Part shown: positions 1-64,000 of the stretch, one piece after another | Position numbering within the stretch: the first letter of the stretch is position 1 | Layout: the number at the start of each line of letters is the position of its first letter | Origin: Tetracentron sinense | Lineage: Eukaryota; Streptophyta; Magnoliopsida; Trochodendrales; Trochodendraceae | Direction of reading: 5' to 3' | Assembly: GCA_015143295.1 (NCBI GenBank) | Contig: CM026551.1 | Coordinates: forward strand, 13,751,827-13,815,826 | DNA: 64,000 bases | The notes under the pieces: generated by a model | Database searches by the model: none | Seen by the model: the letters and a program-made list of their open reading frames with translations, nothing else | What the model was told of the DNA's origin: nothing | Made by a program: the position numbers and the translations under genes

Positions 1-725
1 TTTCAATATCACAATCCTAAACAGATAAATATGCACTTTGACTATTTAATATAACAATATAGTTATGAGGGGTTTATGATTGGAGTCATTGGAATATACA
101 CTTCAAGATCCAATTCCAGTTTAGATATATGATCTGATGTTATATGGTATCAAATTGGGAAGAATTACAAGTTCCAAGTAGACACCAAGGTCTCCATAAG
201 AAAAATGTCCTAAAGAGTTGGGACTTTCTTGGTTGCACACCACCTCTGCCATTGGAAAAGCAACGTACTAATTTGAAATCTTAGCCTTCAAGATTAAATC
301 CAAGGATTTCCTAGGGAGAAAATTACACATGTAAGAGTCAGATCTCAATTTCTTGGCACCTTGATCCTAACATCTCAATCTCCTACTTTGATAATTCTAC
401 CTGAAAAGCAGTGCTCCTGAAATGAACAATAGATTATGATGAGGTAAGACCTCCATTTCTAAGCATCCAGGGTGTGCTAGAAAACCTGTAAAAAGAGAAG
501 TATAAAATTCCATTACTTGAGAAATAATAGATGGACATCTTAAATCAAGTATTACGATAGTATAATCCTTTAAGACAGTAAAAATGGAACAGACAGCTTC
601 TAGATTACTGATTGATCTCTACAAAGTTAAGGGATCTGACAGACTAACAAAATAGTTACTATTCACCTTAAAGTCAACTTGATGGGGCCAAATCAAATAC
701 TTCAACATATATCTTCTTTTGCCCA
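1..725 (-). pseudogene. VPS13-like duplicon P1, 3' part
   Basis: This is the minus-strand fragment of a VPS13-family gene (membrane-contact-site lipid-transfer protein). An exon-like block at 402-486 reads FSSTPWMLRNGGLTSS and is bounded by an acceptor-like CAG and a GTAG donor. A second block from 667 to about 725 is the end of the exon that reads APWQQVFLLARRQKKIY in sister copies. The block is cut at about 725, where homology to 17389-18130 ends abruptly. It carries the single-base loss in the DLAPIKL segment seen in the other copies. The 5' part of the same copy resumes at 11250, after 10.5 kb of inserted DNA. The copy runs off the left edge of the window. Family assignment is firm; function is not expected. 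Confidence 0.8.
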
Positions 726-1574
726 AGGTTCGAAATTTCGATTCCGCATATCATTTCGAGCTATAGAAAAAAGATATATCGAGGATATTTCGCAAGATAT
801 ATCGATATCGAGGGAACAATATCGCACGTGGAGGAAAATTTTGAAAACAATAGTGAAAAACATGGAATTTTTCAATGAAACTTAAGGAAATGTTAAAATA
901 GATGTTAATACACATCTGAGAATCAAAAAAATTACAAAAATAATAATGTATAAAAGAGATGCAATGAGAAGGGAGCCAAAGACGTGCATTGATGCGGACG
1001 ACAATGTATGATTCATTAATATTGATGTAACTTGCATAAAAAGTTGCATTCATTTCTCAATCAAGATTTGGCTGCGATTTAGTGTGTCTGACTGTGATTC
1101 CGTTCCCTCTATTTTGTTTTATTTTATTTTATTTTTTCTTGGGATATCATTTGGCTGCGATTTAGTGTGTCTGACTGTGATTCTGGTTTTTTTTTGCTCC
1201 AATCCTCGAGCCATTTAGTGTGTTTGGCTATAAGCAATTTATTTCTTTCTTTTATAAGATCCATTTCAAAACCTAGATTAGGAAAAAAAAATAGAAAAAT
1301 AAGAACTCACCAAATACTAGATAAATAAACAAAACCCATATCTGAAAACAAAACAAAAACAGAAACTAAAATAAAAGTTTGGAAAGATGACTCGTGGGAT
1401 TCCAGATTTAGTCGAAATGAAATCCTATAATATAATTTTATAGGATATTACTATAAAATAATGAGTATTATATAATATAATTTTGACTCATTATTTTATA
1501 TTAATTATTATAAATTAAGAATATGATTATATTAAGCTTGTGACTTGTGATTGAATTATACACATAGCAGAATA
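726..1574. other. Unassigned AT-rich DNA
   Basis: No gene is supported here. The first 100 bases are rich in ATATCG-type words (to about 830). A 33-base segment starting TTGGCTGCGATTTAG occurs twice, at 1068 and 1151, an 83-base direct repeat. Short frames on both strands (679-885 and 751-1053) have low-complexity translations that match nothing I recognise. Confidence 0.5.
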
Positions 1575-1922
1575 TGAAATTAATTTAAACTGAGATGATA
1601 ATTGTAACCATGTCCAATTATCATACAGGTTTAACAATCTCATGGCTATAACTGTATATTATATGAGCTTGTTGTCTATACTGAGTTAATATAGTGATGT
1701 TTTCTTCCAAACAGGATCCTTAATTGTTGTCCTTTATGTTTTGGCATTAATCGAAATTAATTTAAACTGAGATGATAATTGTAACCATGTCCAATTATCA
1801 TACAGGTTTAACAATCTCATGGCTATAACCGTATATTATATGAGCTTGTTGTCTAAACTGAGTTAATATAGTGATGTTTTCTTCCAAATAGGATCCTTAA
1901 TTGTTGTCCTTTTTGTTTTGGT
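1575..1922. repeat. Two-copy tandem duplication, 178-bp period
   Basis: The segment beginning GAAATTAATTTAAACTGAGA at 1575 is repeated from 1753 with only a handful of substitutions and runs to about 1922. It contains no open frame of note. The high similarity suggests a fairly recent local duplication. Confidence 0.85.
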
Positions 1923-2130
1923 AAGAACATGAGTAATTTTAATTGACCAGTATTAATTTTTAGGATTAATGCAGACTTGCCTAAGTTTTATAAAAAAGTT
2001 ATATAAAACTGGTAAAAAGCTGAGAACACGTTCTGTTTGCTTTTGTTTTTCTCGAAAAACGATTTCAAACGAGAAAACAGTAATAGGTATACTAATCACT
2101 TTGTGTTATATCTGTAATTGAGAATATTGT

Positions 2131-2319
2131 CCAGAAGGGGTTACATGTGGTCGTTGCCATCAAAGAGTCACGATGTTGGATCTACAATCCTAGGGATTGC
2201 TTGGGTCAATCTCTCCTTCCATCGGAGACCTTACCTTTCTTAGGGAGATCCATCTTGAAAACAATAGTTTCTACGGTAATATCCCTCAAGAAGTTGGTCG
2301 TTTTTTTCGACTACAGGTT
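2131..2319 (+). pseudogene. LRR receptor-like kinase, N-terminal fragment
   Basis: The plus strand reads PEGVTCGRCHQRVTMLDLQS, a TAG stop at 2191-2193, then GLLGSISPSIGDLTFLREIHL and NNSFYGNIPQEVGRFFRLQ. This is the junction of the N-terminal cap (GVTC motif) and the first leucine-rich repeats of plant LRR receptor kinases of the type with LVGSISPSIGNLTFLREIHLENN repeats. Only about 60 codons survive. No further LRRs, transmembrane segment or kinase domain follow, and the flanks are unrelated repeats. It is a dead scrap, probably carried in by duplication or transposition. The family call is strong because the repeat consensus is clear. Confidence 0.85.
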
Positions 2320-2931
2320 AATCAGGCTCTTTGTCTTCCTAATGTCGACAATCTTCTCCTAAATCTTTTCATTGCCTCCATCATTACTGTAATTTCAACA
2401 ACCGAAATTTAGTTAAAATCGAGAAAAGTGATTAACATGAGAAATTTCAGTTGTAAGGAAGGTACAAATACAAACCTTATAAGGCCCATTGCCTGTAAAA
2501 CATTCAAATTCAAATAAGCATTCAACAAAGCTTTAAAAATTATTGAATGATGCGGAGTTGGGATACGTATATCGCTTCATTGCTTGAAAGCATTCTCCTA
2601 GATTAGGAAGCATCTGCCTTCTCCGCAGAATGCTCATAAAATACGGTTATGGAATTGAAGGATTACAAATATTGACAAACAATCGAAGATTAAGAATTCG
2701 CTTGGATTCCAAAGGCAGATTGGGAAGCAAAGGGGTTCTAAGCATTGAGCATGACCCTAAGTTGTTGGTCTACACAAATTTGGAATCCAAACTATAAATC
2801 TTAATTTGAGACATAGTATTATCAAATGATGCCTTTAAACATAAATATGCTGAATAGAAAATCAAATCGAGTTATAAGCAAGCATCAAATAAGAAATATA
2901 AAAATAAGCAAACAACCAACTGTAATTGTTT
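2320..2931. other. Unassigned DNA leading into a dispersed repeat
   Basis: No gene is supported between the LRR scrap and the SINE. From about 2840 the sequence joins a block (ATATGCTxAATAGAxAATCAAAT and following) that also occurs at 13790, 21420, 22820, 28380, 34010, 35440 and, inverted, near 54.3, 60.1 and 61.5 kb. It belongs to the duplicon background. Confidence 0.5.
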
Positions 2932-3101
2932 TTTGGTAACTAACAGTAGGTGTCCCAAACCTTTCAAGGCAAGGACTAGTCCCTTCGGGTGTCTGCACCG
3001 ATCCATTCAAAATTTTCTCTACAGACACCAGGGTAAGTCGAGTGGGAGTTGAACACACAACCACAACGAGCAAACCCGGGATGGTGGGTGCAGTTAGCTA
3101 G
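2932..3101 (-). mobile_element. tRNA-derived SINE
   Basis: This is an insertion of about 170 bp on the minus strand. Read on that strand it starts with TAGCTAACTGCACC, an A-box-like sequence, followed about 40 bases on by GTTCAACTCCCAC, a B-box-like sequence, and ends in an A-rich tail (CAAAAAACAATT). The same host sequence without it is seen near 13860 and 22890 (AGCAAACAAGCAACTATCATG), so the element can be delimited by its absence. The flanks show CAACT on both sides, a possible short target duplication. Family name unknown; the RNA polymerase III boxes and tail are the basis of the call. Confidence 0.65.
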
Positions 3102-3139
3102 CAACTATCATGCATCACTTGAAATTAGAAACATTTTAA

Positions 3140-5972
3140 ATTCAAGTAAGAAATAATGCAAAACAAAGAAAATGACTTTTTGGTGTGAGGGTCACACCCT
3201 TGAGGATTGCCTACATATCTCGTAAGATTGGAATCAAACAGTCGTATTCAAAACCAAGTAGGCAAGCAAAGATCATGAATCTTGACATGATATCTCAAGG
3301 TATGAATGGATATGATGGTGTTAATGTATAGATAAGACTAAGAATGTTGTTCCATTAATTTTGTCCGGCAACTTGAGAAATGAATTGAGTATAATTTTGT
3401 GGAAGCATGAAGTCGGATTTGACACATAAAAGCATGAATGAGAATGTCGTTGTATGAAGCCTAACACGACACCCTAAAGGGATGGGATCAATGAAGAGTG
3501 ATGTCTATCACCGGACACACACGACTCCTTGAACTCGGTTGAGACTGTTGTTGCATGAAGTCTGACGAAACATCTCGACATATGAGAATACTACTGCATG
3601 AAGCTTGATATAACACATCGGGATATATGACAATATAATTAGAAACATCTGACATTCAAACAAGTAATTACGAAAAATAAAGTCAGCAACCTAGTATACA
3701 AAAGGGAAAATAATGATTTTCTAGTTATTGGTGTCAAACCCGTGAGGATTGCCTACATATCCCATAAGATTGGAATCAAATCATCATAGTTCAAAAACAA
3801 ACAAGCAAGTAGGGATAATAAATCCTGTCAAGATATGTCAATGTAGGAATGAATATGATGGTGTTAATGTATGGATAAGACTGGAAATGTCATTACACGA
3901 AGACTATTGGACACCTTGAGATACGAACGAGTATAATTTTGTTGAAGCATGGATCTAATTCGACACAAAAGAATGGATGGGAATGTCGTTGCATGATGCT
4001 TGACACGACACCCTAAAGGAATGGGATCAATGAAGAGTGATGCCTATCAACGAACAGACACGAAAAGCATGGATGAGAATGTTGTTACATGAAGTCTGAC
4101 GCAACATCTTGACATATGAGAATAGTACTGCATGAAACCTAATGTAGCACATTGGGATATAAGAGAATGTAAGTAGAAAATCAAGTATGCAAAGGGAAAA
4201 AAATTATTTTCTAGCTGTTAGTGTCGCACCCGTGAGGATTGGCTATGTATCCCAATTCCCATAAGATTGGAATCAAACCATCCTAGATAAAAATTTTAAA
4301 AAAAAAGCAAGCGAAGATCATGAAGCCTAGTGCAACATCTCAAGCCATGAATTGATGTGAAGGGTTAATATATCATTAACAGTGAGAATATCATTGCCTG
4401 AAGACTGACGTGATACCTTGAGATTGAACGAGTATGTTGTGTCCAAGAATCAAGTCTAATACAACACATAAAAACATTGATGAGAATCTTGTTGCATGAA
4501 GCCTGACAAGATACCCCAAAGGGAAGGGATCGATGGAAAGTGATCCTTACCTCCGACTCATATGACTCCCCAGAGTTAGACGAGAATGTTGTAGCATGAA
4601 AACTGACACAACATCTTGACATATGCGAATACTAGTACACGAAGCCTGATGTAGCAAATCGAGATATAGGAGAATGTAATTTAAAACATCTCAAATACAA
4701 ACAAGCAATAACAAGACAGAAAGTCAACAATCAACTATATAAAAGGAAAACATTCATTTTCTAGTTGTTAGTATCGCACCCGTGAGGATTGGCTACGTAT
4801 CCCATAAGATTAATATCAAACCATTATAGTTCAAAAACAAACAAGCAAGCAGAGATCATCCTTATGCAACATCACAAGCTATGAATGGATGTGATGGGTT
4901 AACATATGGATAATAGTGAGATTATCGTTGCATGAAGACAAGTGTGACACATTGAGATTGAACAAGTATGTATGTTGTGTCAAAGCATCATGTCTGATAC
5001 TACACATAAAAGTATGGATGAGAATGTCGTTGCATGAAGCCTGACACGACACCCCAAAGGGAAGGGATCGATGAAAAGTGATCCCTCTCACCAGACTCAC
5101 ACGACTCCCCAAAATCCGGATGAGAATGTTGTTGCATGAAGTCTGAAGCAACATCTTGACATATGAGAATAGTACTGCATAAAGTCTGATGAAGTACATC
5201 AGGATATAGGAGAATGTAATTAGAAACATCTCAAATTCAAACAAGCAATCACGAGACAGAAAGTCAACAATCAAGTATACAAAGGGAAAAAAATGATTTT
5301 CTAGTTGTTAGTGTCGCACCTATGAGAATTGGCTACGTAACCGGTAAGATTAGAATCAAACCATCGTAGATAAAAAACAAACAAACAAGCAAGCAGAGAT
5401 CATGAAGCCTAGTGCAACATCTCAAACTATGAATGGATGTGATGGGTCAATATATGAATAAGAGTGAGAATATCGTTGCATGAAGATTGACGTGATACCT
5501 TGAGATTGAACGAGTATGTTGTGTCCAAGCATAAGTCCGATACGACACATAAAAGCATTGATGAGAATGTCGTTGCATGAAACTTGATACGATACCCCAA
5601 AGGGAAGGGATCGATGAAAATGACCCCTACCCCCGACTCATACGACTCCCCAGAATCCATATGAGAATGTGATTGTATGAAATCTGACACAACATCTCAA
5701 CATATGAGAACACTACTGCATGAAGCCTGATGTACCACCTTAGGATATATGAGGATGTAATTAAAAACAACTCAAATTCAAACAAGCAATAATGAGACAG
5801 AAAGTCAACAATCAAATATATAAAAGTAAAAAAAAATGATTTTCTAGTTGTTAGTATCGCACCCGTGAGGATTGGCTACGTATCTCGTAAGATTGAAATC
5901 AAACCACCGTAGTTCAAAAACAAACAGGCAAGCAGAGATCATCCTTATGCAACATCTCAAGCTATGAATGGA
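3140..5972. repeat. Tandem array of ~540-bp units
   Basis: About five and a half head-to-tail units are present. The landmark GAGGATTGxCTACGTATCxC occurs at about 3202, 3744, 4234, 4784, 5324 and 5867, giving spacings of 490-550 bp. Each unit also carries GCATGAAGCCTGACACGACAC and ATGGATGAGAATGTCGTTGC words. The first unit is the most diverged. Short minus-strand frames such as 4879-5274 and 5427-5690 simply follow the period and are not genes. The last unit is broken by a LINE at about 5973. Further units lie at 7416-7484, 10686-11084 and 15290-16497, and single diverged units sit inside every VPS13 duplicon. Confidence 0.85.
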
Positions 5973-7415
5973 TTTGAGTTTACCAGCTCGATGGGATATT
6001 TTCCAAGCTCTAGGGGGTTGAAGCAGGGGGACCCTCTCTCCCCTTTCCTTTTTGTGATGGTTTCCGAAGCATTAAGCAGAATGGTGTCCAAAGCAGCGGG
6101 GACCTTGTTTGACGGTTTTCAGATTGGTAGTCACGGTCCTAGGATTTCGCGTCTACAGTTTGCAGATGACACTGTTATCTTCAGTCGGGCATCGAGAAAG
6201 GACCTCCTAAATGTCAGGTGTATTCTTCGTTGTTTTGAGGCCGTTTCAGGACTCCGAATAAATTTGGCGAAGTCTGAGATTGTTAAGGTGGGGTAGGTCC
6301 CTATTTTGAATCACCTGGCGGCATGTCTTGAGTGTAGGGTGGGTTCCCTGCCTTCGGTTTTAGGGATGCCTCTGGGAGCTAGCAACAAGATGAAATCAGT
6401 GGGGAGTCCAGTTCTTGACCGTCTTGAGAGACGATTATCAGGGTGGAGGTCCGCTTATTTATCAAAAGGAGGGAAAATGAATTTGATTCGGCATACGCTA
6501 CAGAGTCTTCCTACTTATTTTTTGTCTATTCTTACCATTCCTCGCTCAGTTGCAACCATAATTGAGAGGAGGCAGAGAGATTTTCTTTGGAATGGTAGGA
6601 GAGAAAAAGCTAAGTACCATTTCGTGGCATGGTCCCAGATGTGTCGTCTTAAGGAAGAGGGAGGATTGAGTTTGAAGCCGTTAACCCAAATGAATAAAGC
6701 TTTGTTAGGTAAGTGGGTGTGGCGATTTGGAGAGGATAGAGGTAGCCTTTGGCGGGAGGTGATAGTAGCTAAGTACGGGGAGAGTTGTTGTTGGATCCCT
6801 TGGGAGGTTAGAGGCCCTCATGGATTGGGTTTTTGGAAGGGGATTATGGCCACGGCGGGTTTGGTTGTTCCATATTTTCGTTTCCGGGTAGGAAGAGGGT
6901 CGAAAATATGTGCTTCCAAGAGGAAGAAATGGTGGACCATCTTCTTCTTCATTGTCCGGTAGCGGTTGGGGTGTGGATTTTCTTCCTATCTCGTTTGAGA
7001 GTGGCTTGGGTATTCCCCTTGTCCTTGTGGAATTTGCTAGATAATTGGATATGGGATAGAGGAGAACAAATTTGGGCGGTGGCTTGGGGTGTCCTCCCTG
7101 GGGCAATTTTATGGCTATTGTGGAAATAGAGGAATAGGCGAGTGTTTGAAGATGTTACTTCCACAGTGGCTCGATTATGTAATCACATCCGTATGACTGT
7201 TTTGGAATGGGTGAGGGTACTTTGCCCTAGGGAGGATATGCAAAATTTTATATTGTAGCTTTTGGAAGATGTAGAGGGGTGGGGTGGTTGTTTGTGGTTT
7301 TAGTTGCTGTTGAGTTTACTTGCTTGTAAACTCGGGCTTTGTTTGTTTTTTTCCTTTCCTGTTTTGTTGTTTATTTCCTTCTTTAATAAAAGGTGCGATT
7401 GATCCAAAAAAAAAA
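5973..7415 (+). mobile_element. L1-type LINE, 5'-truncated and internally deleted
   Basis: The plus strand encodes the back half of a plant L1 ORF2. The reverse transcriptase reads SSRGLKQGDPLSPFLF and then LQFADDTVIF near 6158-6186, with the catalytic ADD. Next come the thumb region (LSGWRSAYLSKGGKMNLIRH) and the C-terminal zf-RVT segment (EEEMVDHLLLHCPVA). The ORF is broken by a TAG at 6294-6296, by a frame change and apparent internal deletion near 6900 (the linker between GRGSKI and the zinc-binding part is missing), and by a TAG at 7129 in the WKxRNRRVFED motif. It ends with ATAAAA and a run of A at 7406-7415. The endonuclease and upstream RT are absent. It sits inside a ~540-bp repeat unit, so it is younger than that array. 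Confidence 0.95.
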
Positions 7416-7484
7416 CTGACATGACACCTTCAGATTAAATCAGATTAAATGAGTATGTATGTTGTGTCAAAGCATAATGTCTGA
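7416..7484. repeat. Remnant of ~540-bp repeat unit between two insertions
   Basis: A short piece of the tandem repeat, including GAGTATGTATGTTGTGTCAA, separates the LINE from the Helitron-like element. The unit continues after that element at 10686. The order of events is array, then LINE and Helitron-like element. Confidence 0.8.
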
Positions 7485-10400
7485 CTAGTAAGAAGCCCGT
7501 GCGATGCATGGAAATTTCAAGAAGGAGAAAAATGTGTATCAATAATAGGACATAGCAATTAGCAAGAGATATTTGACAATAATTAAATATTCTTTGAAAA
7601 GGAGTCACCAAAATTACGGGTATATGTAAAAGTTAATGTATGTTAAGCCATTCTAAGCAAAAATGAATTCCCAAGCGACACAATAAGTTGACTCCCCCGC
7701 TCATCCTTTCAAATGTAGATCTACCTACATGTCTTGTTTTTGCTCATATATTGGGATTTTCTCCACGTATTGGCGTAAAGCCTATCTATGGTACAATAGT
7801 ATTTTTTATTGGACAAAGCTCCAATTTAAGAGATTACCATAACCATCAAAATATGTTTTATGAAGTTATTTTAGAAATATAGTTATTGAAAAAGAGAATA
7901 TTTTATGTATATTTAAGGAATGCTAGCCCTACTCTCAGTCAAACTCTACTCTCAGTCTCTACCAACCACTTGTCTATTCTTGATGAGAGATAGTGTTTTA
8001 ACCACCATAACTGATTTGATAATGGATAGGTGGTTGGTGGAGGCTGAGAGTAGAGTTTGATCGAGAATAGGGCTAGCAAGCCTCATATTTATAACTACCT
8101 TACCCCTTAGTTAAAATGAATGGCTCTAATTAAGAGGTTAATTTTTGGTCGAGGGTGTGCGTTTGCCTCTCATAAAGCTATACTCAAAAGAACACCAAAT
8201 GTTTTAATCCATGTAACCAACTGAACGTTATAATTAAATGAAAAGTAGAAACGTTCAAAATTTTGTCGGCTCTAAATGCAAATTACTTCCTACTTTAAAT
8301 ACCTCAACAAAATGAGAAATGTATGGTAGGCTATGTCCGCATACAAATACATTGTTTTTTAATTTCATAGCCATCCAAACTGATTGAAAGATGATGCTCA
8401 CGGAAGCCACTGCTTATTACAGTTTATTACAGTCCTTGGAAAAAATGAAAGAAGAAATCAAAGAGAGGTGAATGAAGGGAGAATACGATAGCAACAAATA
8501 CATTCTGTGGTGTAGGCAGATTAAAGATAGTTCTTACCAATTCCAAACATTTAGCTACAAAGTGGATCCCCAATCTAATCTATCTAAAAAAGTCATCTAG
8601 TGGTGAGCAATCCCTTGCACAGATTTATTTTCACATCTGGGAGATAATCAACAATTTGATGTTGAAGAACATAAATCATGGCGAAGGTCGACCAATCCCT
8701 TGACAATCTCGACTCAAAATAATCGGGGCAACTCTTGGGGTTGATTTGGAACAGCCTCCAGAATTTTTTTCAATCCAAGCGACATTCTCCGTGTTTTTTA
8801 AACAACTTATATATGGATCTTCGCTTATGGAGTCATTCTATCCTAAGTATTCATCTACTTTTTAATGTACAGAAAAGATTAGTAATTAAATGATTCAGAT
8901 TCTAAGGGCCAAACCACTGCACTAAGAGAGAGAGAGAGAGTACCCAAGGCCCGAGCTGAGTTGGATCCAACCTGATGTGTTGTTGGATGCCTATCACGCT
9001 GAAATAATAGAAACAACAGGGCAAGAAATCAAAATAACAGCAAACGACAAAGAAAAAATAATAATTGAATGAAAGAAAAAAAAAAGTAAGCCCTAAAAAA
9101 TTGGAGAGAAATAAAATTTTTATAATAAAAAAGCATCTTCAATAGAATCTATAACCGGTATCAATAGAGTTTGAAAGAACTTCTTACATATAACCAAACA
9201 AACAATATTAACTAAAATATAGCATATCTCATTATTATAGACATCTTGAGTTGAAGTTCTGATCAACCCATACCCAAACCCCCGATGTCACAACCGATAA
9301 TGAACACAACTCTATTAAACATTGTATCATCCCTTTGGGTTGCTAGAGAATGGTCATCCAACAACTTAATTTGCTGGTGAAATCTTTAACGGGGAAGTTC
9401 TTCCTTGCTATCGGTATATAGGGGCTTATCAAACCAACAAATCCCCGTGAGATCTTTGATGGGGGAAATAATTCCTCGCTATCTGTATGTACAGCCTTAG
9501 CTAACCAAACAATTCCCATCATTTGGTTGATGTAAATATTCCTCTCTTCCCATAACCTCGACAATGCTGCCTTGCAGAAGACAATCCAAACTTGTTTTGT
9601 CATCCAATAACCTCTGCTCCCATATATATATGTTGTGTGGATAAGAGAGAAGACTGCGACCTATTTAATAGAGAGGAAGAGGATGGAAGGAGGGTATCAC
9701 TAAAGATGCAAAACGAACCAGTGTGTTGGTTGCGGGAGGATGATAAACTCGGGGTGCAGTTTGAAGGGTAGTGAGAAATAGAGGTGTGTTCATTATCAGT
9801 TGTGATGTCGGTTACATCAAATCACGCCTATTCATCTCCAATAACTTAACCCCTTGAAGATTTGCGTCCCTAATCGTCAAAGAGGTGTGTCCCCTATAAT
9901 GGTTCACAATTCAAAATCACACCGCATAAGCATCCAGACATATCGAAATGGTAATTTGAAGAGGTGCATCTCTAAAAGAGCAATTAAGAAAAACCAAAGC
10001 CGCCACCGTGAAATAATACCCCTAAAAAACAGAAAAGTTGCTTCCCAAAAAATATGAATGGTTGCGTCCAAGTGTCAACTTTGAAGAGTTGTGTCCCCTG
10101 CCAAAAACAGAGTTTGTAAAATTAGCATTAGCAGGTGTTAAAAATTTTAAAAAAATGTAAACGGAAGAATTGAATCAATTGACAGAATCTATAAGGGAAA
10201 CAACACCACCAAGTAAAGCAGAACTGACATGGAAGCGAATATAATTTATTAAGTGAAAGCTTTCCGTTTGTCTTTGCACACTATTTTTTTCTTTTGGTAG
10301 ACTCACACTCTAGTTAGTAGGTGTTAGTTCACTATGATGATATATCGGAATGGTTTGCATAAGTATAGGTTAAATAGCAGGATATTGTGTTCAGATTTGG

Positions 10401-10685
10401 GGGATTAAGAGAAGAAGAAAGATTAATGGTAGTTAGTTCTAGTAGTAGAGACGGTTAATTCAGGAAAACAGTTGCAACTCTTCGTAGGCGTCCAATGGAC
10501 CCACTTATAGGAATTCGAAAAGTTGAAACGTCACGTGTGGCCAGAAAAAGAGGGGTGTGTTTCCCTAAAAATGCTTTGGGAATGCCACGTAGATTGAGAT
10601 GTTTCGTGCATAAGTAGAATCATTCCTTAAAACCCTCCTGGGATGCCACGTGGACCTCCCAAGGTCCAGTTTTAATTAGTAGTAA
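7485..10685 (+). mobile_element. Helitron-like non-autonomous element 1
   Basis: A 3.2-kb insertion interrupts a ~540-bp repeat unit without an obvious target duplication. The empty site, GTCTGATACGACACATAAAA, is seen in neighbouring units. The left end is CTAGTAAGAAGCCCGTGCG followed by ATGCATGG. The right end carries a GGACCT-AGGTCC hairpin followed by AGTTTTAATTAGTAGTAA. Both ends recur around a different interior at 39068-42346, which marks them as termini of a family. The lack of target duplication and a hairpin close to the 3' end fit Helitrons, although the exact TC and CTRR ends are not clear. No Rep/helicase frame is present. It contains a MITE (7921-8078), a two-copy ~70-80-bp repeat near 9380-9530, a short AG run near 8925-8940, and no convincing gene. 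Confidence 0.6.
7921..8078. mobile_element. MITE with ~50-bp terminal inverted repeats
   Basis: This is a 158-bp foldback-type sequence. The left arm starts TGCTAGCCCTACTCTCAGTC and the right arm ends with its near complement, GAATAGGGCTAGCA. The arms match over about 50 bases with a few mismatches, around a ~55-bp centre. No coding capacity. I could not settle a target duplication. It is nested in the Helitron-like element. Confidence 0.8.
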
Positions 10686-11084
10686 TATGACACATAAAAG
10701 GATGGATGAGAATGTCATTGCATGAAGCCTGACACGACACCCCAAAGGGAAGTAATCGATGAAAAGTGATCCCACTCACACGACTCCCCAGAATCCATAT
10801 GAGAATATTGTTGCATGAAGTCTAACATAACGTCTCGACATATGATAATACTACTACATGAAGTCTAATGTAGCACCTCAGGATATAAGAAAATGTAATT
10901 AAAAAACATCTCAAATTCAAACAAGCAGTCTTGACAAAAAAAGTCAACAATCAAGTATACAAAGGAAAAAATGATTCTTTTGTTGTTAGCGTCGCACCTG
11001 TTATTGCCTATGTATCCCATAAGATGGGAATAAACCGTCATAGTTCAATAGCATACCAGCAAGCAGATTTCGTAACTATGTAAC
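10686..11084. repeat. Resumed ~540-bp repeat unit
   Basis: The tandem unit interrupted at 7484 continues here (ATGACACATAAAAGGATGG and onward), including a degenerate landmark near 11001 (GTCGCACCTGTTATTGCCTA). The stretch from about 10690 through 11250 is a close copy of 16100-16650, so the block plus the next unassigned segment was duplicated as a whole. Confidence 0.8.
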
Positions 11085-11249
11085 ATATTAATAAGGGAGA
11101 TGGTTTGTGGAGCACCAAGTGATAGAAAATATATTCTTCCCAAAGATTGAATTTCTCATTTCTCCTAAAATTATGGTATCGTGAATAAAGACATTAATTA
11201 AGTTCCATGTCAATGAATCACATACCCTCATTGGGTATGCAGTTCAAAT
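11085..11249. other. Unassigned segment, duplicated at 16498
   Basis: The segment starts ATAAGGGAGATGGTTTGTGG and is repeated from 16498, where it is longer and has a 78-codon frame. I do not recognise a protein on either strand. It is fused at about 11250 directly to the SHR-BD exon block of P1, a clear duplication breakpoint. Confidence 0.6.
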
Positions 11250-12475
11250 GGCCTGCTGAATTGCTTCTGCATTCATGATCAAAGAACAGGATAATAGGAT
11301 ATGGTGTATTGCGCAACTGATTATCAATTTGCAAAGACGGGATTTGGAAGTAAAATTTTTTTTGATACATAATCTGCAGCACATCAATCTTGGTGTCCTT
11401 TGCTCATGCAAAAAGTATAAATGTGTTTGTTATATTGAACTAAACATAATCTACCATATTGGATTTGATGACATGCGAAATAAAAAATAATATTTTGTAC
11501 ACACCTGTGTGTAAAGAATTGATTAAGGAAATTCTGATAAATGACATGAACCAAAATTCTCCCGCGGTAATTGAGAATTTTCTCCTTTTTCTGGTTAAGT
11601 TCCTTTTTTTCTCTAAAGCCAAGAAAACATGTATCCTTCGTAGCATTCATAAGATGGTAACTCGAATCTATTATGTTGAGCACCTGAAAAATAAGTATAT
11701 AAAAAAAACTACTTTTTTTATTAGCAAACCAGAGCTGAAATATTTTATTCTGCTACACAAGACTAACCATAAGAAAGCACCTTAATTGCTCCTTCAAAAT
11801 GGATGGCGAAAAATAATCTTCTTTCAAGCTTCTGAAAAGAGAAATAAGTGTAAGTTGCAAAACCAAACATTGTATAAAAATGGTACACATGGGGAACATC
11901 TGAATGAGGTCATTCGTGGAGCAGTAATCTTCATCAAATACGACATAGAGATGAACAAAATCCAAGTGAAATTCCTTTAATGGGATTCTGAATCTATACT
12001 CTCAAATCAGCAACCAAAGGAACATCGGAATGGACTAACTGAAAGGGGAAGTTTATTTGGGGTTGGGGGGGTGGGGGGGCATTTAGAGACGAGGAGAGGC
12101 ACATATCTTCAAATTAATCAGTAATATAAACAATAATCAGATTACTAATTAAACATAATAGATTACTAATTTAAAAAATCCATATTAACTTAAAGCTACA
12201 TTATTCACTAACTTATAACTAATCTAAAATCTGGATTAACAAACCTAACAAACTGTTTATCTAATTTATAGACAAACACATTAATATTGATTTAACAAAC
12301 ATTTTAATTAACTAATTTATAGACCAACATCTAATCTAATACTAAGTAAAATACATATGATAACAAAAGAAATAGAATAAAAGGGAAAGACTTTCTGTGA
12401 GTGAAGCCAGGAGCAAGGTGCAGCTATCCACAACAGCATAGACAAGAGAAAGGCAGCCGAGAGTAAGATAAAAAA
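11250..12475 (-). pseudogene. VPS13-like duplicon P1, SHR-BD part
   Basis: The minus strand carries four exon-like blocks: E1 at 12396-12470 (CLSLVYAVVDSCTLLLASLT, not firmly assigned), E2 near 11780-11832 (SPSILKEQL region), E3 at 11535-11683 (VLNIIDSSYHLMNATKD) and E4 at 11250-11412. E4 reads FA, TGA, AKDTKIDVLQ, then FQIPSLQIDNQLRNTPYPII, the hallmark of the SHR-BD domain of plant VPS13 proteins. Unlike P2, P3, P4 and the right arm, the glutamine in IDNQL is intact here, so P1 branched off before that TAG arose. P1 also has one E1 block where later copies have two. E5 and the rest of E4 are lost at the 11250 breakpoint. The G-rich tract at 12059-12079 lies upstream. Confidence 0.85.
12059..12079 (+). 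other. G-rich tract with quadruplex potential
   Basis: Four or more runs of G (GGGGTTGGGGGGGTGGGGGGG) lie on the strand opposite the VPS13-like exons, between E1 and E2. The same position in other duplicons is also G-rich. Confidence 0.6.
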
Positions 12476-14166
12476 AATTATAAGGCTTTGATTTCAAGTA
12501 AGACCCTAAAAATGTAATATTAATAAAGAAACAAGATAAACGCCGGAAGATTAAAAGCATTGAAAAGATTCTAACCCTGTTCTCATTTATTTTGTTGGAT
12601 TGTTTCTATATTGATAAGTCATTCGTCTCTTAAACTTTGACTGAAACTCCTACTTCTGATTCACATTTGTCGAAACTAAAAACAAATAGAAATAAATAAA
12701 TTTCAAAACCCTTGTAAAAAGAGAATTCAAAATTTTGATTAACATTAAATATTCTCGAAAAGAATAATAAAAAAAATTCAAAAACAAACCTTCTCTCAAA
12801 TGATAGCGAGAATAATCATATATTAATGGCCCCTTTTAAGAAATTTATTAATCCTGCCTCGAAGTTTCCAGATAGATCCCATGGTGCAGTTTTAAAGTGC
12901 ATGAGTACATATAAAACAGGTTCAAAGAAAATAAGCATTTTACATAGGCAATTTTGAAGAAAGAGATAGGAAGTAAAAATATAATAATCAATATGAGTAC
13001 AATCGACTTCACCAAGTGCCTATAAAAAAATACATCACAAAGTATATTTAATGAAACATATAAGCACACACCCTACTTAATACTAATTAACCATCCTTTT
13101 GAAACAACAAAGGAATAAATGAAAGCATATAAGCACAAGAAAGAAGAAGAAATAGAAGAGCAAATAAATAGATTGACAAACTAAGACTACTATACATGAA
13201 CAGGCCCAAGAAGTGAAAAAATTGCAACACAACTGATGCTAACGAAATGTATAGAAAAACTACCAACAAAGAATTGCAGATGAACAAAAAAGTTATTTAA
13301 AAAAACAGATCAACAAAAAGGGTTGAAAATAATGAACTTAGAAATAAACTACTATAAGTTTTTTTCTTTTTTTTGAGATAATGCAACTTAAACTCAGAGT
13401 CGATCCATATACTAACTAAAAAGCTTACTTTTTTTTTGGTAACATAGTTAAAAATTTATATCAAAGTAAACATTCTTGATACACATATATTGTGGACATG
13501 AGATTTAGCATCATACAAAGTTGGGAAACCCTAATAAAAAAATAACAGAAAGTAACTAAAAATAGGCTTATTCTAATTTTAAGGGAGAATAATAACCCAA
13601 TCTTTTAAATAATTAGATTGATAAAAATAGAAATTTGGGTAAGAAATTTGATTGAACTAAGGGAAGGTGTTAGGCACCCATAAACACCTACCAAAGGAGG
13701 TCATCTATTCTTTAAACTCACCTTACACAAATTTGCAAGCAAAATTATAATTCTTAATTTGAGAAATGGTATTAACAAACCATGACTTAAACAGAAATAT
13801 TCTAAAGAGATAATCAAATCAAGTTGTAAGCAAACATCAAATAAGAAATATAAAAATAGGCAAACAAGAAACTATCATGCATCACTTGAAATTAAAAACA
13901 TTTTAATTTCAAATACGAAATCATGCAACCGAAAAGAAAAAAAAATTGGCTTTTTACTTTTTTGTGTGAAGGTCGCACCATTGACTATTGCCTCGTATCT
14001 CGTATGATTAGAATTAAACTGTTGTACTTCAAAACCAAGCAGGCAAGCAGAGATGATAAATGTTGATACAATATCTCAAGGTATGAATGGATTGTAACGA
14101 TAAGATTGAGAATGTCCGGCTCCCCGCACTTGAATTTAAACTTTGATATTATGGATATTGTGCACC
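12476..14166. other. Duplicon intron or spacer DNA
   Basis: No gene is supported. The stretch matches the AT-rich DNA of the other duplicons upstream of E1 (for example 20.2-21.6 and 26.6-27.5 kb). It holds a diverged single ~540-bp unit at about 13960-14130. Short minus-strand frames at 12848-13069 and 13087-13287 have hydrophobic low-complexity translations and are not conserved between copies. Confidence 0.6.
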
Positions 14167-14271
14167 TGCAAAATACCCTTGGCAGGAACTGATAAGAAAT
14201 CTTTGATGTCCAGCCCAACATTCCTTGCAAATCCCATAAGATTACCTATAAAACCAGCAGAACCAAATTCC
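14167..14271 (-). pseudogene. VPS13 C-terminal exon of copy P2 (E9)
   Basis: The minus strand reads EFGSAGFIGNLMGFARNVGL then DIKDFLSVPAKGILQ, followed by a GT donor (GCAG then GTGCACAAT). This matches the VPS13 C-terminal segment usually written FGSAGVIGNPMGFARxxGxGIRDFxSVPAK. Of all E9 copies here it is the closest to the family consensus (SAG and SVPAK retained), which suggests an older, less derived copy. Exons E10 and E11 are not found downstream. Between it and the rest of P2 (17388 onward) lie 3 kb of other DNA. Confidence 0.85.
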
Positions 14272-15289
14272 TGAAATTTAACAATTGTAAGAGAGTACAT
14301 AAAAGAAGTATATATTAATGAGCTTGGCAATATGATTTTTGAAATGGAAACTTAATGAATAGCTCCATAATAGCAGTATTAGCTTATTAGACCCATTGCA
14401 ACTTCAGATCTTCTTAAATGTTTGATCTTGCCACCATCCGATCCTGTTTTAGCATAGAAACCACTTCTACGATTTATTGATTTAAATAAAAATTACGAAT
14501 TTTAAGTTTGTTCTACCTCTAATTCTGGGTTTTTGAAACTCTCCATTATAGCATGCAATCTCCACTATCGAATTCACCTGTATTAAGGCAAATTTCTCTG
14601 TCATTAACAGATGAGGATGGAAATTTTGTTTGCTAGAGAAAGAAGAATGGTTGGAAATTAAACTATAACAACTTTGAAGGCCTGTGCCTGGGTTCTTACT
14701 CCTCATTAAACAACATTGAATTGAACCACCATCGATACTTAGTCCTATTACTACACTCATGCTACCCATTTCACCAATTTTTTTGGACAAAAGAGATGCT
14801 GATGTGTGAGGACATCAAAAAAACAAAATCCTATATACCCTATTTTGCAAAAACAACACCACCAAAATTTATGCCTGTTGATCCATAGCTTGATGAGCTC
14901 TAATTTCCTCATGAAATCCCGCAAGATTCTTACCTGAAGATAAAAACAGATCCATTGTAGATCTCATTATATTATCGTCTAGCATAGCAACATAATTATA
15001 AATTCTCTAATTCCTCTCCTTCTAAATGATCCAAAAAATGGCCCCTGGAATCAACAGCCAAAGATTTAACTTATGGTAGTTCCAAGGACGAAACTTCCAA
15101 CTCCAAAGAATATCAATGAAAGCCAAGAGAAACACCCAGTTCGTTGCAAAGCTCAATTTCCCTCTACGCTTATCGCATGATTGTGATAAGGTATAACACT
15201 TCAAGGAATGAGCACATGAAAAACTCAATTTGCATGAATAAATAAAAACAATTTTGGGGCCAACACTAGCAAGTAGCGATAATTTGACA
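14272..15289. other. Unassigned DNA inside P2
   Basis: Private to this copy. The minus strand at about 14380-14470 reads RSGFYAKTGSDGGKIKHLRRSEVAMG, with coding-like composition, and 14482-14790 has a 102-codon frame ending in KPRIRGRTNLKF. Neither is recognised. The frame at 15022-15228 (minus) is also unassigned. These may be scraps of another gene. Confidence 0.4.
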
Positions 15290-16497
15290 GAAAGTCAACA
15301 ATAAAGTATACAAAGGGAAAATATGATTTTCTAGTAGTTAGTGTCGCACTTGTGAGGATTGGCTACGTATCCCGTAATATTGGAATCACACCACCGTAGA
15401 TAAAAAACAAACAGGCAAGCAAAGATCATGAAACTTAGTACAACATCTCAAGCGATGATTGGATGTGATGGGTTAATATATGAATAAGAGTGAGAATATC
15501 GTTGCATGATGACTAACGCGATACCTTGAGATTGAACGAGAATGTTGTGTGCAAGCATCAAATCTGATATGACACATAAAAGCATTGATGAGAATGTTGT
15601 TGCATGAAGAATGACACGACGCTCCAAAGGGAAGGGATTGATGAAAAGCGATCCCTACCCCCAACTAATATGACTCCCCAAAATCCATATGAGAATGTTG
15701 TTACATGAAGTCTGACACAACATCTCAACATATGAGGATACTACTGCATGAAGTCTGATGCAGCGCCTCTGGATATAAGAGAACGTAATTAAAAACATCT
15801 CAAATTCAAACAGGCAATAATAAGATAGAAAGTCAACCATCAAGTATATAAAAGGAAAAAAAATGATTTTTAGTTGTTAGTATCGCACCCATGAGGATTG
15901 GCTATATATCTCGTAAGATTGAAATCAAACCATCGTAGTTCGAAAACAAACAGGCAAGCAAAGATTAGCCTTACGCAACATCTCAAGCTATGAATTGATG
16001 TGATGGGTTAATATATGGATAAGATTGAGATTATCGTTGCTTGAAGAATGACGCGACACCTTCAGATTGAACGAGTATGTATGTTGTGTCAAAGCATCAT
16101 GTCTAATACGACACATAAAAGCATGGATGAGAATGTCGTTGCATGAAGCCTGACACGACACCCCAAAGGGAAGTAATCGATGAAAAGTGATCTCACTCAC
16201 ACGACTCCCCATAATTAATATGAGAATGTTGTTGCATGAAGTCTAACGCAACATCTCGGCATATGAGAATACATCAACATGAAGTCTAATGTAGCACCTC
16301 GGGATATAAGAGAATGTAATTAATAATATCTCAAATTCAAACAAGCAATTATGACAAAAAAGGTCAACATTCAAGTATACAAAAGGAAAATATGATTCTC
16401 TTTTTGTTAGTGTTGCACCTGTGAGGATTGCCTATGTATCCCAAAAGATGGGAATAAACAGTCATGGTTCAATAGCATACAAGCAAGCAGATTTCGT
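15290..16497. repeat. Second ~540-bp tandem array block
   Basis: Landmarks GAGGATTG(G/C)CTA at about 15354, 15892 and 16422 give spacings of 538 and 530 bp. The units match those at 3140-5972. The end of this block (from about 16100) and the following segment are also copied at 10690-11250. Confidence 0.85.
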
Positions 16498-17388
16498 AAT
16501 AAGGGAGATGGTTTGTGGAGCACCAAGTGATAGAAAATATATTGTTCACAAAGATGGAATTTCTCATTTCTCCTAAAGTTATGGTATCACGAATCAAGAG
16601 ATTATTTAAGTTCCATGTCAATGAATCACATACCCTCATTGGGTATGCCGTTCAAATCATTGATGGGAATCCCTCAGCAATTCCTTGTGAGCTCATATAC
16701 AGCATGAAGCCTGTTCTCCAGCTATCATGCATGCAGCTAATGGGCTACTAAAACCAATCTGCTCATGTTACATATTCCAGAGATTGGAGGTTGACACTAT
16801 GTACTGGTTGTTTCTATGGAAGTTGTATAGATAGGAACTCAAAGTTTACCTAGAGTAATAGATCGAATTAACCCAATTATAATTGTTGGGGCACAATCAC
16901 ATCTTTCACTCACATCAGAAGTTGCTTCTACTAAGTCCTCCCATGCTACTCATACATCATGCAATCAAACACCTCCTGATTAATATAGGCTCCGTGATGT
17001 TAGGCATTATTGCTCAAAGCACATAATCAAGTTGGCGAACTTCCAAGTCCTTGTCACAGGTCTAGTTAGGTATCCCTACTTCTGCCTAACTTGTCACAGT
17101 ATCATCTTCTCCTCCTCAATCATACATTTATCTATCACACTGCTTGCCTATTTATGGCATATAGAGTTATTAAATCACATATGCATGATTGTAAATGTTA
17201 TTATAGGATTTTATTTAGTGTGTTTTAGCTAATATTGGCAATAAAAGTAGGATTATGGAACGGATATTGGTGTTTCCTAGCATATCCTACATTTTTTTTG
17301 GCATTTCCAAGCGTATCGTTGATATCTAACCCATTGGAACATTTTACACCTAGATGCCTCTACTCACTCTAAATTTTACAACTTGTGT
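16498..17388. other. Unassigned DNA with a duplicated segment
   Basis: The first about 150 bp match 11085-11240. A plus-strand frame at 16515-16751 (78 codons, IKRLFKFHVNESHTLIGY, IIDGNPSAIPCELI) is not matched to a family I know. The frame at 17032-17232 is hydrophobic and unassigned. The right boundary, at about 17389, is where homology to the start of the window begins. Confidence 0.4.
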
Positions 17389-20130
17389 TTCAATATCACA
17401 ATCCTAAACAGATAAATATGCACTTTGACTATTTAATATAACAATATAGTTCTGAGGGGTTTATGATCGGAGTCAATGGAATTTACAATTCAAGATCCAA
17501 TTCCAGTTTAGATATATGATCTGATGTTATATGGTATCAAACTGAGAAGAATTACAAGTTCCAAGTAGGCACCAAGGTCTCCATAAGAATAATGTCCTAA
17601 AGAGTTGGGACTTTCTTGGTTGCACACCACCTCTGCCATTGGAAAAGCAACGTACTAATTTGAAATCTTAGCCTTCACGATTAAATCTAAGGATTTCCTA
17701 GGGAGAAAATTACACATGTAAGAGTCAGATCTCAATTTCTTGGCACCTGGCCCTTGACCCTAACATATCAATCTCCTACTTTGATATTCCTACCTGAAAA
17801 GCAGTGCTGCTGAAATGAACAATAGATTATGATGAGGTAAGACCTCCATTTCTAAGCATCCAGGGTGTGCTAGAAAACCTGTAAAAAGAGAAGTATAAAA
17901 TTCCATTAGTTGACAAATAATAGATGGACATCTTTTTTTTTTATCAATAATAATAGATGGACATCTTAAATCAAGTATTATGATAGTATAATCCTTTAAG
18001 ACAGTAAAAATGGAACAGACAGCTTCTAGATTACTGATTGATCTCTACAAAGTTAAGGGATCTGAAAGACTAACAAAACAGTTACTATTCACCTTAAAGT
18101 CAACTTGATGGGGCCAAATCAAATACTTTGACATATATCTTCTTTTGCCTTCTTGCTAAAAGGAAAACTTGTTGCCAAAGAGCTCCAATCGGAACTACTG
18201 AAGGTAGTGCTGGACTGTTGTTGTGATCTTCTAGCAACATGCAAACATTTAGGGGATAAGTTGGCATCAATTTTGTTCATATAGTTATAATTCTAAACAA
18301 GTAAAGCTTTCTTTTAAAAATCCCATACCATAGACAATGGGCAGTGCGGAATCTGGACAGGATAAAGCTCCGCTCTATAACCTTGAAATCATAGTTTTAA
18401 TAAAGTCAAAGAAGCTTACAATCATTTCTTCAACAAAATCAAGACGCAGAGCTGCTAATCTGCGAGCATTCAATATAATATATTACCATTAAGATTATTA
18501 ACTAATACTTATGAAGATAAACACTTGATGTAGGAATGGACACCTTATAATTATATTTTCAAAGGAAACCAATGAGATATCCGTATTCCTCCATTTGCTG
18601 TTGCTATGCAGAATATAAGTTCACTTGAGCTGTCAGAAGCAACGTGCATCATACTTGCATTCTTGATCTTCTAGATATTGTCCTTATTTTTCAAATGGCC
18701 AGTTGAATTGGTTCTGCATTCATGATCAAAGAACATGATAATAGGATATGGTGTATTGCACAACTAATCATCAATTTGCAAAGACGGGATTTGGAAGTAA
18801 AATTTTTGTTGATACACACTTTGCAGCACATCAATCTTGGTGTCCTTTGCTCATGTAAAAAGTATATATGGGTTTGTTATATTGAACTAAACAGAATCTA
18901 CCATATTGGATTTGATGACATGCAAAATGAAAAAAAATAAATTGTACACACCTATGGGTAAGAATTAGTTAAGGAATTTTTGATAAATGACATGAACCAA
19001 AATTCTCTCCCTATAATTGAGAATTTACTCCTTTTTCTAGTTAAGTTTCTTTTTTTTCTCTGAAGCCAAGAAAACTTGTATCCTTCATAGCATTCAGAAG
19101 ATGGTAAATTGAATCTATGATGTTGTGCACCTGAAAAATAAGTATATAAAAAAAAAACAGTTTTTTTATTAGCAAACCGGTGCTGAACTATTTTATTTTG
19201 CTACACAAGACTAACCATAAGAAAGAACCTTAATTGCTCCTTCAGTATTGATGTAAAAAATAATCTTCTTTCAGGATTCCGAAAAGAGAAATAAGTGTAA
19301 GTTGCAAAACCAAACATTATATAAAAATGGTACTCATGGGGAACATCTAAATGAGGTCATTAGCGGAGCAGTAATCTTCATCAAAGACGACATAGAGACA
19401 AACAAAACCCAAGTAAAAATCCATTGATGGGATTCTGAATCTATTCTCTCTAATCAACAATAAAAGGAACATCTGATTGGACTGACTGAAAGGGGAAGTT
19501 TATTTGGGGGGGGGCGCATTTAGAGAGGATGAGACACGCGTATCTTCAGATTAATCAGTAATATAAACAATAATCAGACTACTAAGTAATCAAAATAGAT
19601 TATTAATTAAAATCTATATATATTAACTTAAAGCAACATTATTCACTAACTTATAGCGAATCAAAAATCTAGATTAACAAACATAACATACTGTTTATCT
19701 AATTTAAAGACAAACACATTAATATTAATTTAACAAACATTTAATTAACTAATTTATAGACCAACATCTAATCTAATACTAAGAAAATACATACGATAAC
19801 AAAAGAAAAAAATAAAAGGGTAATTCTTACCATGAGTGATGCCAGGAGCAAGGTGCAGCCATCCACAACAGCATAGACAAGAGAAAGGCAGCCGAGAGAA
19901 AGATAACATACATTTTATCTAATTTAAAGACAAACACATTAATATTGATTTAACGAACATTTTAATTAACTAATTTATAGACCAACATCTAATCTAATAC
20001 TAAGTAAAATATATATGATAACAAAAGAAATAAAATAAACAGGTAATTCTTACCGTGAGTGATGCCAGAAGCAAGGTGCAGCCATCCACAACAGCATAGA
20101 TAAGAGAAAGGCAGCCGAGAGCACGATAAA
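17389..20130 (-). pseudogene. VPS13-like duplicon P2, SHR-BD to E7
   Basis: Minus-strand exon-like blocks in order: E1 twice (20054-20128 and 19831-19905), E2 19228-19280, E3 18975-19132, E4 about 18548-18860 (SHR-BD, then KWRNxDISLVSFE), E5 about 18320-18462 (LAALRLDL), E6 18093-18214 and E7 17795-17879. E6 reads PALPSVVPIGALWQQVFLLA then RRQKKIYVKVFDLA, with CAG before it and AAG-GTGAAT after. E7 reads FSSTPWMLRNGGLTSS followed by a TGA. Breaks include the TAG in the IDxQL motif of E4 and a one-base loss near 18110 in E6 (DLAPIKLTL frame). Splice sites are largely intact, so this is a segmental copy. The 17389-18130 part is repeated at 1-725. Confidence 0.9.
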
Positions 20131-21889
20131 AAAAATTATAAGTTTCAAGTAAGACGCTAAAAATGAAATATAAAAGAAGAAAAAAAAGAAACAAGATAAA
20201 CGCAAGAAGGTTAATTAAAAGCAATGAAAAGATTCTAACCCTCTTCTCATTTGTTTTGTTGGATTGTATCTATATTGATAATTCATTCGTCTCTTAAACT
20301 TCGACTGAAACTCCTAATTCTGATTAACTTTTGTTGAAACTAAAAACATATAAAAATAAATAAATTTCAAAAGCTATGTGTAAGTAGAGAATTCAAAATT
20401 CTGATTGACATTTAATATTCTTGAAAAGAATAATAAAAAATTCAAAAACAAACCTTTTCTCAAATGATAGCAAGAATATTTTTATATCCCTTTCAAGAAG
20501 TTGATTAATCCCGCCTCGCAGATTCCAGATAGATCCCATGGTGTAATTTTAAAGTGCATGAGTACATATAAAACAGGGTCAAAGAAAATTAGCATTTTAC
20601 ATAGGCAATTTTGAAGAAAAAGAAAGAAAGTAAAAATGTAATAATCAATATGAGTACAATCGACTTCACCAAGTGCTTGTAAGAAAATACTTCACAATGT
20701 AAATTTAATGAAACATATAAGCACACACCCTACATATTAACCGTTCTTTTAAAACAACAAAGGAATGAATGAAAGCATACAAGCACAAGAAAGAAGAAGA
20801 AAAGGAATAACAAATAGGCCCAAAAAGTGAAAAAATGCAACACAAATGATGCTAACGATATGTATAGAAAAACTACCAACAAAGAATTACAGATGAACAA
20901 AATAGTTATTTAAAAAAACCGATCCAGAAAAAGAATTGCAAATAATGATCTTAGGAATAAACTAATATAAGGTTTTTTTTTTTTTGAGATAATGCAACTT
21001 AAACTCAGAGTCAATCCATATACTAAATAAATAACATATTTTCTTTATTTTGGTAACATAGTTAGAAATTTTAAATCAAGGTAAACATTTTTGGTACACA
21101 TATATTGTGCACATGAGATTTAGCATCATTCAAAATTCAGAAAACCTAAAAAAAAAATAATGGAAAGTAACTAAAACAGAGCCGTCACTTATTTTAATTT
21201 TAAGGGAGAATAATAACCCTAATCTTTTAAATAATAAGATTGATAAAAATAGAAATTTGGGTGAGATATTTGATTGAGCTAAGGGAAGGTATTAGGCACA
21301 CATAAACACATAAACACCTACCAAATGAGGTCATCTATTCTCTAAACTCACCCTACACAAATTTGCAAACAAAATTATAATTCTTAATGTGAGAAATGGT
21401 ATTAACAAACCATGACTTAAACATAAATATGCTAAAGAGATAATCAAATCAAGTTGTAAACAAGCATCAACTAAAAGATATAAATATAAGCAAACAAGCA
21501 ATTATCATGCATCACTTGAAACTAGAAACGTTTTAAATTCAAATAATAAATCCTGTAAAAGAAAAAAAAATTGGCTTTTTACCTTTTTGTGTGAAGGTTG
21601 CACCGCGGACTATTGCCTCGTATCTCGTATGATTGGAATGAAACTGTCGTACTTCAAAACCAAGCAGGCAAGCAGAGATCATGAATGTCGACACGATATC
21701 TCAAGGTATGAATGGAATGTAAGGATAAGATTGAGAATGTCCTGCTCCTCGCATTTTAATTTTTCGCATTAAATTTACTCAAAGAATCAATAAGTTGTGT
21801 GAAGCTTCGAAGTAGAGAGGTTAAAGATTGTTAAAAACTGTAAAGGGAACTTAAGTGAGGAGAACTACTGAATGGGAAGATGATGCACC
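20131..21889. other. Duplicon spacer with a single ~540-type unit
   Basis: AT-rich DNA between E1 of P2 and E11 of P3. A diverged ~540-bp-family unit lies at about 21570-21750 (TATTGCCTCGTATCTCGTAT). Its short plus-strand frame at 21587-21772 recurs at 34170-34355 and, inverted, at 61225-61410, because the duplicons are copies and not because it is a gene. Confidence 0.55.
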
Positions 21890-24800
21890 GCTAAGAATTC
21901 ATTTAATACACCATTGCTGTGTGAAGCTATACCCTTCTGTTGTATCTCCATTTTTGCAACAGCCTGGTCGTCGAATGTAAATGCAACAATACTCTAAAAG
22001 TAGAAACCTCTCTTAATATCAACCGTTAGAATTCACCCAATGTCATTAGACATTTAAACAACCTTGTGTGCAGCTTTACTGAATTACCTTGAGCGGCAGC
22101 AACACTTATGGCATAGACTGTATTACTAAGAAGACTTGTGGTGGTCCCTGGTGCCATTCTTGTAATGAGTCCAGTAGGGTTTTGACAAAAGAGAAGTTAA
22201 TTTCAATATTGTGACGTATGATTGTCTCATCATCCTGCTAGCAAGCTTTGATATTATGGATATTGTGCACCCACAAAATACCCTTCACAGTAACTGATAA
22301 GAAATCTTTGATGTCGATCCCAACATTCCTTGCAAATCCCAAAGGATTACCTATAACACCAGCATAACCAAATTCCTGCAATTTAAGAATTGTAAGAGAG
22401 TATATAAAACAAGCACAATTAATGAGCTTGGCAATACGATTTTTGAAATGGAAATTTAATGAATAGCTCCATAAGAGCAGTATTAGCTTATTGGACCCAT
22501 TCTCCTCACTCTCCCTTTTCTCACCCTCCTCTAACAACCAACTAAAAGTCTAAAACCCATCATCCAAGGCAAAGCGTTAAAATGCTTTCAAGGGATACGT
22601 CTTCTCACAGTCTCTCTCTCACCTTCTTGTATCTAATTAAGTGAAAACCCCGCCAAGGCAAAGGTTGCAATGATTTGAACCATATCCTCACACTCATTTC
22701 TTATACATTCTCTTTCACCTTCTTCTCCAACCACCAATAATAGGACATGTGTAATAATACACATAAACCCCTCCCAAGCTGCCACATATCCTCCCCCTTC
22801 CATGGCTCTAATGTAGTATAATATGCTAAATAGATAATCAAATGAAGTTATAAACAAGCATCAAATAAGAAATATAAAAGTAAGCAAACAAGCAACTATC
22901 ATGCATCAATTAGAATTAGAAACATCTCAAATTCAAATAAGAAACCATGCTAAAGAAAGACAACAATCAAGCATACAAAAGAAAAAAAAAAGACTTTTTA
23001 GTTGGGAGGGTCACACCTTCGAGGATTGCCTATGTATCTCGTAAGATTGGAATCAAGTTGTTGTAGTTCAAAAGCAAACAGGCAAACAAATATCATGATG
23101 GCTCACACGATATCTCAAGGTATGAATGGATATGATGGTATGGTGTGACCTCTCTTATGAGAGAGGTCGTGGGACCTAATCTCAATTGTCATGGCTTACA
23201 ATATTATCACTCCCCGCCACTCACAACTAGTCGATGATTGATGCTAACAGTAAGTCAATTATAATTCCATAAAAAAAAAAAAGGTAATTTCTGGGACAGA
23301 GGAATAGTATGGAGTTAAAGAGGTTTAAATAAAAAGAGGAAAGAGAAAATATCAGATTTTAAATAGGACAGAAAGAAGCATTTTAGTTTCTAAAAGGAGA
23401 GAAATATGAAATAGAGAGTTAAAAGACACTTTAGCTATAAGATGAATAGTTAAGATTTAAATAAATTACAATGGGTGAGAGAATAGAGGGAGTAACGTGT
23501 GGTCCCATACATTTTTGGAGCTCTAAAAGTATGAATTTTGTAAAATCTCATTTCTTATTTTTAATATTTGTTTTGATATGCAAGAACAATCATGTACCGA
23601 AAGTACTTCATGACATATATAAATTAACAAAAACAGAAAATAACTAAATAATAAAACCAATTTATCATTTTAGACATTCTAGCATATTCCATTAAAAAGA
23701 AAGCATGAAAGTACATTGTCCAATGAAAAAATTACATCAATAGTAAAATTTAAAAAGGAAATAGCATTGAAAAATTGCATACTTAAGAAAGAGGAAGGAA
23801 AGGTAAGCAATTGAAGGCTCAACTCTAAACCTTTTTTCTCATTATCTGAAGAATCAGATGATCTTATTTTAAAATACATATAAAAAAAAAGACAAACAAG
23901 TGGAAGAAACATAAAGCAAAAGTAAATACATACTTCAATTGTTCATACTAATATATTTTTTTCATCCTTTATCAAATCAAATACATTGATCTTATTCAAA
24001 CAATAAAACAAACATAAGAAAAAATTAAGAAGCGTGCATACTTCAATAGCTCATAGTATCAATAAGAGAGAAGTTGGGGAAGCGTGAAGAAGTTTTACAG
24101 AATTTACCGAATGATATGAATATATTTGAAATGTATCAAAGATCCAAATAACATATCACTTCTTGTTAAATAGTGCATCAAGGCTGTTTGGAACTATGTT
24201 GCATACTTGCATATGCCTCCCATGATAAGGAACCTCAAATAAGAATAAATTTTATGGAAACTGCATTCTAATTAATTAAGCAACAATGTAAGATGGTGAC
24301 TAATTGTACACCAGAATTTGAAGATCTAAACTGCATTCTAGATTACTGATTGATCTCTACAAAGATAAGGGATCTCACACACTAACAAAATAGTTACAAT
24401 TCACCTTAAAGTCAACTTGATGGGCCCAAATCAAATACTTCGACATATATCTTCTTTTACCTTCTTGTTAAAAGGAAAACCTGTTGCCAAGGAGTTCCAA
24501 TCGGAATTACTGAAGGCAGTGCTGGACTGCTGCTGTGATCTTCTAGCAACATGTAAACATTTAGGGGATAAGTTGGCCTCAATTTTGTTCACATAGTTAT
24601 AATTCTAAACAAGTAAAGCTTTCTTTTAAAAATCTCATACCATAGACAATGGGTAGTGTGGAATCTGGACATGATAAGGCTCTGCTCTATAACCTTGAAA
24701 TCACAGTGCTAATAAAGTCAAAGAAGCTTACAATCATTTTTCATCAAGGTCAAGACGGAGAGCTGCTAATTTGCGAGCATTCAATATAATATATTATCAT

Positions 24801-25814
24801 TAAGATTATTAACTAAAACTTATGACGATAAACACTTGATGTAGGAATGGACACGTTATAATTATATTTTCAAAGGAAACCAATGAGATATCCTTATTCC
24901 TCCATTTGCTGTAGCTAAGCAGAGTATAGGTTCACTTGAGTTGCCAGGAGCAATGTGCATCATACTTGCATTCTTGATCTTCTAGATATTGTCCTTATTT
25001 TTCAAATGGCCTGTTGAATTGGTTTGCATTCATGATCAAAGAACATGATAATAGGATATGGTGTATTGCACAACTAATCATCAATTTGCAAAGACGGGAT
25101 TTGGAAGTAAAATTTTTGTTGATACACACCCTGCAGCACATCAATCTTGGCGTCCTTTGCTCATGCAAAAAGTATATATGTGTTAGTTATATTGAACTAA
25201 ACAGAATCTACCATATTGGATTTGATGACATGCGAAATGAAAAAAAAAATTGTACACCTGTGGGTAAAGAATTAATTAAGGAATTTCTGATAAGTAACAT
25301 GAACCAAAATTCTCTCCCTGTAATTGAGAATTTTCTCCTTTTTTTGGTTGAGTTCCTTTTTTTTCTCTGAAACCAAGAAAGCTTGTATCCTTCATAGCAT
25401 TCAGAAGATGGTAAATTGAATCTATGATGTTGAGCACCTAAAAAATAAGTATATAAAAAAAAAAAACAGTTTTTTTATTAGCAAACCAGAGTTGAACTAT
25501 TTTATTTTGCTAAACAAGACTAACCATAAGAAAGCACCTTAATTGCTCCTTCAGTATGGATGGAGAAAAATAATCTTCTTTCAGGAATCTAAAAACAGAA
25601 ATAAGTGTAAGTTGCAAAACCAAACATTATATAAAAATGGTACTCATGGGGAACATTTGAATGAGGTCATCAGCGGAGCAGTAATCTTCATCAAAGAAGA
25701 CGTAGAGATAAACAAAACCCAAGTAAAAATCATTTGATGGGATTCTGAATCTATTCTCTCTACTCAGCAACAAGAGGAACATCTGATTGGATTGATTGAA
25801 AGGGGAAGTTTAAT

Positions 25815-25843
25815 TGGGGGTGGGGGTATGTGGGGGGTGGGGG
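25815..25843 (+). other. G-quadruplex motif in P3
   Basis: Runs of 5, 5, 6 and 5 G are separated by T, TATGT and T, a textbook four-tract quadruplex pattern on the strand opposite the VPS13-like exons. Equivalents: 12059, 32088, and C-rich at 56887 and 63494. Confidence 0.75.
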
Positions 25844-25933
25844 CGCATTTAGAGAGGAGGAGAGGCACGTATCTTCAGATTAATCCGTAATATAAACAAT
25901 AATCAGATTACTAATTAATCAAAATAGATTATT

Positions 25934-25961
25934 AATTAACATATATATATATATATATATA
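25934..25961. repeat. (AT)n microsatellite
   Basis: An uninterrupted run of AT dinucleotides is present in P3. Other copies have only a short version at the same place (for example 19615 and 32220), so this is a copy-specific expansion. Confidence 0.85.
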
Positions 25962-28900
25962 TTAACTTAAAGCTACATTATTCACTAACTTATAACGAGA
26001 CAAAAATCTAGATTAACAAACATAACATACTGTTTATCTAATTTAAAGACAAACACATTAATATTGATTTAACAAACATTTAATTAACTAATTTATAGGT
26101 CAACATCTAATCTAACACTAAGTAAAATACATATGATAACAAAAGAAATCAAATAAAAGGGTAATTCTTACCGTAAGTGATGCCAGGAGCAAGGTGCAGC
26201 CATCCACAACAGCATAGACAAGAGAATGGCAGCCAAGAGCAAGATAACATACTGTTTATCTAATTTAAGGACAAACACATTAATATTGATTTAACAAACA
26301 TTTAAATTAACTAATTTATAGACCAACATCTAATCTAATACTAAGTAAAATACATATGATAACAAAAGAAATAAAATAAAAAGGTAATTCATACCGTGAG
26401 TGATGTCAGGAGCAAGGTGCAGCCATCCACAACAGCATAGACAAGAGAAAGGCAGCCGAGAGCAAGATAAAAAAAATTTTATGGCTTTGATTTCATGTTT
26501 CAAGTAAGACCCTAAAAATGAAATATAAAAGAAGAAAAAAACGACAAGATAAACGCAAGAAGGTTAAATGGTTAAAAGCAATGAAAAGATTCTAACCCTC
26601 TTCTCATTTGTTTTGTTGGATTGTATCTATATTGATAATTCATTCGTCTCTTAAACTTCGACTGAAACTCCTAATTCTGATTCACTTTTGTCGAAACTAA
26701 AAACATATAAAAACAAATAAATTTCGAAAGCTATGTATAAATAGAGAATTCAAAATTTTGATTGGCATTAAATATTCTTGAAAAGAATAATAAAAAAATT
26801 CAAAAACAAACCTTTTCTCAAATGATAGCAAGAATATTCTTATATCCTCTTTTAAGAAGTTGATTAATCCCGCCTCGCAGTTTCTAGATAGATCCCATGG
26901 TGCAATTTTAAAGTGCGTGAGTACATATAAAACAGGTTCAAAGAAAATTAGCATTTTACATAGGCAATTTTGAAGAAAGAGATAGGAAGTCAAAATATAA
27001 TGATCAATATGAGTACAATCGACTTCACCAAGTGTCTGTAAGAAAATACTTCAAAATGTAAATTTAATAAAACATATAAGCACACACCCTACATATTAAC
27101 CCTTCTTTTGAAACAACAAAGGAATGAATGAAAGCATAAAAGCACTAGAAAGAAGGAGAAAAGGAATAACAAATAGGCCTCAAAAGTGAAAAAATGCAAC
27201 ACAAATGATGCTAACGAAATGTATAGAAAAACTACCAACAAAGAATTGCAGATGAACGAAATAGTTACTTAAAAAAACAGATCCACAAAAAGAATTGCAA
27301 ATAATGATCTTAGGAATAAACCAATATAAGTTTTTTTCTTTTTGAGATAATGCAACTTAAGCTCAGTGTCGATCCATATACTAACTAAATAGCATATTTT
27401 TTATTTTGGTAACGTAATTAGAAAATTTAAATTAAGGTAAACATTTTTGGTACACATATATTGTGGACATGAGATTTAGCATCATTCAAAATTCAAAAAC
27501 CCTAAAAAAAATAATGGAAAGTAACTAAATGCAACAATACTCTAAAAGTAGAAACCTCTCTTAATATCAACCGTTAGAGTTCACCCAGAGGATGCCCGAA
27601 TGCCATTAGACAGGTAAACAACCTTGTGTGCAGCTTTACTGAATTACCTTGAGCGGCAGCATCACTTATGGCATAGACTGTATTACTAAGAAGACTTGCG
27701 GTCCCTGATGCCATTCTTGTAATGAGTCCAGTAGGGTTTTGACAAAACAGAAGTTAATTTCAAAATTGTGACATATGATTGTCTCATGATCCTGCTGGCA
27801 AGCTTTGATATTATGGATATTGTGCACCTGCAAAATACCCTTGGCAGTAACTGATAAGAAATCTTTGATGTCGATCCTAACATTCCTTGCAAATCCCATA
27901 GGATTACCTATAACACCAACAGAACCAAATTCCAGCAATTTAACAATTGTAAGAGAGTATATAAAAGAAGTATAATTAATGAGCTTGGCATTACGATTTT
28001 TGAAATGGCAATTTAATGAATAGCTCCATGATAGCAGTATTAGCTTATTGGACCCATCTCCTCACTCCCCCTTTTCTCACCCTCCTCTAACAACCAACTA
28101 AAAGTCTAAAACCCATCATCCAAGGCAAAGCGTTACAATGCTTTGATGGGATACGTCTTCTCATGGTCTCTCTCTCAGCTTCTTGTATCCAATTAAGGGA
28201 AAACCCGGCCAAGGCAAAGGTTGCAATGATTTGAACCATATTCTCACACTCATTTCTTATAAATTCTCTTCCACCTTCTTCTCCAACCACCAATAATAGG
28301 ACATGTGTAATAATACACATAAACCCCTCCCAAGCTGCCACATATCCTCCCCCTTTAATGACTTTAATGTAGTATAATATGCTAAATAGATAATCAAATC
28401 AAATTAAAAACAAGCATCAAATAAGAAACATAAAAGTAAGCAAACAAGCAACTATCATGCATCAATTGGAATTAGAAACATCTCAAATTCAAATAAGAAA
28501 CCATGTTAAAGAAAGACAATAATGAAGCATGCAAAAGAAAAAAAATGACTTTTTAGTTGTGAGGGTCACACCTTCGAGGATTGCCTATGTATCTCGTAAG
28601 ATTGGAATCAAATTGTCGTAGTTCAAAAGCAAACACGCAAACAAATATCATGATGGCTCAAACGATATCTCAAGGTATGAATGGATATGATGGTATGGTG
28701 TGACCTCTCTTATGAGAGAGGTCGTGAGACCTAATCCCAATTGTGATGTCTTACAAGAGTGTCACTCCCCGCCACTCACAACTAGTCGATGATTGATGCT
28801 AACAGTAGGTCAATTATAATTCCAGCAAAAAAAAAAGGTAATTTCTTGGAGAGAGGAATAGTATGGAGTTAAAGAGGTTTAAATAAAAAGAAGAAAGAGA

Positions 28901-30571
28901 AAATATCCGATTTTTAATAGGACAGAAAGAAGCATTTTAGTTTCTAAAAGGAGAGAAATATGAAAGAGAGTTAAAAGACACTTTAGCTATAAGATAAATA
29001 GTTAAGATTTAAATAAATTACAATGGGTGAGAGAATAGAGGGAGTAACGTGTGGTCCCATACATTTTTGGAGCTCTAAAAGTATGAAATTTGTAGAATGT
29101 CATTTCTAATTTTTAATATTTGTTTTGAAATGCAGGAACAAACATGTACCAAAAGTATTTCATGACATATATAAATTAAAAAAAACAGAAAATAACTAAA
29201 TAATATAACCAATTTATCATTTTAGACATTCTTGCATATTCCATTAAAAAGAAAGCATGAAAGTACATTGTCCAATGAAAAAATTACATAAACAATAAAA
29301 TTTAAAAAGGAAATAGCATTGAAAAATCGCATACTCAAGAAAGAGGAAGGAAAGGAAAGCAATTGAAGGCTCAACTCTAAACCTTTTTTCTCATTATCTA
29401 AAGAATCAGATGATCTTATTTTCAAATACATATAAAAAAAAGACAAACAAGTGGAAGAAACATAAAGCAAAAGTAAATACATACTTCAATCGTTCATACT
29501 AATATATTTTTTTCATGCTTTATCAAATCAAATACATTGATCTTATTCAAACAATAAAACAAACATAAGAAAAAATTAAGAAACATGCATACTTCAATAG
29601 CTCATAGTTTCAATAAGAGAGCAGTTGTGGAAGCGTGAAGAAGTTTTACAGAATTTCCCGAATGATAAGAATATATTTGAAATATATCAAAGATCCAAAT
29701 AACATATCAGTTCTTGTTAAATAGTGCATCAAGGCTGTTTGGAACTATGTTGCATACTTGCATATGCCTCCCATGATAAGGGACCTCAAATAAGAATTAA
29801 TTTTATGGAAACTGCATTCTAATTAATCAAGCAACAATATAAGATGGTGAATAATTTGTATACATGTCAAAAGAGCTAACCCAATTGTACACCAGAATTT
29901 GAAGATCTATAGAGAGAGAATAATAAAAGTTACAAACATCTTCGTTTGTTCTTCTCTTGTTCAGAAAGTCATTAAATTCCATAAAAGTCCACTTACTTTA
30001 CAGTGACCAAGTTCACAAAACATAAACATACTTGAGGCCCTACTTTCGTTTTTCAAGAAATTACATTGTAGAAGGTTTTAAATTATAACCATACATATAT
30101 AATACATGCTTTACTTTATGTGTCCTCGAGAGTATAATTCTTAAATCAGAGCAAAGCTAAGGACTCCATGAAATTGTAAACTATAATATATATCAGAAAT
30201 ATACTATATTAGAAATTATAAGATCAAATGACTTAAAAAAAATTAGAGGAGGCTAATAACTCAATTACAAATAATAGAGGAAGCCACTGTTATAGCCTGC
30301 TAACATTAGATGAATTGATGTAAAATTGGTCCAATCATACACTGAAAAACATAGCAAAAATTAGAGTTTAAAAGATAAAGGAGCAGCTAATTTGAATCTG
30401 GAAAATCAGAAAAGTAATGCTATGACGAACATATGTGCAAGATCCAAAGAGTAAAGTTGGAACATATTACCCCCCCCCCCCCCCCCCCTTCTTGAGCCAC
30501 CAAATAATAGAAGGCATTGAAGAACATCAGGGTACATGTGTGTCATAAAAATTTGATCAAGGATATGGAGT

Positions 30572-30868
30572 TTATGGTTTAATCAAGGAAGATACAGAGA
30601 ATATTTGGTTTAAGGACTGGGATGGGAAAATTTTGAGAATCTCTGGTTTAACCAAGAAACAAACCTCGTAGATGCCATTAACGAGGTAACCGAAAAGAAG
30701 AAACCAGAACTGCTGCCATACGTATGGGTCTATCAGAAAGAAAGATCCGAAAAAGAGACAATGACATTGCTTGTTCTTCGAAACTACTGAAGGCAGTGCT
30801 GGACTGCTGCTGTGATCTTCTGGCAACATGCAAACATTTAGGGGATAAGTTGGCCTCATTTTGTTCAC
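30572..30868 (-). other. Chimeric 98-codon open frame in P4
   Basis: The frame contains EDHSSSPALPSVV from the VPS13 E6 5' end fused to KNKQCHCLFFGSFFLIDPYV, then WQQFWFLLFGYLVNGIYEV. The second part derives from the gene 5' end now at 37.77-38.0 kb. The fusion point, around 30781, has a few bases of overlap (GAA). The translation is identical to 51887-52183 in the right arm. Two hydrophobic stretches could be membrane segments. Whether it is expressed is unknown, and the identity may only reflect recent duplication. Confidence 0.6.
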
Positions 30869-32087
30869 CTAGTTATAATTCTAAACAAGTAAAGCTTTCT
30901 TTTAAAAATCCCATACCATAGACAACAGGTAGTGTGGAATCTGGACATGATAAGGCTCCGCTCTATAACCTTGAAATCACAATTCTAATAAAGTCAAAGA
31001 AGCTTACAATCATTTCTTCATCAAGGTCAAGACACAGAGTTGCTAATCTGCGAGCATTCAAGATAATATATTATCATTAAGATTATTAACTAAAACTTAT
31101 GAAATTAAACACTTGATGTAACAATGGACACCTTATAATTATATTTTCAAAGGAAACCAATGAGATATCCTTATTCCTCCATTTGCTGTAGCTAAGCAGA
31201 ATATAGGTTCACTTGACCTGTCAGAAGCAACGTGCATCATACTTGCATTCTTGATCTTCTAGATATTGTCCTTATTTTTCAAATGGCCTGTTGAATTGGT
31301 TCTACATCCATGATCAAAGAACATGATAATAGGATATGGTGTATTGCACAACTAATCATCAATTTGCAAAGACGGGATTTGGAAGTAAAATTTTTGTTGA
31401 TACACACTCTACAGCACATCAATCTTGGCATCCTTTGCTCATGCAAAAAGCATATATGTGTTTGTTATATTGAACTAAACAGAATCTACCATATTGGATT
31501 TGATGACATGCGAAATGAAAAAAAAAATTGTACACACCTGTGAATATTAATTAAGGAATTTCTAATAAATGACATGAACCAAAATTCTCTCCTTGTAATT
31601 GAGAATTTTCTCCTTTTTCTGGTTAAGTTCCTTTTTTTTCTCTGAAGCCAAGAAAACTTGTATCCTTCATAGCATTCAGAAGATGGTAAATTGAATCTAT
31701 GATGTTGAGCACCTGAAAAATAAGTATATAAAAAAAAAAAGTTTTTTTATTAGCAAACCGGAGCTGAACTATTTTATTCTACTACACAAGACTAACCAAA
31801 AGAATGCACCTTAATTGCTCCTTCAATATGGATGGAGAAAAATAATCTTCTTTCAGGCTTCTGAAAACAAAAATAAGTGTAAGTTGCAAAACCAAACATT
31901 ATATAAAAATAGTACTCATGGGGAACATCTGAATGAGGTCATTAGTGGACCAGTAATCTTCATCAAAGACGACATAGAGATAAAAAAAACCCAAGTAAAA
32001 ATCCTTTGATGGGATTTGGAATCTATTCTCTCTAATCAACAACAAGAGGAACATCTGATTGGACTGACTTAAAGGGCAAGTTTATTT

Positions 32088-32118
32088 GGGGGTGGGGGTA
32101 TGTGGGGGGGGGGGGGGG
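32088..32118 (+). other. G-rich tract in P4
   Basis: GGGGGTGGGGGTATGT is followed by a run of about 16 G. Same site as the P3 quadruplex motif, with length variation typical of slippage. Confidence 0.7.
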
Positions 32119-32735
32119 CACATTTAGAGAGGAGGAGAGGCTCATATCTTCAGATTAATCAGTAATATAAACAATAATCAGATTACTAATTAATCAAAAT
32201 AGATTATTAATTAAAAAACATACATATTAACTTAAAGCTACATTATTCACTAACTTATAACGAATCAAAAATCTAGATTAACAAACATAACATACTGTTT
32301 ATCTAATTTAAAGACAAACACATTAATATTGATTTAACAAACATTTAATTAACAAATTTATAGACCAACATCTAATCTAATACTAAGTAAAATACATATG
32401 ATAACAAAAGAAATAAAATAAAAGGGTAATTCTTACCGTGAGTGATGACAGGAGCAAGGTGCAGCCATCCACAACAGCATAGACAAGAGAATGACAGCCA
32501 AGAGTTAGAAAACATACTGTTTATCTAATTCAAAGACAAACACATTAATATTGATTTAACAAACATTTTAATTAACTAATTTATAGCACAACATCTAATC
32601 TAATACTAAGTAAAATACATATGATAACAAAAGAAATAAAATTAAAGGGTAATTCTTACCGTGAGTGATGCCAGGAGCAAGGTGCAGCCATCCACAACAG
32701 CATAGACAAGAGAAAGGCAGCCGAGAGTAAGATAA

Positions 32736-34499
32736 AAAAAATTATAAGGCTTTGATTTCAAGTTTCAAGTAAGACCCTAAAAATGAAATATAAAAGAAGA
32801 AAAAAAAGACAAGATAAATGCAAGAAGGTTAAATGGTTAAAAGCAATGAAAAGATTCAAACCCTCTTCTCATTTGTTTTGTTGGATTATATCTATATTGA
32901 TAATTCATACATCTCTTAAACTTCGACTGAAACTCCTAATTCTGATTCACTTTTGTCGAAACTAAAAACATATAAAAATAAATAAATTTCAAAAGCTATG
33001 TGTAAATAGAGAATTCAAAATTTTGATTGACATTAAATATTCTTGAAAAGAATAAAAAAAAAATTCAAAAACAAACCTTTTCTCAAATGATAGCAAGAAT
33101 ATTCTTATATCCCCTTTTAAGAAGTTGATTAATCCCGCCTCGCAGTTTTAAAGTGCATGAGTACATATAAAACAGGTTCAAAGAAAATTAGCATTTTACA
33201 TAGGCAATTTTGAAGAAAGAGATAGGAAGTAAAAATATAATAATCAATATGAGTACAATCGACTTCACCAAGTGCCTATAAGAAAATACTTCACAATGTA
33301 AATTTAATGAAACATATAAGCATACACCCTACATATTAACCCTTCTTTTGAAACAACAAAGGAATGAATCAAAGCATAAAAGCACAAGAAAGAAGAAGAA
33401 AATGAATAACAAATAGGCCCAAAAAGTGAAAAAATGCAACACAAATGATGCTAACGAAATGTATAGAAAAACTACCAATAAAGAATTGCAGATGAACAAA
33501 ATAGTGATTTAAAAAAACAGATCCACAAAAAGAATTGCAAATAATGATCTTAGTAATAAACTAATAGAAGTTTTTTTTTTTTTTGAGATAATGCAACTTA
33601 AGCTCAGAGTCAATCCATATACTAACTAAATAGCATATTTTTAATTTTGGTAACATAGTTAGAAAATTTATATCAAGGTAAACATTTTTGGTACACATAT
33701 TGTGGACATGAGATTTAGCATCATTCAAAATTCAGAAACCCTAATAAAAAAATAATGGAAAGTAGCTAAAACAGAGCCAGCACTTATTCTAATTTTGAAG
33801 GAGAATAATAACCTAATCTTTTAAATAATAAGATTGATAAAATAGAAATTTGGGTGAGATATTTGATTGAGCTAAGGGAAGGAATTAGGCACACATAAAC
33901 ACCTACCAAATGAGGTCATCTATTCTCTAAACTCACCTTACACAAATTTGCAAACAAAATTATAATTCTTAATGAGAAATGGTATTAACAAACCATGACT
34001 TAAACATAAATATGCTAAAGAGATAATCAAATCAAGTTGTAAACAAGCGTCAAATAAAAAATATAAAAAATAGGCAAACAAGCAATTATCATGCATCACT
34101 GGAAACTAGAAACGTTTTAAATTCAATTTAGAAATCCTGTAAAAGAAAAAAAATTGCTTTTGTACCTATTTGTGTGAAGGTTGCACCACGGACTATTGCC
34201 TCGTATCTCGTATGATTGGAATCAAACTGTCGTACTTCAATACCAAGCAGACAAGCAGAGATCATGAATGTCGGCACGATATCTCAAGGTATGAATGGAA
34301 TGTAAGGATAAGATTGAGAATGTTCTACTCCCCACATTTTAATTTTTTGATTTAAATTTACTCAAAGAATCAATAAGTTGTGTGAAGCTTCGATGTAGAG
34401 AGGTTAAAGATTGTTAAAAACTGTAAAGAGGTTAAAGAATGTTAAAAACTGTAAAGGGAACTTAAGTGAGGAGAACTACTGAATGGGAAGATGATGTAC
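32736..34499. other. Duplicon spacer between P5 and P4
   Basis: AT-rich DNA homologous to 20131-21889 and 26469-27530. It includes a diverged ~540-family unit at about 34150-34330. No gene is supported; the plus-strand frame at 32783-32965 is lysine-rich chance sequence. Confidence 0.55.
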
Positions 34500-36285
34500 C
34501 TCTAAGAATTCATTTAATACACCGTTGCTGTGTGAAGCTATACCCTTCTGTTGTATCTCTATTTTTGCAACAGCCTGGTCGTCAAATGTAAATGCATCAA
34601 TACTCTAAAGTAGAAACCTCTCTTAATATCAACCGTTAGAATTTACCCAGAGGATGCCTCAATGCCATTAGACATGTAAACAAACTTGTGTGCAGCTTTA
34701 CTGAATTACCTTGAGCAGCAGCATCACTTATGGCATAGACTGTATTACTAAGAAGACTTGCGGGCCCTGGTGCCATTCTTGTAATGAGTCCAGTAGAGTT
34801 TTGACAAAACAGAAGTTAATTTCAAAATTGTGACATGATTGTCTCATGATCCTGCCGGCAAGCTTTGATATTATGGATATTGTGAACCTGCAAAATACCC
34901 TTGGCAATAACTGATAAGAAATCTTTGATGTTGATCCCAACATCCTTGCAAATCCCATCGGATTACCTATAACACCAACATAACCAAATTCCTGCAATTT
35001 AACAATTGTAAGAGAGTATATAAAATAAGTATAATTAATGAGCTTGGCAATACGATTTTTGAAATGGCAATTTAATGAATAGCTCCATAATAGCCGTATT
35101 AGCTTATTGGACCCATCTCCTCACTCCCCCTTTTCTCACCCTCCTCTAACAACCAACTAAAAGTCTAAAACCCATCATCCAAGGCAAAGCGTTAAAATGC
35201 TTTGAAGGGATACGTCTTATCACGGTCTCTCTCTCACCGTCTTATATCCAATTAAGTGAAAACCCCGCCAAGGCAAAGGTTGCAATGATTTGAACCATAT
35301 TCTCACACTCATTTCTTATAAATTCTCTTTCACCTTCTTCTCCAACCACCAATAATAGGACATGTGTAATAATACACACAAACCTCTCCCAAGCTGCCAC
35401 ATATCCTCCCCCTTCCATGGCTTTAATGTAGTATAATATGCTAAATAGATAATCAAATCAAGTTATAAACAAGCATCAAATAAGAAATATAAAAGTAAGC
35501 AAACAAGCAACTATCATGCATCAATTGGAATTAGAAACATCTCAAATTCAAATAACAAACCATGTTAAAGAAAGACAACAATCAAGCATGCAAAAGAAAA
35601 AAAAATGACTTTTTAGTTGTGGGGGTCACACCTTCGAGGATTGCCTATGTATCTCGTAAGATTGGAATCAAATTGTCGTAGTTCAAAAGCAAGCAGGCAA
35701 ACAAATATCATGATGGCTCACACGATATCTCAAGGTATGAATGGATATGATGGTATGGTGTGACCTCTCTTATGAGAGAGGTTGTGGGACCTAATCCCAA
35801 TTGTGATGTCTTACAAGAGTGTCACTCCCCGCCACTCACAACTAGTCGATGATTGATGCTAACAGTGGGTCAATTATAATTCCAGTAAAAAAAAAAAGGT
35901 AATTTCTGGGAGAGAGGAATAGTATGGAGTTAAAGAGTTCTAAATAAAAAAGAGAAAAGAGAAAATATCAGATTTTTAATAGGACAGAAAGAAGCATTTT
36001 AGTTTCTAAAAGGAGAGAAATATGAAAGAGAGAGTTAAAAGACACTTTAGCTATAAGATGAATAGTTAAGATTTAAATATATTACAATGGGTGAGAGAAT
36101 AGAGGGAGTAACGTGTGGTCCCATACATTTTTGGAGCTCTAAAAGTATGAATTTTGTAGAATGTCATTTCTAATTTTTAATATTTGTTTCGATATGCAAG
36201 AACAATCATGTACCGAAAGTACTTCATGACATATATAAATTAACAAAAACAGAAAATAACTAAATAATATAACCAATTTATCATT

Positions 36286-36555
36286 TTAGACATTCTTGCA
36301 TATTCCATTAAAAAGAAAGCATGAAAGTACATTGTCCAATGGAAAAATTACATCAACAGTAAAATTTAAAAAGGAAATAGCATTGAAAAATCGCATACTT
36401 AAGAAAGAGGAAGGAAAGGAAAGCAATTGAAGGCTCAACTCTAAACCTTTTTTCTCAATATCTGAAGAATCAGATGATCTTATTTTAAAATACATATAAA
36501 AAAAAAAGACAAACAAGTGGAAGAAACAAAAAGCAAAAGTAAATACATACTTCAA
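36286..36555 (-). other. Unassigned frame family A (KIRSSDSSDxEKKGLELSLQ)
   Basis: An 86-90 codon minus-strand frame recurs at 29222-29482 and 23679-23912 (minus) and at 53269-53529 and 59071-59331 (plus). The translation has a hydrophobic start, KIRSSDSSDNEKKGLELSLQ, and a phenylalanine-rich tail. It always lies between the SHR-BD part and E9. No family is recognised. Its persistence is explained by recent duplication, so coding status is doubtful. Confidence 0.35.
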
Positions 36556-37568
36556 TCGTTCATACTAATATATTTTTTTCATGCTTTATCAAATCAAATA
36601 CATTGATCTTATTCAAACAATAAAACAAACATAAGAAAAAATTAAGAAACATGCATACTTCAATAGCTCATAGTTTCAATAAGAGAGCAGTTGTGGAAGC
36701 ATGAAGAAGTTTTACAGAATTTACCGAATGATAAGAATATATTTGAAATCTATCAAAGATCCAAATAACATATCAGTTCTTGTTAAATAGTGCATCAAGG
36801 CTGTTTGGAACTATGTTGCATACTTGCATATGCCTCCCATGATAAGGGACCTCAAATAAGAATTAATTTTATGGAAACCGCATTCTAATTAATTAAGCAA
36901 CAATGTAAGATGGTGAATAATTTGTATACATGTCAAAAGAGCTAAACTAATTGTACACCAGAATTTGAAGATCTATAGAGAGAGAATAATAAAAGTTACA
37001 AACATCTTCGTTTATTCTTCTCTTGTTCAGAAAGTCATTAAATTCCATAAAAGTCCACTTACTTTACAGTGACCAAGTTCACAAAACATAAACATACTTG
37101 AGGCCCTACTTTTGTTTTTCGGGAAATTACATTGTAGAAGGTTTTAAATTATAACCATACATATATAATACATGCTTTACTTTATGTGTCCTCGAGAGTA
37201 TAATTCTTAAATAAGAGCAAAGCTAAGGACTCCATGAAATTGTAATCTATAATATATATCAGAAATATACTATATTAGAAATAGTAAGATCAAATGGCTT
37301 AAAAAAAAATTAGAGGAGGCTAATAACTCAATTACAAATAATAGAGGAAGCCACTGTTATAGCCTGTTAACATTAAATGAATTGATATAAAATTGGTCCA
37401 ATCATACACTGAAAAACATAGCAAGAATTAGAGTTTAAAAGATAAAGGAGCAGCTAATTTGAATCTGGAAAATCAGAAAAATAATGCTATGACGAACATA
37501 TGTGAAATATAACTGTCAAGCAATCCAAAAATTCCAATGTGCACTATCCAAAGAGTAAAGTTGGAACA

Positions 37569-37578
37569 TATTACTCCC
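37569..37578 (+). repeat. Poly-C tract
   Basis: A short homopolymer run, matching a longer C run at about 30471-30488 and a G run at about 52267-52280 in the mirror copy. Length differs between copies, as expected of slippage. Confidence 0.7.
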
Positions 37579-37854
37579 CCCCCCCCGGGTTCTTGAGCCA
37601 CCAGATAATAGAAGGCATTGAAGAACATCAGGATACATGTGTGCCATAGAAAATTGATCAGGGGTATGGAGTTTATGGTTTAGCCAAGGAAGCTACAGAG
37701 AATCTCTAGTTTAAGGACAGGGATGGGAAGAAATTTGAGACTAGTGTATTACTTCAAGGTCAATTACAACCATTATATAAAGATGAGTAACTCGCCATGC
37801 TTGCAGCTTAGCAGGAGCAAACAGTGGAACCGAAAAGGGGATAGTAATCCAGTG

Positions 37855-38004
37855 TCATACCTTGGCAACGGGAGGAAAAAGGATCTTGCGATTGAACTGA
37901 GGTAACTGAAAAGAAGAAACCAGAACTGCTGCCATACGTATGGGTCCATCAGAAAGAAAGATCCCAAATAGAGACAATGACGTTGCTTGTTCTTCGATCT
38001 TCAT
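37855..38004 (-). other. Putative first coding exon of an unidentified gene
   Basis: On the minus strand an ATG at 38004 opens a 49-codon frame, MKIEEQATSLSLFGIFLSDG then PIRMAAVLVSSFQLPQFNRK. Near its end it reads GCCAAG-GTATGA, a good plant splice donor. Upstream is a pyrimidine-rich leader with AAAACCCTAATTG, a motif common near plant gene starts. I do not recognise the protein. A related piece is fused to VPS13 sequence at 30.57-30.78 kb and at 51.98-52.18 kb. Alternative: only 5' leader sequence with a chance frame. Confidence 0.4.
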
Positions 38005-38950
38005 CTCTTCTCCTCCTCCGATCGAACCAAAAAGAAAAACTCAATTAGGGTTTTGTAAAGATTGGGAAACAGAGAAAAAGCCACCGCCCACTGCATTTGA
38101 ACCCCTCTTTTCTCGCCGGGAAACCCCAAATACAAGTTGGTTCCGAAAAATCGGAGACGATGATTCACAAAACGAGCTCGAAACCCCAAATGAAGAATTC
38201 CTCGATGAAATCAAAGAAACAAATGAAGCAGGAACAATAGATTCGAGAAATAATCCTCCGGAAACGAAGAAAACCGGAATTTGAGACGCTTCAGACGCAA
38301 TCGAATCCCTAAACCAGAGCTCGAATCCCAGCATTGTAGAATGCGAGAGCCAAATCAAAGGGATTCAAGAGAAGGAGAAGTAGAGATCGAGAGCTCTTGT
38401 TCCCAGACGGATTAACCAGTGTTGGATCCCAGCTCTGGAGAACAGCATTTCCTGAAATTAAGAAGAAGAATACGAAAAAAAGAAAAAAGAAAAAAAGGAG
38501 ATGAGATAACTGATGAGATGAGGAAAACCCTTTCTTTCTCTCTCAGGAAGAACTGATGAAGATAGAGGAAGTGACCGTACCTTTTATTCATGGGAAGATC
38601 GAACAGAGCTCAGAGATTTCTTCGCATTTCCTGAAATTAAGAAGAAGAAGACGAAAAAAAAAAACAGGAGATGAGAAGATGAAATAAATCTGAAAACCCT
38701 TTCTTTCTCTCTTCAGGAAGAAGTGATGAAGATAGAGGGAGAAACTAGGTGTTTTATGGGTTTTGTAAACGCGTTCAAGAACCAGAGAGGGAGGGGTTTT
38801 TTCTTTTTCTTGAGAGAAGGGAAAGCGTTGGTTTCTAAATTCTAAGAAATTTAACGGTCGTCGAGTGACGGAGAGAATATTTGAACCGATACGCTGACGC
38901 ATCGTCTTTGGCCGTTGGAAGAGTTGGAACATAAAATCTTTTTTTTTTCT
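38005..38950 (-). promoter_or_regulatory. Promoter or 5' leader-like region
   Basis: Read on the minus strand this is TC- and GA-rich, less AT-rich than its surroundings, with AAACCCTAA-type words just before the ATG at 38004. A ~180-bp segment (TTTCCTGAAATTAAGAAGAA at 38449 and 38627) is tandemly repeated. Overlapping frames on both strands (37940-38284, 38041-38358, 38588-38932) are best read as leader or chance frames, because none resembles a known protein. The left boundary of the spacer and the end of the minus-strand array fall here. Confidence 0.45.
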
Positions 38951-39926
38951 TTTTTGGTAATTAGAACATAAAATCGAAACGTCTCCTTTCTACGTATGTA
39001 AATTTAAATGGGGGTTTTTATTTAAATCTAAAAACCCCATTTAAATTCCGTTGGACTTTCATTTATACTAGAAAGTGGCCCGTGCGATGCACGGGAATTC
39101 AAGAAGAAAATTAATAAGTTATAAGATGGAACATAAATGAAATAAAAAATAATTAAGAATATAAAAATTAACACTACAAAAAGAATAAAAATAAGAAAAT
39201 TCATTTAAAAAAATCAAGAGATTGTATAAATCTAAGGAATTTATATTCATAACGATACTGGTGTTGAGACTAATCGATATGAAAATAAAATTTAGAACGA
39301 ACTAAAAGTCATCATTTAAAAATAAATTCAAAGGCACATAAAGGAAAAAAAATATGCAAATATAAAATTATTTGTACTAAAGGTATTAGAAATAAATATT
39401 CACCTGTAAAAAAAATATCATGAAATCAAATATCTATTGAATATACCTGAACCGTCAAATTTTAGCATCCCAGATGAAGATGAATGAACTCACAGAAAAG
39501 TTAATTCATTTGCTTTATTCATAAGATTTTTAAAGTCATGCAGTTTCATCTTTTACAATCTTATTAAAAATAGAAAGTTTATAACCCAAGGTTTGAAAGA
39601 AATTTTATTAATCTTATAAATAAAGTAGATGAATTGATTTTTTTGTGTGATCATTTTTCATCATCTGAAATGATGAACCAGATGATGAAATATTATGCAA
39701 AAAGGCAAGGCAGGAAGGTAAGTCAAATTGAGATTGAGTGTCTTGTTAAATGCATCGTTAAATGGTTAAGAAAAAGAAACTGGAGAGAAAACATATTTAA
39801 AACCCAAAGCCTCACACAACAAAATTCATTTCCCCTTTGTCTTCTTATGTCCATACATTTATTACCAGTAATAACGAATGGATGTTAAGACCAACAACGT
39901 AAAAGTGATGGAAATGTTTTTTATAT

Positions 39927-40499
39927 GGAATGTAATCCGTAATGGTTATAACCGGACTCGGGAGTTCGTTTACACCCTCCACATGTCCCTTTAGACCTCT
40001 TTAACTGTGTTTAAGATTCGGAGCCAAATCTTCTCCGGTGATAACCGGATTTGGAAAATCCGGTTATCACCCCTAGAGGTCACCACATGTCTCCTTTGAC
40101 ACCCCTTAACCGTGGGTAAGGTTCACCCACCCCTAGGGTTCACCCACACATTTTTGGTTTTTTTTTAAAATATTAATTATTTTTTTGAAATTAAAAACTG
40201 TTTCTAATATTAAAAAAACTCTAAAAACAGTTTTTGATTTTTAAAAAAGAATTAATATTTTTAAAAAAAACCAAAAATGTGTGGGTTAACCCTAGGGGTG
40301 AGTGAACCTTACCCACGGTTAAGGGGTGTCAAAGTAGACTCGTGGCGACCTCTAAGGAGGATAGCCGGATTTGCCAAATCTGGTTATCACTGGAGAGGAT
40401 TTGACTTCGATTGATTCACCCATCCATGGACACATGGTGACCTCAGAGGTGTAAGCGAACTCCCCAAGTCCGGTTATAATCGTAGAGAGTATTTCATTC
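39927..40499. mobile_element. Foldback or long-TIR MITE
   Basis: An approximately 573-bp, near-complete inverted repeat. The left arm starts GGAATGTAATCCGTAATGGT and includes ACCGGACTCGGGAGTTCG. The right arm carries CGAACTCCCCAAGTCCGGTT and ends TTTCATTC. The arms are about 260 bp each, around an AT-rich centre near 40200. A transcript through it would fold into a long hairpin. No coding capacity. No clear target duplication, although TTTTxATA occurs at both flanks. It is nested in Helitron-like element 2. Confidence 0.85.
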
Positions 40500-41276
40500 A
40501 TTTTCATAGTATGTCAAATAGGAATTCCAGAATCTACTGGTCTCATTCTCATACCCACTAAAGTACCGCTACGAAAAAAAAAAAAAAAAAGAGGAGAGGG
40601 AAAGAGAGAAGAAAGAAACAATTGTCGGGCGTATACAAATTTGTGTGCACTGCCGATGCCACGATAGAGGCATCAATTATGGTTATCAAAATTGTATTAT
40701 CTTTCATGAAGTATGTTTACCCGACAAATAAGATGAGCGTCCACTTCTTGGACGAAATGGTATATGGCCATCAGCCCATCACTGCATCTAACCCCTTTCT
40801 AGATCGCTATGTGCCACCACCGACTCCATTCCCTTTCTACACCATTATGGGCCATCACCATTGTCACACCAACGTCATTTATGGTTTGATCTTGTAGCTG
40901 TTAGGAAAATCAAATTACTAATTAATTGTTGATGGAATCCAGGATTCTCCCAGATTCGTTTCTTATTGTGACTTGTGCCTTAAGATGAGTTTTTTTGTTG
41001 TTAGAGAATCCATGGGTTTTCAACCAAGTTCCTACTACAAAAAATTGATGAATATCATACATGAGTTGACTGATTAACAGGTAGAACCAAATCTGAAAAT
41101 TTATGTTAATCGATTGGGAAAATAATAAGCAACAAAAAAACAAAAACCAAAGGAAACCTACCAGATTCGTTATACGGGTGTGTTTATATTCCGGTTAAGT
41201 TGAAGTATTCCTCTCATCATTTTCCAATACGACTCTTGTATGAGCACACATACGTCAGGTGTAGTCATGGAAAGGG

Positions 41277-41310
41277 AGAGAGAGAGGGAGAGGGAGAGGG
41301 AGAGGGAGAA
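41277..41310. repeat. GAGAGG microsatellite
   Basis: An AGAGAGAGGGAGAGGGAGAG-type purine run on the plus strand. Simple repeat, no other feature. Confidence 0.9.
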
Positions 41311-42409
41311 AATAAATGAGTGGTTGTAGTGGATTTTAAAGAGATTAGGGTGTATTTATACTGAAAATTGAAAAGGTAAATGGTGATACGTGGATCCCGA
41401 ACAGGCACATGGGTGCTTGGTTACAACTGGAGAAGAATACGTCCCTTGCCTCAAATACCGAATAGGCACATAGGTGCTTGGTTGTCGCAAATACCAATAC
41501 TGAACAGTTACATGTGTGATAGGAGGTGTTTCGAAACATGTATGAAATTTAAGGTGAATCGTTACATGTGAAAGCCACACCTCTTCCCTTTCATGAAAAT
41601 GGTTAGTAAAAGAAAGTAATTAATATTTTTAATCTGACACGTTCATTCCAACACCTAAGCTTTTTCCAGGTTTGGCCACGTTGACTGTATGGATGATAGG
41701 CAAGTAATTATGCAACTTCCAAATCCAATACACTTTATCTCTATATTTCTTCTGTTACTTTATCTCTATGTTTCTTCTGTTCAAATCTCCAATTACGAAT
41801 CTAACGATGACTGTGTCTTTCTTCAAGTTGAACAGATATAGCCATCAACTTCACAGGTCAGCCAATGTAACAAACACTTGGTGTCCTATTTGTATCCAAG
41901 GTTCTGCTTCTGCATTTTTTCATCTGAATTGCAATGAAAATCCCGCACAGATAGCATGTTAAAGGAGATATACAATGTCGATCGAATTATCGTAAGTATT
42001 TTTTTTTAAATTCTCCAGATTGACGTCAAGAGTCAGGATTAGTATAGACCGGAGTCATGACTCATTGATACTGTTTATATTATCTGAGATTTCTTGACAC
42101 TTTTGTCTTATGAAGGTCACTGGTGGGTGGCTTGAGGAATCGAAGAGATCAGTACTATTGACTGTTTGGATGGCGTCGTTTGCAGGGTGTGGTGTTTGAA
42201 GAAGATGAAGAGAGGGGCATCGGTTGGGGTGAGGACCCCTCAAAGTCCAAAGCGTTGGGAATGGTCAATCGTAAGTATAACTCTCCTAAAAACCCTCTCA
42301 GAATGCCACGTGGACCACCCTAAGGTTCTGTTTTAATTAGTAGTAATATGTCAGTAAAATGACTATTGTACCCTTAAGATATTTAAGGGAGTTAGAAGGT
42401 GAGATGTTA

Positions 42410-42599
42410 ATTTTTTTTAATTTCTAAAAACCAAATATTAAATGCTTTAACCTTAAGGATTAATGAATCTTAACCACAATTAAAGGGAGTTTACAAGGTA
42501 AATTTTAATTTTTTTTAATTTCTAAAAACCAAAATTAAATGTTTTAACCTGAAGGGTTAGTGAATATTAACCACAGTCAAAGGGAGTTAAGAGAGGACA
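42410..42599. repeat. Two-copy ~115-bp tandem repeat
   Basis: The unit AATTTCTAAAAACCAAA... TTAACCxxAAGG.TTA..GAAT.TTAACCACA occurs twice, from about 42420 and about 42525. It lies between the Helitron-like element and the hAT element and holds no gene. Confidence 0.7.
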
Positions 42600-42607
42600 C
42601 TTTTAAC

Positions 42608-43305
42608 CAATGTTACCTAGTTTGCTCAGTACTAATTCGAAGCGAACCAGTTCGCGGTTCGGTTCGGTCCAGTTCGGTGGTGAGTGAATTGGGTATAGGA
42701 GGATTCGTACGACACCAATTCGATTTTCGATAGGTAGGATGGGGGCATATATGTCTTGGGGCAAATATGTAATTTCATGTCAACTAATAAAATTGTGAAA
42801 GTACTTTGAGAAAGTTATCTTTTCAACTTTTCAGAGAAACTACTATCTCTCGTCTCCCTTCTATACAATTTTTTTTATTACATCACATTGACAAAAAAAA
42901 AATCACATCATGTTTTATTTCAACATGATTACTCTCTCTTACTCATTTTTAATGGAAAACACTTCACAAACTTGAGTTTGCATCCTCATTGGTTTATGCC
43001 CACTGATATATACCAATTGTGGTTAATATTCACTCACCCCTAGGTTAAGCACTCCAACCTTAGTTTTTTTTTTTTAAAATAAAATCTTAACTTTAATTTA
43101 GTTAAGCTTAACTAGGGACACAAGGACACATGGTAAGTTAGGTAGCGGGCCCCTAAGCGAATTCAACTAGCGAACCAAACAAAAAACCTAAGCGAACCAA
43201 AAAACGAATTATCTCAACCTACCCCTAGCGAACCGGGTTCACTCTAGAGTAGCGAATTGCAAACCCGAATTCGAACCGACCGAACCAGCGAACCAAGTAA
43301 CATTG
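42608..43305. mobile_element. hAT-type non-autonomous element with 8-bp TSD
   Basis: A 698-bp element. The termini CAATGTTACCTAGTTTGCT and AGCGAACCAAGTAACATTG form an imperfect inverted repeat of about 19 bp beginning with CA. It is flanked by the perfect 8-bp direct repeat CTTTTAAC (42600-42607 and 43306-43313). The 8-bp duplication and CA-terminal repeats fit the hAT superfamily. Subterminal DNA is rich in GTTCGG/GCGAACC words. No transposase frame. A second copy of its internal-to-right portion is in segment D2 (from 47119 to about 47712), where the left end is missing. Confidence 0.85.
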
Positions 43306-44531
43306 CTTTTAACTTTGGTTAAGATTCACTAACCCTTAGGATTAAAGGCTTAAAAGCATCTAACCTTAGTTTTTAGAAAAAAAATTAATCATATAAGTTA
43401 AGACTTGTTAACCATAGTTCAAAGCTAGTTAAAGAGGGCTTTGTGGGGTTATGAAACATCACAAGTGTATAATAGTCATAAATTACTAAAAAATATACCA
43501 AAAAATCTAACGGAACTAAGGTTTGAGGTTCGTTGCTAACAGTAGGAAAAATGTTGAGTTAATTTGCAAATCTATTATGCATAATAGTGTATTTGCAAAC
43601 TGTGCAAAACTCAGTAGTTGATATGCAAAAACTCTAATTTAAATTTTCAAACTTTTGATCTTATAGAGACGTACAAGGTGTTTTCAAAATAGACTCCAAC
43701 TTTAAAATAAATTTGTGATAATGCTCCCTTTTATCCCTTTCTTTTTTAAATGAATATATCTTGTTGGGTCTTCATAAAGACAACCTTAGCTAGAGTAGGA
43801 AATCGGGAAGTTTGAGGCCATGTTGGGAGACCTGTAAACTTTCGTCATATATTGTTTTCAGAATGGTTGTTTTCAGATTTAATAGACATGGCCGCATTGC
43901 AATAGTCCTCAACGACATCTATCTGGCATATGCTAGAAAAATAGTTTCGGGCTCCACACATTATCCAACATGTGGCGATAAAATCAAGTGGGGAGAAGTC
44001 AAAAACATGGGGAGAAAATCAAATCACTTATCTCCATTTTTATCGTCACATGTCGGATGATGTGTGGAAGCCTGAGACCATTGCTTAAGACAATCCGATA
44101 CCGTCATCCACTGTTACAAATCTCCTGAGATATATCAAATTTCTCTTGAGAAAATCATCTAAAGTTTAAAACTCCGTTTTTATCGCGATATTTTAAAAAT
44201 ATCGCGAGCAATATAATTTTCTCTTGTTATCTCGTATATATAGCGAGATTTAACCAAGATTTAAAAAATATTATGAGAAAAACACAATGTTATTGGTTTT
44301 TTGAATTTATAACTTGGTGATATTTATTATTATATTTTATAATTTCAATATATATTTTTAATCATTGTCGAGATTTAAGCTAGAAATACTCGAAAAATAT
44401 TCAGATTTGAAAATCTCCGGAGAAAAACTTCGACCGAGAAAAAACTGATAACGAGATATGTAACATTGTCATCACCAACTGGAAGGACACGTTAATTTTG
44501 AACTATACTTATCATCTCAATAGCCATCAAA
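42712..44531. repeat. Direct duplication, copy D1
   Basis: Starts inside the hAT element (ACACCAATTCGATTTTCGAT) and runs to about 44531 (ATAGCCATCAAA). The same sequence lies at 47119-48232 plus 50743-51445, interrupted there by a solo LTR. It includes a small MITE-like foldback at 43949-44072 and a palindrome around 44181-44207 (TCGCGATATTTT and its complement). The frame at 43812-44060 is copied in D2 and is not recognised. Confidence 0.9.
43949..44072. mobile_element. Small MITE-like foldback
   Basis: The arms GGCTCCACACATTATCCAAC... and ...GGATGATGTGTGGAAGCC are near-complementary over about 35 bases, total about 124 bp. An equivalent copy is at about 50861-50983. No target duplication settled. 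Confidence 0.6.
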
Positions 44532-45993
44532 TCGAAGGACGTTGGGATTTCGTACCCTCCTATTTCTCAATTTTTTTTTTTCAAATACATAATGATAATG
44601 CTCCGACCAACACATCCCTACAATATCTCTCATCTTCAATCACCTAAAATTCATGTAAGCTAATAAATAGCCCGTGGGTTGCAGGGGTAATTCTAAAGAA
44701 GAAGTACACATAATATGATAAACTACAAATTAAACAGATTAATAAGAATATAAAAATAAACCATAAAATAAATAAAATGAAAAAAAAGTTCATAGAAATG
44801 CAACGGAAAATAAGAATTAAGGGCCCATTGAAATACTAATGCCGAGACTAGTCACTGCAAATTATAAACAATGAAAAAAAATAAAAGTCATATCAATTTT
44901 TTTTAAAAAAAACAAATCAAATGCACAAAGGAGGGGGATACACAACTGCTGGTCTATCCCCACGGCCCGGGCTATCCAGGGTGTATCAGCTCTTTACGGG
45001 ATAAGTTTTTGTCTTACAGTTGTTTAATCCTATCTTTTACTCGGACAAAAACTAATAGTAATTTCATAATTCCATGGTTACGGGTTTCAAAGCACCAATT
45101 ACAACCTTTTTTTTAAAACCATCCTAGATTTCTCATTTGTAGAACATCCCAAGATCTCAACTTTATCCCTCCTCTGTTTTGATGAACTTTAAAAAAAAAA
45201 AAAAAAAATGATTCTTATACGATTTTATTTGTAAACTACTGAGCAGCCTGTGCGATGCAGGGTTACTAAATTAAACACTGAAATGCCTTGAATAAATTAT
45301 GATAATAATAATAATGTAAAAATATATTTTTACTCTTAAGGCCTACTGTAATTTATGGCCATTTTGGAGTGAGTATGAGTTTACTCTTATGACACCTCAA
45401 CGGTTACCCTATATCTAATCATGTGTGTGTGTGTTTAGATTATCTCTTACCAACTATCAAAAAATGGCCTATTATAATATGTACAAAAAAAAACTTCCTA
45501 ATCAACTTGCAATGAAACTTTCAAGTAAAATTAAAAAAGACTTAAGCTTACGAAAATGTTAAAGAAATGTGAATAACAATATAATAAGACACCAAAATTA
45601 ACTATATTACAGTAAAATAAGGAAAATTAATAATAGGGATAGTCCTCAACTCTCTACATTAATTATACCCAAATATTCTTATCTTAATTCCATGACTTTG
45701 TACTAACATATGAACATCTACTACTTAATACTAATCATGATTAATTGAAACTCTTTAATCATAGTTAACACCAATCCCACTCTCCGACCTCATATCCAAA
45801 CCATTTTAGTATAAACTGCTCCTCCCCAACCCCTTAAACTCACAATCTTAATTAAAATCACAGTGTCACCCCCCAAAATCTCATCTAAGCTAAAATGAAA
45901 CTTTGGACCTAAGACACTGCTTATCTTGAATTTACCTTAGAACATACAAGGCATGCTAGAAACAAACTCAAAATTTTCTTAACATTAATCAAT
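44532..45993. other. AT-rich spacer with Helitron-like 5' ends
   Basis: No gene is supported. Near 44653 (AAATAGCCCGTGGGTTGCAG) and 45244 (CAGCCTGTGCGATGCAGGG) the sequence resembles the left end shared by the two Helitron-like elements. No matching right end is seen nearby, so these may be truncated members. The remainder is AT-rich, with a long A run at about 45191-45208. Confidence 0.45.
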
Positions 45994-46455
45994 TAATTTC
46001 CATATCAAATCTAACTAATAGTTGAGTTTATAATATCTGAACCATCCAAACATGATTCCCAACCATAAAAGTAAACCTAAAAGTCATTTAAATAAATCCA
46101 GTATCCATTACAAGAAAACTACCAAACATTGACAAAATATTAGTGATGGAAATATTTCCGATTCTAATACACCACTTTTAAAGACGAAAACTAGTACCAT
46201 CACTAATATTCTGTCTCTAATTAATTTCCATGAAAATCTAACTAATAACTAGGTTTGTAATATCTGAATAATCCAAACATGATCCCCAACCATAAAAGTA
46301 AACCTAAAAGTTATTTAAATAAAATCCAATATCCACTACAAGAAAATAGTCAAGCAGTGACGGAATTTTAGTGATGGAAATATTTCCGTCTCCAATACAC
46401 CACTTTTAAAGACAGAAACTAGTATCGTCACTAATATTCCTTCTCTAATTAGTAT
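45994..46455. repeat. Two-copy ~228-bp tandem duplication
   Basis: Sequence with AATTTCCAT... CCATAAAAGTAAACCTAAAA... CAxTACAAGAAAA occurs from about 45994 and again from about 46225. The duplicated unit includes a CACTA transposon terminus (46106 and 46334). Confidence 0.8.
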
Positions 46456-47110
46456 TGAGATATTTATTCAATTTTTGAAAATAAAAAATAGTCTATAGAG
46501 ACGGAAATCTTCCGTCACTAAATTTTTTTATATAAAGGATGGAAAAATATCCATTATTAATGGTTTTAGGGACGGTATTCAAAATTTTATGACGGAAACT
46601 GTCTCTCTCTAATGCTAAATAGAATTAGAGACATACTTATTTTCATATCTAATATTGAAAGAGCATTAGACACAGTAATATTTCCATCTCTAATATTAAA
46701 AAATATTAGTGACGGAAATAATTCCGTCAGTAAAAATGGTATATAAAACCATTACAGCCCGGAAAACCACTCTTTCCCTCCTGAAATCAAACCTAGCTCT
46801 CCCTGTTCTCTCTCTCTCTCTCTCTATTCACCAACGACCTCCCACCGGCATTGCTCACTCCGGAACCGCCGTAGCTTCCATCGGTAAGTTGATTTCTCTC
46901 TATCTCTCGCTCTCTATTCTCTCTCGCTTTGTCGCTCTATGTTCTCTCTCCCTCTCTCTCTCTCTTTTCGTCTCTCACCCTAGAAAGCTCTCTCTCTCTA
47001 GTTCTATGTGTCTCTCTCTATCTCTATCAATTTTGCACAAAATTAGATTGACTGAGCTTTAATTTGTTTATGTAGTGACACATGTAAATCTCAATCAAAG
47101 GTTAATTTAT
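46334..47110 (+). mobile_element. CACTA (En/Spm) 5' end fragment
   Basis: CACTACAAGAAAA at 46334 is the canonical plant CACTA terminus. It is followed by subterminal repeats built on GACGGAAATATTTCCGTC words (to about 46730), as in this superfamily. A TATA-like ATATAAAA at about 46740 and a CT-rich stretch (46808-46985) follow. The 117-codon frame at 46709-47062 is largely encoded by CT repeats and is not a transposase. No right terminus is found before segment D2 begins at 47119, so the element is truncated. Confidence 0.8.
46808..46985. repeat. CT-rich simple repeats
   Basis: Several blocks of TCTCTC with short interruptions. The serine- and leucine-rich frame over them is an artefact. Confidence 0.85.
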
Positions 47111-47118
47111 GTAGTGAC

Positions 47119-50100
47119 ACACCAATTCGATTTTCGATAGGTAGGATGGGGGCATATATGTCTTGGGGCAAATATGTAATTTCATGTCAACTAATAAAAT
47201 TGTGAAAGTAGTTTGAGAAAGTTATCTTTTCAACTTTTCAAGGAAATTACTCTCTCTCGTCTCCCTTCTGTACAATTTTTTTTATTACATCACGTTAACA
47301 AAAAAAAAATCACATCATGTTTTATTTCAACATGATTACTCTCTCTTACTCATTTTTAATAGAAAACACTTCACATACTTGAGTTTGCATCCTCATTGGT
47401 TTACGCCCACTAATATTCACCAATTGTGGTTAATATTCACTCACCCCTAGGTTAAGCACTCCAACCTTAGTTTTTTTGAAAAAAATCTTAACTTTAATTT
47501 AGTTAAGCTTAACTAGGGACACATGGTAAGTTAGGTAGTGGGCCCCTAAGCAAATTCAACTAGCGAACCAAAGTGAACCAAACAAAAAACCTAAGCAAAC
47601 CGAAAAATGAATTATCTCAACCTACCCCTAGCGAACCGGGTTCATTCTAGAGTAGCGAATTGCGAACCCGAATTCGAACCGATCAAACCAGCGAACCAAG
47701 TAACATTGCTTTTAACTTTGGTTAAGATTCACTAACCCTTAGGATTAAAGGCTTAAAAGCATCTAACCTTAGTTTTTAGAAAAAAATTTAATCATATAAG
47801 TTAAGACTTGTTAACCATAGTTCAAAGCTAGTTAAAGGGGGCTTTGTGGGGTTATGAAACATCACAAGTGTATAATAGTCATAAATTACTAACAAATATA
47901 CCAAAAAATCTAACTGAACCAAGGTTTGAGGTTCGTTGCTAACAGTAGGAAAAATGTTGAGTTAATTTGCAAATCTGTTATGCATAATAGTGTATTTGCA
48001 AACTGTGCAAAACTCAGCAGCTGATATGCAAAAATTCTAATTTAAATTTCAAACTTTTGATCTTAGAGAGACGTACAGGGTTTTTTCAAAATAGACTCCA
48101 ACTTTAAAATAAATTCGTGATAATGCTCCATTTTATCCCTTTCTTTTTTAAATGAATATATCTTGTCTTCGTAAATACAACCTTAGCTAGAGTAGGAAAT
48201 CGGGAAGTTTGAGGCCATGTTGGAAGACCTGTTGTAGAGACCCGAATCTTTTTCATGTTTTTATTGCAGGTATTAGGGGTATTATAATTCTTGTGATATT
48301 TTAATGTTTATGTATTTATATCTAATTGGTATAGTGTGATTAAGGCTTAGTCAAACTTGTAAGCGGAGGGATGTCATATCACACCCTGAACTTTAGGAAG
48401 CTCTAGTTTGGCACCGTTTATTGGAATTGAGTGATTCTTGAACCTTTAGAAAGGTATTAGAACCCTCTTCGAGGTTCATGTTTAATGTTTTTTCATATTT
48501 TTAGTCTAAGCTAAGTCAAAAGTGGGTTTTCCGATGTTTTGTCTGATAGAATTGCAGATCAGTCAACTTTGGGGGATAATTTGGTCCATAAATAAAGAGG
48601 AATTTAGAAATTCTAAAACTTCAAAAATGTTCCTTTTTGAAAGACGAATCCAACACAAGTTGAATCGTCGAAATCCGACGAACGAGTCAAAAGTTATGGC
48701 CGAAACGGTTTAATAGGTCAAAAATCTGCAGAACACCGATCGCTAGAGATCGATCGGTTGACAACCGATCGCTCGGTCAAAAGTAGCAATCGATCGGTCC
48801 AAAACCGATCGATCTGTATCTATCGACTGGTCCAAAATTTTGTATGGGAAAAATTTTCAGAGTGTGTTTTTGACCGAGAGCTCAATCAAGAGCACCGGTC
48901 GATCGGTAGGCGACCGATCGCTCGGTCATAACCACCGATCGCTCGATCTTTTGTGTTTTTGCAGAATTTTAGTAAGAGCTTTTTGGTCTTTTGGTTCTCA
49001 AACCTTGGGGCTATAAATAGGGATCCTATTTCGGGGTATTAGAATACTCTACCTATTTCTAACCTAATTTGGCAAAAAAGGAGAGAGAACCTAAGGTTTT
49101 GAGATAGAGATTTCTTTGAGAAGAAGGAGATAGCTTGGATTTTGTAAGGAGAGCTTGGAAAGCTTCCCCAAATTACCTCGGGAGTGTTTTGAATCTAAGG
49201 GAAGGATTCCTAAGGTCGATATACTATCCTAATCAACTCTATTTTAATGTTTTGTGAGTGTTAATATGATAGGAATGATAGAATAGAGATTAGATGCATT
49301 TTTCTCAAATTTTCTATGAAGTAAGCTAATTATAGATGGAAATGTGGATTAGAATGTGGATAGAATGTATGGAGGATGAGATTAATATGTGGATGTAAAC
49401 GACATTTGGATTGTATAGATGGTTTATGGCTTGATGGAATGTTGGAAATGTAGAAGGGCAATGGATTCATAATATGCGTACCCAAGGTGTTTGTGAAAAT
49501 GCTTGAGAGGATAAATGCTATCATACTTTTATGAAACGGTGGTAAATTGATTATAAATTATGATAAGATATGTATATGCGATTGTTCGTTAAGTATGTCT
49601 AATTACTTGCATGGAAATTGATAGTCGGGAAGGTAAGAACTTAGAGGAACATCCCTCAAACCGGGAATTCTCTAACTATTTGGTATGGGACAGTATAGTG
49701 GAGTTTCCATGGTGGGAGATCGGAATCTAAGCAATTACCAACTCGAATGTTAATTTCGACACTTAAGCACATATGCACGTGTATGTTAAGATAAGAATCT
49801 CACAAGTCACACATGTGGACCACAAGCATGAGCATGACATACGAATGGCATTCTGAATAAGCATAAGCATAGGCATGGTTCGTATCCGCCAAGAACGGCA
49901 TGTCAATTACATTTGATTCATAGGCATGGTCCGTATCCACTAAGAACGGCATGTCAACTATTTGATTCTTAAGCATGGTCCGTATCCGTCAAGAACGGCA
50001 TGCCAACCATATGATTTCTTAGACATGGTTCGTATCCGCCAAGAATGGCATGTTACAACATTGTATGATCTGAATAAGTGTATAAGCATAAGCATCTCAC

Positions 50101-51445
50101 AAGCACGTGGTCTCATAAGCATAAGTAGCTCATAAGTGTATTGTCTTCTAAGTCTAAGATTCTCACAAGTACACGAGTCAAGGTGATGATATGATGTATA
50201 TGCGCACACGTTCTTTCGCACTCTGATTATGTTATTATGCTATTGGATATGTTTCTAACTAAGTGCAGGTATATTACTATTGTTGGTTGGATTTTATATA
50301 CACCGAATACTTTTTGTACTCAGCCGGACTTTTATCCTGGCAGGTTTAGAGCAGGAGTACACGGCGGAGCCGTGGATTGAGGAAGCTTACATTGAGGAAG
50401 CAGGAGAAGGTGAGCCTTCCGAGGAAGGAGCCGGAGGCTTGGGTGTCTATACCTCTTAGTTTATGCTTTGTTTAGTTGAGAGAGTTTTGAAATAGACTTT
50501 TAGAGGATATTGCTCAGTAGACTTTTATAGTTGTATTTTTCATACTTGTTGATTTATAATGGGTTGTATATGTTGACCGTAGACTTGTGCAGGTTGGTTA
50601 TAGTTTATATATCGGAATTTTATTACTCTCATTTTTGGAGACTCGTGTAGTAAGCTTTGTATGCATGAATTTTAAGCAAGTTAAGGAAATGTGGCGATTC
50701 CAAAGTCCTATTTTAGCCTTGTAGGATTTTGGGGTCGTTACACTTGTAAACTTTCGTCATGTATTATTTTCAGAATGGTTGTTTTCAGATTTAATAGACA
50801 TGGCCGCATTGCAATAGTCCTCAACGACATCTATTTGGCATATGTTAGAAAAATAGTTTCAGGCTCCACACATCATCCAACATGTGGCGATAAAATGAAG
50901 TAGGGAGAAGTCAAAAACATGGGAAGAAAATGAAATCACTTCTCTCCATTTTTATCGTCACATGTCGGATGATGTGTGGAAGCCCGAGACCATTGTCAAA
51001 GACATTCCGATACCGTCATCCACTATTAAAAATCTTCCTGAGATATATCAAATTTCTCTTGAAAAAAACATCTAAAGTTTAAAACTCCGTTTTTATTGCG
51101 ATATTTTAAAAATATCGGATCAATATAATTTTCTCTTGTTATCTCGTATATGTCGCGAGATGTAACGGAGATTTAAAAAATATTATGAGAGAAACACAAT
51201 GTTGTTGGTTTTTTGAATTTAAAACTTGGTGATATTTATTACTATCATTTGTAATCTCAATATATTTTTTTAATCATTGTCGAGATTTAGGCGAGAAATA
51301 TCCGAAAAAAATTCAGATTTGTAAATCTCCTGAGAAAAACTTTGGCCGATAAAAACTTGAGAACGAGATATGTAACACTGCCGTCACCAACTGGAAGGAC
51401 ACGTTAATTTTGAACTATACTTATCATCTCAATAGCCATCAAACC
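47119..51445. repeat. Direct duplication, copy D2 (LTR-interrupted)
   Basis: Second copy of D1 in the same orientation, split by a solo LTR at 48233-50742. Its left edge lies inside the hAT element and its right edge (ATAGCCATCAAA, 51445) abuts the first base of the inverted VPS13 array. The right-arm junction was therefore made within, or at the end of, this duplicated segment. Confidence 0.85.
48233..50742 (+). mobile_element. Solo LTR, probably Ty3/gypsy
   Basis: A 2510-bp LTR fossil starting TGTAGAGACCC and ending GGGTCGTTACA (TG...CA). It is flanked by a 5-bp target repeat, CCTGT at 48228-48232 and CTTGT at 50743-50747. The empty site is present in D1 near 43830 (GACCTGTAAACTTTC), which confirms both boundaries. 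It carries a promoter-like CTATAAATAG near 49011, a patch of CGATCGGT words (48737-48950) and a short tandem repeat with CCGTATCCGCCAAGAACGGC (about 49876-50060). No internal region or second LTR is present. It inserted after the D1/D2 duplication, so it is younger than that event. The gypsy assignment rests on terminus style and length. Confidence 0.85.
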
Positions 51446-51886
51446 GTACCAATTCAACAGGCCATTTGAAAAAGAAGGGACAATATCTTAGAAGTCCAAG
51501 AAGCAAGTATGAGCACGTTGCTTCTGACAGGTAAAGTGAAAACCATTTCTGCCCTTAGCTACAGGCACACAAAGGAGGGAATAAGGATATCTCATTGGTT
51601 TCCTTTGAAAATATAATTATAAGGTGTCCATTGTTACATCAAGTGTTTAATTTCATAAGTTTTAGTTAATAATCTTAATGATAATATATTATCTTGAATG
51701 CTCGCAGATTAGCAACTCTGTGTCTTGACCTTGATGAAGAAATGATTGTAAGCTTCTTTGACTTTATTAGAATTGTGATTTCAAGGTTATAGAGCGGAGC
51801 CTTATCATGTCCAGATTCCACACTACCTGTTGTCTATGGTATGGGATTTTTAAAAGAAAGCTTTACTTGTTTAGAATTATAACTAG

Positions 51887-52183
51887 GTGAACAAAATGAG
51901 GCCAACTTATCCCCTAAATGTTTGCATGTTGCCAGAAGATCACAGCAGCAGTCCAGCACTGCCTTCAGTAGTTTCGAAGAACAAGCAATGTCATTGTCTC
52001 TTTTTCGGATCTTTCTTTCTGATAGACCCATACGTATGGCAGCAGTTCTGGTTTCTTCTTTTCGGTTACCTCGTTAATGGCATCTACGAGGTTTGTTTCT
52101 TGGTTAAACCAGAGATTCTCAAAATTTTCCCATCCCAGTCCTTAAACCAAATATTCTCTGTATCTTCCTTGATTAAACCATAA
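51887..52183 (+). other. Chimeric 98-codon open frame, mirror copy
   Basis: The translation is identical, residue for residue, to that of 30572-30868 on the minus strand: VPS13 E6 start (SSSPALPSVV) followed by the DPYVWQQFWFLLFGYLVNGI segment. See the P4 entry for the origin of the parts. Confidence 0.6.
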
Positions 52184-54410
52184 ACTCCATATCCTTGATC
52201 AAATTTTTATGTAACACATGTACCCTGATGTTCTTCAATCCCTTCTATTATTTGGTGGCTCAAGAAGGGGGGGGGGGGGGTAATATGTTCCAACTTTACT
52301 CTTTGGATCTTGCACATATGTTCGTCATAGCATTACTTTTCTGATTTTCCAGATTCAAATTAGCTGCTCCTTTATCTTTTAAACTCTAATTTTTGCTATG
52401 TTTTTCAGTGTATGATTGGACCAATTTTACATCAATTCATCTAATGTTAGCAGGCTATAACAGTGGCTTCCTCTATTATTTGTAATTGAGTTATTAGCCT
52501 CCTCTAATTTTTTTTTAAGTCATTTGATCTTATAATTTCTAATATAGTATATTTCTGATATATATTATAGTTTACAATTTCATGGAGTCCTTAGCTTTGC
52601 TCTGATTTAAGAATTATACTCTCGAGGACACATAAAGTAAAGCATGTATTATATATGTATGGTTATAATTTAAAACCTTCTACAATGTAATTTCTTGAAA
52701 AACGAAAGTAGGGCCTCAAGTATGTTTATGTTTTGTGAACTTGGTCACTGTAAAGTAAGTGGACTTTTATGGAATTTAATGACTTTCTGAACAAGAGAAG
52801 AACAAACGAAGATGTTTGTAACTTTTATTATTCTCTCTCTATAGATCTTCAAATTCTGGTGTACAATTGGGTTAGCTCTTTTGACATGTATACAAATTAT
52901 TCACCATCTTATATTGTTGCTTGATTAATTAGAATGCAGTTTCCATAAAATTAATTCTTATTTGAGGTCCCTTATCATGGGAGGCATATGCAAGTATGCA
53001 ACATAGTTCCAAACAGCCTTGATGCACTATTTAACAAGAACTGATATGTTATTTGGATCTTTGATATATTTCAAATATATTCTTATCATTCGGTAAATTC
53101 TGTAAAACTTCTTCACGCTTCCACAACTGCTCTCTTATTGAAACTATGAGCTATTGAAGTATGCATGTTTCTTAATTTTTTCTTATGTTTGTTTTATTGT
53201 TTGAATAAGATCAATGTATTTGATTTGATAAAGCATGAAAAAAATATATTAGTATGAACGATTGAAGTATGTATTTACTTTTGCTTTATGTTTCTTCCAC
53301 TTGTTTGTCTTTTTTTTATATGTATTTGAAAATAAGATCATCTGATTCTTTAGATAATGAGAAAAAAGGTTTAGAGTTGAGCCTTCAATTGCTTTCCTTT
53401 CCTTCCTCTTTCTTGAGTATGCGATTTTTCAATGCTATTTCCTTTTTAAATTTTATTGTTTATGTAATTTTTTCATTGGACAATGTACTTTCATGCTTTT
53501 TTTTTAATGGAATATGCAAGAATGTCTAAAATGATAAATTGGTTATATTATTTAGTTATTTTCTGTTTTTTTTAATTTATATATGTCATGAAATACTTTT
53601 GGTACATGTTTGTTCCTGCATTTCAAAACAAATATTAAAAATTAGAAATGACATTCTACAAATTTCATACTTTTAGAGCTCCAAAAATGTATGGGACCAC
53701 ACGTTACTCCCTCTATTCTCTCACCCATTGTAATTTATTTAAATCTTAACTATTTATCTTATAGCTAAAGTGTCTTTTAACTCTCTTTCATATTTCTCTC
53801 CTTTTAGAAACTAAAATGCTTCTTTCTGTCTTATTAAAAATCTGATATTTTCTCTTTCCTCTTTTTTATTTAAACCTCTTTAACTCCATACTATTCCTCT
53901 CTCCAAGAAATTACCTTTTTTTTTTGCTGGAATTATAATTGACCTACTGTTAGCATCAATCATCGACTAGTTGTGAGTGGCGGGGATTGACACTCTTGTA
54001 AGACATCACAATTGGGATTAGGTCTCACGACCTCTCTCATAAGAGAGGTCACACCATACCATCATATCCATTCATACCTTGAGATATCGTTTGAGCCATC
54101 ATGATATTTGTTTGCTTGTTTGCTTCTGAACTACGACAATTTGATTCCAATCTTACGAGATACATAGGCAATCCTCGAAGGTGTGACCCTCACAACTAAA
54201 AAGTCATTTTTTTTCTTTTGCATGCTTCATTATTGTCTTTCTTTAACATGGTTTCTTATTTGAATTTGAGATGTTTCTAATTCCAATTGATGCATGATAG
54301 TTGCTTGTTTGCTTACTTTTATGTTTCTTATTTGATGCTTGTTTTTAATTTGATTTGATTATCTATTTAGCATATTATACTACATTAAAGTCATTAAAGG
54401 GGGAGGATAT

Positions 54411-54665
54411 GTGGCAGCTTGGGAGGGGTTTATGTGTATTATTACACATGTCCTATTATTGGTGGTTGGAGAAGAAGGTGAAAGAGAATTTATAAGAAAT
54501 GAGTGTGAGAATATGGTTCAAATCATTGCAACCTTTGCCTTGGCCGGGTTTTCCCTTAATTGGATACAAGAAGCTGAGAGAGAGACCATGAGAAGACGTA
54601 TCCCATCAAAGCATTGTAACGGTTTGCCTTGGATGATGGGTTTTAGACTTTTAGTTGGTTGTTAG
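54411..54665 (+). other. Unassigned frame family B (AAWEGFMCIITHVLLLVVGE)
   Basis: An 84-codon frame with a hydrophobic segment (FMCIITHVLLLVV), a charged stretch (GEEGEREFIRNECENM) and a second hydrophobic stretch (IIATFALAGFSLNW). Copies: 60145-60414 (plus), 28087-28341 and 22633-22857 (minus), and a broken one near 35200-35420. It always precedes E9 by about 150-450 bp. I do not recognise it. It reads more like protein than frame A, but no splice or start evidence decides the matter. Confidence 0.4.
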
Positions 54666-56274
54666 AGGAGGGTGAGAAAAGGGGGAGTGAGGAGATGGGT
54701 CCAATAAGCTAATACTGCTATCATGGAGCTATTCATTAAATTGCCATTTCAAAAATCGTAATGCCAAGCTCATTAATTATACTTCTTTTATATACTCTCT
54801 TACAATTGTTAAATTGCTGGAATTTGGTTCTGTTGGTGTTATGGGTAATCCTATGGGATTTGCAAGGAATGTTAGGATCGACATCAAAGATTTCTTATCA
54901 GTTACTGCCTGGGGTATTTTGCAGGTGCATAATATCCATAATATCAAAGCTTGCCAGCAGGATCATGAGACAATCATATGTCACAATTTTGAAATTAACT
55001 TCTGTTTTGTCAAAACCCTACTGGACTCATTACAAGAATGGCATCAGGGACCGCAAGTCTTCTTAGTAATACAGTCTATGCCATAAGTGATGCTGCCGCT
55101 CAAGGTAATTCAGTAAAGCTGCACACAAGGTTGTTTACCTGTCTAATGGCATTCGGGCATCCTCTGGGTGAACTCTAACGGTTGATATTAAGAGAGGTTT
55201 CTACTTTTAGAGTATTGTTGCATTTAGTTACTTTCCATTATTTTTTTTTAGGGTTTTTGAATTTTGAATGATGCTAAATCTCATGTCCACAATATATGTG
55301 TACCAAAAATGTTTACCTTAATTTAAATTTTCTAATTACGTTACCAAAATAAAAAATATGCTATTTAGTTAGTATATGGATCGACACTGAGCTTAAGTTG
55401 CATTATCTCAAAAAGAAAAAAACTTATATTGGTTTATTCCTAAGATCATTATTTGCAATTCTTTTTGTGGATCTGTTTTTTTAAATAACTATTTCGTTCA
55501 TCTGCATTTTTTTGTTGGTAGTTTTTCAATACGTTTCGTTAGCATCATTTGTGTTGCATTTTTTCACTTTTTGGGCCTATTTGTTATTCCTTTTCTTCTT
55601 CTTTCTTGTGCTTTTATGCTTTCATTCATTCCTTTGTTGTTTCAAAAGAACGGTTAATATGTAGGGTGTGTGCTTATATGTTTAATTAAATTTACATTGT
55701 GAAGTATTTTCTTACAGGCACTTGGTGAAGTTGATTGTACTCATATTGATTATTATATTTTTACTTCCTATGTCTTTCTTCAAAATTGCCTAGGTAAAAT
55801 GCTAATTTTCTTTGAACTTGTTTTATATGTACTCATGCACTTTAAAACTGCACCATGAGATCTATCTAGAAATTGCGAGGCGGGATTAATCAACTTCTTA
55901 AAAGGGGATATAAGAATATTCTTGCTATCATTTGAGAAAAGGTTTGTTTTTGAATTTTTTTATTATTCTTTTCAAGAATATTTAACGTCAATCAAAATTT
56001 TGAATTCTCTATTTACACATAGCTTTTGAAATTTATATGTTTTTAGTTTCGACAAAAGTGAATCAGAATTAGGAGTTTCAGTCGAAGTTTAAGAGACGAA
56101 TGAATTATCAATATAGATACAATCCAACAAAACAAATGAGAAGAGGGTTAGAATCTTTTCATTGCTTTTAACCATTTAACCTTCTTGCGTTTATCTTGTC
56201 TTTTTTTTCTTCTTTTATATTTCATTTTTAGGGTCTTACTTGGAACTTGAAATCAAAGCCGTATAATTTTTTTG

Positions 56275-58174
56275 ATCTTCCTCTCGGCTGCCTTTCTCTT
56301 GTCTATGCTGTTGTGGATTGTTGCACCTTGCTCCTGACATCACTCACAGTAAGAGTTACCTTTTTATTTTATTTCTTTTGTTATCATATGTATTTTACTG
56401 AGTATTAGATTAGATGTTGGTCTATAAATTAGTTAATTAAAATGTTTGTTAAATCAATATTAATGTGTTTGTCTTTAAATTAGATAAACAGTATGTTATC
56501 TTGCTCTTGGCTGCCATTCTCTTGTCTATGCTGTTGTGGATGGCTGCACCTTGCTCCTGGCATCACTCACGGTAAGAATTACCCTTTATTTTATTTCTTT
56601 TGTTATCATATGTATTTTACTTAGTATTAGATTAGATGTTGGTCTATAAATTAGTTAATTAAATGTTTGTTAAATCAATATTAATGTGTTTGTCTTTAAA
56701 TTAGATAAACAGTATGTTATGTTTGTTAATCTAGATTTTTGATTCGTTATAAGTTAGTGAATAATGTAGCTTTAAGTTAATATATATATTTTTTAATTAA
56801 TAATCTATTTTGATTAATTAGTAATCTGATTATTGTTTATATTACTGATTAATTTGAAGATACGCGCCTCTCCTCCTCTCTAAATGCCCCCCCCCCCCCC
56901 CCACATACCCCCACCCCCAAATAAACTTCCCCTTTCAATCAATCCAATCAGATGTTCCTCTTGTTGTTGATTAGAGAGAATAGATTCAGAATCCCATCAA
57001 AGGATTTTTACTTGGGTTTTTTTTATCTCTACGTCATCTTTGATGCAGATTACTGCTCCGCTAATGACCTCATTCAGATGTCCCCCATGAGTACCATTTT
57101 TATATAATGTTTGGTTTTGCAATTACACCTATTTCTGTTTTCAGAATCCTGAAAGAAGATTATTTTTCTCCATCTATACTGAAGGAGCAATTAAGGTGCT
57201 TTCTTATGGTTAGTCTTGTGTAGCAAAATAAAATATTTTCGCTCCGGTTTGCTTATAAAAAAACTTTTTTTTTTATATACTTATTTTCAGGTGCTCAACA
57301 TCATAGATTCAATTTACCATCTTCTGAATGCTATGAAGGATACAAGTTTTCTTGGCTTCAGAGAAAAAAAAGGAACTTAACCAGAAAAAGGAGAAGATTC
57401 TCAATTACAGGGAGAGAATTTTGGTTCATGTCATTTATCATAAATTCCTTAATTAATTCTTTACCCACAGGTGTACACTTTTTTTTTTCATTTCGCATGT
57501 CATCAAATCCAATATGGTAGATTCTGTTTAGTTCAATATAACAAACACATATATTTTTTTTGCATGAGCAAAGGACGCCAAGATTGATGTGCTGCAGAGT
57601 GTGTATCAACAAAAATTTTACTTCCAAATCCCGTCTTTGCAAATTGATGATTAGTTGTGCAATACACCATATCCTATTATCATGTTCTTTGATCGTGAAT
57701 GCAGAACCAATTCAACAGGCCATTTGGAAAATAAGGACAATATCTAGAAGATCAAGAATGCAAGTATGATGCACGTTGCTTCTGACAGGTCAAGTGAACC
57801 TATATTCTGCTTAGCTACAGCAAATGGAGGAATAAGGATATCTCATTGGTTTCCTTTGAAAATATAATTATAATGTGTCCATTCCTACATCAAGTGTTTA
57901 TCTTCATAAGTTTTAGTTAATAATCTTAATAATAATATATTATATTGAATGCTCGCAGATTAGCAGCTCTGCGTCTTGACCTTAATGAAAAATGATTGTA
58001 AGCTTCTTTGACTTTATTAGCACTGTGATTTCAAGGTTATAGAGTAGAGCCTTATCATGTCTAGATTCCACACTACCCATTGTCCATGGTATGGGATTTT
58101 AAAAGGAAGCTTTACTTGTTGAGAATTATAACTATGTGAACAAAATTGAGGCCAACTTATCCCCTAAATGTTTG
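56275..58174 (+). pseudogene. VPS13-like duplicon, right arm copy 2, 5' part (mirror of P3)
   Basis: Plus-strand blocks: E1 twice (56275-56350, 56503-56572), E2 57145-57195 (TTTTCAG acceptor; PERRLFFSIYTEGAIK), E3 57291-57470 (TTTTCAG acceptor; VLNIIDSIYHLLNAMKDTSF), E4 57559-57872 and E5 57959-58097. E4 reads FA, TGA at 57565-57567, AKDAKIDVLQSVYQQKF, FQIPSLQIDD, TAG at 57652-57654, LCNTPYPIIMFFDREC, and later SEPIFCLAT and DISLVSFE after a frame change. It is the clearest view of the SHR-BD region here. The C-rich complement of the quadruplex tract is at 56887-56918. The copy continues after the insertion at 58175. Confidence 0.9.
56887..56918 (-). other. G-quadruplex motif, right arm copy 2
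   Basis: A long C run, then ACATA, CCCCC, A, CCCCC on the plus strand: the complement of the tract at 25815-25843. It lies between E1 and E2. Confidence 0.7.
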
Positions 58175-58448
58175 TACCCGGGGCTAGAGTGAGCTGAGGG
58201 GGGACAGCGTAAGTGAGTGAATGTGTGTAAGCCCAGTCAAACATGATTGTTCTAGGCGGGGCGGGCCACCCACCTTCGAATGGTGTTGGTCCTACGGACC
58301 GTGAACGGATTCGCCTCTGGCCTCTGGGCACGTCGGAACCGCATGGGTTCACCGGGGTGGAGCACGGTCCGCCAAAATCAGCATAGGTTAGGTGCTATTG
58401 ATGGAACATGGTAAGCCTATCTTTCTCCATATGGAAGTGTTGCGGGCG
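58175..58448. other. GC-rich foreign insertion, probably organellar (NUMT)
   Basis: A 274-bp block of markedly higher GC interrupts the intron before E6. Left of it is CCTAAATGTTTG and right of it CATGTTG. The uninterrupted sequence (CTAAATGTTTGCATGTTGC) is seen at 51.93 kb and in the left arm. There is no target duplication, no loss at the site and no poly(A). Phrases such as GGACAGCGTAAGTGAGTGAA, GTAAGCCCAGTCAAAC and GGACCGTGAACGGATTCG resemble plant mitochondrial group II intron DNA. That identification is from memory and needs a search. The clean join fits repair-mediated capture of organelle DNA. It is absent from the mirror copy, so it is later than the inverted duplication. Confidence 0.55.
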
Positions 58449-61109
58449 CATGTTGTTAGAAGATCACAGCAGCAGTCCAGCACTTCCTTCAGTAGTTCGG
58501 ATTGGAGCTCCTTGGCAACAAGTTTTCCTTTTAGCAAGAAACCAAAAGAAGATATATGTCGAAGTATTTGATTTGGCCTCATCAAGTTTACTTTAAGGTG
58601 AATAGTAACTATTTTGGTAGTCTATCAGATCCCTTAACTTGGTAGAGATCAATCAGTAATCTAGAATGCAGTTTAGATATTCAAATTTTGGTGTACAATT
58701 AGTCACCATCTTACATTGTTGCTTAATTAATTAGAAAGCAGTTTACATAAAATTTATTCTTATTTGAGGTTCCTTATCATGGGAGGCATATGCAAGTATG
58801 CAACATAGTTCCAAACAGCCTTGATGCACTATTTAACAAGAACTGATATGTTATTTAGATCTTTGATAGATTTCAAATATATTCTTATCATTCGGTAAAT
58901 TCTGTAAAACTTCTTCACACTTCCCCAACCTCTCTCTTATTGAAACTATGAGCTATTGAAGTATGCATGTTTCTTAATTTTTTCTTATGTTTGTTTTATT
59001 GTTTGAATAAGATCAATGTATTTGATTTGATAAAGCATGAAAAAAATGTTTTAGTATGAACGATTGAAGTATGTATTTACTTTTGCTTTATGTTTCTTCC
59101 ACTTGTTTGTCTTTTTTTTATATGTATTTTAAAATAAGATCATCTGATTCTTCAGATAATGAGAAAAAAGGTTTAGAGTTGAGCCTTCAATTGCTTTCCT
59201 TTCCTTCCTCTTTCTTAAGTATGCGATTTTTCAATGCTATTTCCTTTTTAAATTTTACTGTTGATGTAATTTTTTCATTGGACAATGTACTTTCATGCTT
59301 TCTTTTTAATGGAATATGCAAGAATGTCTAAAATAATAAATTGGTTTTATTATTTAGTTATTTTCTGTTTTTGTTAATTTATATATGTCATGAAGTACTT
59401 TCGGTACATGATTGTTCTTGCATATCAAAACAAATATTAAAAATAAGAAATGACATTCTACAAAATTCATACTTTTAGAGCTCCAAAAATGTAGTGGACC
59501 ACATGTTACTCCCGCTATTCTCTCACCCATTGTAATTTATTTAAATCTTAACTATTCATCTTATAGCTAAAGTGTCATTTAACTCCCTCTTTCATATTTC
59601 TCTCCATTTAGAAACTAAAGTGCTTCTTTCTGTCCTATTAAAAATCTGATATTTTCTCTTTCCTCTTTTTATTTAAACCTCTTTAACTCCATACTATTCC
59701 TCTCTCCCAGAAATTACCTTTTTTTTTTGCTGGAATTATAATTGACCTATTGTTAGCATCAATCATCGACTAGTTGTGAGTGGCGGGGAGTGACACTCTT
59801 GTAAGACATCACAATTGGGATTAGGTCCCACGACCTCTCTCATAAGAGAGGTCACACCATACCATCATATCCATTCATACCTTGAGATATCGTGTGAGCC
59901 ATCATAATATTTGTTTGCCTGCTTGCTTTTGAACTACGACAACTTGATTCTAATCTTACGAGATACATAGGCAATCCTCGAAGGTGTGACCCTAATAACT
60001 AAAAAGTCTTTTATTTTTTTCTTTTGCATGCTTGATTGTTGTCTTTCTTTAGCATGGTTTCTTATTTTAATTTGAGATGTTTCTAATTCCAATTGATGCA
60101 TGATAGTTGCTTGTTTGCTTACTTTTATATTTCTTATTTGATGCTTGTTTATAACTTCATTTGATTATCTATTTAGCATATTATACTACATTAGAGCCAT
60201 GGAAGGGGGAGGATATGTGGAAGCTTGGGAGGGGTTTATGTGTATTATTACACATGTCCTATTATTGGTGGTTGGAGAAGAAGGTGAAAGAGAATGTATA
60301 AGAAATGAGTGTGAGGATATGGTTCAAATCATTACAACCTTTGCTTTGGCGGGGTTTTCACTTAATTGGATACAGGAAGGTGAGAGAGAGACCGTGAGAA
60401 GACATATCCCTTAAAAGCATTTTAACGCTTTGCCTTGGATGATGGGTTTTAGACTTTTAGTTGGTTGTTAGAGGAGGGTGAGAAAAGGGAGAGTGAGGAG
60501 AATGGGTCCAATAAGCTAATACTGCTATTATGGAGCTATTCATTAAATTTCCATTTCAAAAATCGTATTGCCAAGCTCATTAATTATACTTCTTTTATAT
60601 ACTCTCTTACAATTGTTAAATTGCTGAAATTTGGTTCTGTTGGTGTTATAGGTAATCCTATGGGATTTGCAAGGAATGTTGGGATCGACATCAAAGATTT
60701 CTGATCAGTTACTGCCAAGGGTATTTTGCGGGTGCACAATATCCATAATATCAAAGCTTGCCGGCAGGATCATGAGACAATCATGTCACAATTTTGAAAT
60801 TAACTTCTCTTTTGTCAAAACTCTACTGGACTCATTACAAGAATGGCACCAGGGCCCGCAAGTCTTCTTAGTAATACAGTCTATGCCATAAGTGATGCTG
60901 CCGCTCAAGGTAATTCAGTAAAGCTGCACACAAGGTTGTTTACAGGTCCAATGACATTGGGTGAGTTCTAACGGTTGATATTGGGAGAGGTTTCTACTTT
61001 TAGAGTATTGTTGCATTTACATTTGACGACCAGGCTCTTGCAAAAATGGAGATACAACAAAAGGGTATAGCTTCACACAGCAACGGTGTATTAAATGAAT
61101 TCTTAAAGG
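58449..61109 (+). pseudogene. VPS13-like duplicon, right arm copy 2, 3' part (mirror of P3)
   Basis: Plus-strand blocks: E6 58476-58597 (PALPSVVRIGAPWQQVFLLA then RNQKKIYVEVFDLA; CAG acceptor, AAG-GTGAAT donor, shared one-base loss near the end), unassigned frames A at 59071-59331 and B at 60145-60414, E9 60627-60731 (GSVGVIGNPMGFARNVGIDI, then KDF and a TGA at 60702-60704), E10 60820-60909 (GLITRMAPGPASLLSNTVYA) and E11 61003-61109 (TTTTAG acceptor; SIVAFTFDDQALAKMEIQQK). The coding similarity stops after NEFLK. The remaining VPS13 C-terminal part (usually LTGLLQSPI and on) is absent from every copy. Confidence 0.9.
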
Positions 61110-62879
61110 TACATCATCTTCCCATTCAGTAGTTCTCCTCACTTAAGTTCCCTTTACAGTTTTTAACAATCTTTAACCTCTCTACATCAAAGCTTCACAC
61201 AACTTATTGATTCTTTGAGTAAATTTAATGCGAAAAATCAAAATGCGGGGACCAGGACATTCTAAATCTCATCCTTACATTCCATTCATACCTTGAGATA
61301 TCGTGTCGACATTCATGATCTCTGCTTGCCTGCTTGGTTTTGAAGTACGACAGTTTGATTGCAATCATACGAGATACGAGGCAATAGTCCGCGTTGCAAC
61401 CTTCACACAAAAAGGTAAAAAGCCAATTTTATTTTTCTTTTACAAGATTTATTATTTGAATTTAACACGTTTCTAGTTTCAAGTGATGCATGATAATTGC
61501 TTGTTTGCCTATTTTTATATCTTTTAGTTGATGCTTGTTTACAACTTGATTTGATTATCTCTTTAGCATATTTATGTTTAAGTCATAGTTTGTTAATACC
61601 ATTTCTCAAATTAAGAATTATAATTTTGTTTGCAAATTTGTGTAGGGTGAGTTTAGAGAATAGATGACCTCATTTCGTAGGTGTTTATGTGTGCCATGTG
61701 TGCCTAATACCTTCCCTTAGCTCAATCAAATATCTCACCCAAATTTCTATTTTTATCAATCTTATTATTTAAAAGATCAGGGTTATTATTCTCCCTCAAA
61801 ATTAGAATAAGTGACGGCTCTGTTTTAGTTACTTTCCATTATTTCTTTATTAGGTTTTCTGAATTTTGAATGATGCTAAATCTCATGTCCACAATATATG
61901 TGTACCAAAAATATTTACCTTGATATAAATTTTCTAACTATGTTACCAAATTAAAAAAAAATATGTTATTTAGTTAGTATATGGATTGACTCTGAGTTTA
62001 AGTTGCATTATCTCAAATAAAAAAAACTTATATTAGTTTATTCCTAAGATCATTATTTGCAATTCTTTTTGTGGATCTGTTTTTTTAAATAACTATTTTG
62101 TTCATCTGCAATTCTTTGTTGGTAGTTTTTCTATACATTTCGTTAGCATTATTTGTGTTGCATTTTTTCACTTTTTGGGCCTATTTGTTATTCATTTTCT
62201 TCTTCTTTCTTGTGCTTATATGCTTTCATTCATTCCTTTATTGTTTTCAAAGAACAGTTAATATGTAGGGTGTGTGCTTATATGTTTCATTAAATTTACA
62301 TTGTGAAGTATTTTCTTACAAGCACTTGGTGAAGTCGATTGTACTCATATTGATTATTATATTTTTACTTCCTATCTCTTTCTTCAAAATTGCCAATGTA
62401 AAATGCTAATTTTCTTTGAACCAGTTTTATATGTACTCATGCACTTTAAAACTACACCATGGGATCTATCTAGAAACTGCGAGGCGGGATTAATCAACTT
62501 CTTAAAAGGGGATTAAGAATATTCTTGCTATCATTTGAGAAAATGTTTGTTTTTGAATTTTTTATTATTCTTTTCAAGAATATTTAATGTCAATCAAAAT
62601 TTTGAATTCTCTATTTACACATAGCTATTGAAATTTATTTATTTTTATAAGTTTTTAGTTTCGACAAAAGTGAATCAGAATTAGGAGTTTCAGTCGAAGT
62701 TTAAGAGACGAATGAATTATCAATATAGATACAATCCAACAAAACAAATGAGAAGAGGGTTGGAATCTTTTCATTGCTTTTAACCATTTAACATTCTTGC
62801 GTTTATCTTGTTTCTTTTTTTTCTTCTTTTATTTTTCATTTTTAGGGTCTTACTTGAAACTTGAAACTTATAATTTTTT
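61110..62879. other. Duplicon spacer, right arm
   Basis: Mirror of about 20131-21889. Holds an inverted single ~540-family unit at about 61240-61430 and otherwise AT-rich DNA. No gene is supported. Confidence 0.55.
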
Positions 62880-64000
62880 TTATCTTGCTCTCTGCTGCCT
62901 TTCTCTTATCTATGCTGTTATGGATGGCTGCACCTTGCTTCTGGCATCACTCACAGTAAGAATTACCCTTTTATTTTATTTCTTTTGTTATCATATGTAT
63001 TTTACTGAGTATTAGATTAGATGTTGGTCTATAAATTAGTTAATTAAAATGTTCGTTAAATCAATATTAATGTTTTTGTCTTTAAATTAGATAAACAGTA
63101 TGTTATCTTGCTCTCGGCTGCCTTTCTCTTGTCTATGTTGTTATGGATGGCTGCACCTTGCTCCTGGCATCACTCACAGTAAGAATTACCCGTTTATTTG
63201 ATTTCTTTTGTTATCGTATGTATTTTACTTAGTATTAGATTAGATGTTGGTCTATAAATTAGTTAATTAAATGTTTGTTAAATTAATATTAATGTGTTTG
63301 TCTTTAAATTAGATAAACAGTATGTTATGTTTGTTAATCTAGATTTTTGATTCGTTATAAGTTTGTGAATAATGTTGCTTTAAGTTAATATATATAGATT
63401 TTAATTAATATTATATTTTGATTAGTTAGTAATCTGATTATTGTTTATATTACTGATTAATATGAAGATACGCGTCTCTCCTCCTCTCTAAATGCCCCCC
63501 CCCCCCCCCCCACATACCCCCACCCCCAAATAAACTTCCCCTTTCAGTTAGTCCAATTAGATGTTCCTCTTGTTGTTGATTAGAGAGAATAGATTCAAAA
63601 TCCCATCAAAGGATTTTTACTTGGGTTTTGTTTATCTCTATATCGTCTTTGATGAAGATTACTGCTCCGCTAATGACCTCATTCAGATGTTCCCCATGAG
63701 TACCATTTTTATATAATGTTTGGTTTTGCAACTTACACTTATTTCTATTTTCAGAAGCCTGAAAAAAGGTTATTTTTCTCCATCCATACTGAAGGAGCAA
63801 TTAAGGTGCTTTCTTATGGTTAGTCTTGTGTAGCAAAATAAAATAGTTCAGCTCCGGTTTGGTAATAAAAAAACTTTTTTTTTTTATATGCTTATTTTTC
63901 AGGTGCTCAACATCATAGATTCAATTTACCATCTTCTGAATGCTATGAAGGATACAAGTTTTCTTGGCTTCGGAGAAAAAAAAAGAACTTAACCAGAAAA
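62880..64000 (+). pseudogene. VPS13-like duplicon, right arm copy 3, cut by window end (mirror of P2)
   Basis: Plus-strand blocks: E1 twice (62880-62956, 63107-63180), E2 63755-63805 with a TTTTCAG acceptor, and E3 from 63903 to the edge with an acceptor (TTTTTCAG) and the same VLNIIDSIYHLLNAMKDTSF reading. The C-rich quadruplex complement is at 63494-63527. SHR-BD should follow beyond the window. Confidence 0.85.

What the first reader, a model, noticed from the sequence alone, without database searches (positions are those of the whole stretch)
18950..64000. Very large inverted duplication of VPS13-fragment arrays
At least 12.5 kb at 51.45-64 kb is the reverse complement of about 31.3-19 kb, around a spacer of about 20 kb. 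Points pair at a near-constant sum (about 82.75-83.0 kb), and a 98-codon frame is identical in both arms. Head-to-tail copies on one side facing their mirror on the other is unusual for a plant pseudogene cluster. It could promote hairpins, ectopic recombination or gene conversion. It could also be an assembly artefact, since the right arm is cut by the window.
Basis: seen in the sequence. Interest (0 to 1): 0.75.

Follow-up and report, generated by a model that had tools for sequence, protein, structure and literature searches.

The report
Inverted copy of decayed gene-fragment array
A stretch of plant-like DNA carries a row of broken, repeated gene pieces and, some 13 kb further on, a mirror-image copy of part of that row, one stretch of which looks recently overwritten so that it is almost identical again; such structures are known from plants, and this one looks like an ordinary though well-preserved case.

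Summary
The inverted duplication is present in the sequence: 19033-31300 pairs with 64000-51448 (12,224 aligned bases, 390 mismatches). It copies part of a head-to-tail array of units of roughly 6-7 kb: left units C, D and the first ~520 bp of E are mirrored as a stub, F' and G'. The non-array spacer is 13.4 kb, not 20.

Divergence is uneven. The outer 8.2 kb differ by 4.3%, a 3.9-kb tract (27269-31157 / 55484-51598) by 0.44%, and the last ~145 bp before the junction by ~14% plus small indels. A homogenised tract bounded on both sides by more divergent sequence is best read as arm-to-arm gene conversion.

At the junction (51448) the arm meets, across four bases, the end of a second duplication inside the spacer. 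That suggests a template-switching origin, but the mutation-rich 145 bp could equally be unpolished assembly at a false join.

"VPS13" found no support in my family or structure searches. The one identifiable piece of the unit is a broken Argonaute PAZ fragment (weak but specific), and the identical 98-codon frame overlaps it antisense.

Closest precedents: the soybean I locus and the poplar and willow sex-region inverted repeats. New member of a known kind; any silencing function is untested.

The parts
11243..16491 (+). Copy B: older, interrupted member of the left array (matching pieces 86-93% to other copies, with foreign or tandem-repeat sequence between them)
18189..24308 (+). Unit C of the left array (from 19033 on it pairs with G')
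24501..30778 (+). Unit D of the left array (pairs with F'); carries an internal ~0.8-kb deletion at 27526-27529
30778..37997 (+). Unit E, last left unit; only its first ~520 bp (30778-31300) are mirrored on the right
37537..37827 (+). Broken Argonaute PAZ-domain fragment in unit E (in-frame stops); the recognisable match is 37609-37821
   Evidence: Pfam PAZ E=7.9e-5, below the gathering score; PDB: 8 of 8 matches Argonaute, best E=0.0031; tblastn with the AGO1 stretch E=0.002
30433..30781 (+). Same fragment in unit D, shorter (no Pfam hit of its own)
   Evidence: DNA 88% to E over 30433-30638 and 93% over 30673-30781; tblastn with the E copy E=8.5e-23; no Pfam hit
51974..52317 (-). Same fragment in the right arm, F'
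37998..51447 (.). Spacer without array sequence; CpG observed/expected 0.80 against 0.39-0.42 in the arrays
42712..44531 (+). Spacer segment A-B, duplicated at 47119-51443
47119..51443 (+). Second copy A'-B', split by an insertion; ends 4 bases before the right arm
48233..50742 (.). 2.5-kb insertion in A'-B', ends TGTAGAGACCC...GGGTCGTTACA with an imperfect 5-bp flanking repeat (CCTGT/CTTGT): solo-LTR-like, inferred
51444..51447 (.). Four bases (CCGT) at the junction between B' and the right arm (CCG would match B with one mismatch, so possibly fewer)
51448..51598 (-). Junction-proximal end of the right arm: ~14% mismatches plus small indels, private to this copy
51598..55484 (-). Homogenised tract, right side (99.56% to 27269-31157)
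27269..31157 (+). Homogenised tract, left side; crosses the D/E unit boundary
51448..58173 (-). Right arm: stub of E (51448-51977) and unit F'
58175..58448 (.). 274-bp stretch present in the right arm only, at the F'/G' boundary
58449..64000 (-). Right arm: unit G', cut by the window edge

Best explanation
A non-coding tandem array of decayed gene-fragment units gave rise to an inverted partial copy of itself. Proposed order: (1) a unit of about 6-7 kb, ending in an Argonaute PAZ fragment, was amplified head to tail (shown: C, D, E and the older B). (2) At nearly the same time, units C-D and the first ~520 bp of E were copied in reverse to the far side of a 13.4-kb spacer, most likely by replication with template switching: the fork copied spacer segment A-B a second time, then jumped to the opposite strand inside unit E (inferred from A'-B' ending 4 bases before the arm, and from the arm being cut inside a unit where the left copies run on). 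(3) The arms then diverged to 4.3% (shown). (4) More recently one arm overwrote the other over 3.9 kb by arm-to-arm gene conversion (inferred from a bounded 0.44% tract). The arrays are CpG-depleted, consistent with long-term cytosine methylation. I infer no protein function.
For: Arms and their colinearity. The left copies C, D, E, the right copy F' further in, and the older B all run through the site where the arm is cut. Change points at 27269 and 31157: mismatches 353/8198, 17/3884 and 20/142. In the tract, D/F' is 99-100% per 500 columns while other pairs stay at 92.7-98%, so the site is not merely slow-evolving. The tract crosses the D/E unit boundary in register with the arms. Trees: C+G' apart from D, E and F' (bootstrap 96 outside, 100 inside the tract); D+F' 77 outside, 100 inside. 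A'-B' ends at 51443, the arm begins at 51448. CpG observed/expected 0.39 and 0.42 in the arrays against 0.80 in the spacer; C/T-type differences between the outer arms at CG 33/345, CHG 35/565, CHH 119/4227 (Fisher CG vs CHH 1.5e-8).
Against: Outside the tract the pairing D-F' is only weakly supported: 7 sites for, 3 and 1 for the two alternatives. The ~0.8-kb deletion shared by D and F' lies inside the converted tract, so it is not independent evidence. The spacer duplication differs by 3.8% (A) and 7.6% (B), not one clean age. The CG excess of differences is also seen in the spacer pair A/A' (11/79 vs 11/606) and not in B/B' (5/91 vs 18/305), so it is not special to the arms. The mutation-rich junction stretch could be sequencing noise. 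No reads, relatives or outgroup genome were available.
Confidence: 0.6

Rival explanations
1. Assembly artefact: the two array segments exist but the contig joins them wrongly at about 51.45 kb, or the near-identical 3.9-kb tract is one locus walked twice by the assembler.
For: The 145 bp at the junction carry 20 mismatches and 4 gaps in 142 aligned bases, or about ten small gaps under laxer gap costs, private to this copy: 23 private events in a 120-column window, against at most 7 in 804 overlapping windows of the other five copies. That mixture looks like unpolished long-read consensus. Repeats of this kind do defeat assemblers: passages of PMC6710647 say earlier soybean assemblies had gaps or inversions at the I locus.
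Against: 17 mismatches against 4 gap events in the tract is not what one locus walked twice should give. The outer 8.2 kb differ by 4.3%, so the right arm is a separate sequence. The last ~25 bases of the arm and the adjoining B' show no such noise. Error-prone replicative repair also puts mutations near breakpoints (passages of PMC4352052).
Confidence: 0.22
2. Not a duplication but an inversion: one longer tandem array was cut and its right half flipped, so F' and G' are ordinary members of the old array.
For: Outside the tract the branches joining D, E and F' are very short, as expected if all arose in one amplification. The arm is cut inside a unit.
Against: C+G' and D+F' pair in mirror order. 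An inversion should leave the other part of the cut unit at its second breakpoint; none was seen in the window, though that breakpoint may lie outside. It does not by itself explain the spacer duplication ending at the junction.
Confidence: 0.13
3. A silencing locus like the soybean I locus: the array is transcribed, the two orientations give double-stranded RNA, and the siRNAs act on the intact Argonaute gene from which the PAZ fragment came.
For: Same form as the I locus (two 10.91-kb inverted clusters around 5.7-5.9 kb; passages of PMC6710647 and PMC3804491). CpG depletion of the arrays.
Against: No transcript or small-RNA data; arms about 20 kb apart. The Argonaute piece is about 0.3-0.45 kb of each unit and is absent from C and, by alignment, from G'. 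CpG depletion also follows from ordinary repeat methylation.
Confidence: 0.05

Closest known systems
Soybean I locus (CHS1-3-4 / CHS4-3-1 inverted clusters)
   Same: Clusters of related gene copies in inverted orientation around a spacer of several kb; total size of tens of kb (passages of PMC6710647, PMC3804491).
   Different: There the arms are described as identical and carry CHS genes that yield siRNAs; here the arms differ by 4.3% outside one tract, the units are decayed, and siRNAs are untested.
Palindromes of the Salix purpurea W sex region
   Same: Large inverted repeats in a plant with a limited (3-kb) stretch showing gene conversion between arms; an AGO4 homologue lies in one palindrome (passages of PMC7023750).
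   Different: Arms there average over 99% identity across 20 kb and hold genes; here there is no evidence of a sex chromosome, the organism is unknown, and the spacer is larger than the 2.6 kb of W.P1.
Poplar Y-region inverted repeats of PtRR9/ARR17 fragments
   Same: Truncated gene fragments arranged as several inverted arms (passages of PMC7465354).
   Different: The source gene there is a response regulator with a proposed silencing role; here the one recognised fragment is Argonaute-like and no role is known.
Template-switching rearrangements with inverted segments (FoSTeS/MMBIR; DUP-TRP/INV-DUP)
   Same: Adjacent duplicated and inverted segments meeting at a junction with a few extra bases; base changes near breakpoints reported (passages of PMC4352052).
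   Different: Those are recent human events seen in patients; here the event is old and its mechanism inferred from anatomy.

Membership tests
Inverted segmental duplication | Two arms with long colinear reverse-complement identity around a spacer | tested here: met
Inverted repeat with arm-to-arm gene conversion | A stretch of arm identity far above the flanks while other copies at the same positions stay divergent | tested here: met
Inverted repeat with arm-to-arm gene conversion | Concerted change relative to a related species | not testable with these tools
   no relative or genome held
siRNA-producing inverted repeat (I-locus type) | Inverted clusters of gene copies | tested here: met
   the gene copies here are decayed fragments
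siRNA-producing inverted repeat (I-locus type) | Transcription and small RNAs from the arms | not testable with these tools
   no expression data
VPS13 gene fragments | Similarity to VPS13/chorein family profiles | tested here: not met
   12 Pfam searches returned no VPS13 or chorein family; not every copy was scanned on both strands; PDB searches of one unit frame and one open frame none
Argonaute gene fragment | PAZ-domain similarity | tested here: inconclusive
   Pfam PAZ E=7.9e-5 but 23.0 bits against a cut-off of 28.8; 8 of 8 PDB matches Argonaute, best E=0.0031; one copy only (E)
FoSTeS/MMBIR-type rearrangement | Compound junction joining duplicated and inverted segments with few or no shared bases | tested here: met

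The most novel reading that the evidence does not exclude
The arrays are a self-directed silencing locus built from fragments of RNA-silencing genes. If the PAZ piece is from AGO7 and the minus-strand piece from VPS13 (both sub-assignments recalled, not shown), each unit joins fragments of two genes that one paper places in the same tasiRNA pathway (passages of PMC13157975: VPS13 co-localises with AGO7, RDR6 and SGS3), and the inverted copy could feed siRNAs back on that pathway, with gene conversion keeping a 3.9-kb stretch of the arms matched.
Probability: 0.03. Interest if true: 0.8.

Novelty: new member of a known kind. Interest (0 to 1): 0.3.

Why it matters
It is a readable case in which tandem amplification, an inverted copying event with a second duplication ending at the same junction, and a later bounded conversion tract can be separated in one 64-kb stretch. 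If the junction is confirmed by reads, it would show how inverted gene-fragment arrays, which in soybean and poplar are linked to gene silencing, come about and are kept similar. If not, it shows how a mis-join in an array can imitate one.

Tried and rejected
Tried without result: tRNA and Rfam scans, no hit. NaN for the organism: no whole genome is held for this window, so no relatives could be compared; the phage, plasmid, E. coli, viral-contig and prokaryote collections were not searched because the window is eukaryotic. PDB search of one whole unit frame: no match. PDB search of the 131-aa frame that resembles VPS13: three matches, E 0.62 to 1.1, none VPS13.

Considered and rejected: a transposon reading of segment A-B as the reason why B' ends at the junction (no matching flanking repeats seen on inspection; not tested against a TE library); slow evolution as the cause of the 99.56% tract (other copy pairs at the same positions are 92.7-98%); an ancient divergent copy as the source of the 145-bp junction stretch (its changes are private to it and the other copies agree with one another). 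My first count of sites joining D and F' (by 1000-column blocks) mixed converted and unconverted sequence; recounted outside the tract it is 5 sites, against 4 for the strongest conflicting pair (E+G'), with C+G' 12. The report uses the recount.

Pfam matches not taken further, at the E-values printed: Ilm1 0.061, PGP_phosphatase 0.4; zf-RVT 0.024, Cep192_D4 0.014; Pyridox_oxase_2 0.091; DUF7587 0.065; CDtoxinA 2.4e-5; OPA1_C 0.26; RNA12 0.11, VGCC_beta4Aa_N 1.1.
Full report
What was checked. Self-comparison of the window finds the reported inverted repeat: 24555-31300 pairs with 58173-51448 and 19033-24553 with 64000-58449. The near-constant coordinate sum is right, and its step from about 82.74 to 83.02 kb is explained by 274 bp present only in the right arm (58175-58448). 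The 98-codon frame is identical in DNA on both sides. Two details change: the right-hand part of the '20-kb spacer' begins only at 37998, because 31301-37997 is the rest of a left-hand unit, and the arms are far from evenly alike.

Anatomy. The left side holds three head-to-tail units (C 18189-24308, D 24501-30778, E 30778-37997) and an older interrupted one (B, about 11.2-16.5 kb). The right side holds, in reverse, the first ~520 bp of E, then F', then G', which the window edge cuts. The mirrored order is therefore E-start, D, C. Outside the homogenised tract, a tree joins C with G' apart from D, E and F' (bootstrap 96), and D with F' more weakly (77); inside the tract both are 100. Site counts outside the tract agree: for C+G' 12, D+F' 5, E+G' 4, F+G 3, E+F 2, D+G 1, D+E 1. 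The inverted copy thus arose close in time to the tandem amplification, and D+F' ancestry outside the tract is only modestly supported. The ~0.8-kb deletion that D and F' share lies inside the tract and may have been carried over by conversion.

Three levels of divergence. Along the arms, mismatches are 353 of 8198 (4.31%) in the outer part, 17 of 3884 (0.44%) in a tract from 27269 to 31157, and 20 of 142 (14.1%) in the last stretch before the junction. The change point at 27269 raises the log-likelihood by 54.4, against at most 8.5 in 200 shuffles. At the same unit positions the other pairs of copies stay at 92.7-98%, so the tract is not a slow region. It runs through the D/E boundary in register with the arms. 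This is what gene conversion between arms would leave. Donor and recipient cannot be told apart. With a rate of 2.5e-9 per site and year (the poplar value quoted in a passage of PMC7023750; the organism here is unknown), the arms would be about 8.6 and the tract about 0.9 million years old: an illustration, not a date.

The junction. Unit sequence begins at 51448 inside a unit; C, D, E, B and the other right-hand copy all run on through that point, so the right arm is the truncated partner. To its left stand four bases (51444-51447) and then the end of A'-B' (47119-51443), a second copy of spacer segment A-B (42712-44531), itself split by a 2.5-kb insertion with solo-LTR-like ends. That a duplication ends where an inverted copy starts fits replication with two template switches. 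The divergence of A/A' (3.8%) and B/B' (7.6%) brackets that of the arms without matching it. Passages of PMC4352052 describe such rearrangements and base changes at their junctions in human patients. Against this stands the 145-bp stretch next to the junction: private changes and small indels, 23 events in one 120-column window, against at most 7 in 804 overlapping windows of the other copies. Error-prone repair and unpolished assembly both predict it. I cannot separate the two, and the assembly reading keeps 0.22.

What the units are. Twelve Pfam searches over most of the window, with stops written as X, returned no VPS13 or chorein family. Parts of units C and E and most of the right arm were not scanned on both strands, although unit D was scanned on both. 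A minus-strand stretch present in the copies resembles plant VPS13 in my memory only; its PDB search gave no VPS13. What does match is the end of unit E: Pfam PAZ at E=7.9e-5, below the curated cut-off; 8 of 8 PDB matches Argonaute, best E=0.0031, among them plant AGO10 at 0.1. The next + frame gave 6 matches, none Argonaute, and one minus frame none; the remaining frames were not searched against the PDB. The AGO1 stretch finds the same place as its best hit in the window (E=0.002), while its reversed version finds nothing better than E=8.6. In D and F' the fragment is shorter and gives no family hit of its own. The motif looks most like AGO7 from memory. The identical 98-codon frame runs antisense across the end of this fragment into the next unit and is no evidence of a gene. 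Unit D was otherwise without significant matches in six frames; a LINE reverse transcriptase lies outside the arms.

Methylation. CpG observed/expected is 0.39 (left array) and 0.42 (right array) against 0.80 in the spacer and 0.54 in the left 18 kb; C/T-type differences between the outer arms are commonest at CG (33/345), then CHG (35/565), then CHH (119/4227). This is consistent with long methylated repeats. It is not proof of small-RNA action: the spacer pair A/A' shows the same excess (11/79 vs 11/606) and B/B' does not (5/91 vs 18/305).

Comparison. From passages (not whole papers): the soybean I locus is two 10.91-kb inverted CHS clusters around 5.7-5.9 kb that give siRNAs (PMC6710647, PMC3804491); the willow W region has palindromes with a 3-kb stretch of conversion and an AGO4 homologue (PMC7023750); the poplar Y region has five inverted arms of truncated response-regulator copies (PMC7465354). 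The form is therefore known. My eight literature searches listed no paper whose title or shown abstract describes this locus; that is no proof of absence. Verdict: an ordinary kind of plant structure in a well-preserved state, with an unresolved question about its junction.

Noticed in passing
5913-7126: Remains of a LINE-type reverse transcriptase (Pfam RVT_1 E=6.4e-11), the longest stop-free stretch of the window (221 aa) lying in it.
   Followed up: no
40018-40410: A 393-bp near-palindrome (86.6% self-complementary) in the spacer, MITE-like.
   Followed up: no
3165-5977 and 15276-16491: Tandem-like repeats that also resemble ~0.3-kb internal repeats of the array units at 74-78%.
   Followed up: no
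50789-51016: A minus-strand reading with several stop codons gave a weak Pfam CDtoxinA match (E=2.4e-5); probably chance, not pursued.
   Followed up: no
1-541 and 17388-17934: A 547-bp repeat at 95.6%, suggesting that the array or its flank extends beyond the left end of the window.
   Followed up: no
31278-31900 and 64000-63390: Around this part of the unit E and G' are closer (97.4%) than C and G' (94.7%): possibly a second, smaller exchange.
   Followed up: no
19679-20129, 26022-26470, 32289-32732, 62880-63328: A 223-bp sequence repeated twice in tandem inside the units.
   Followed up: no
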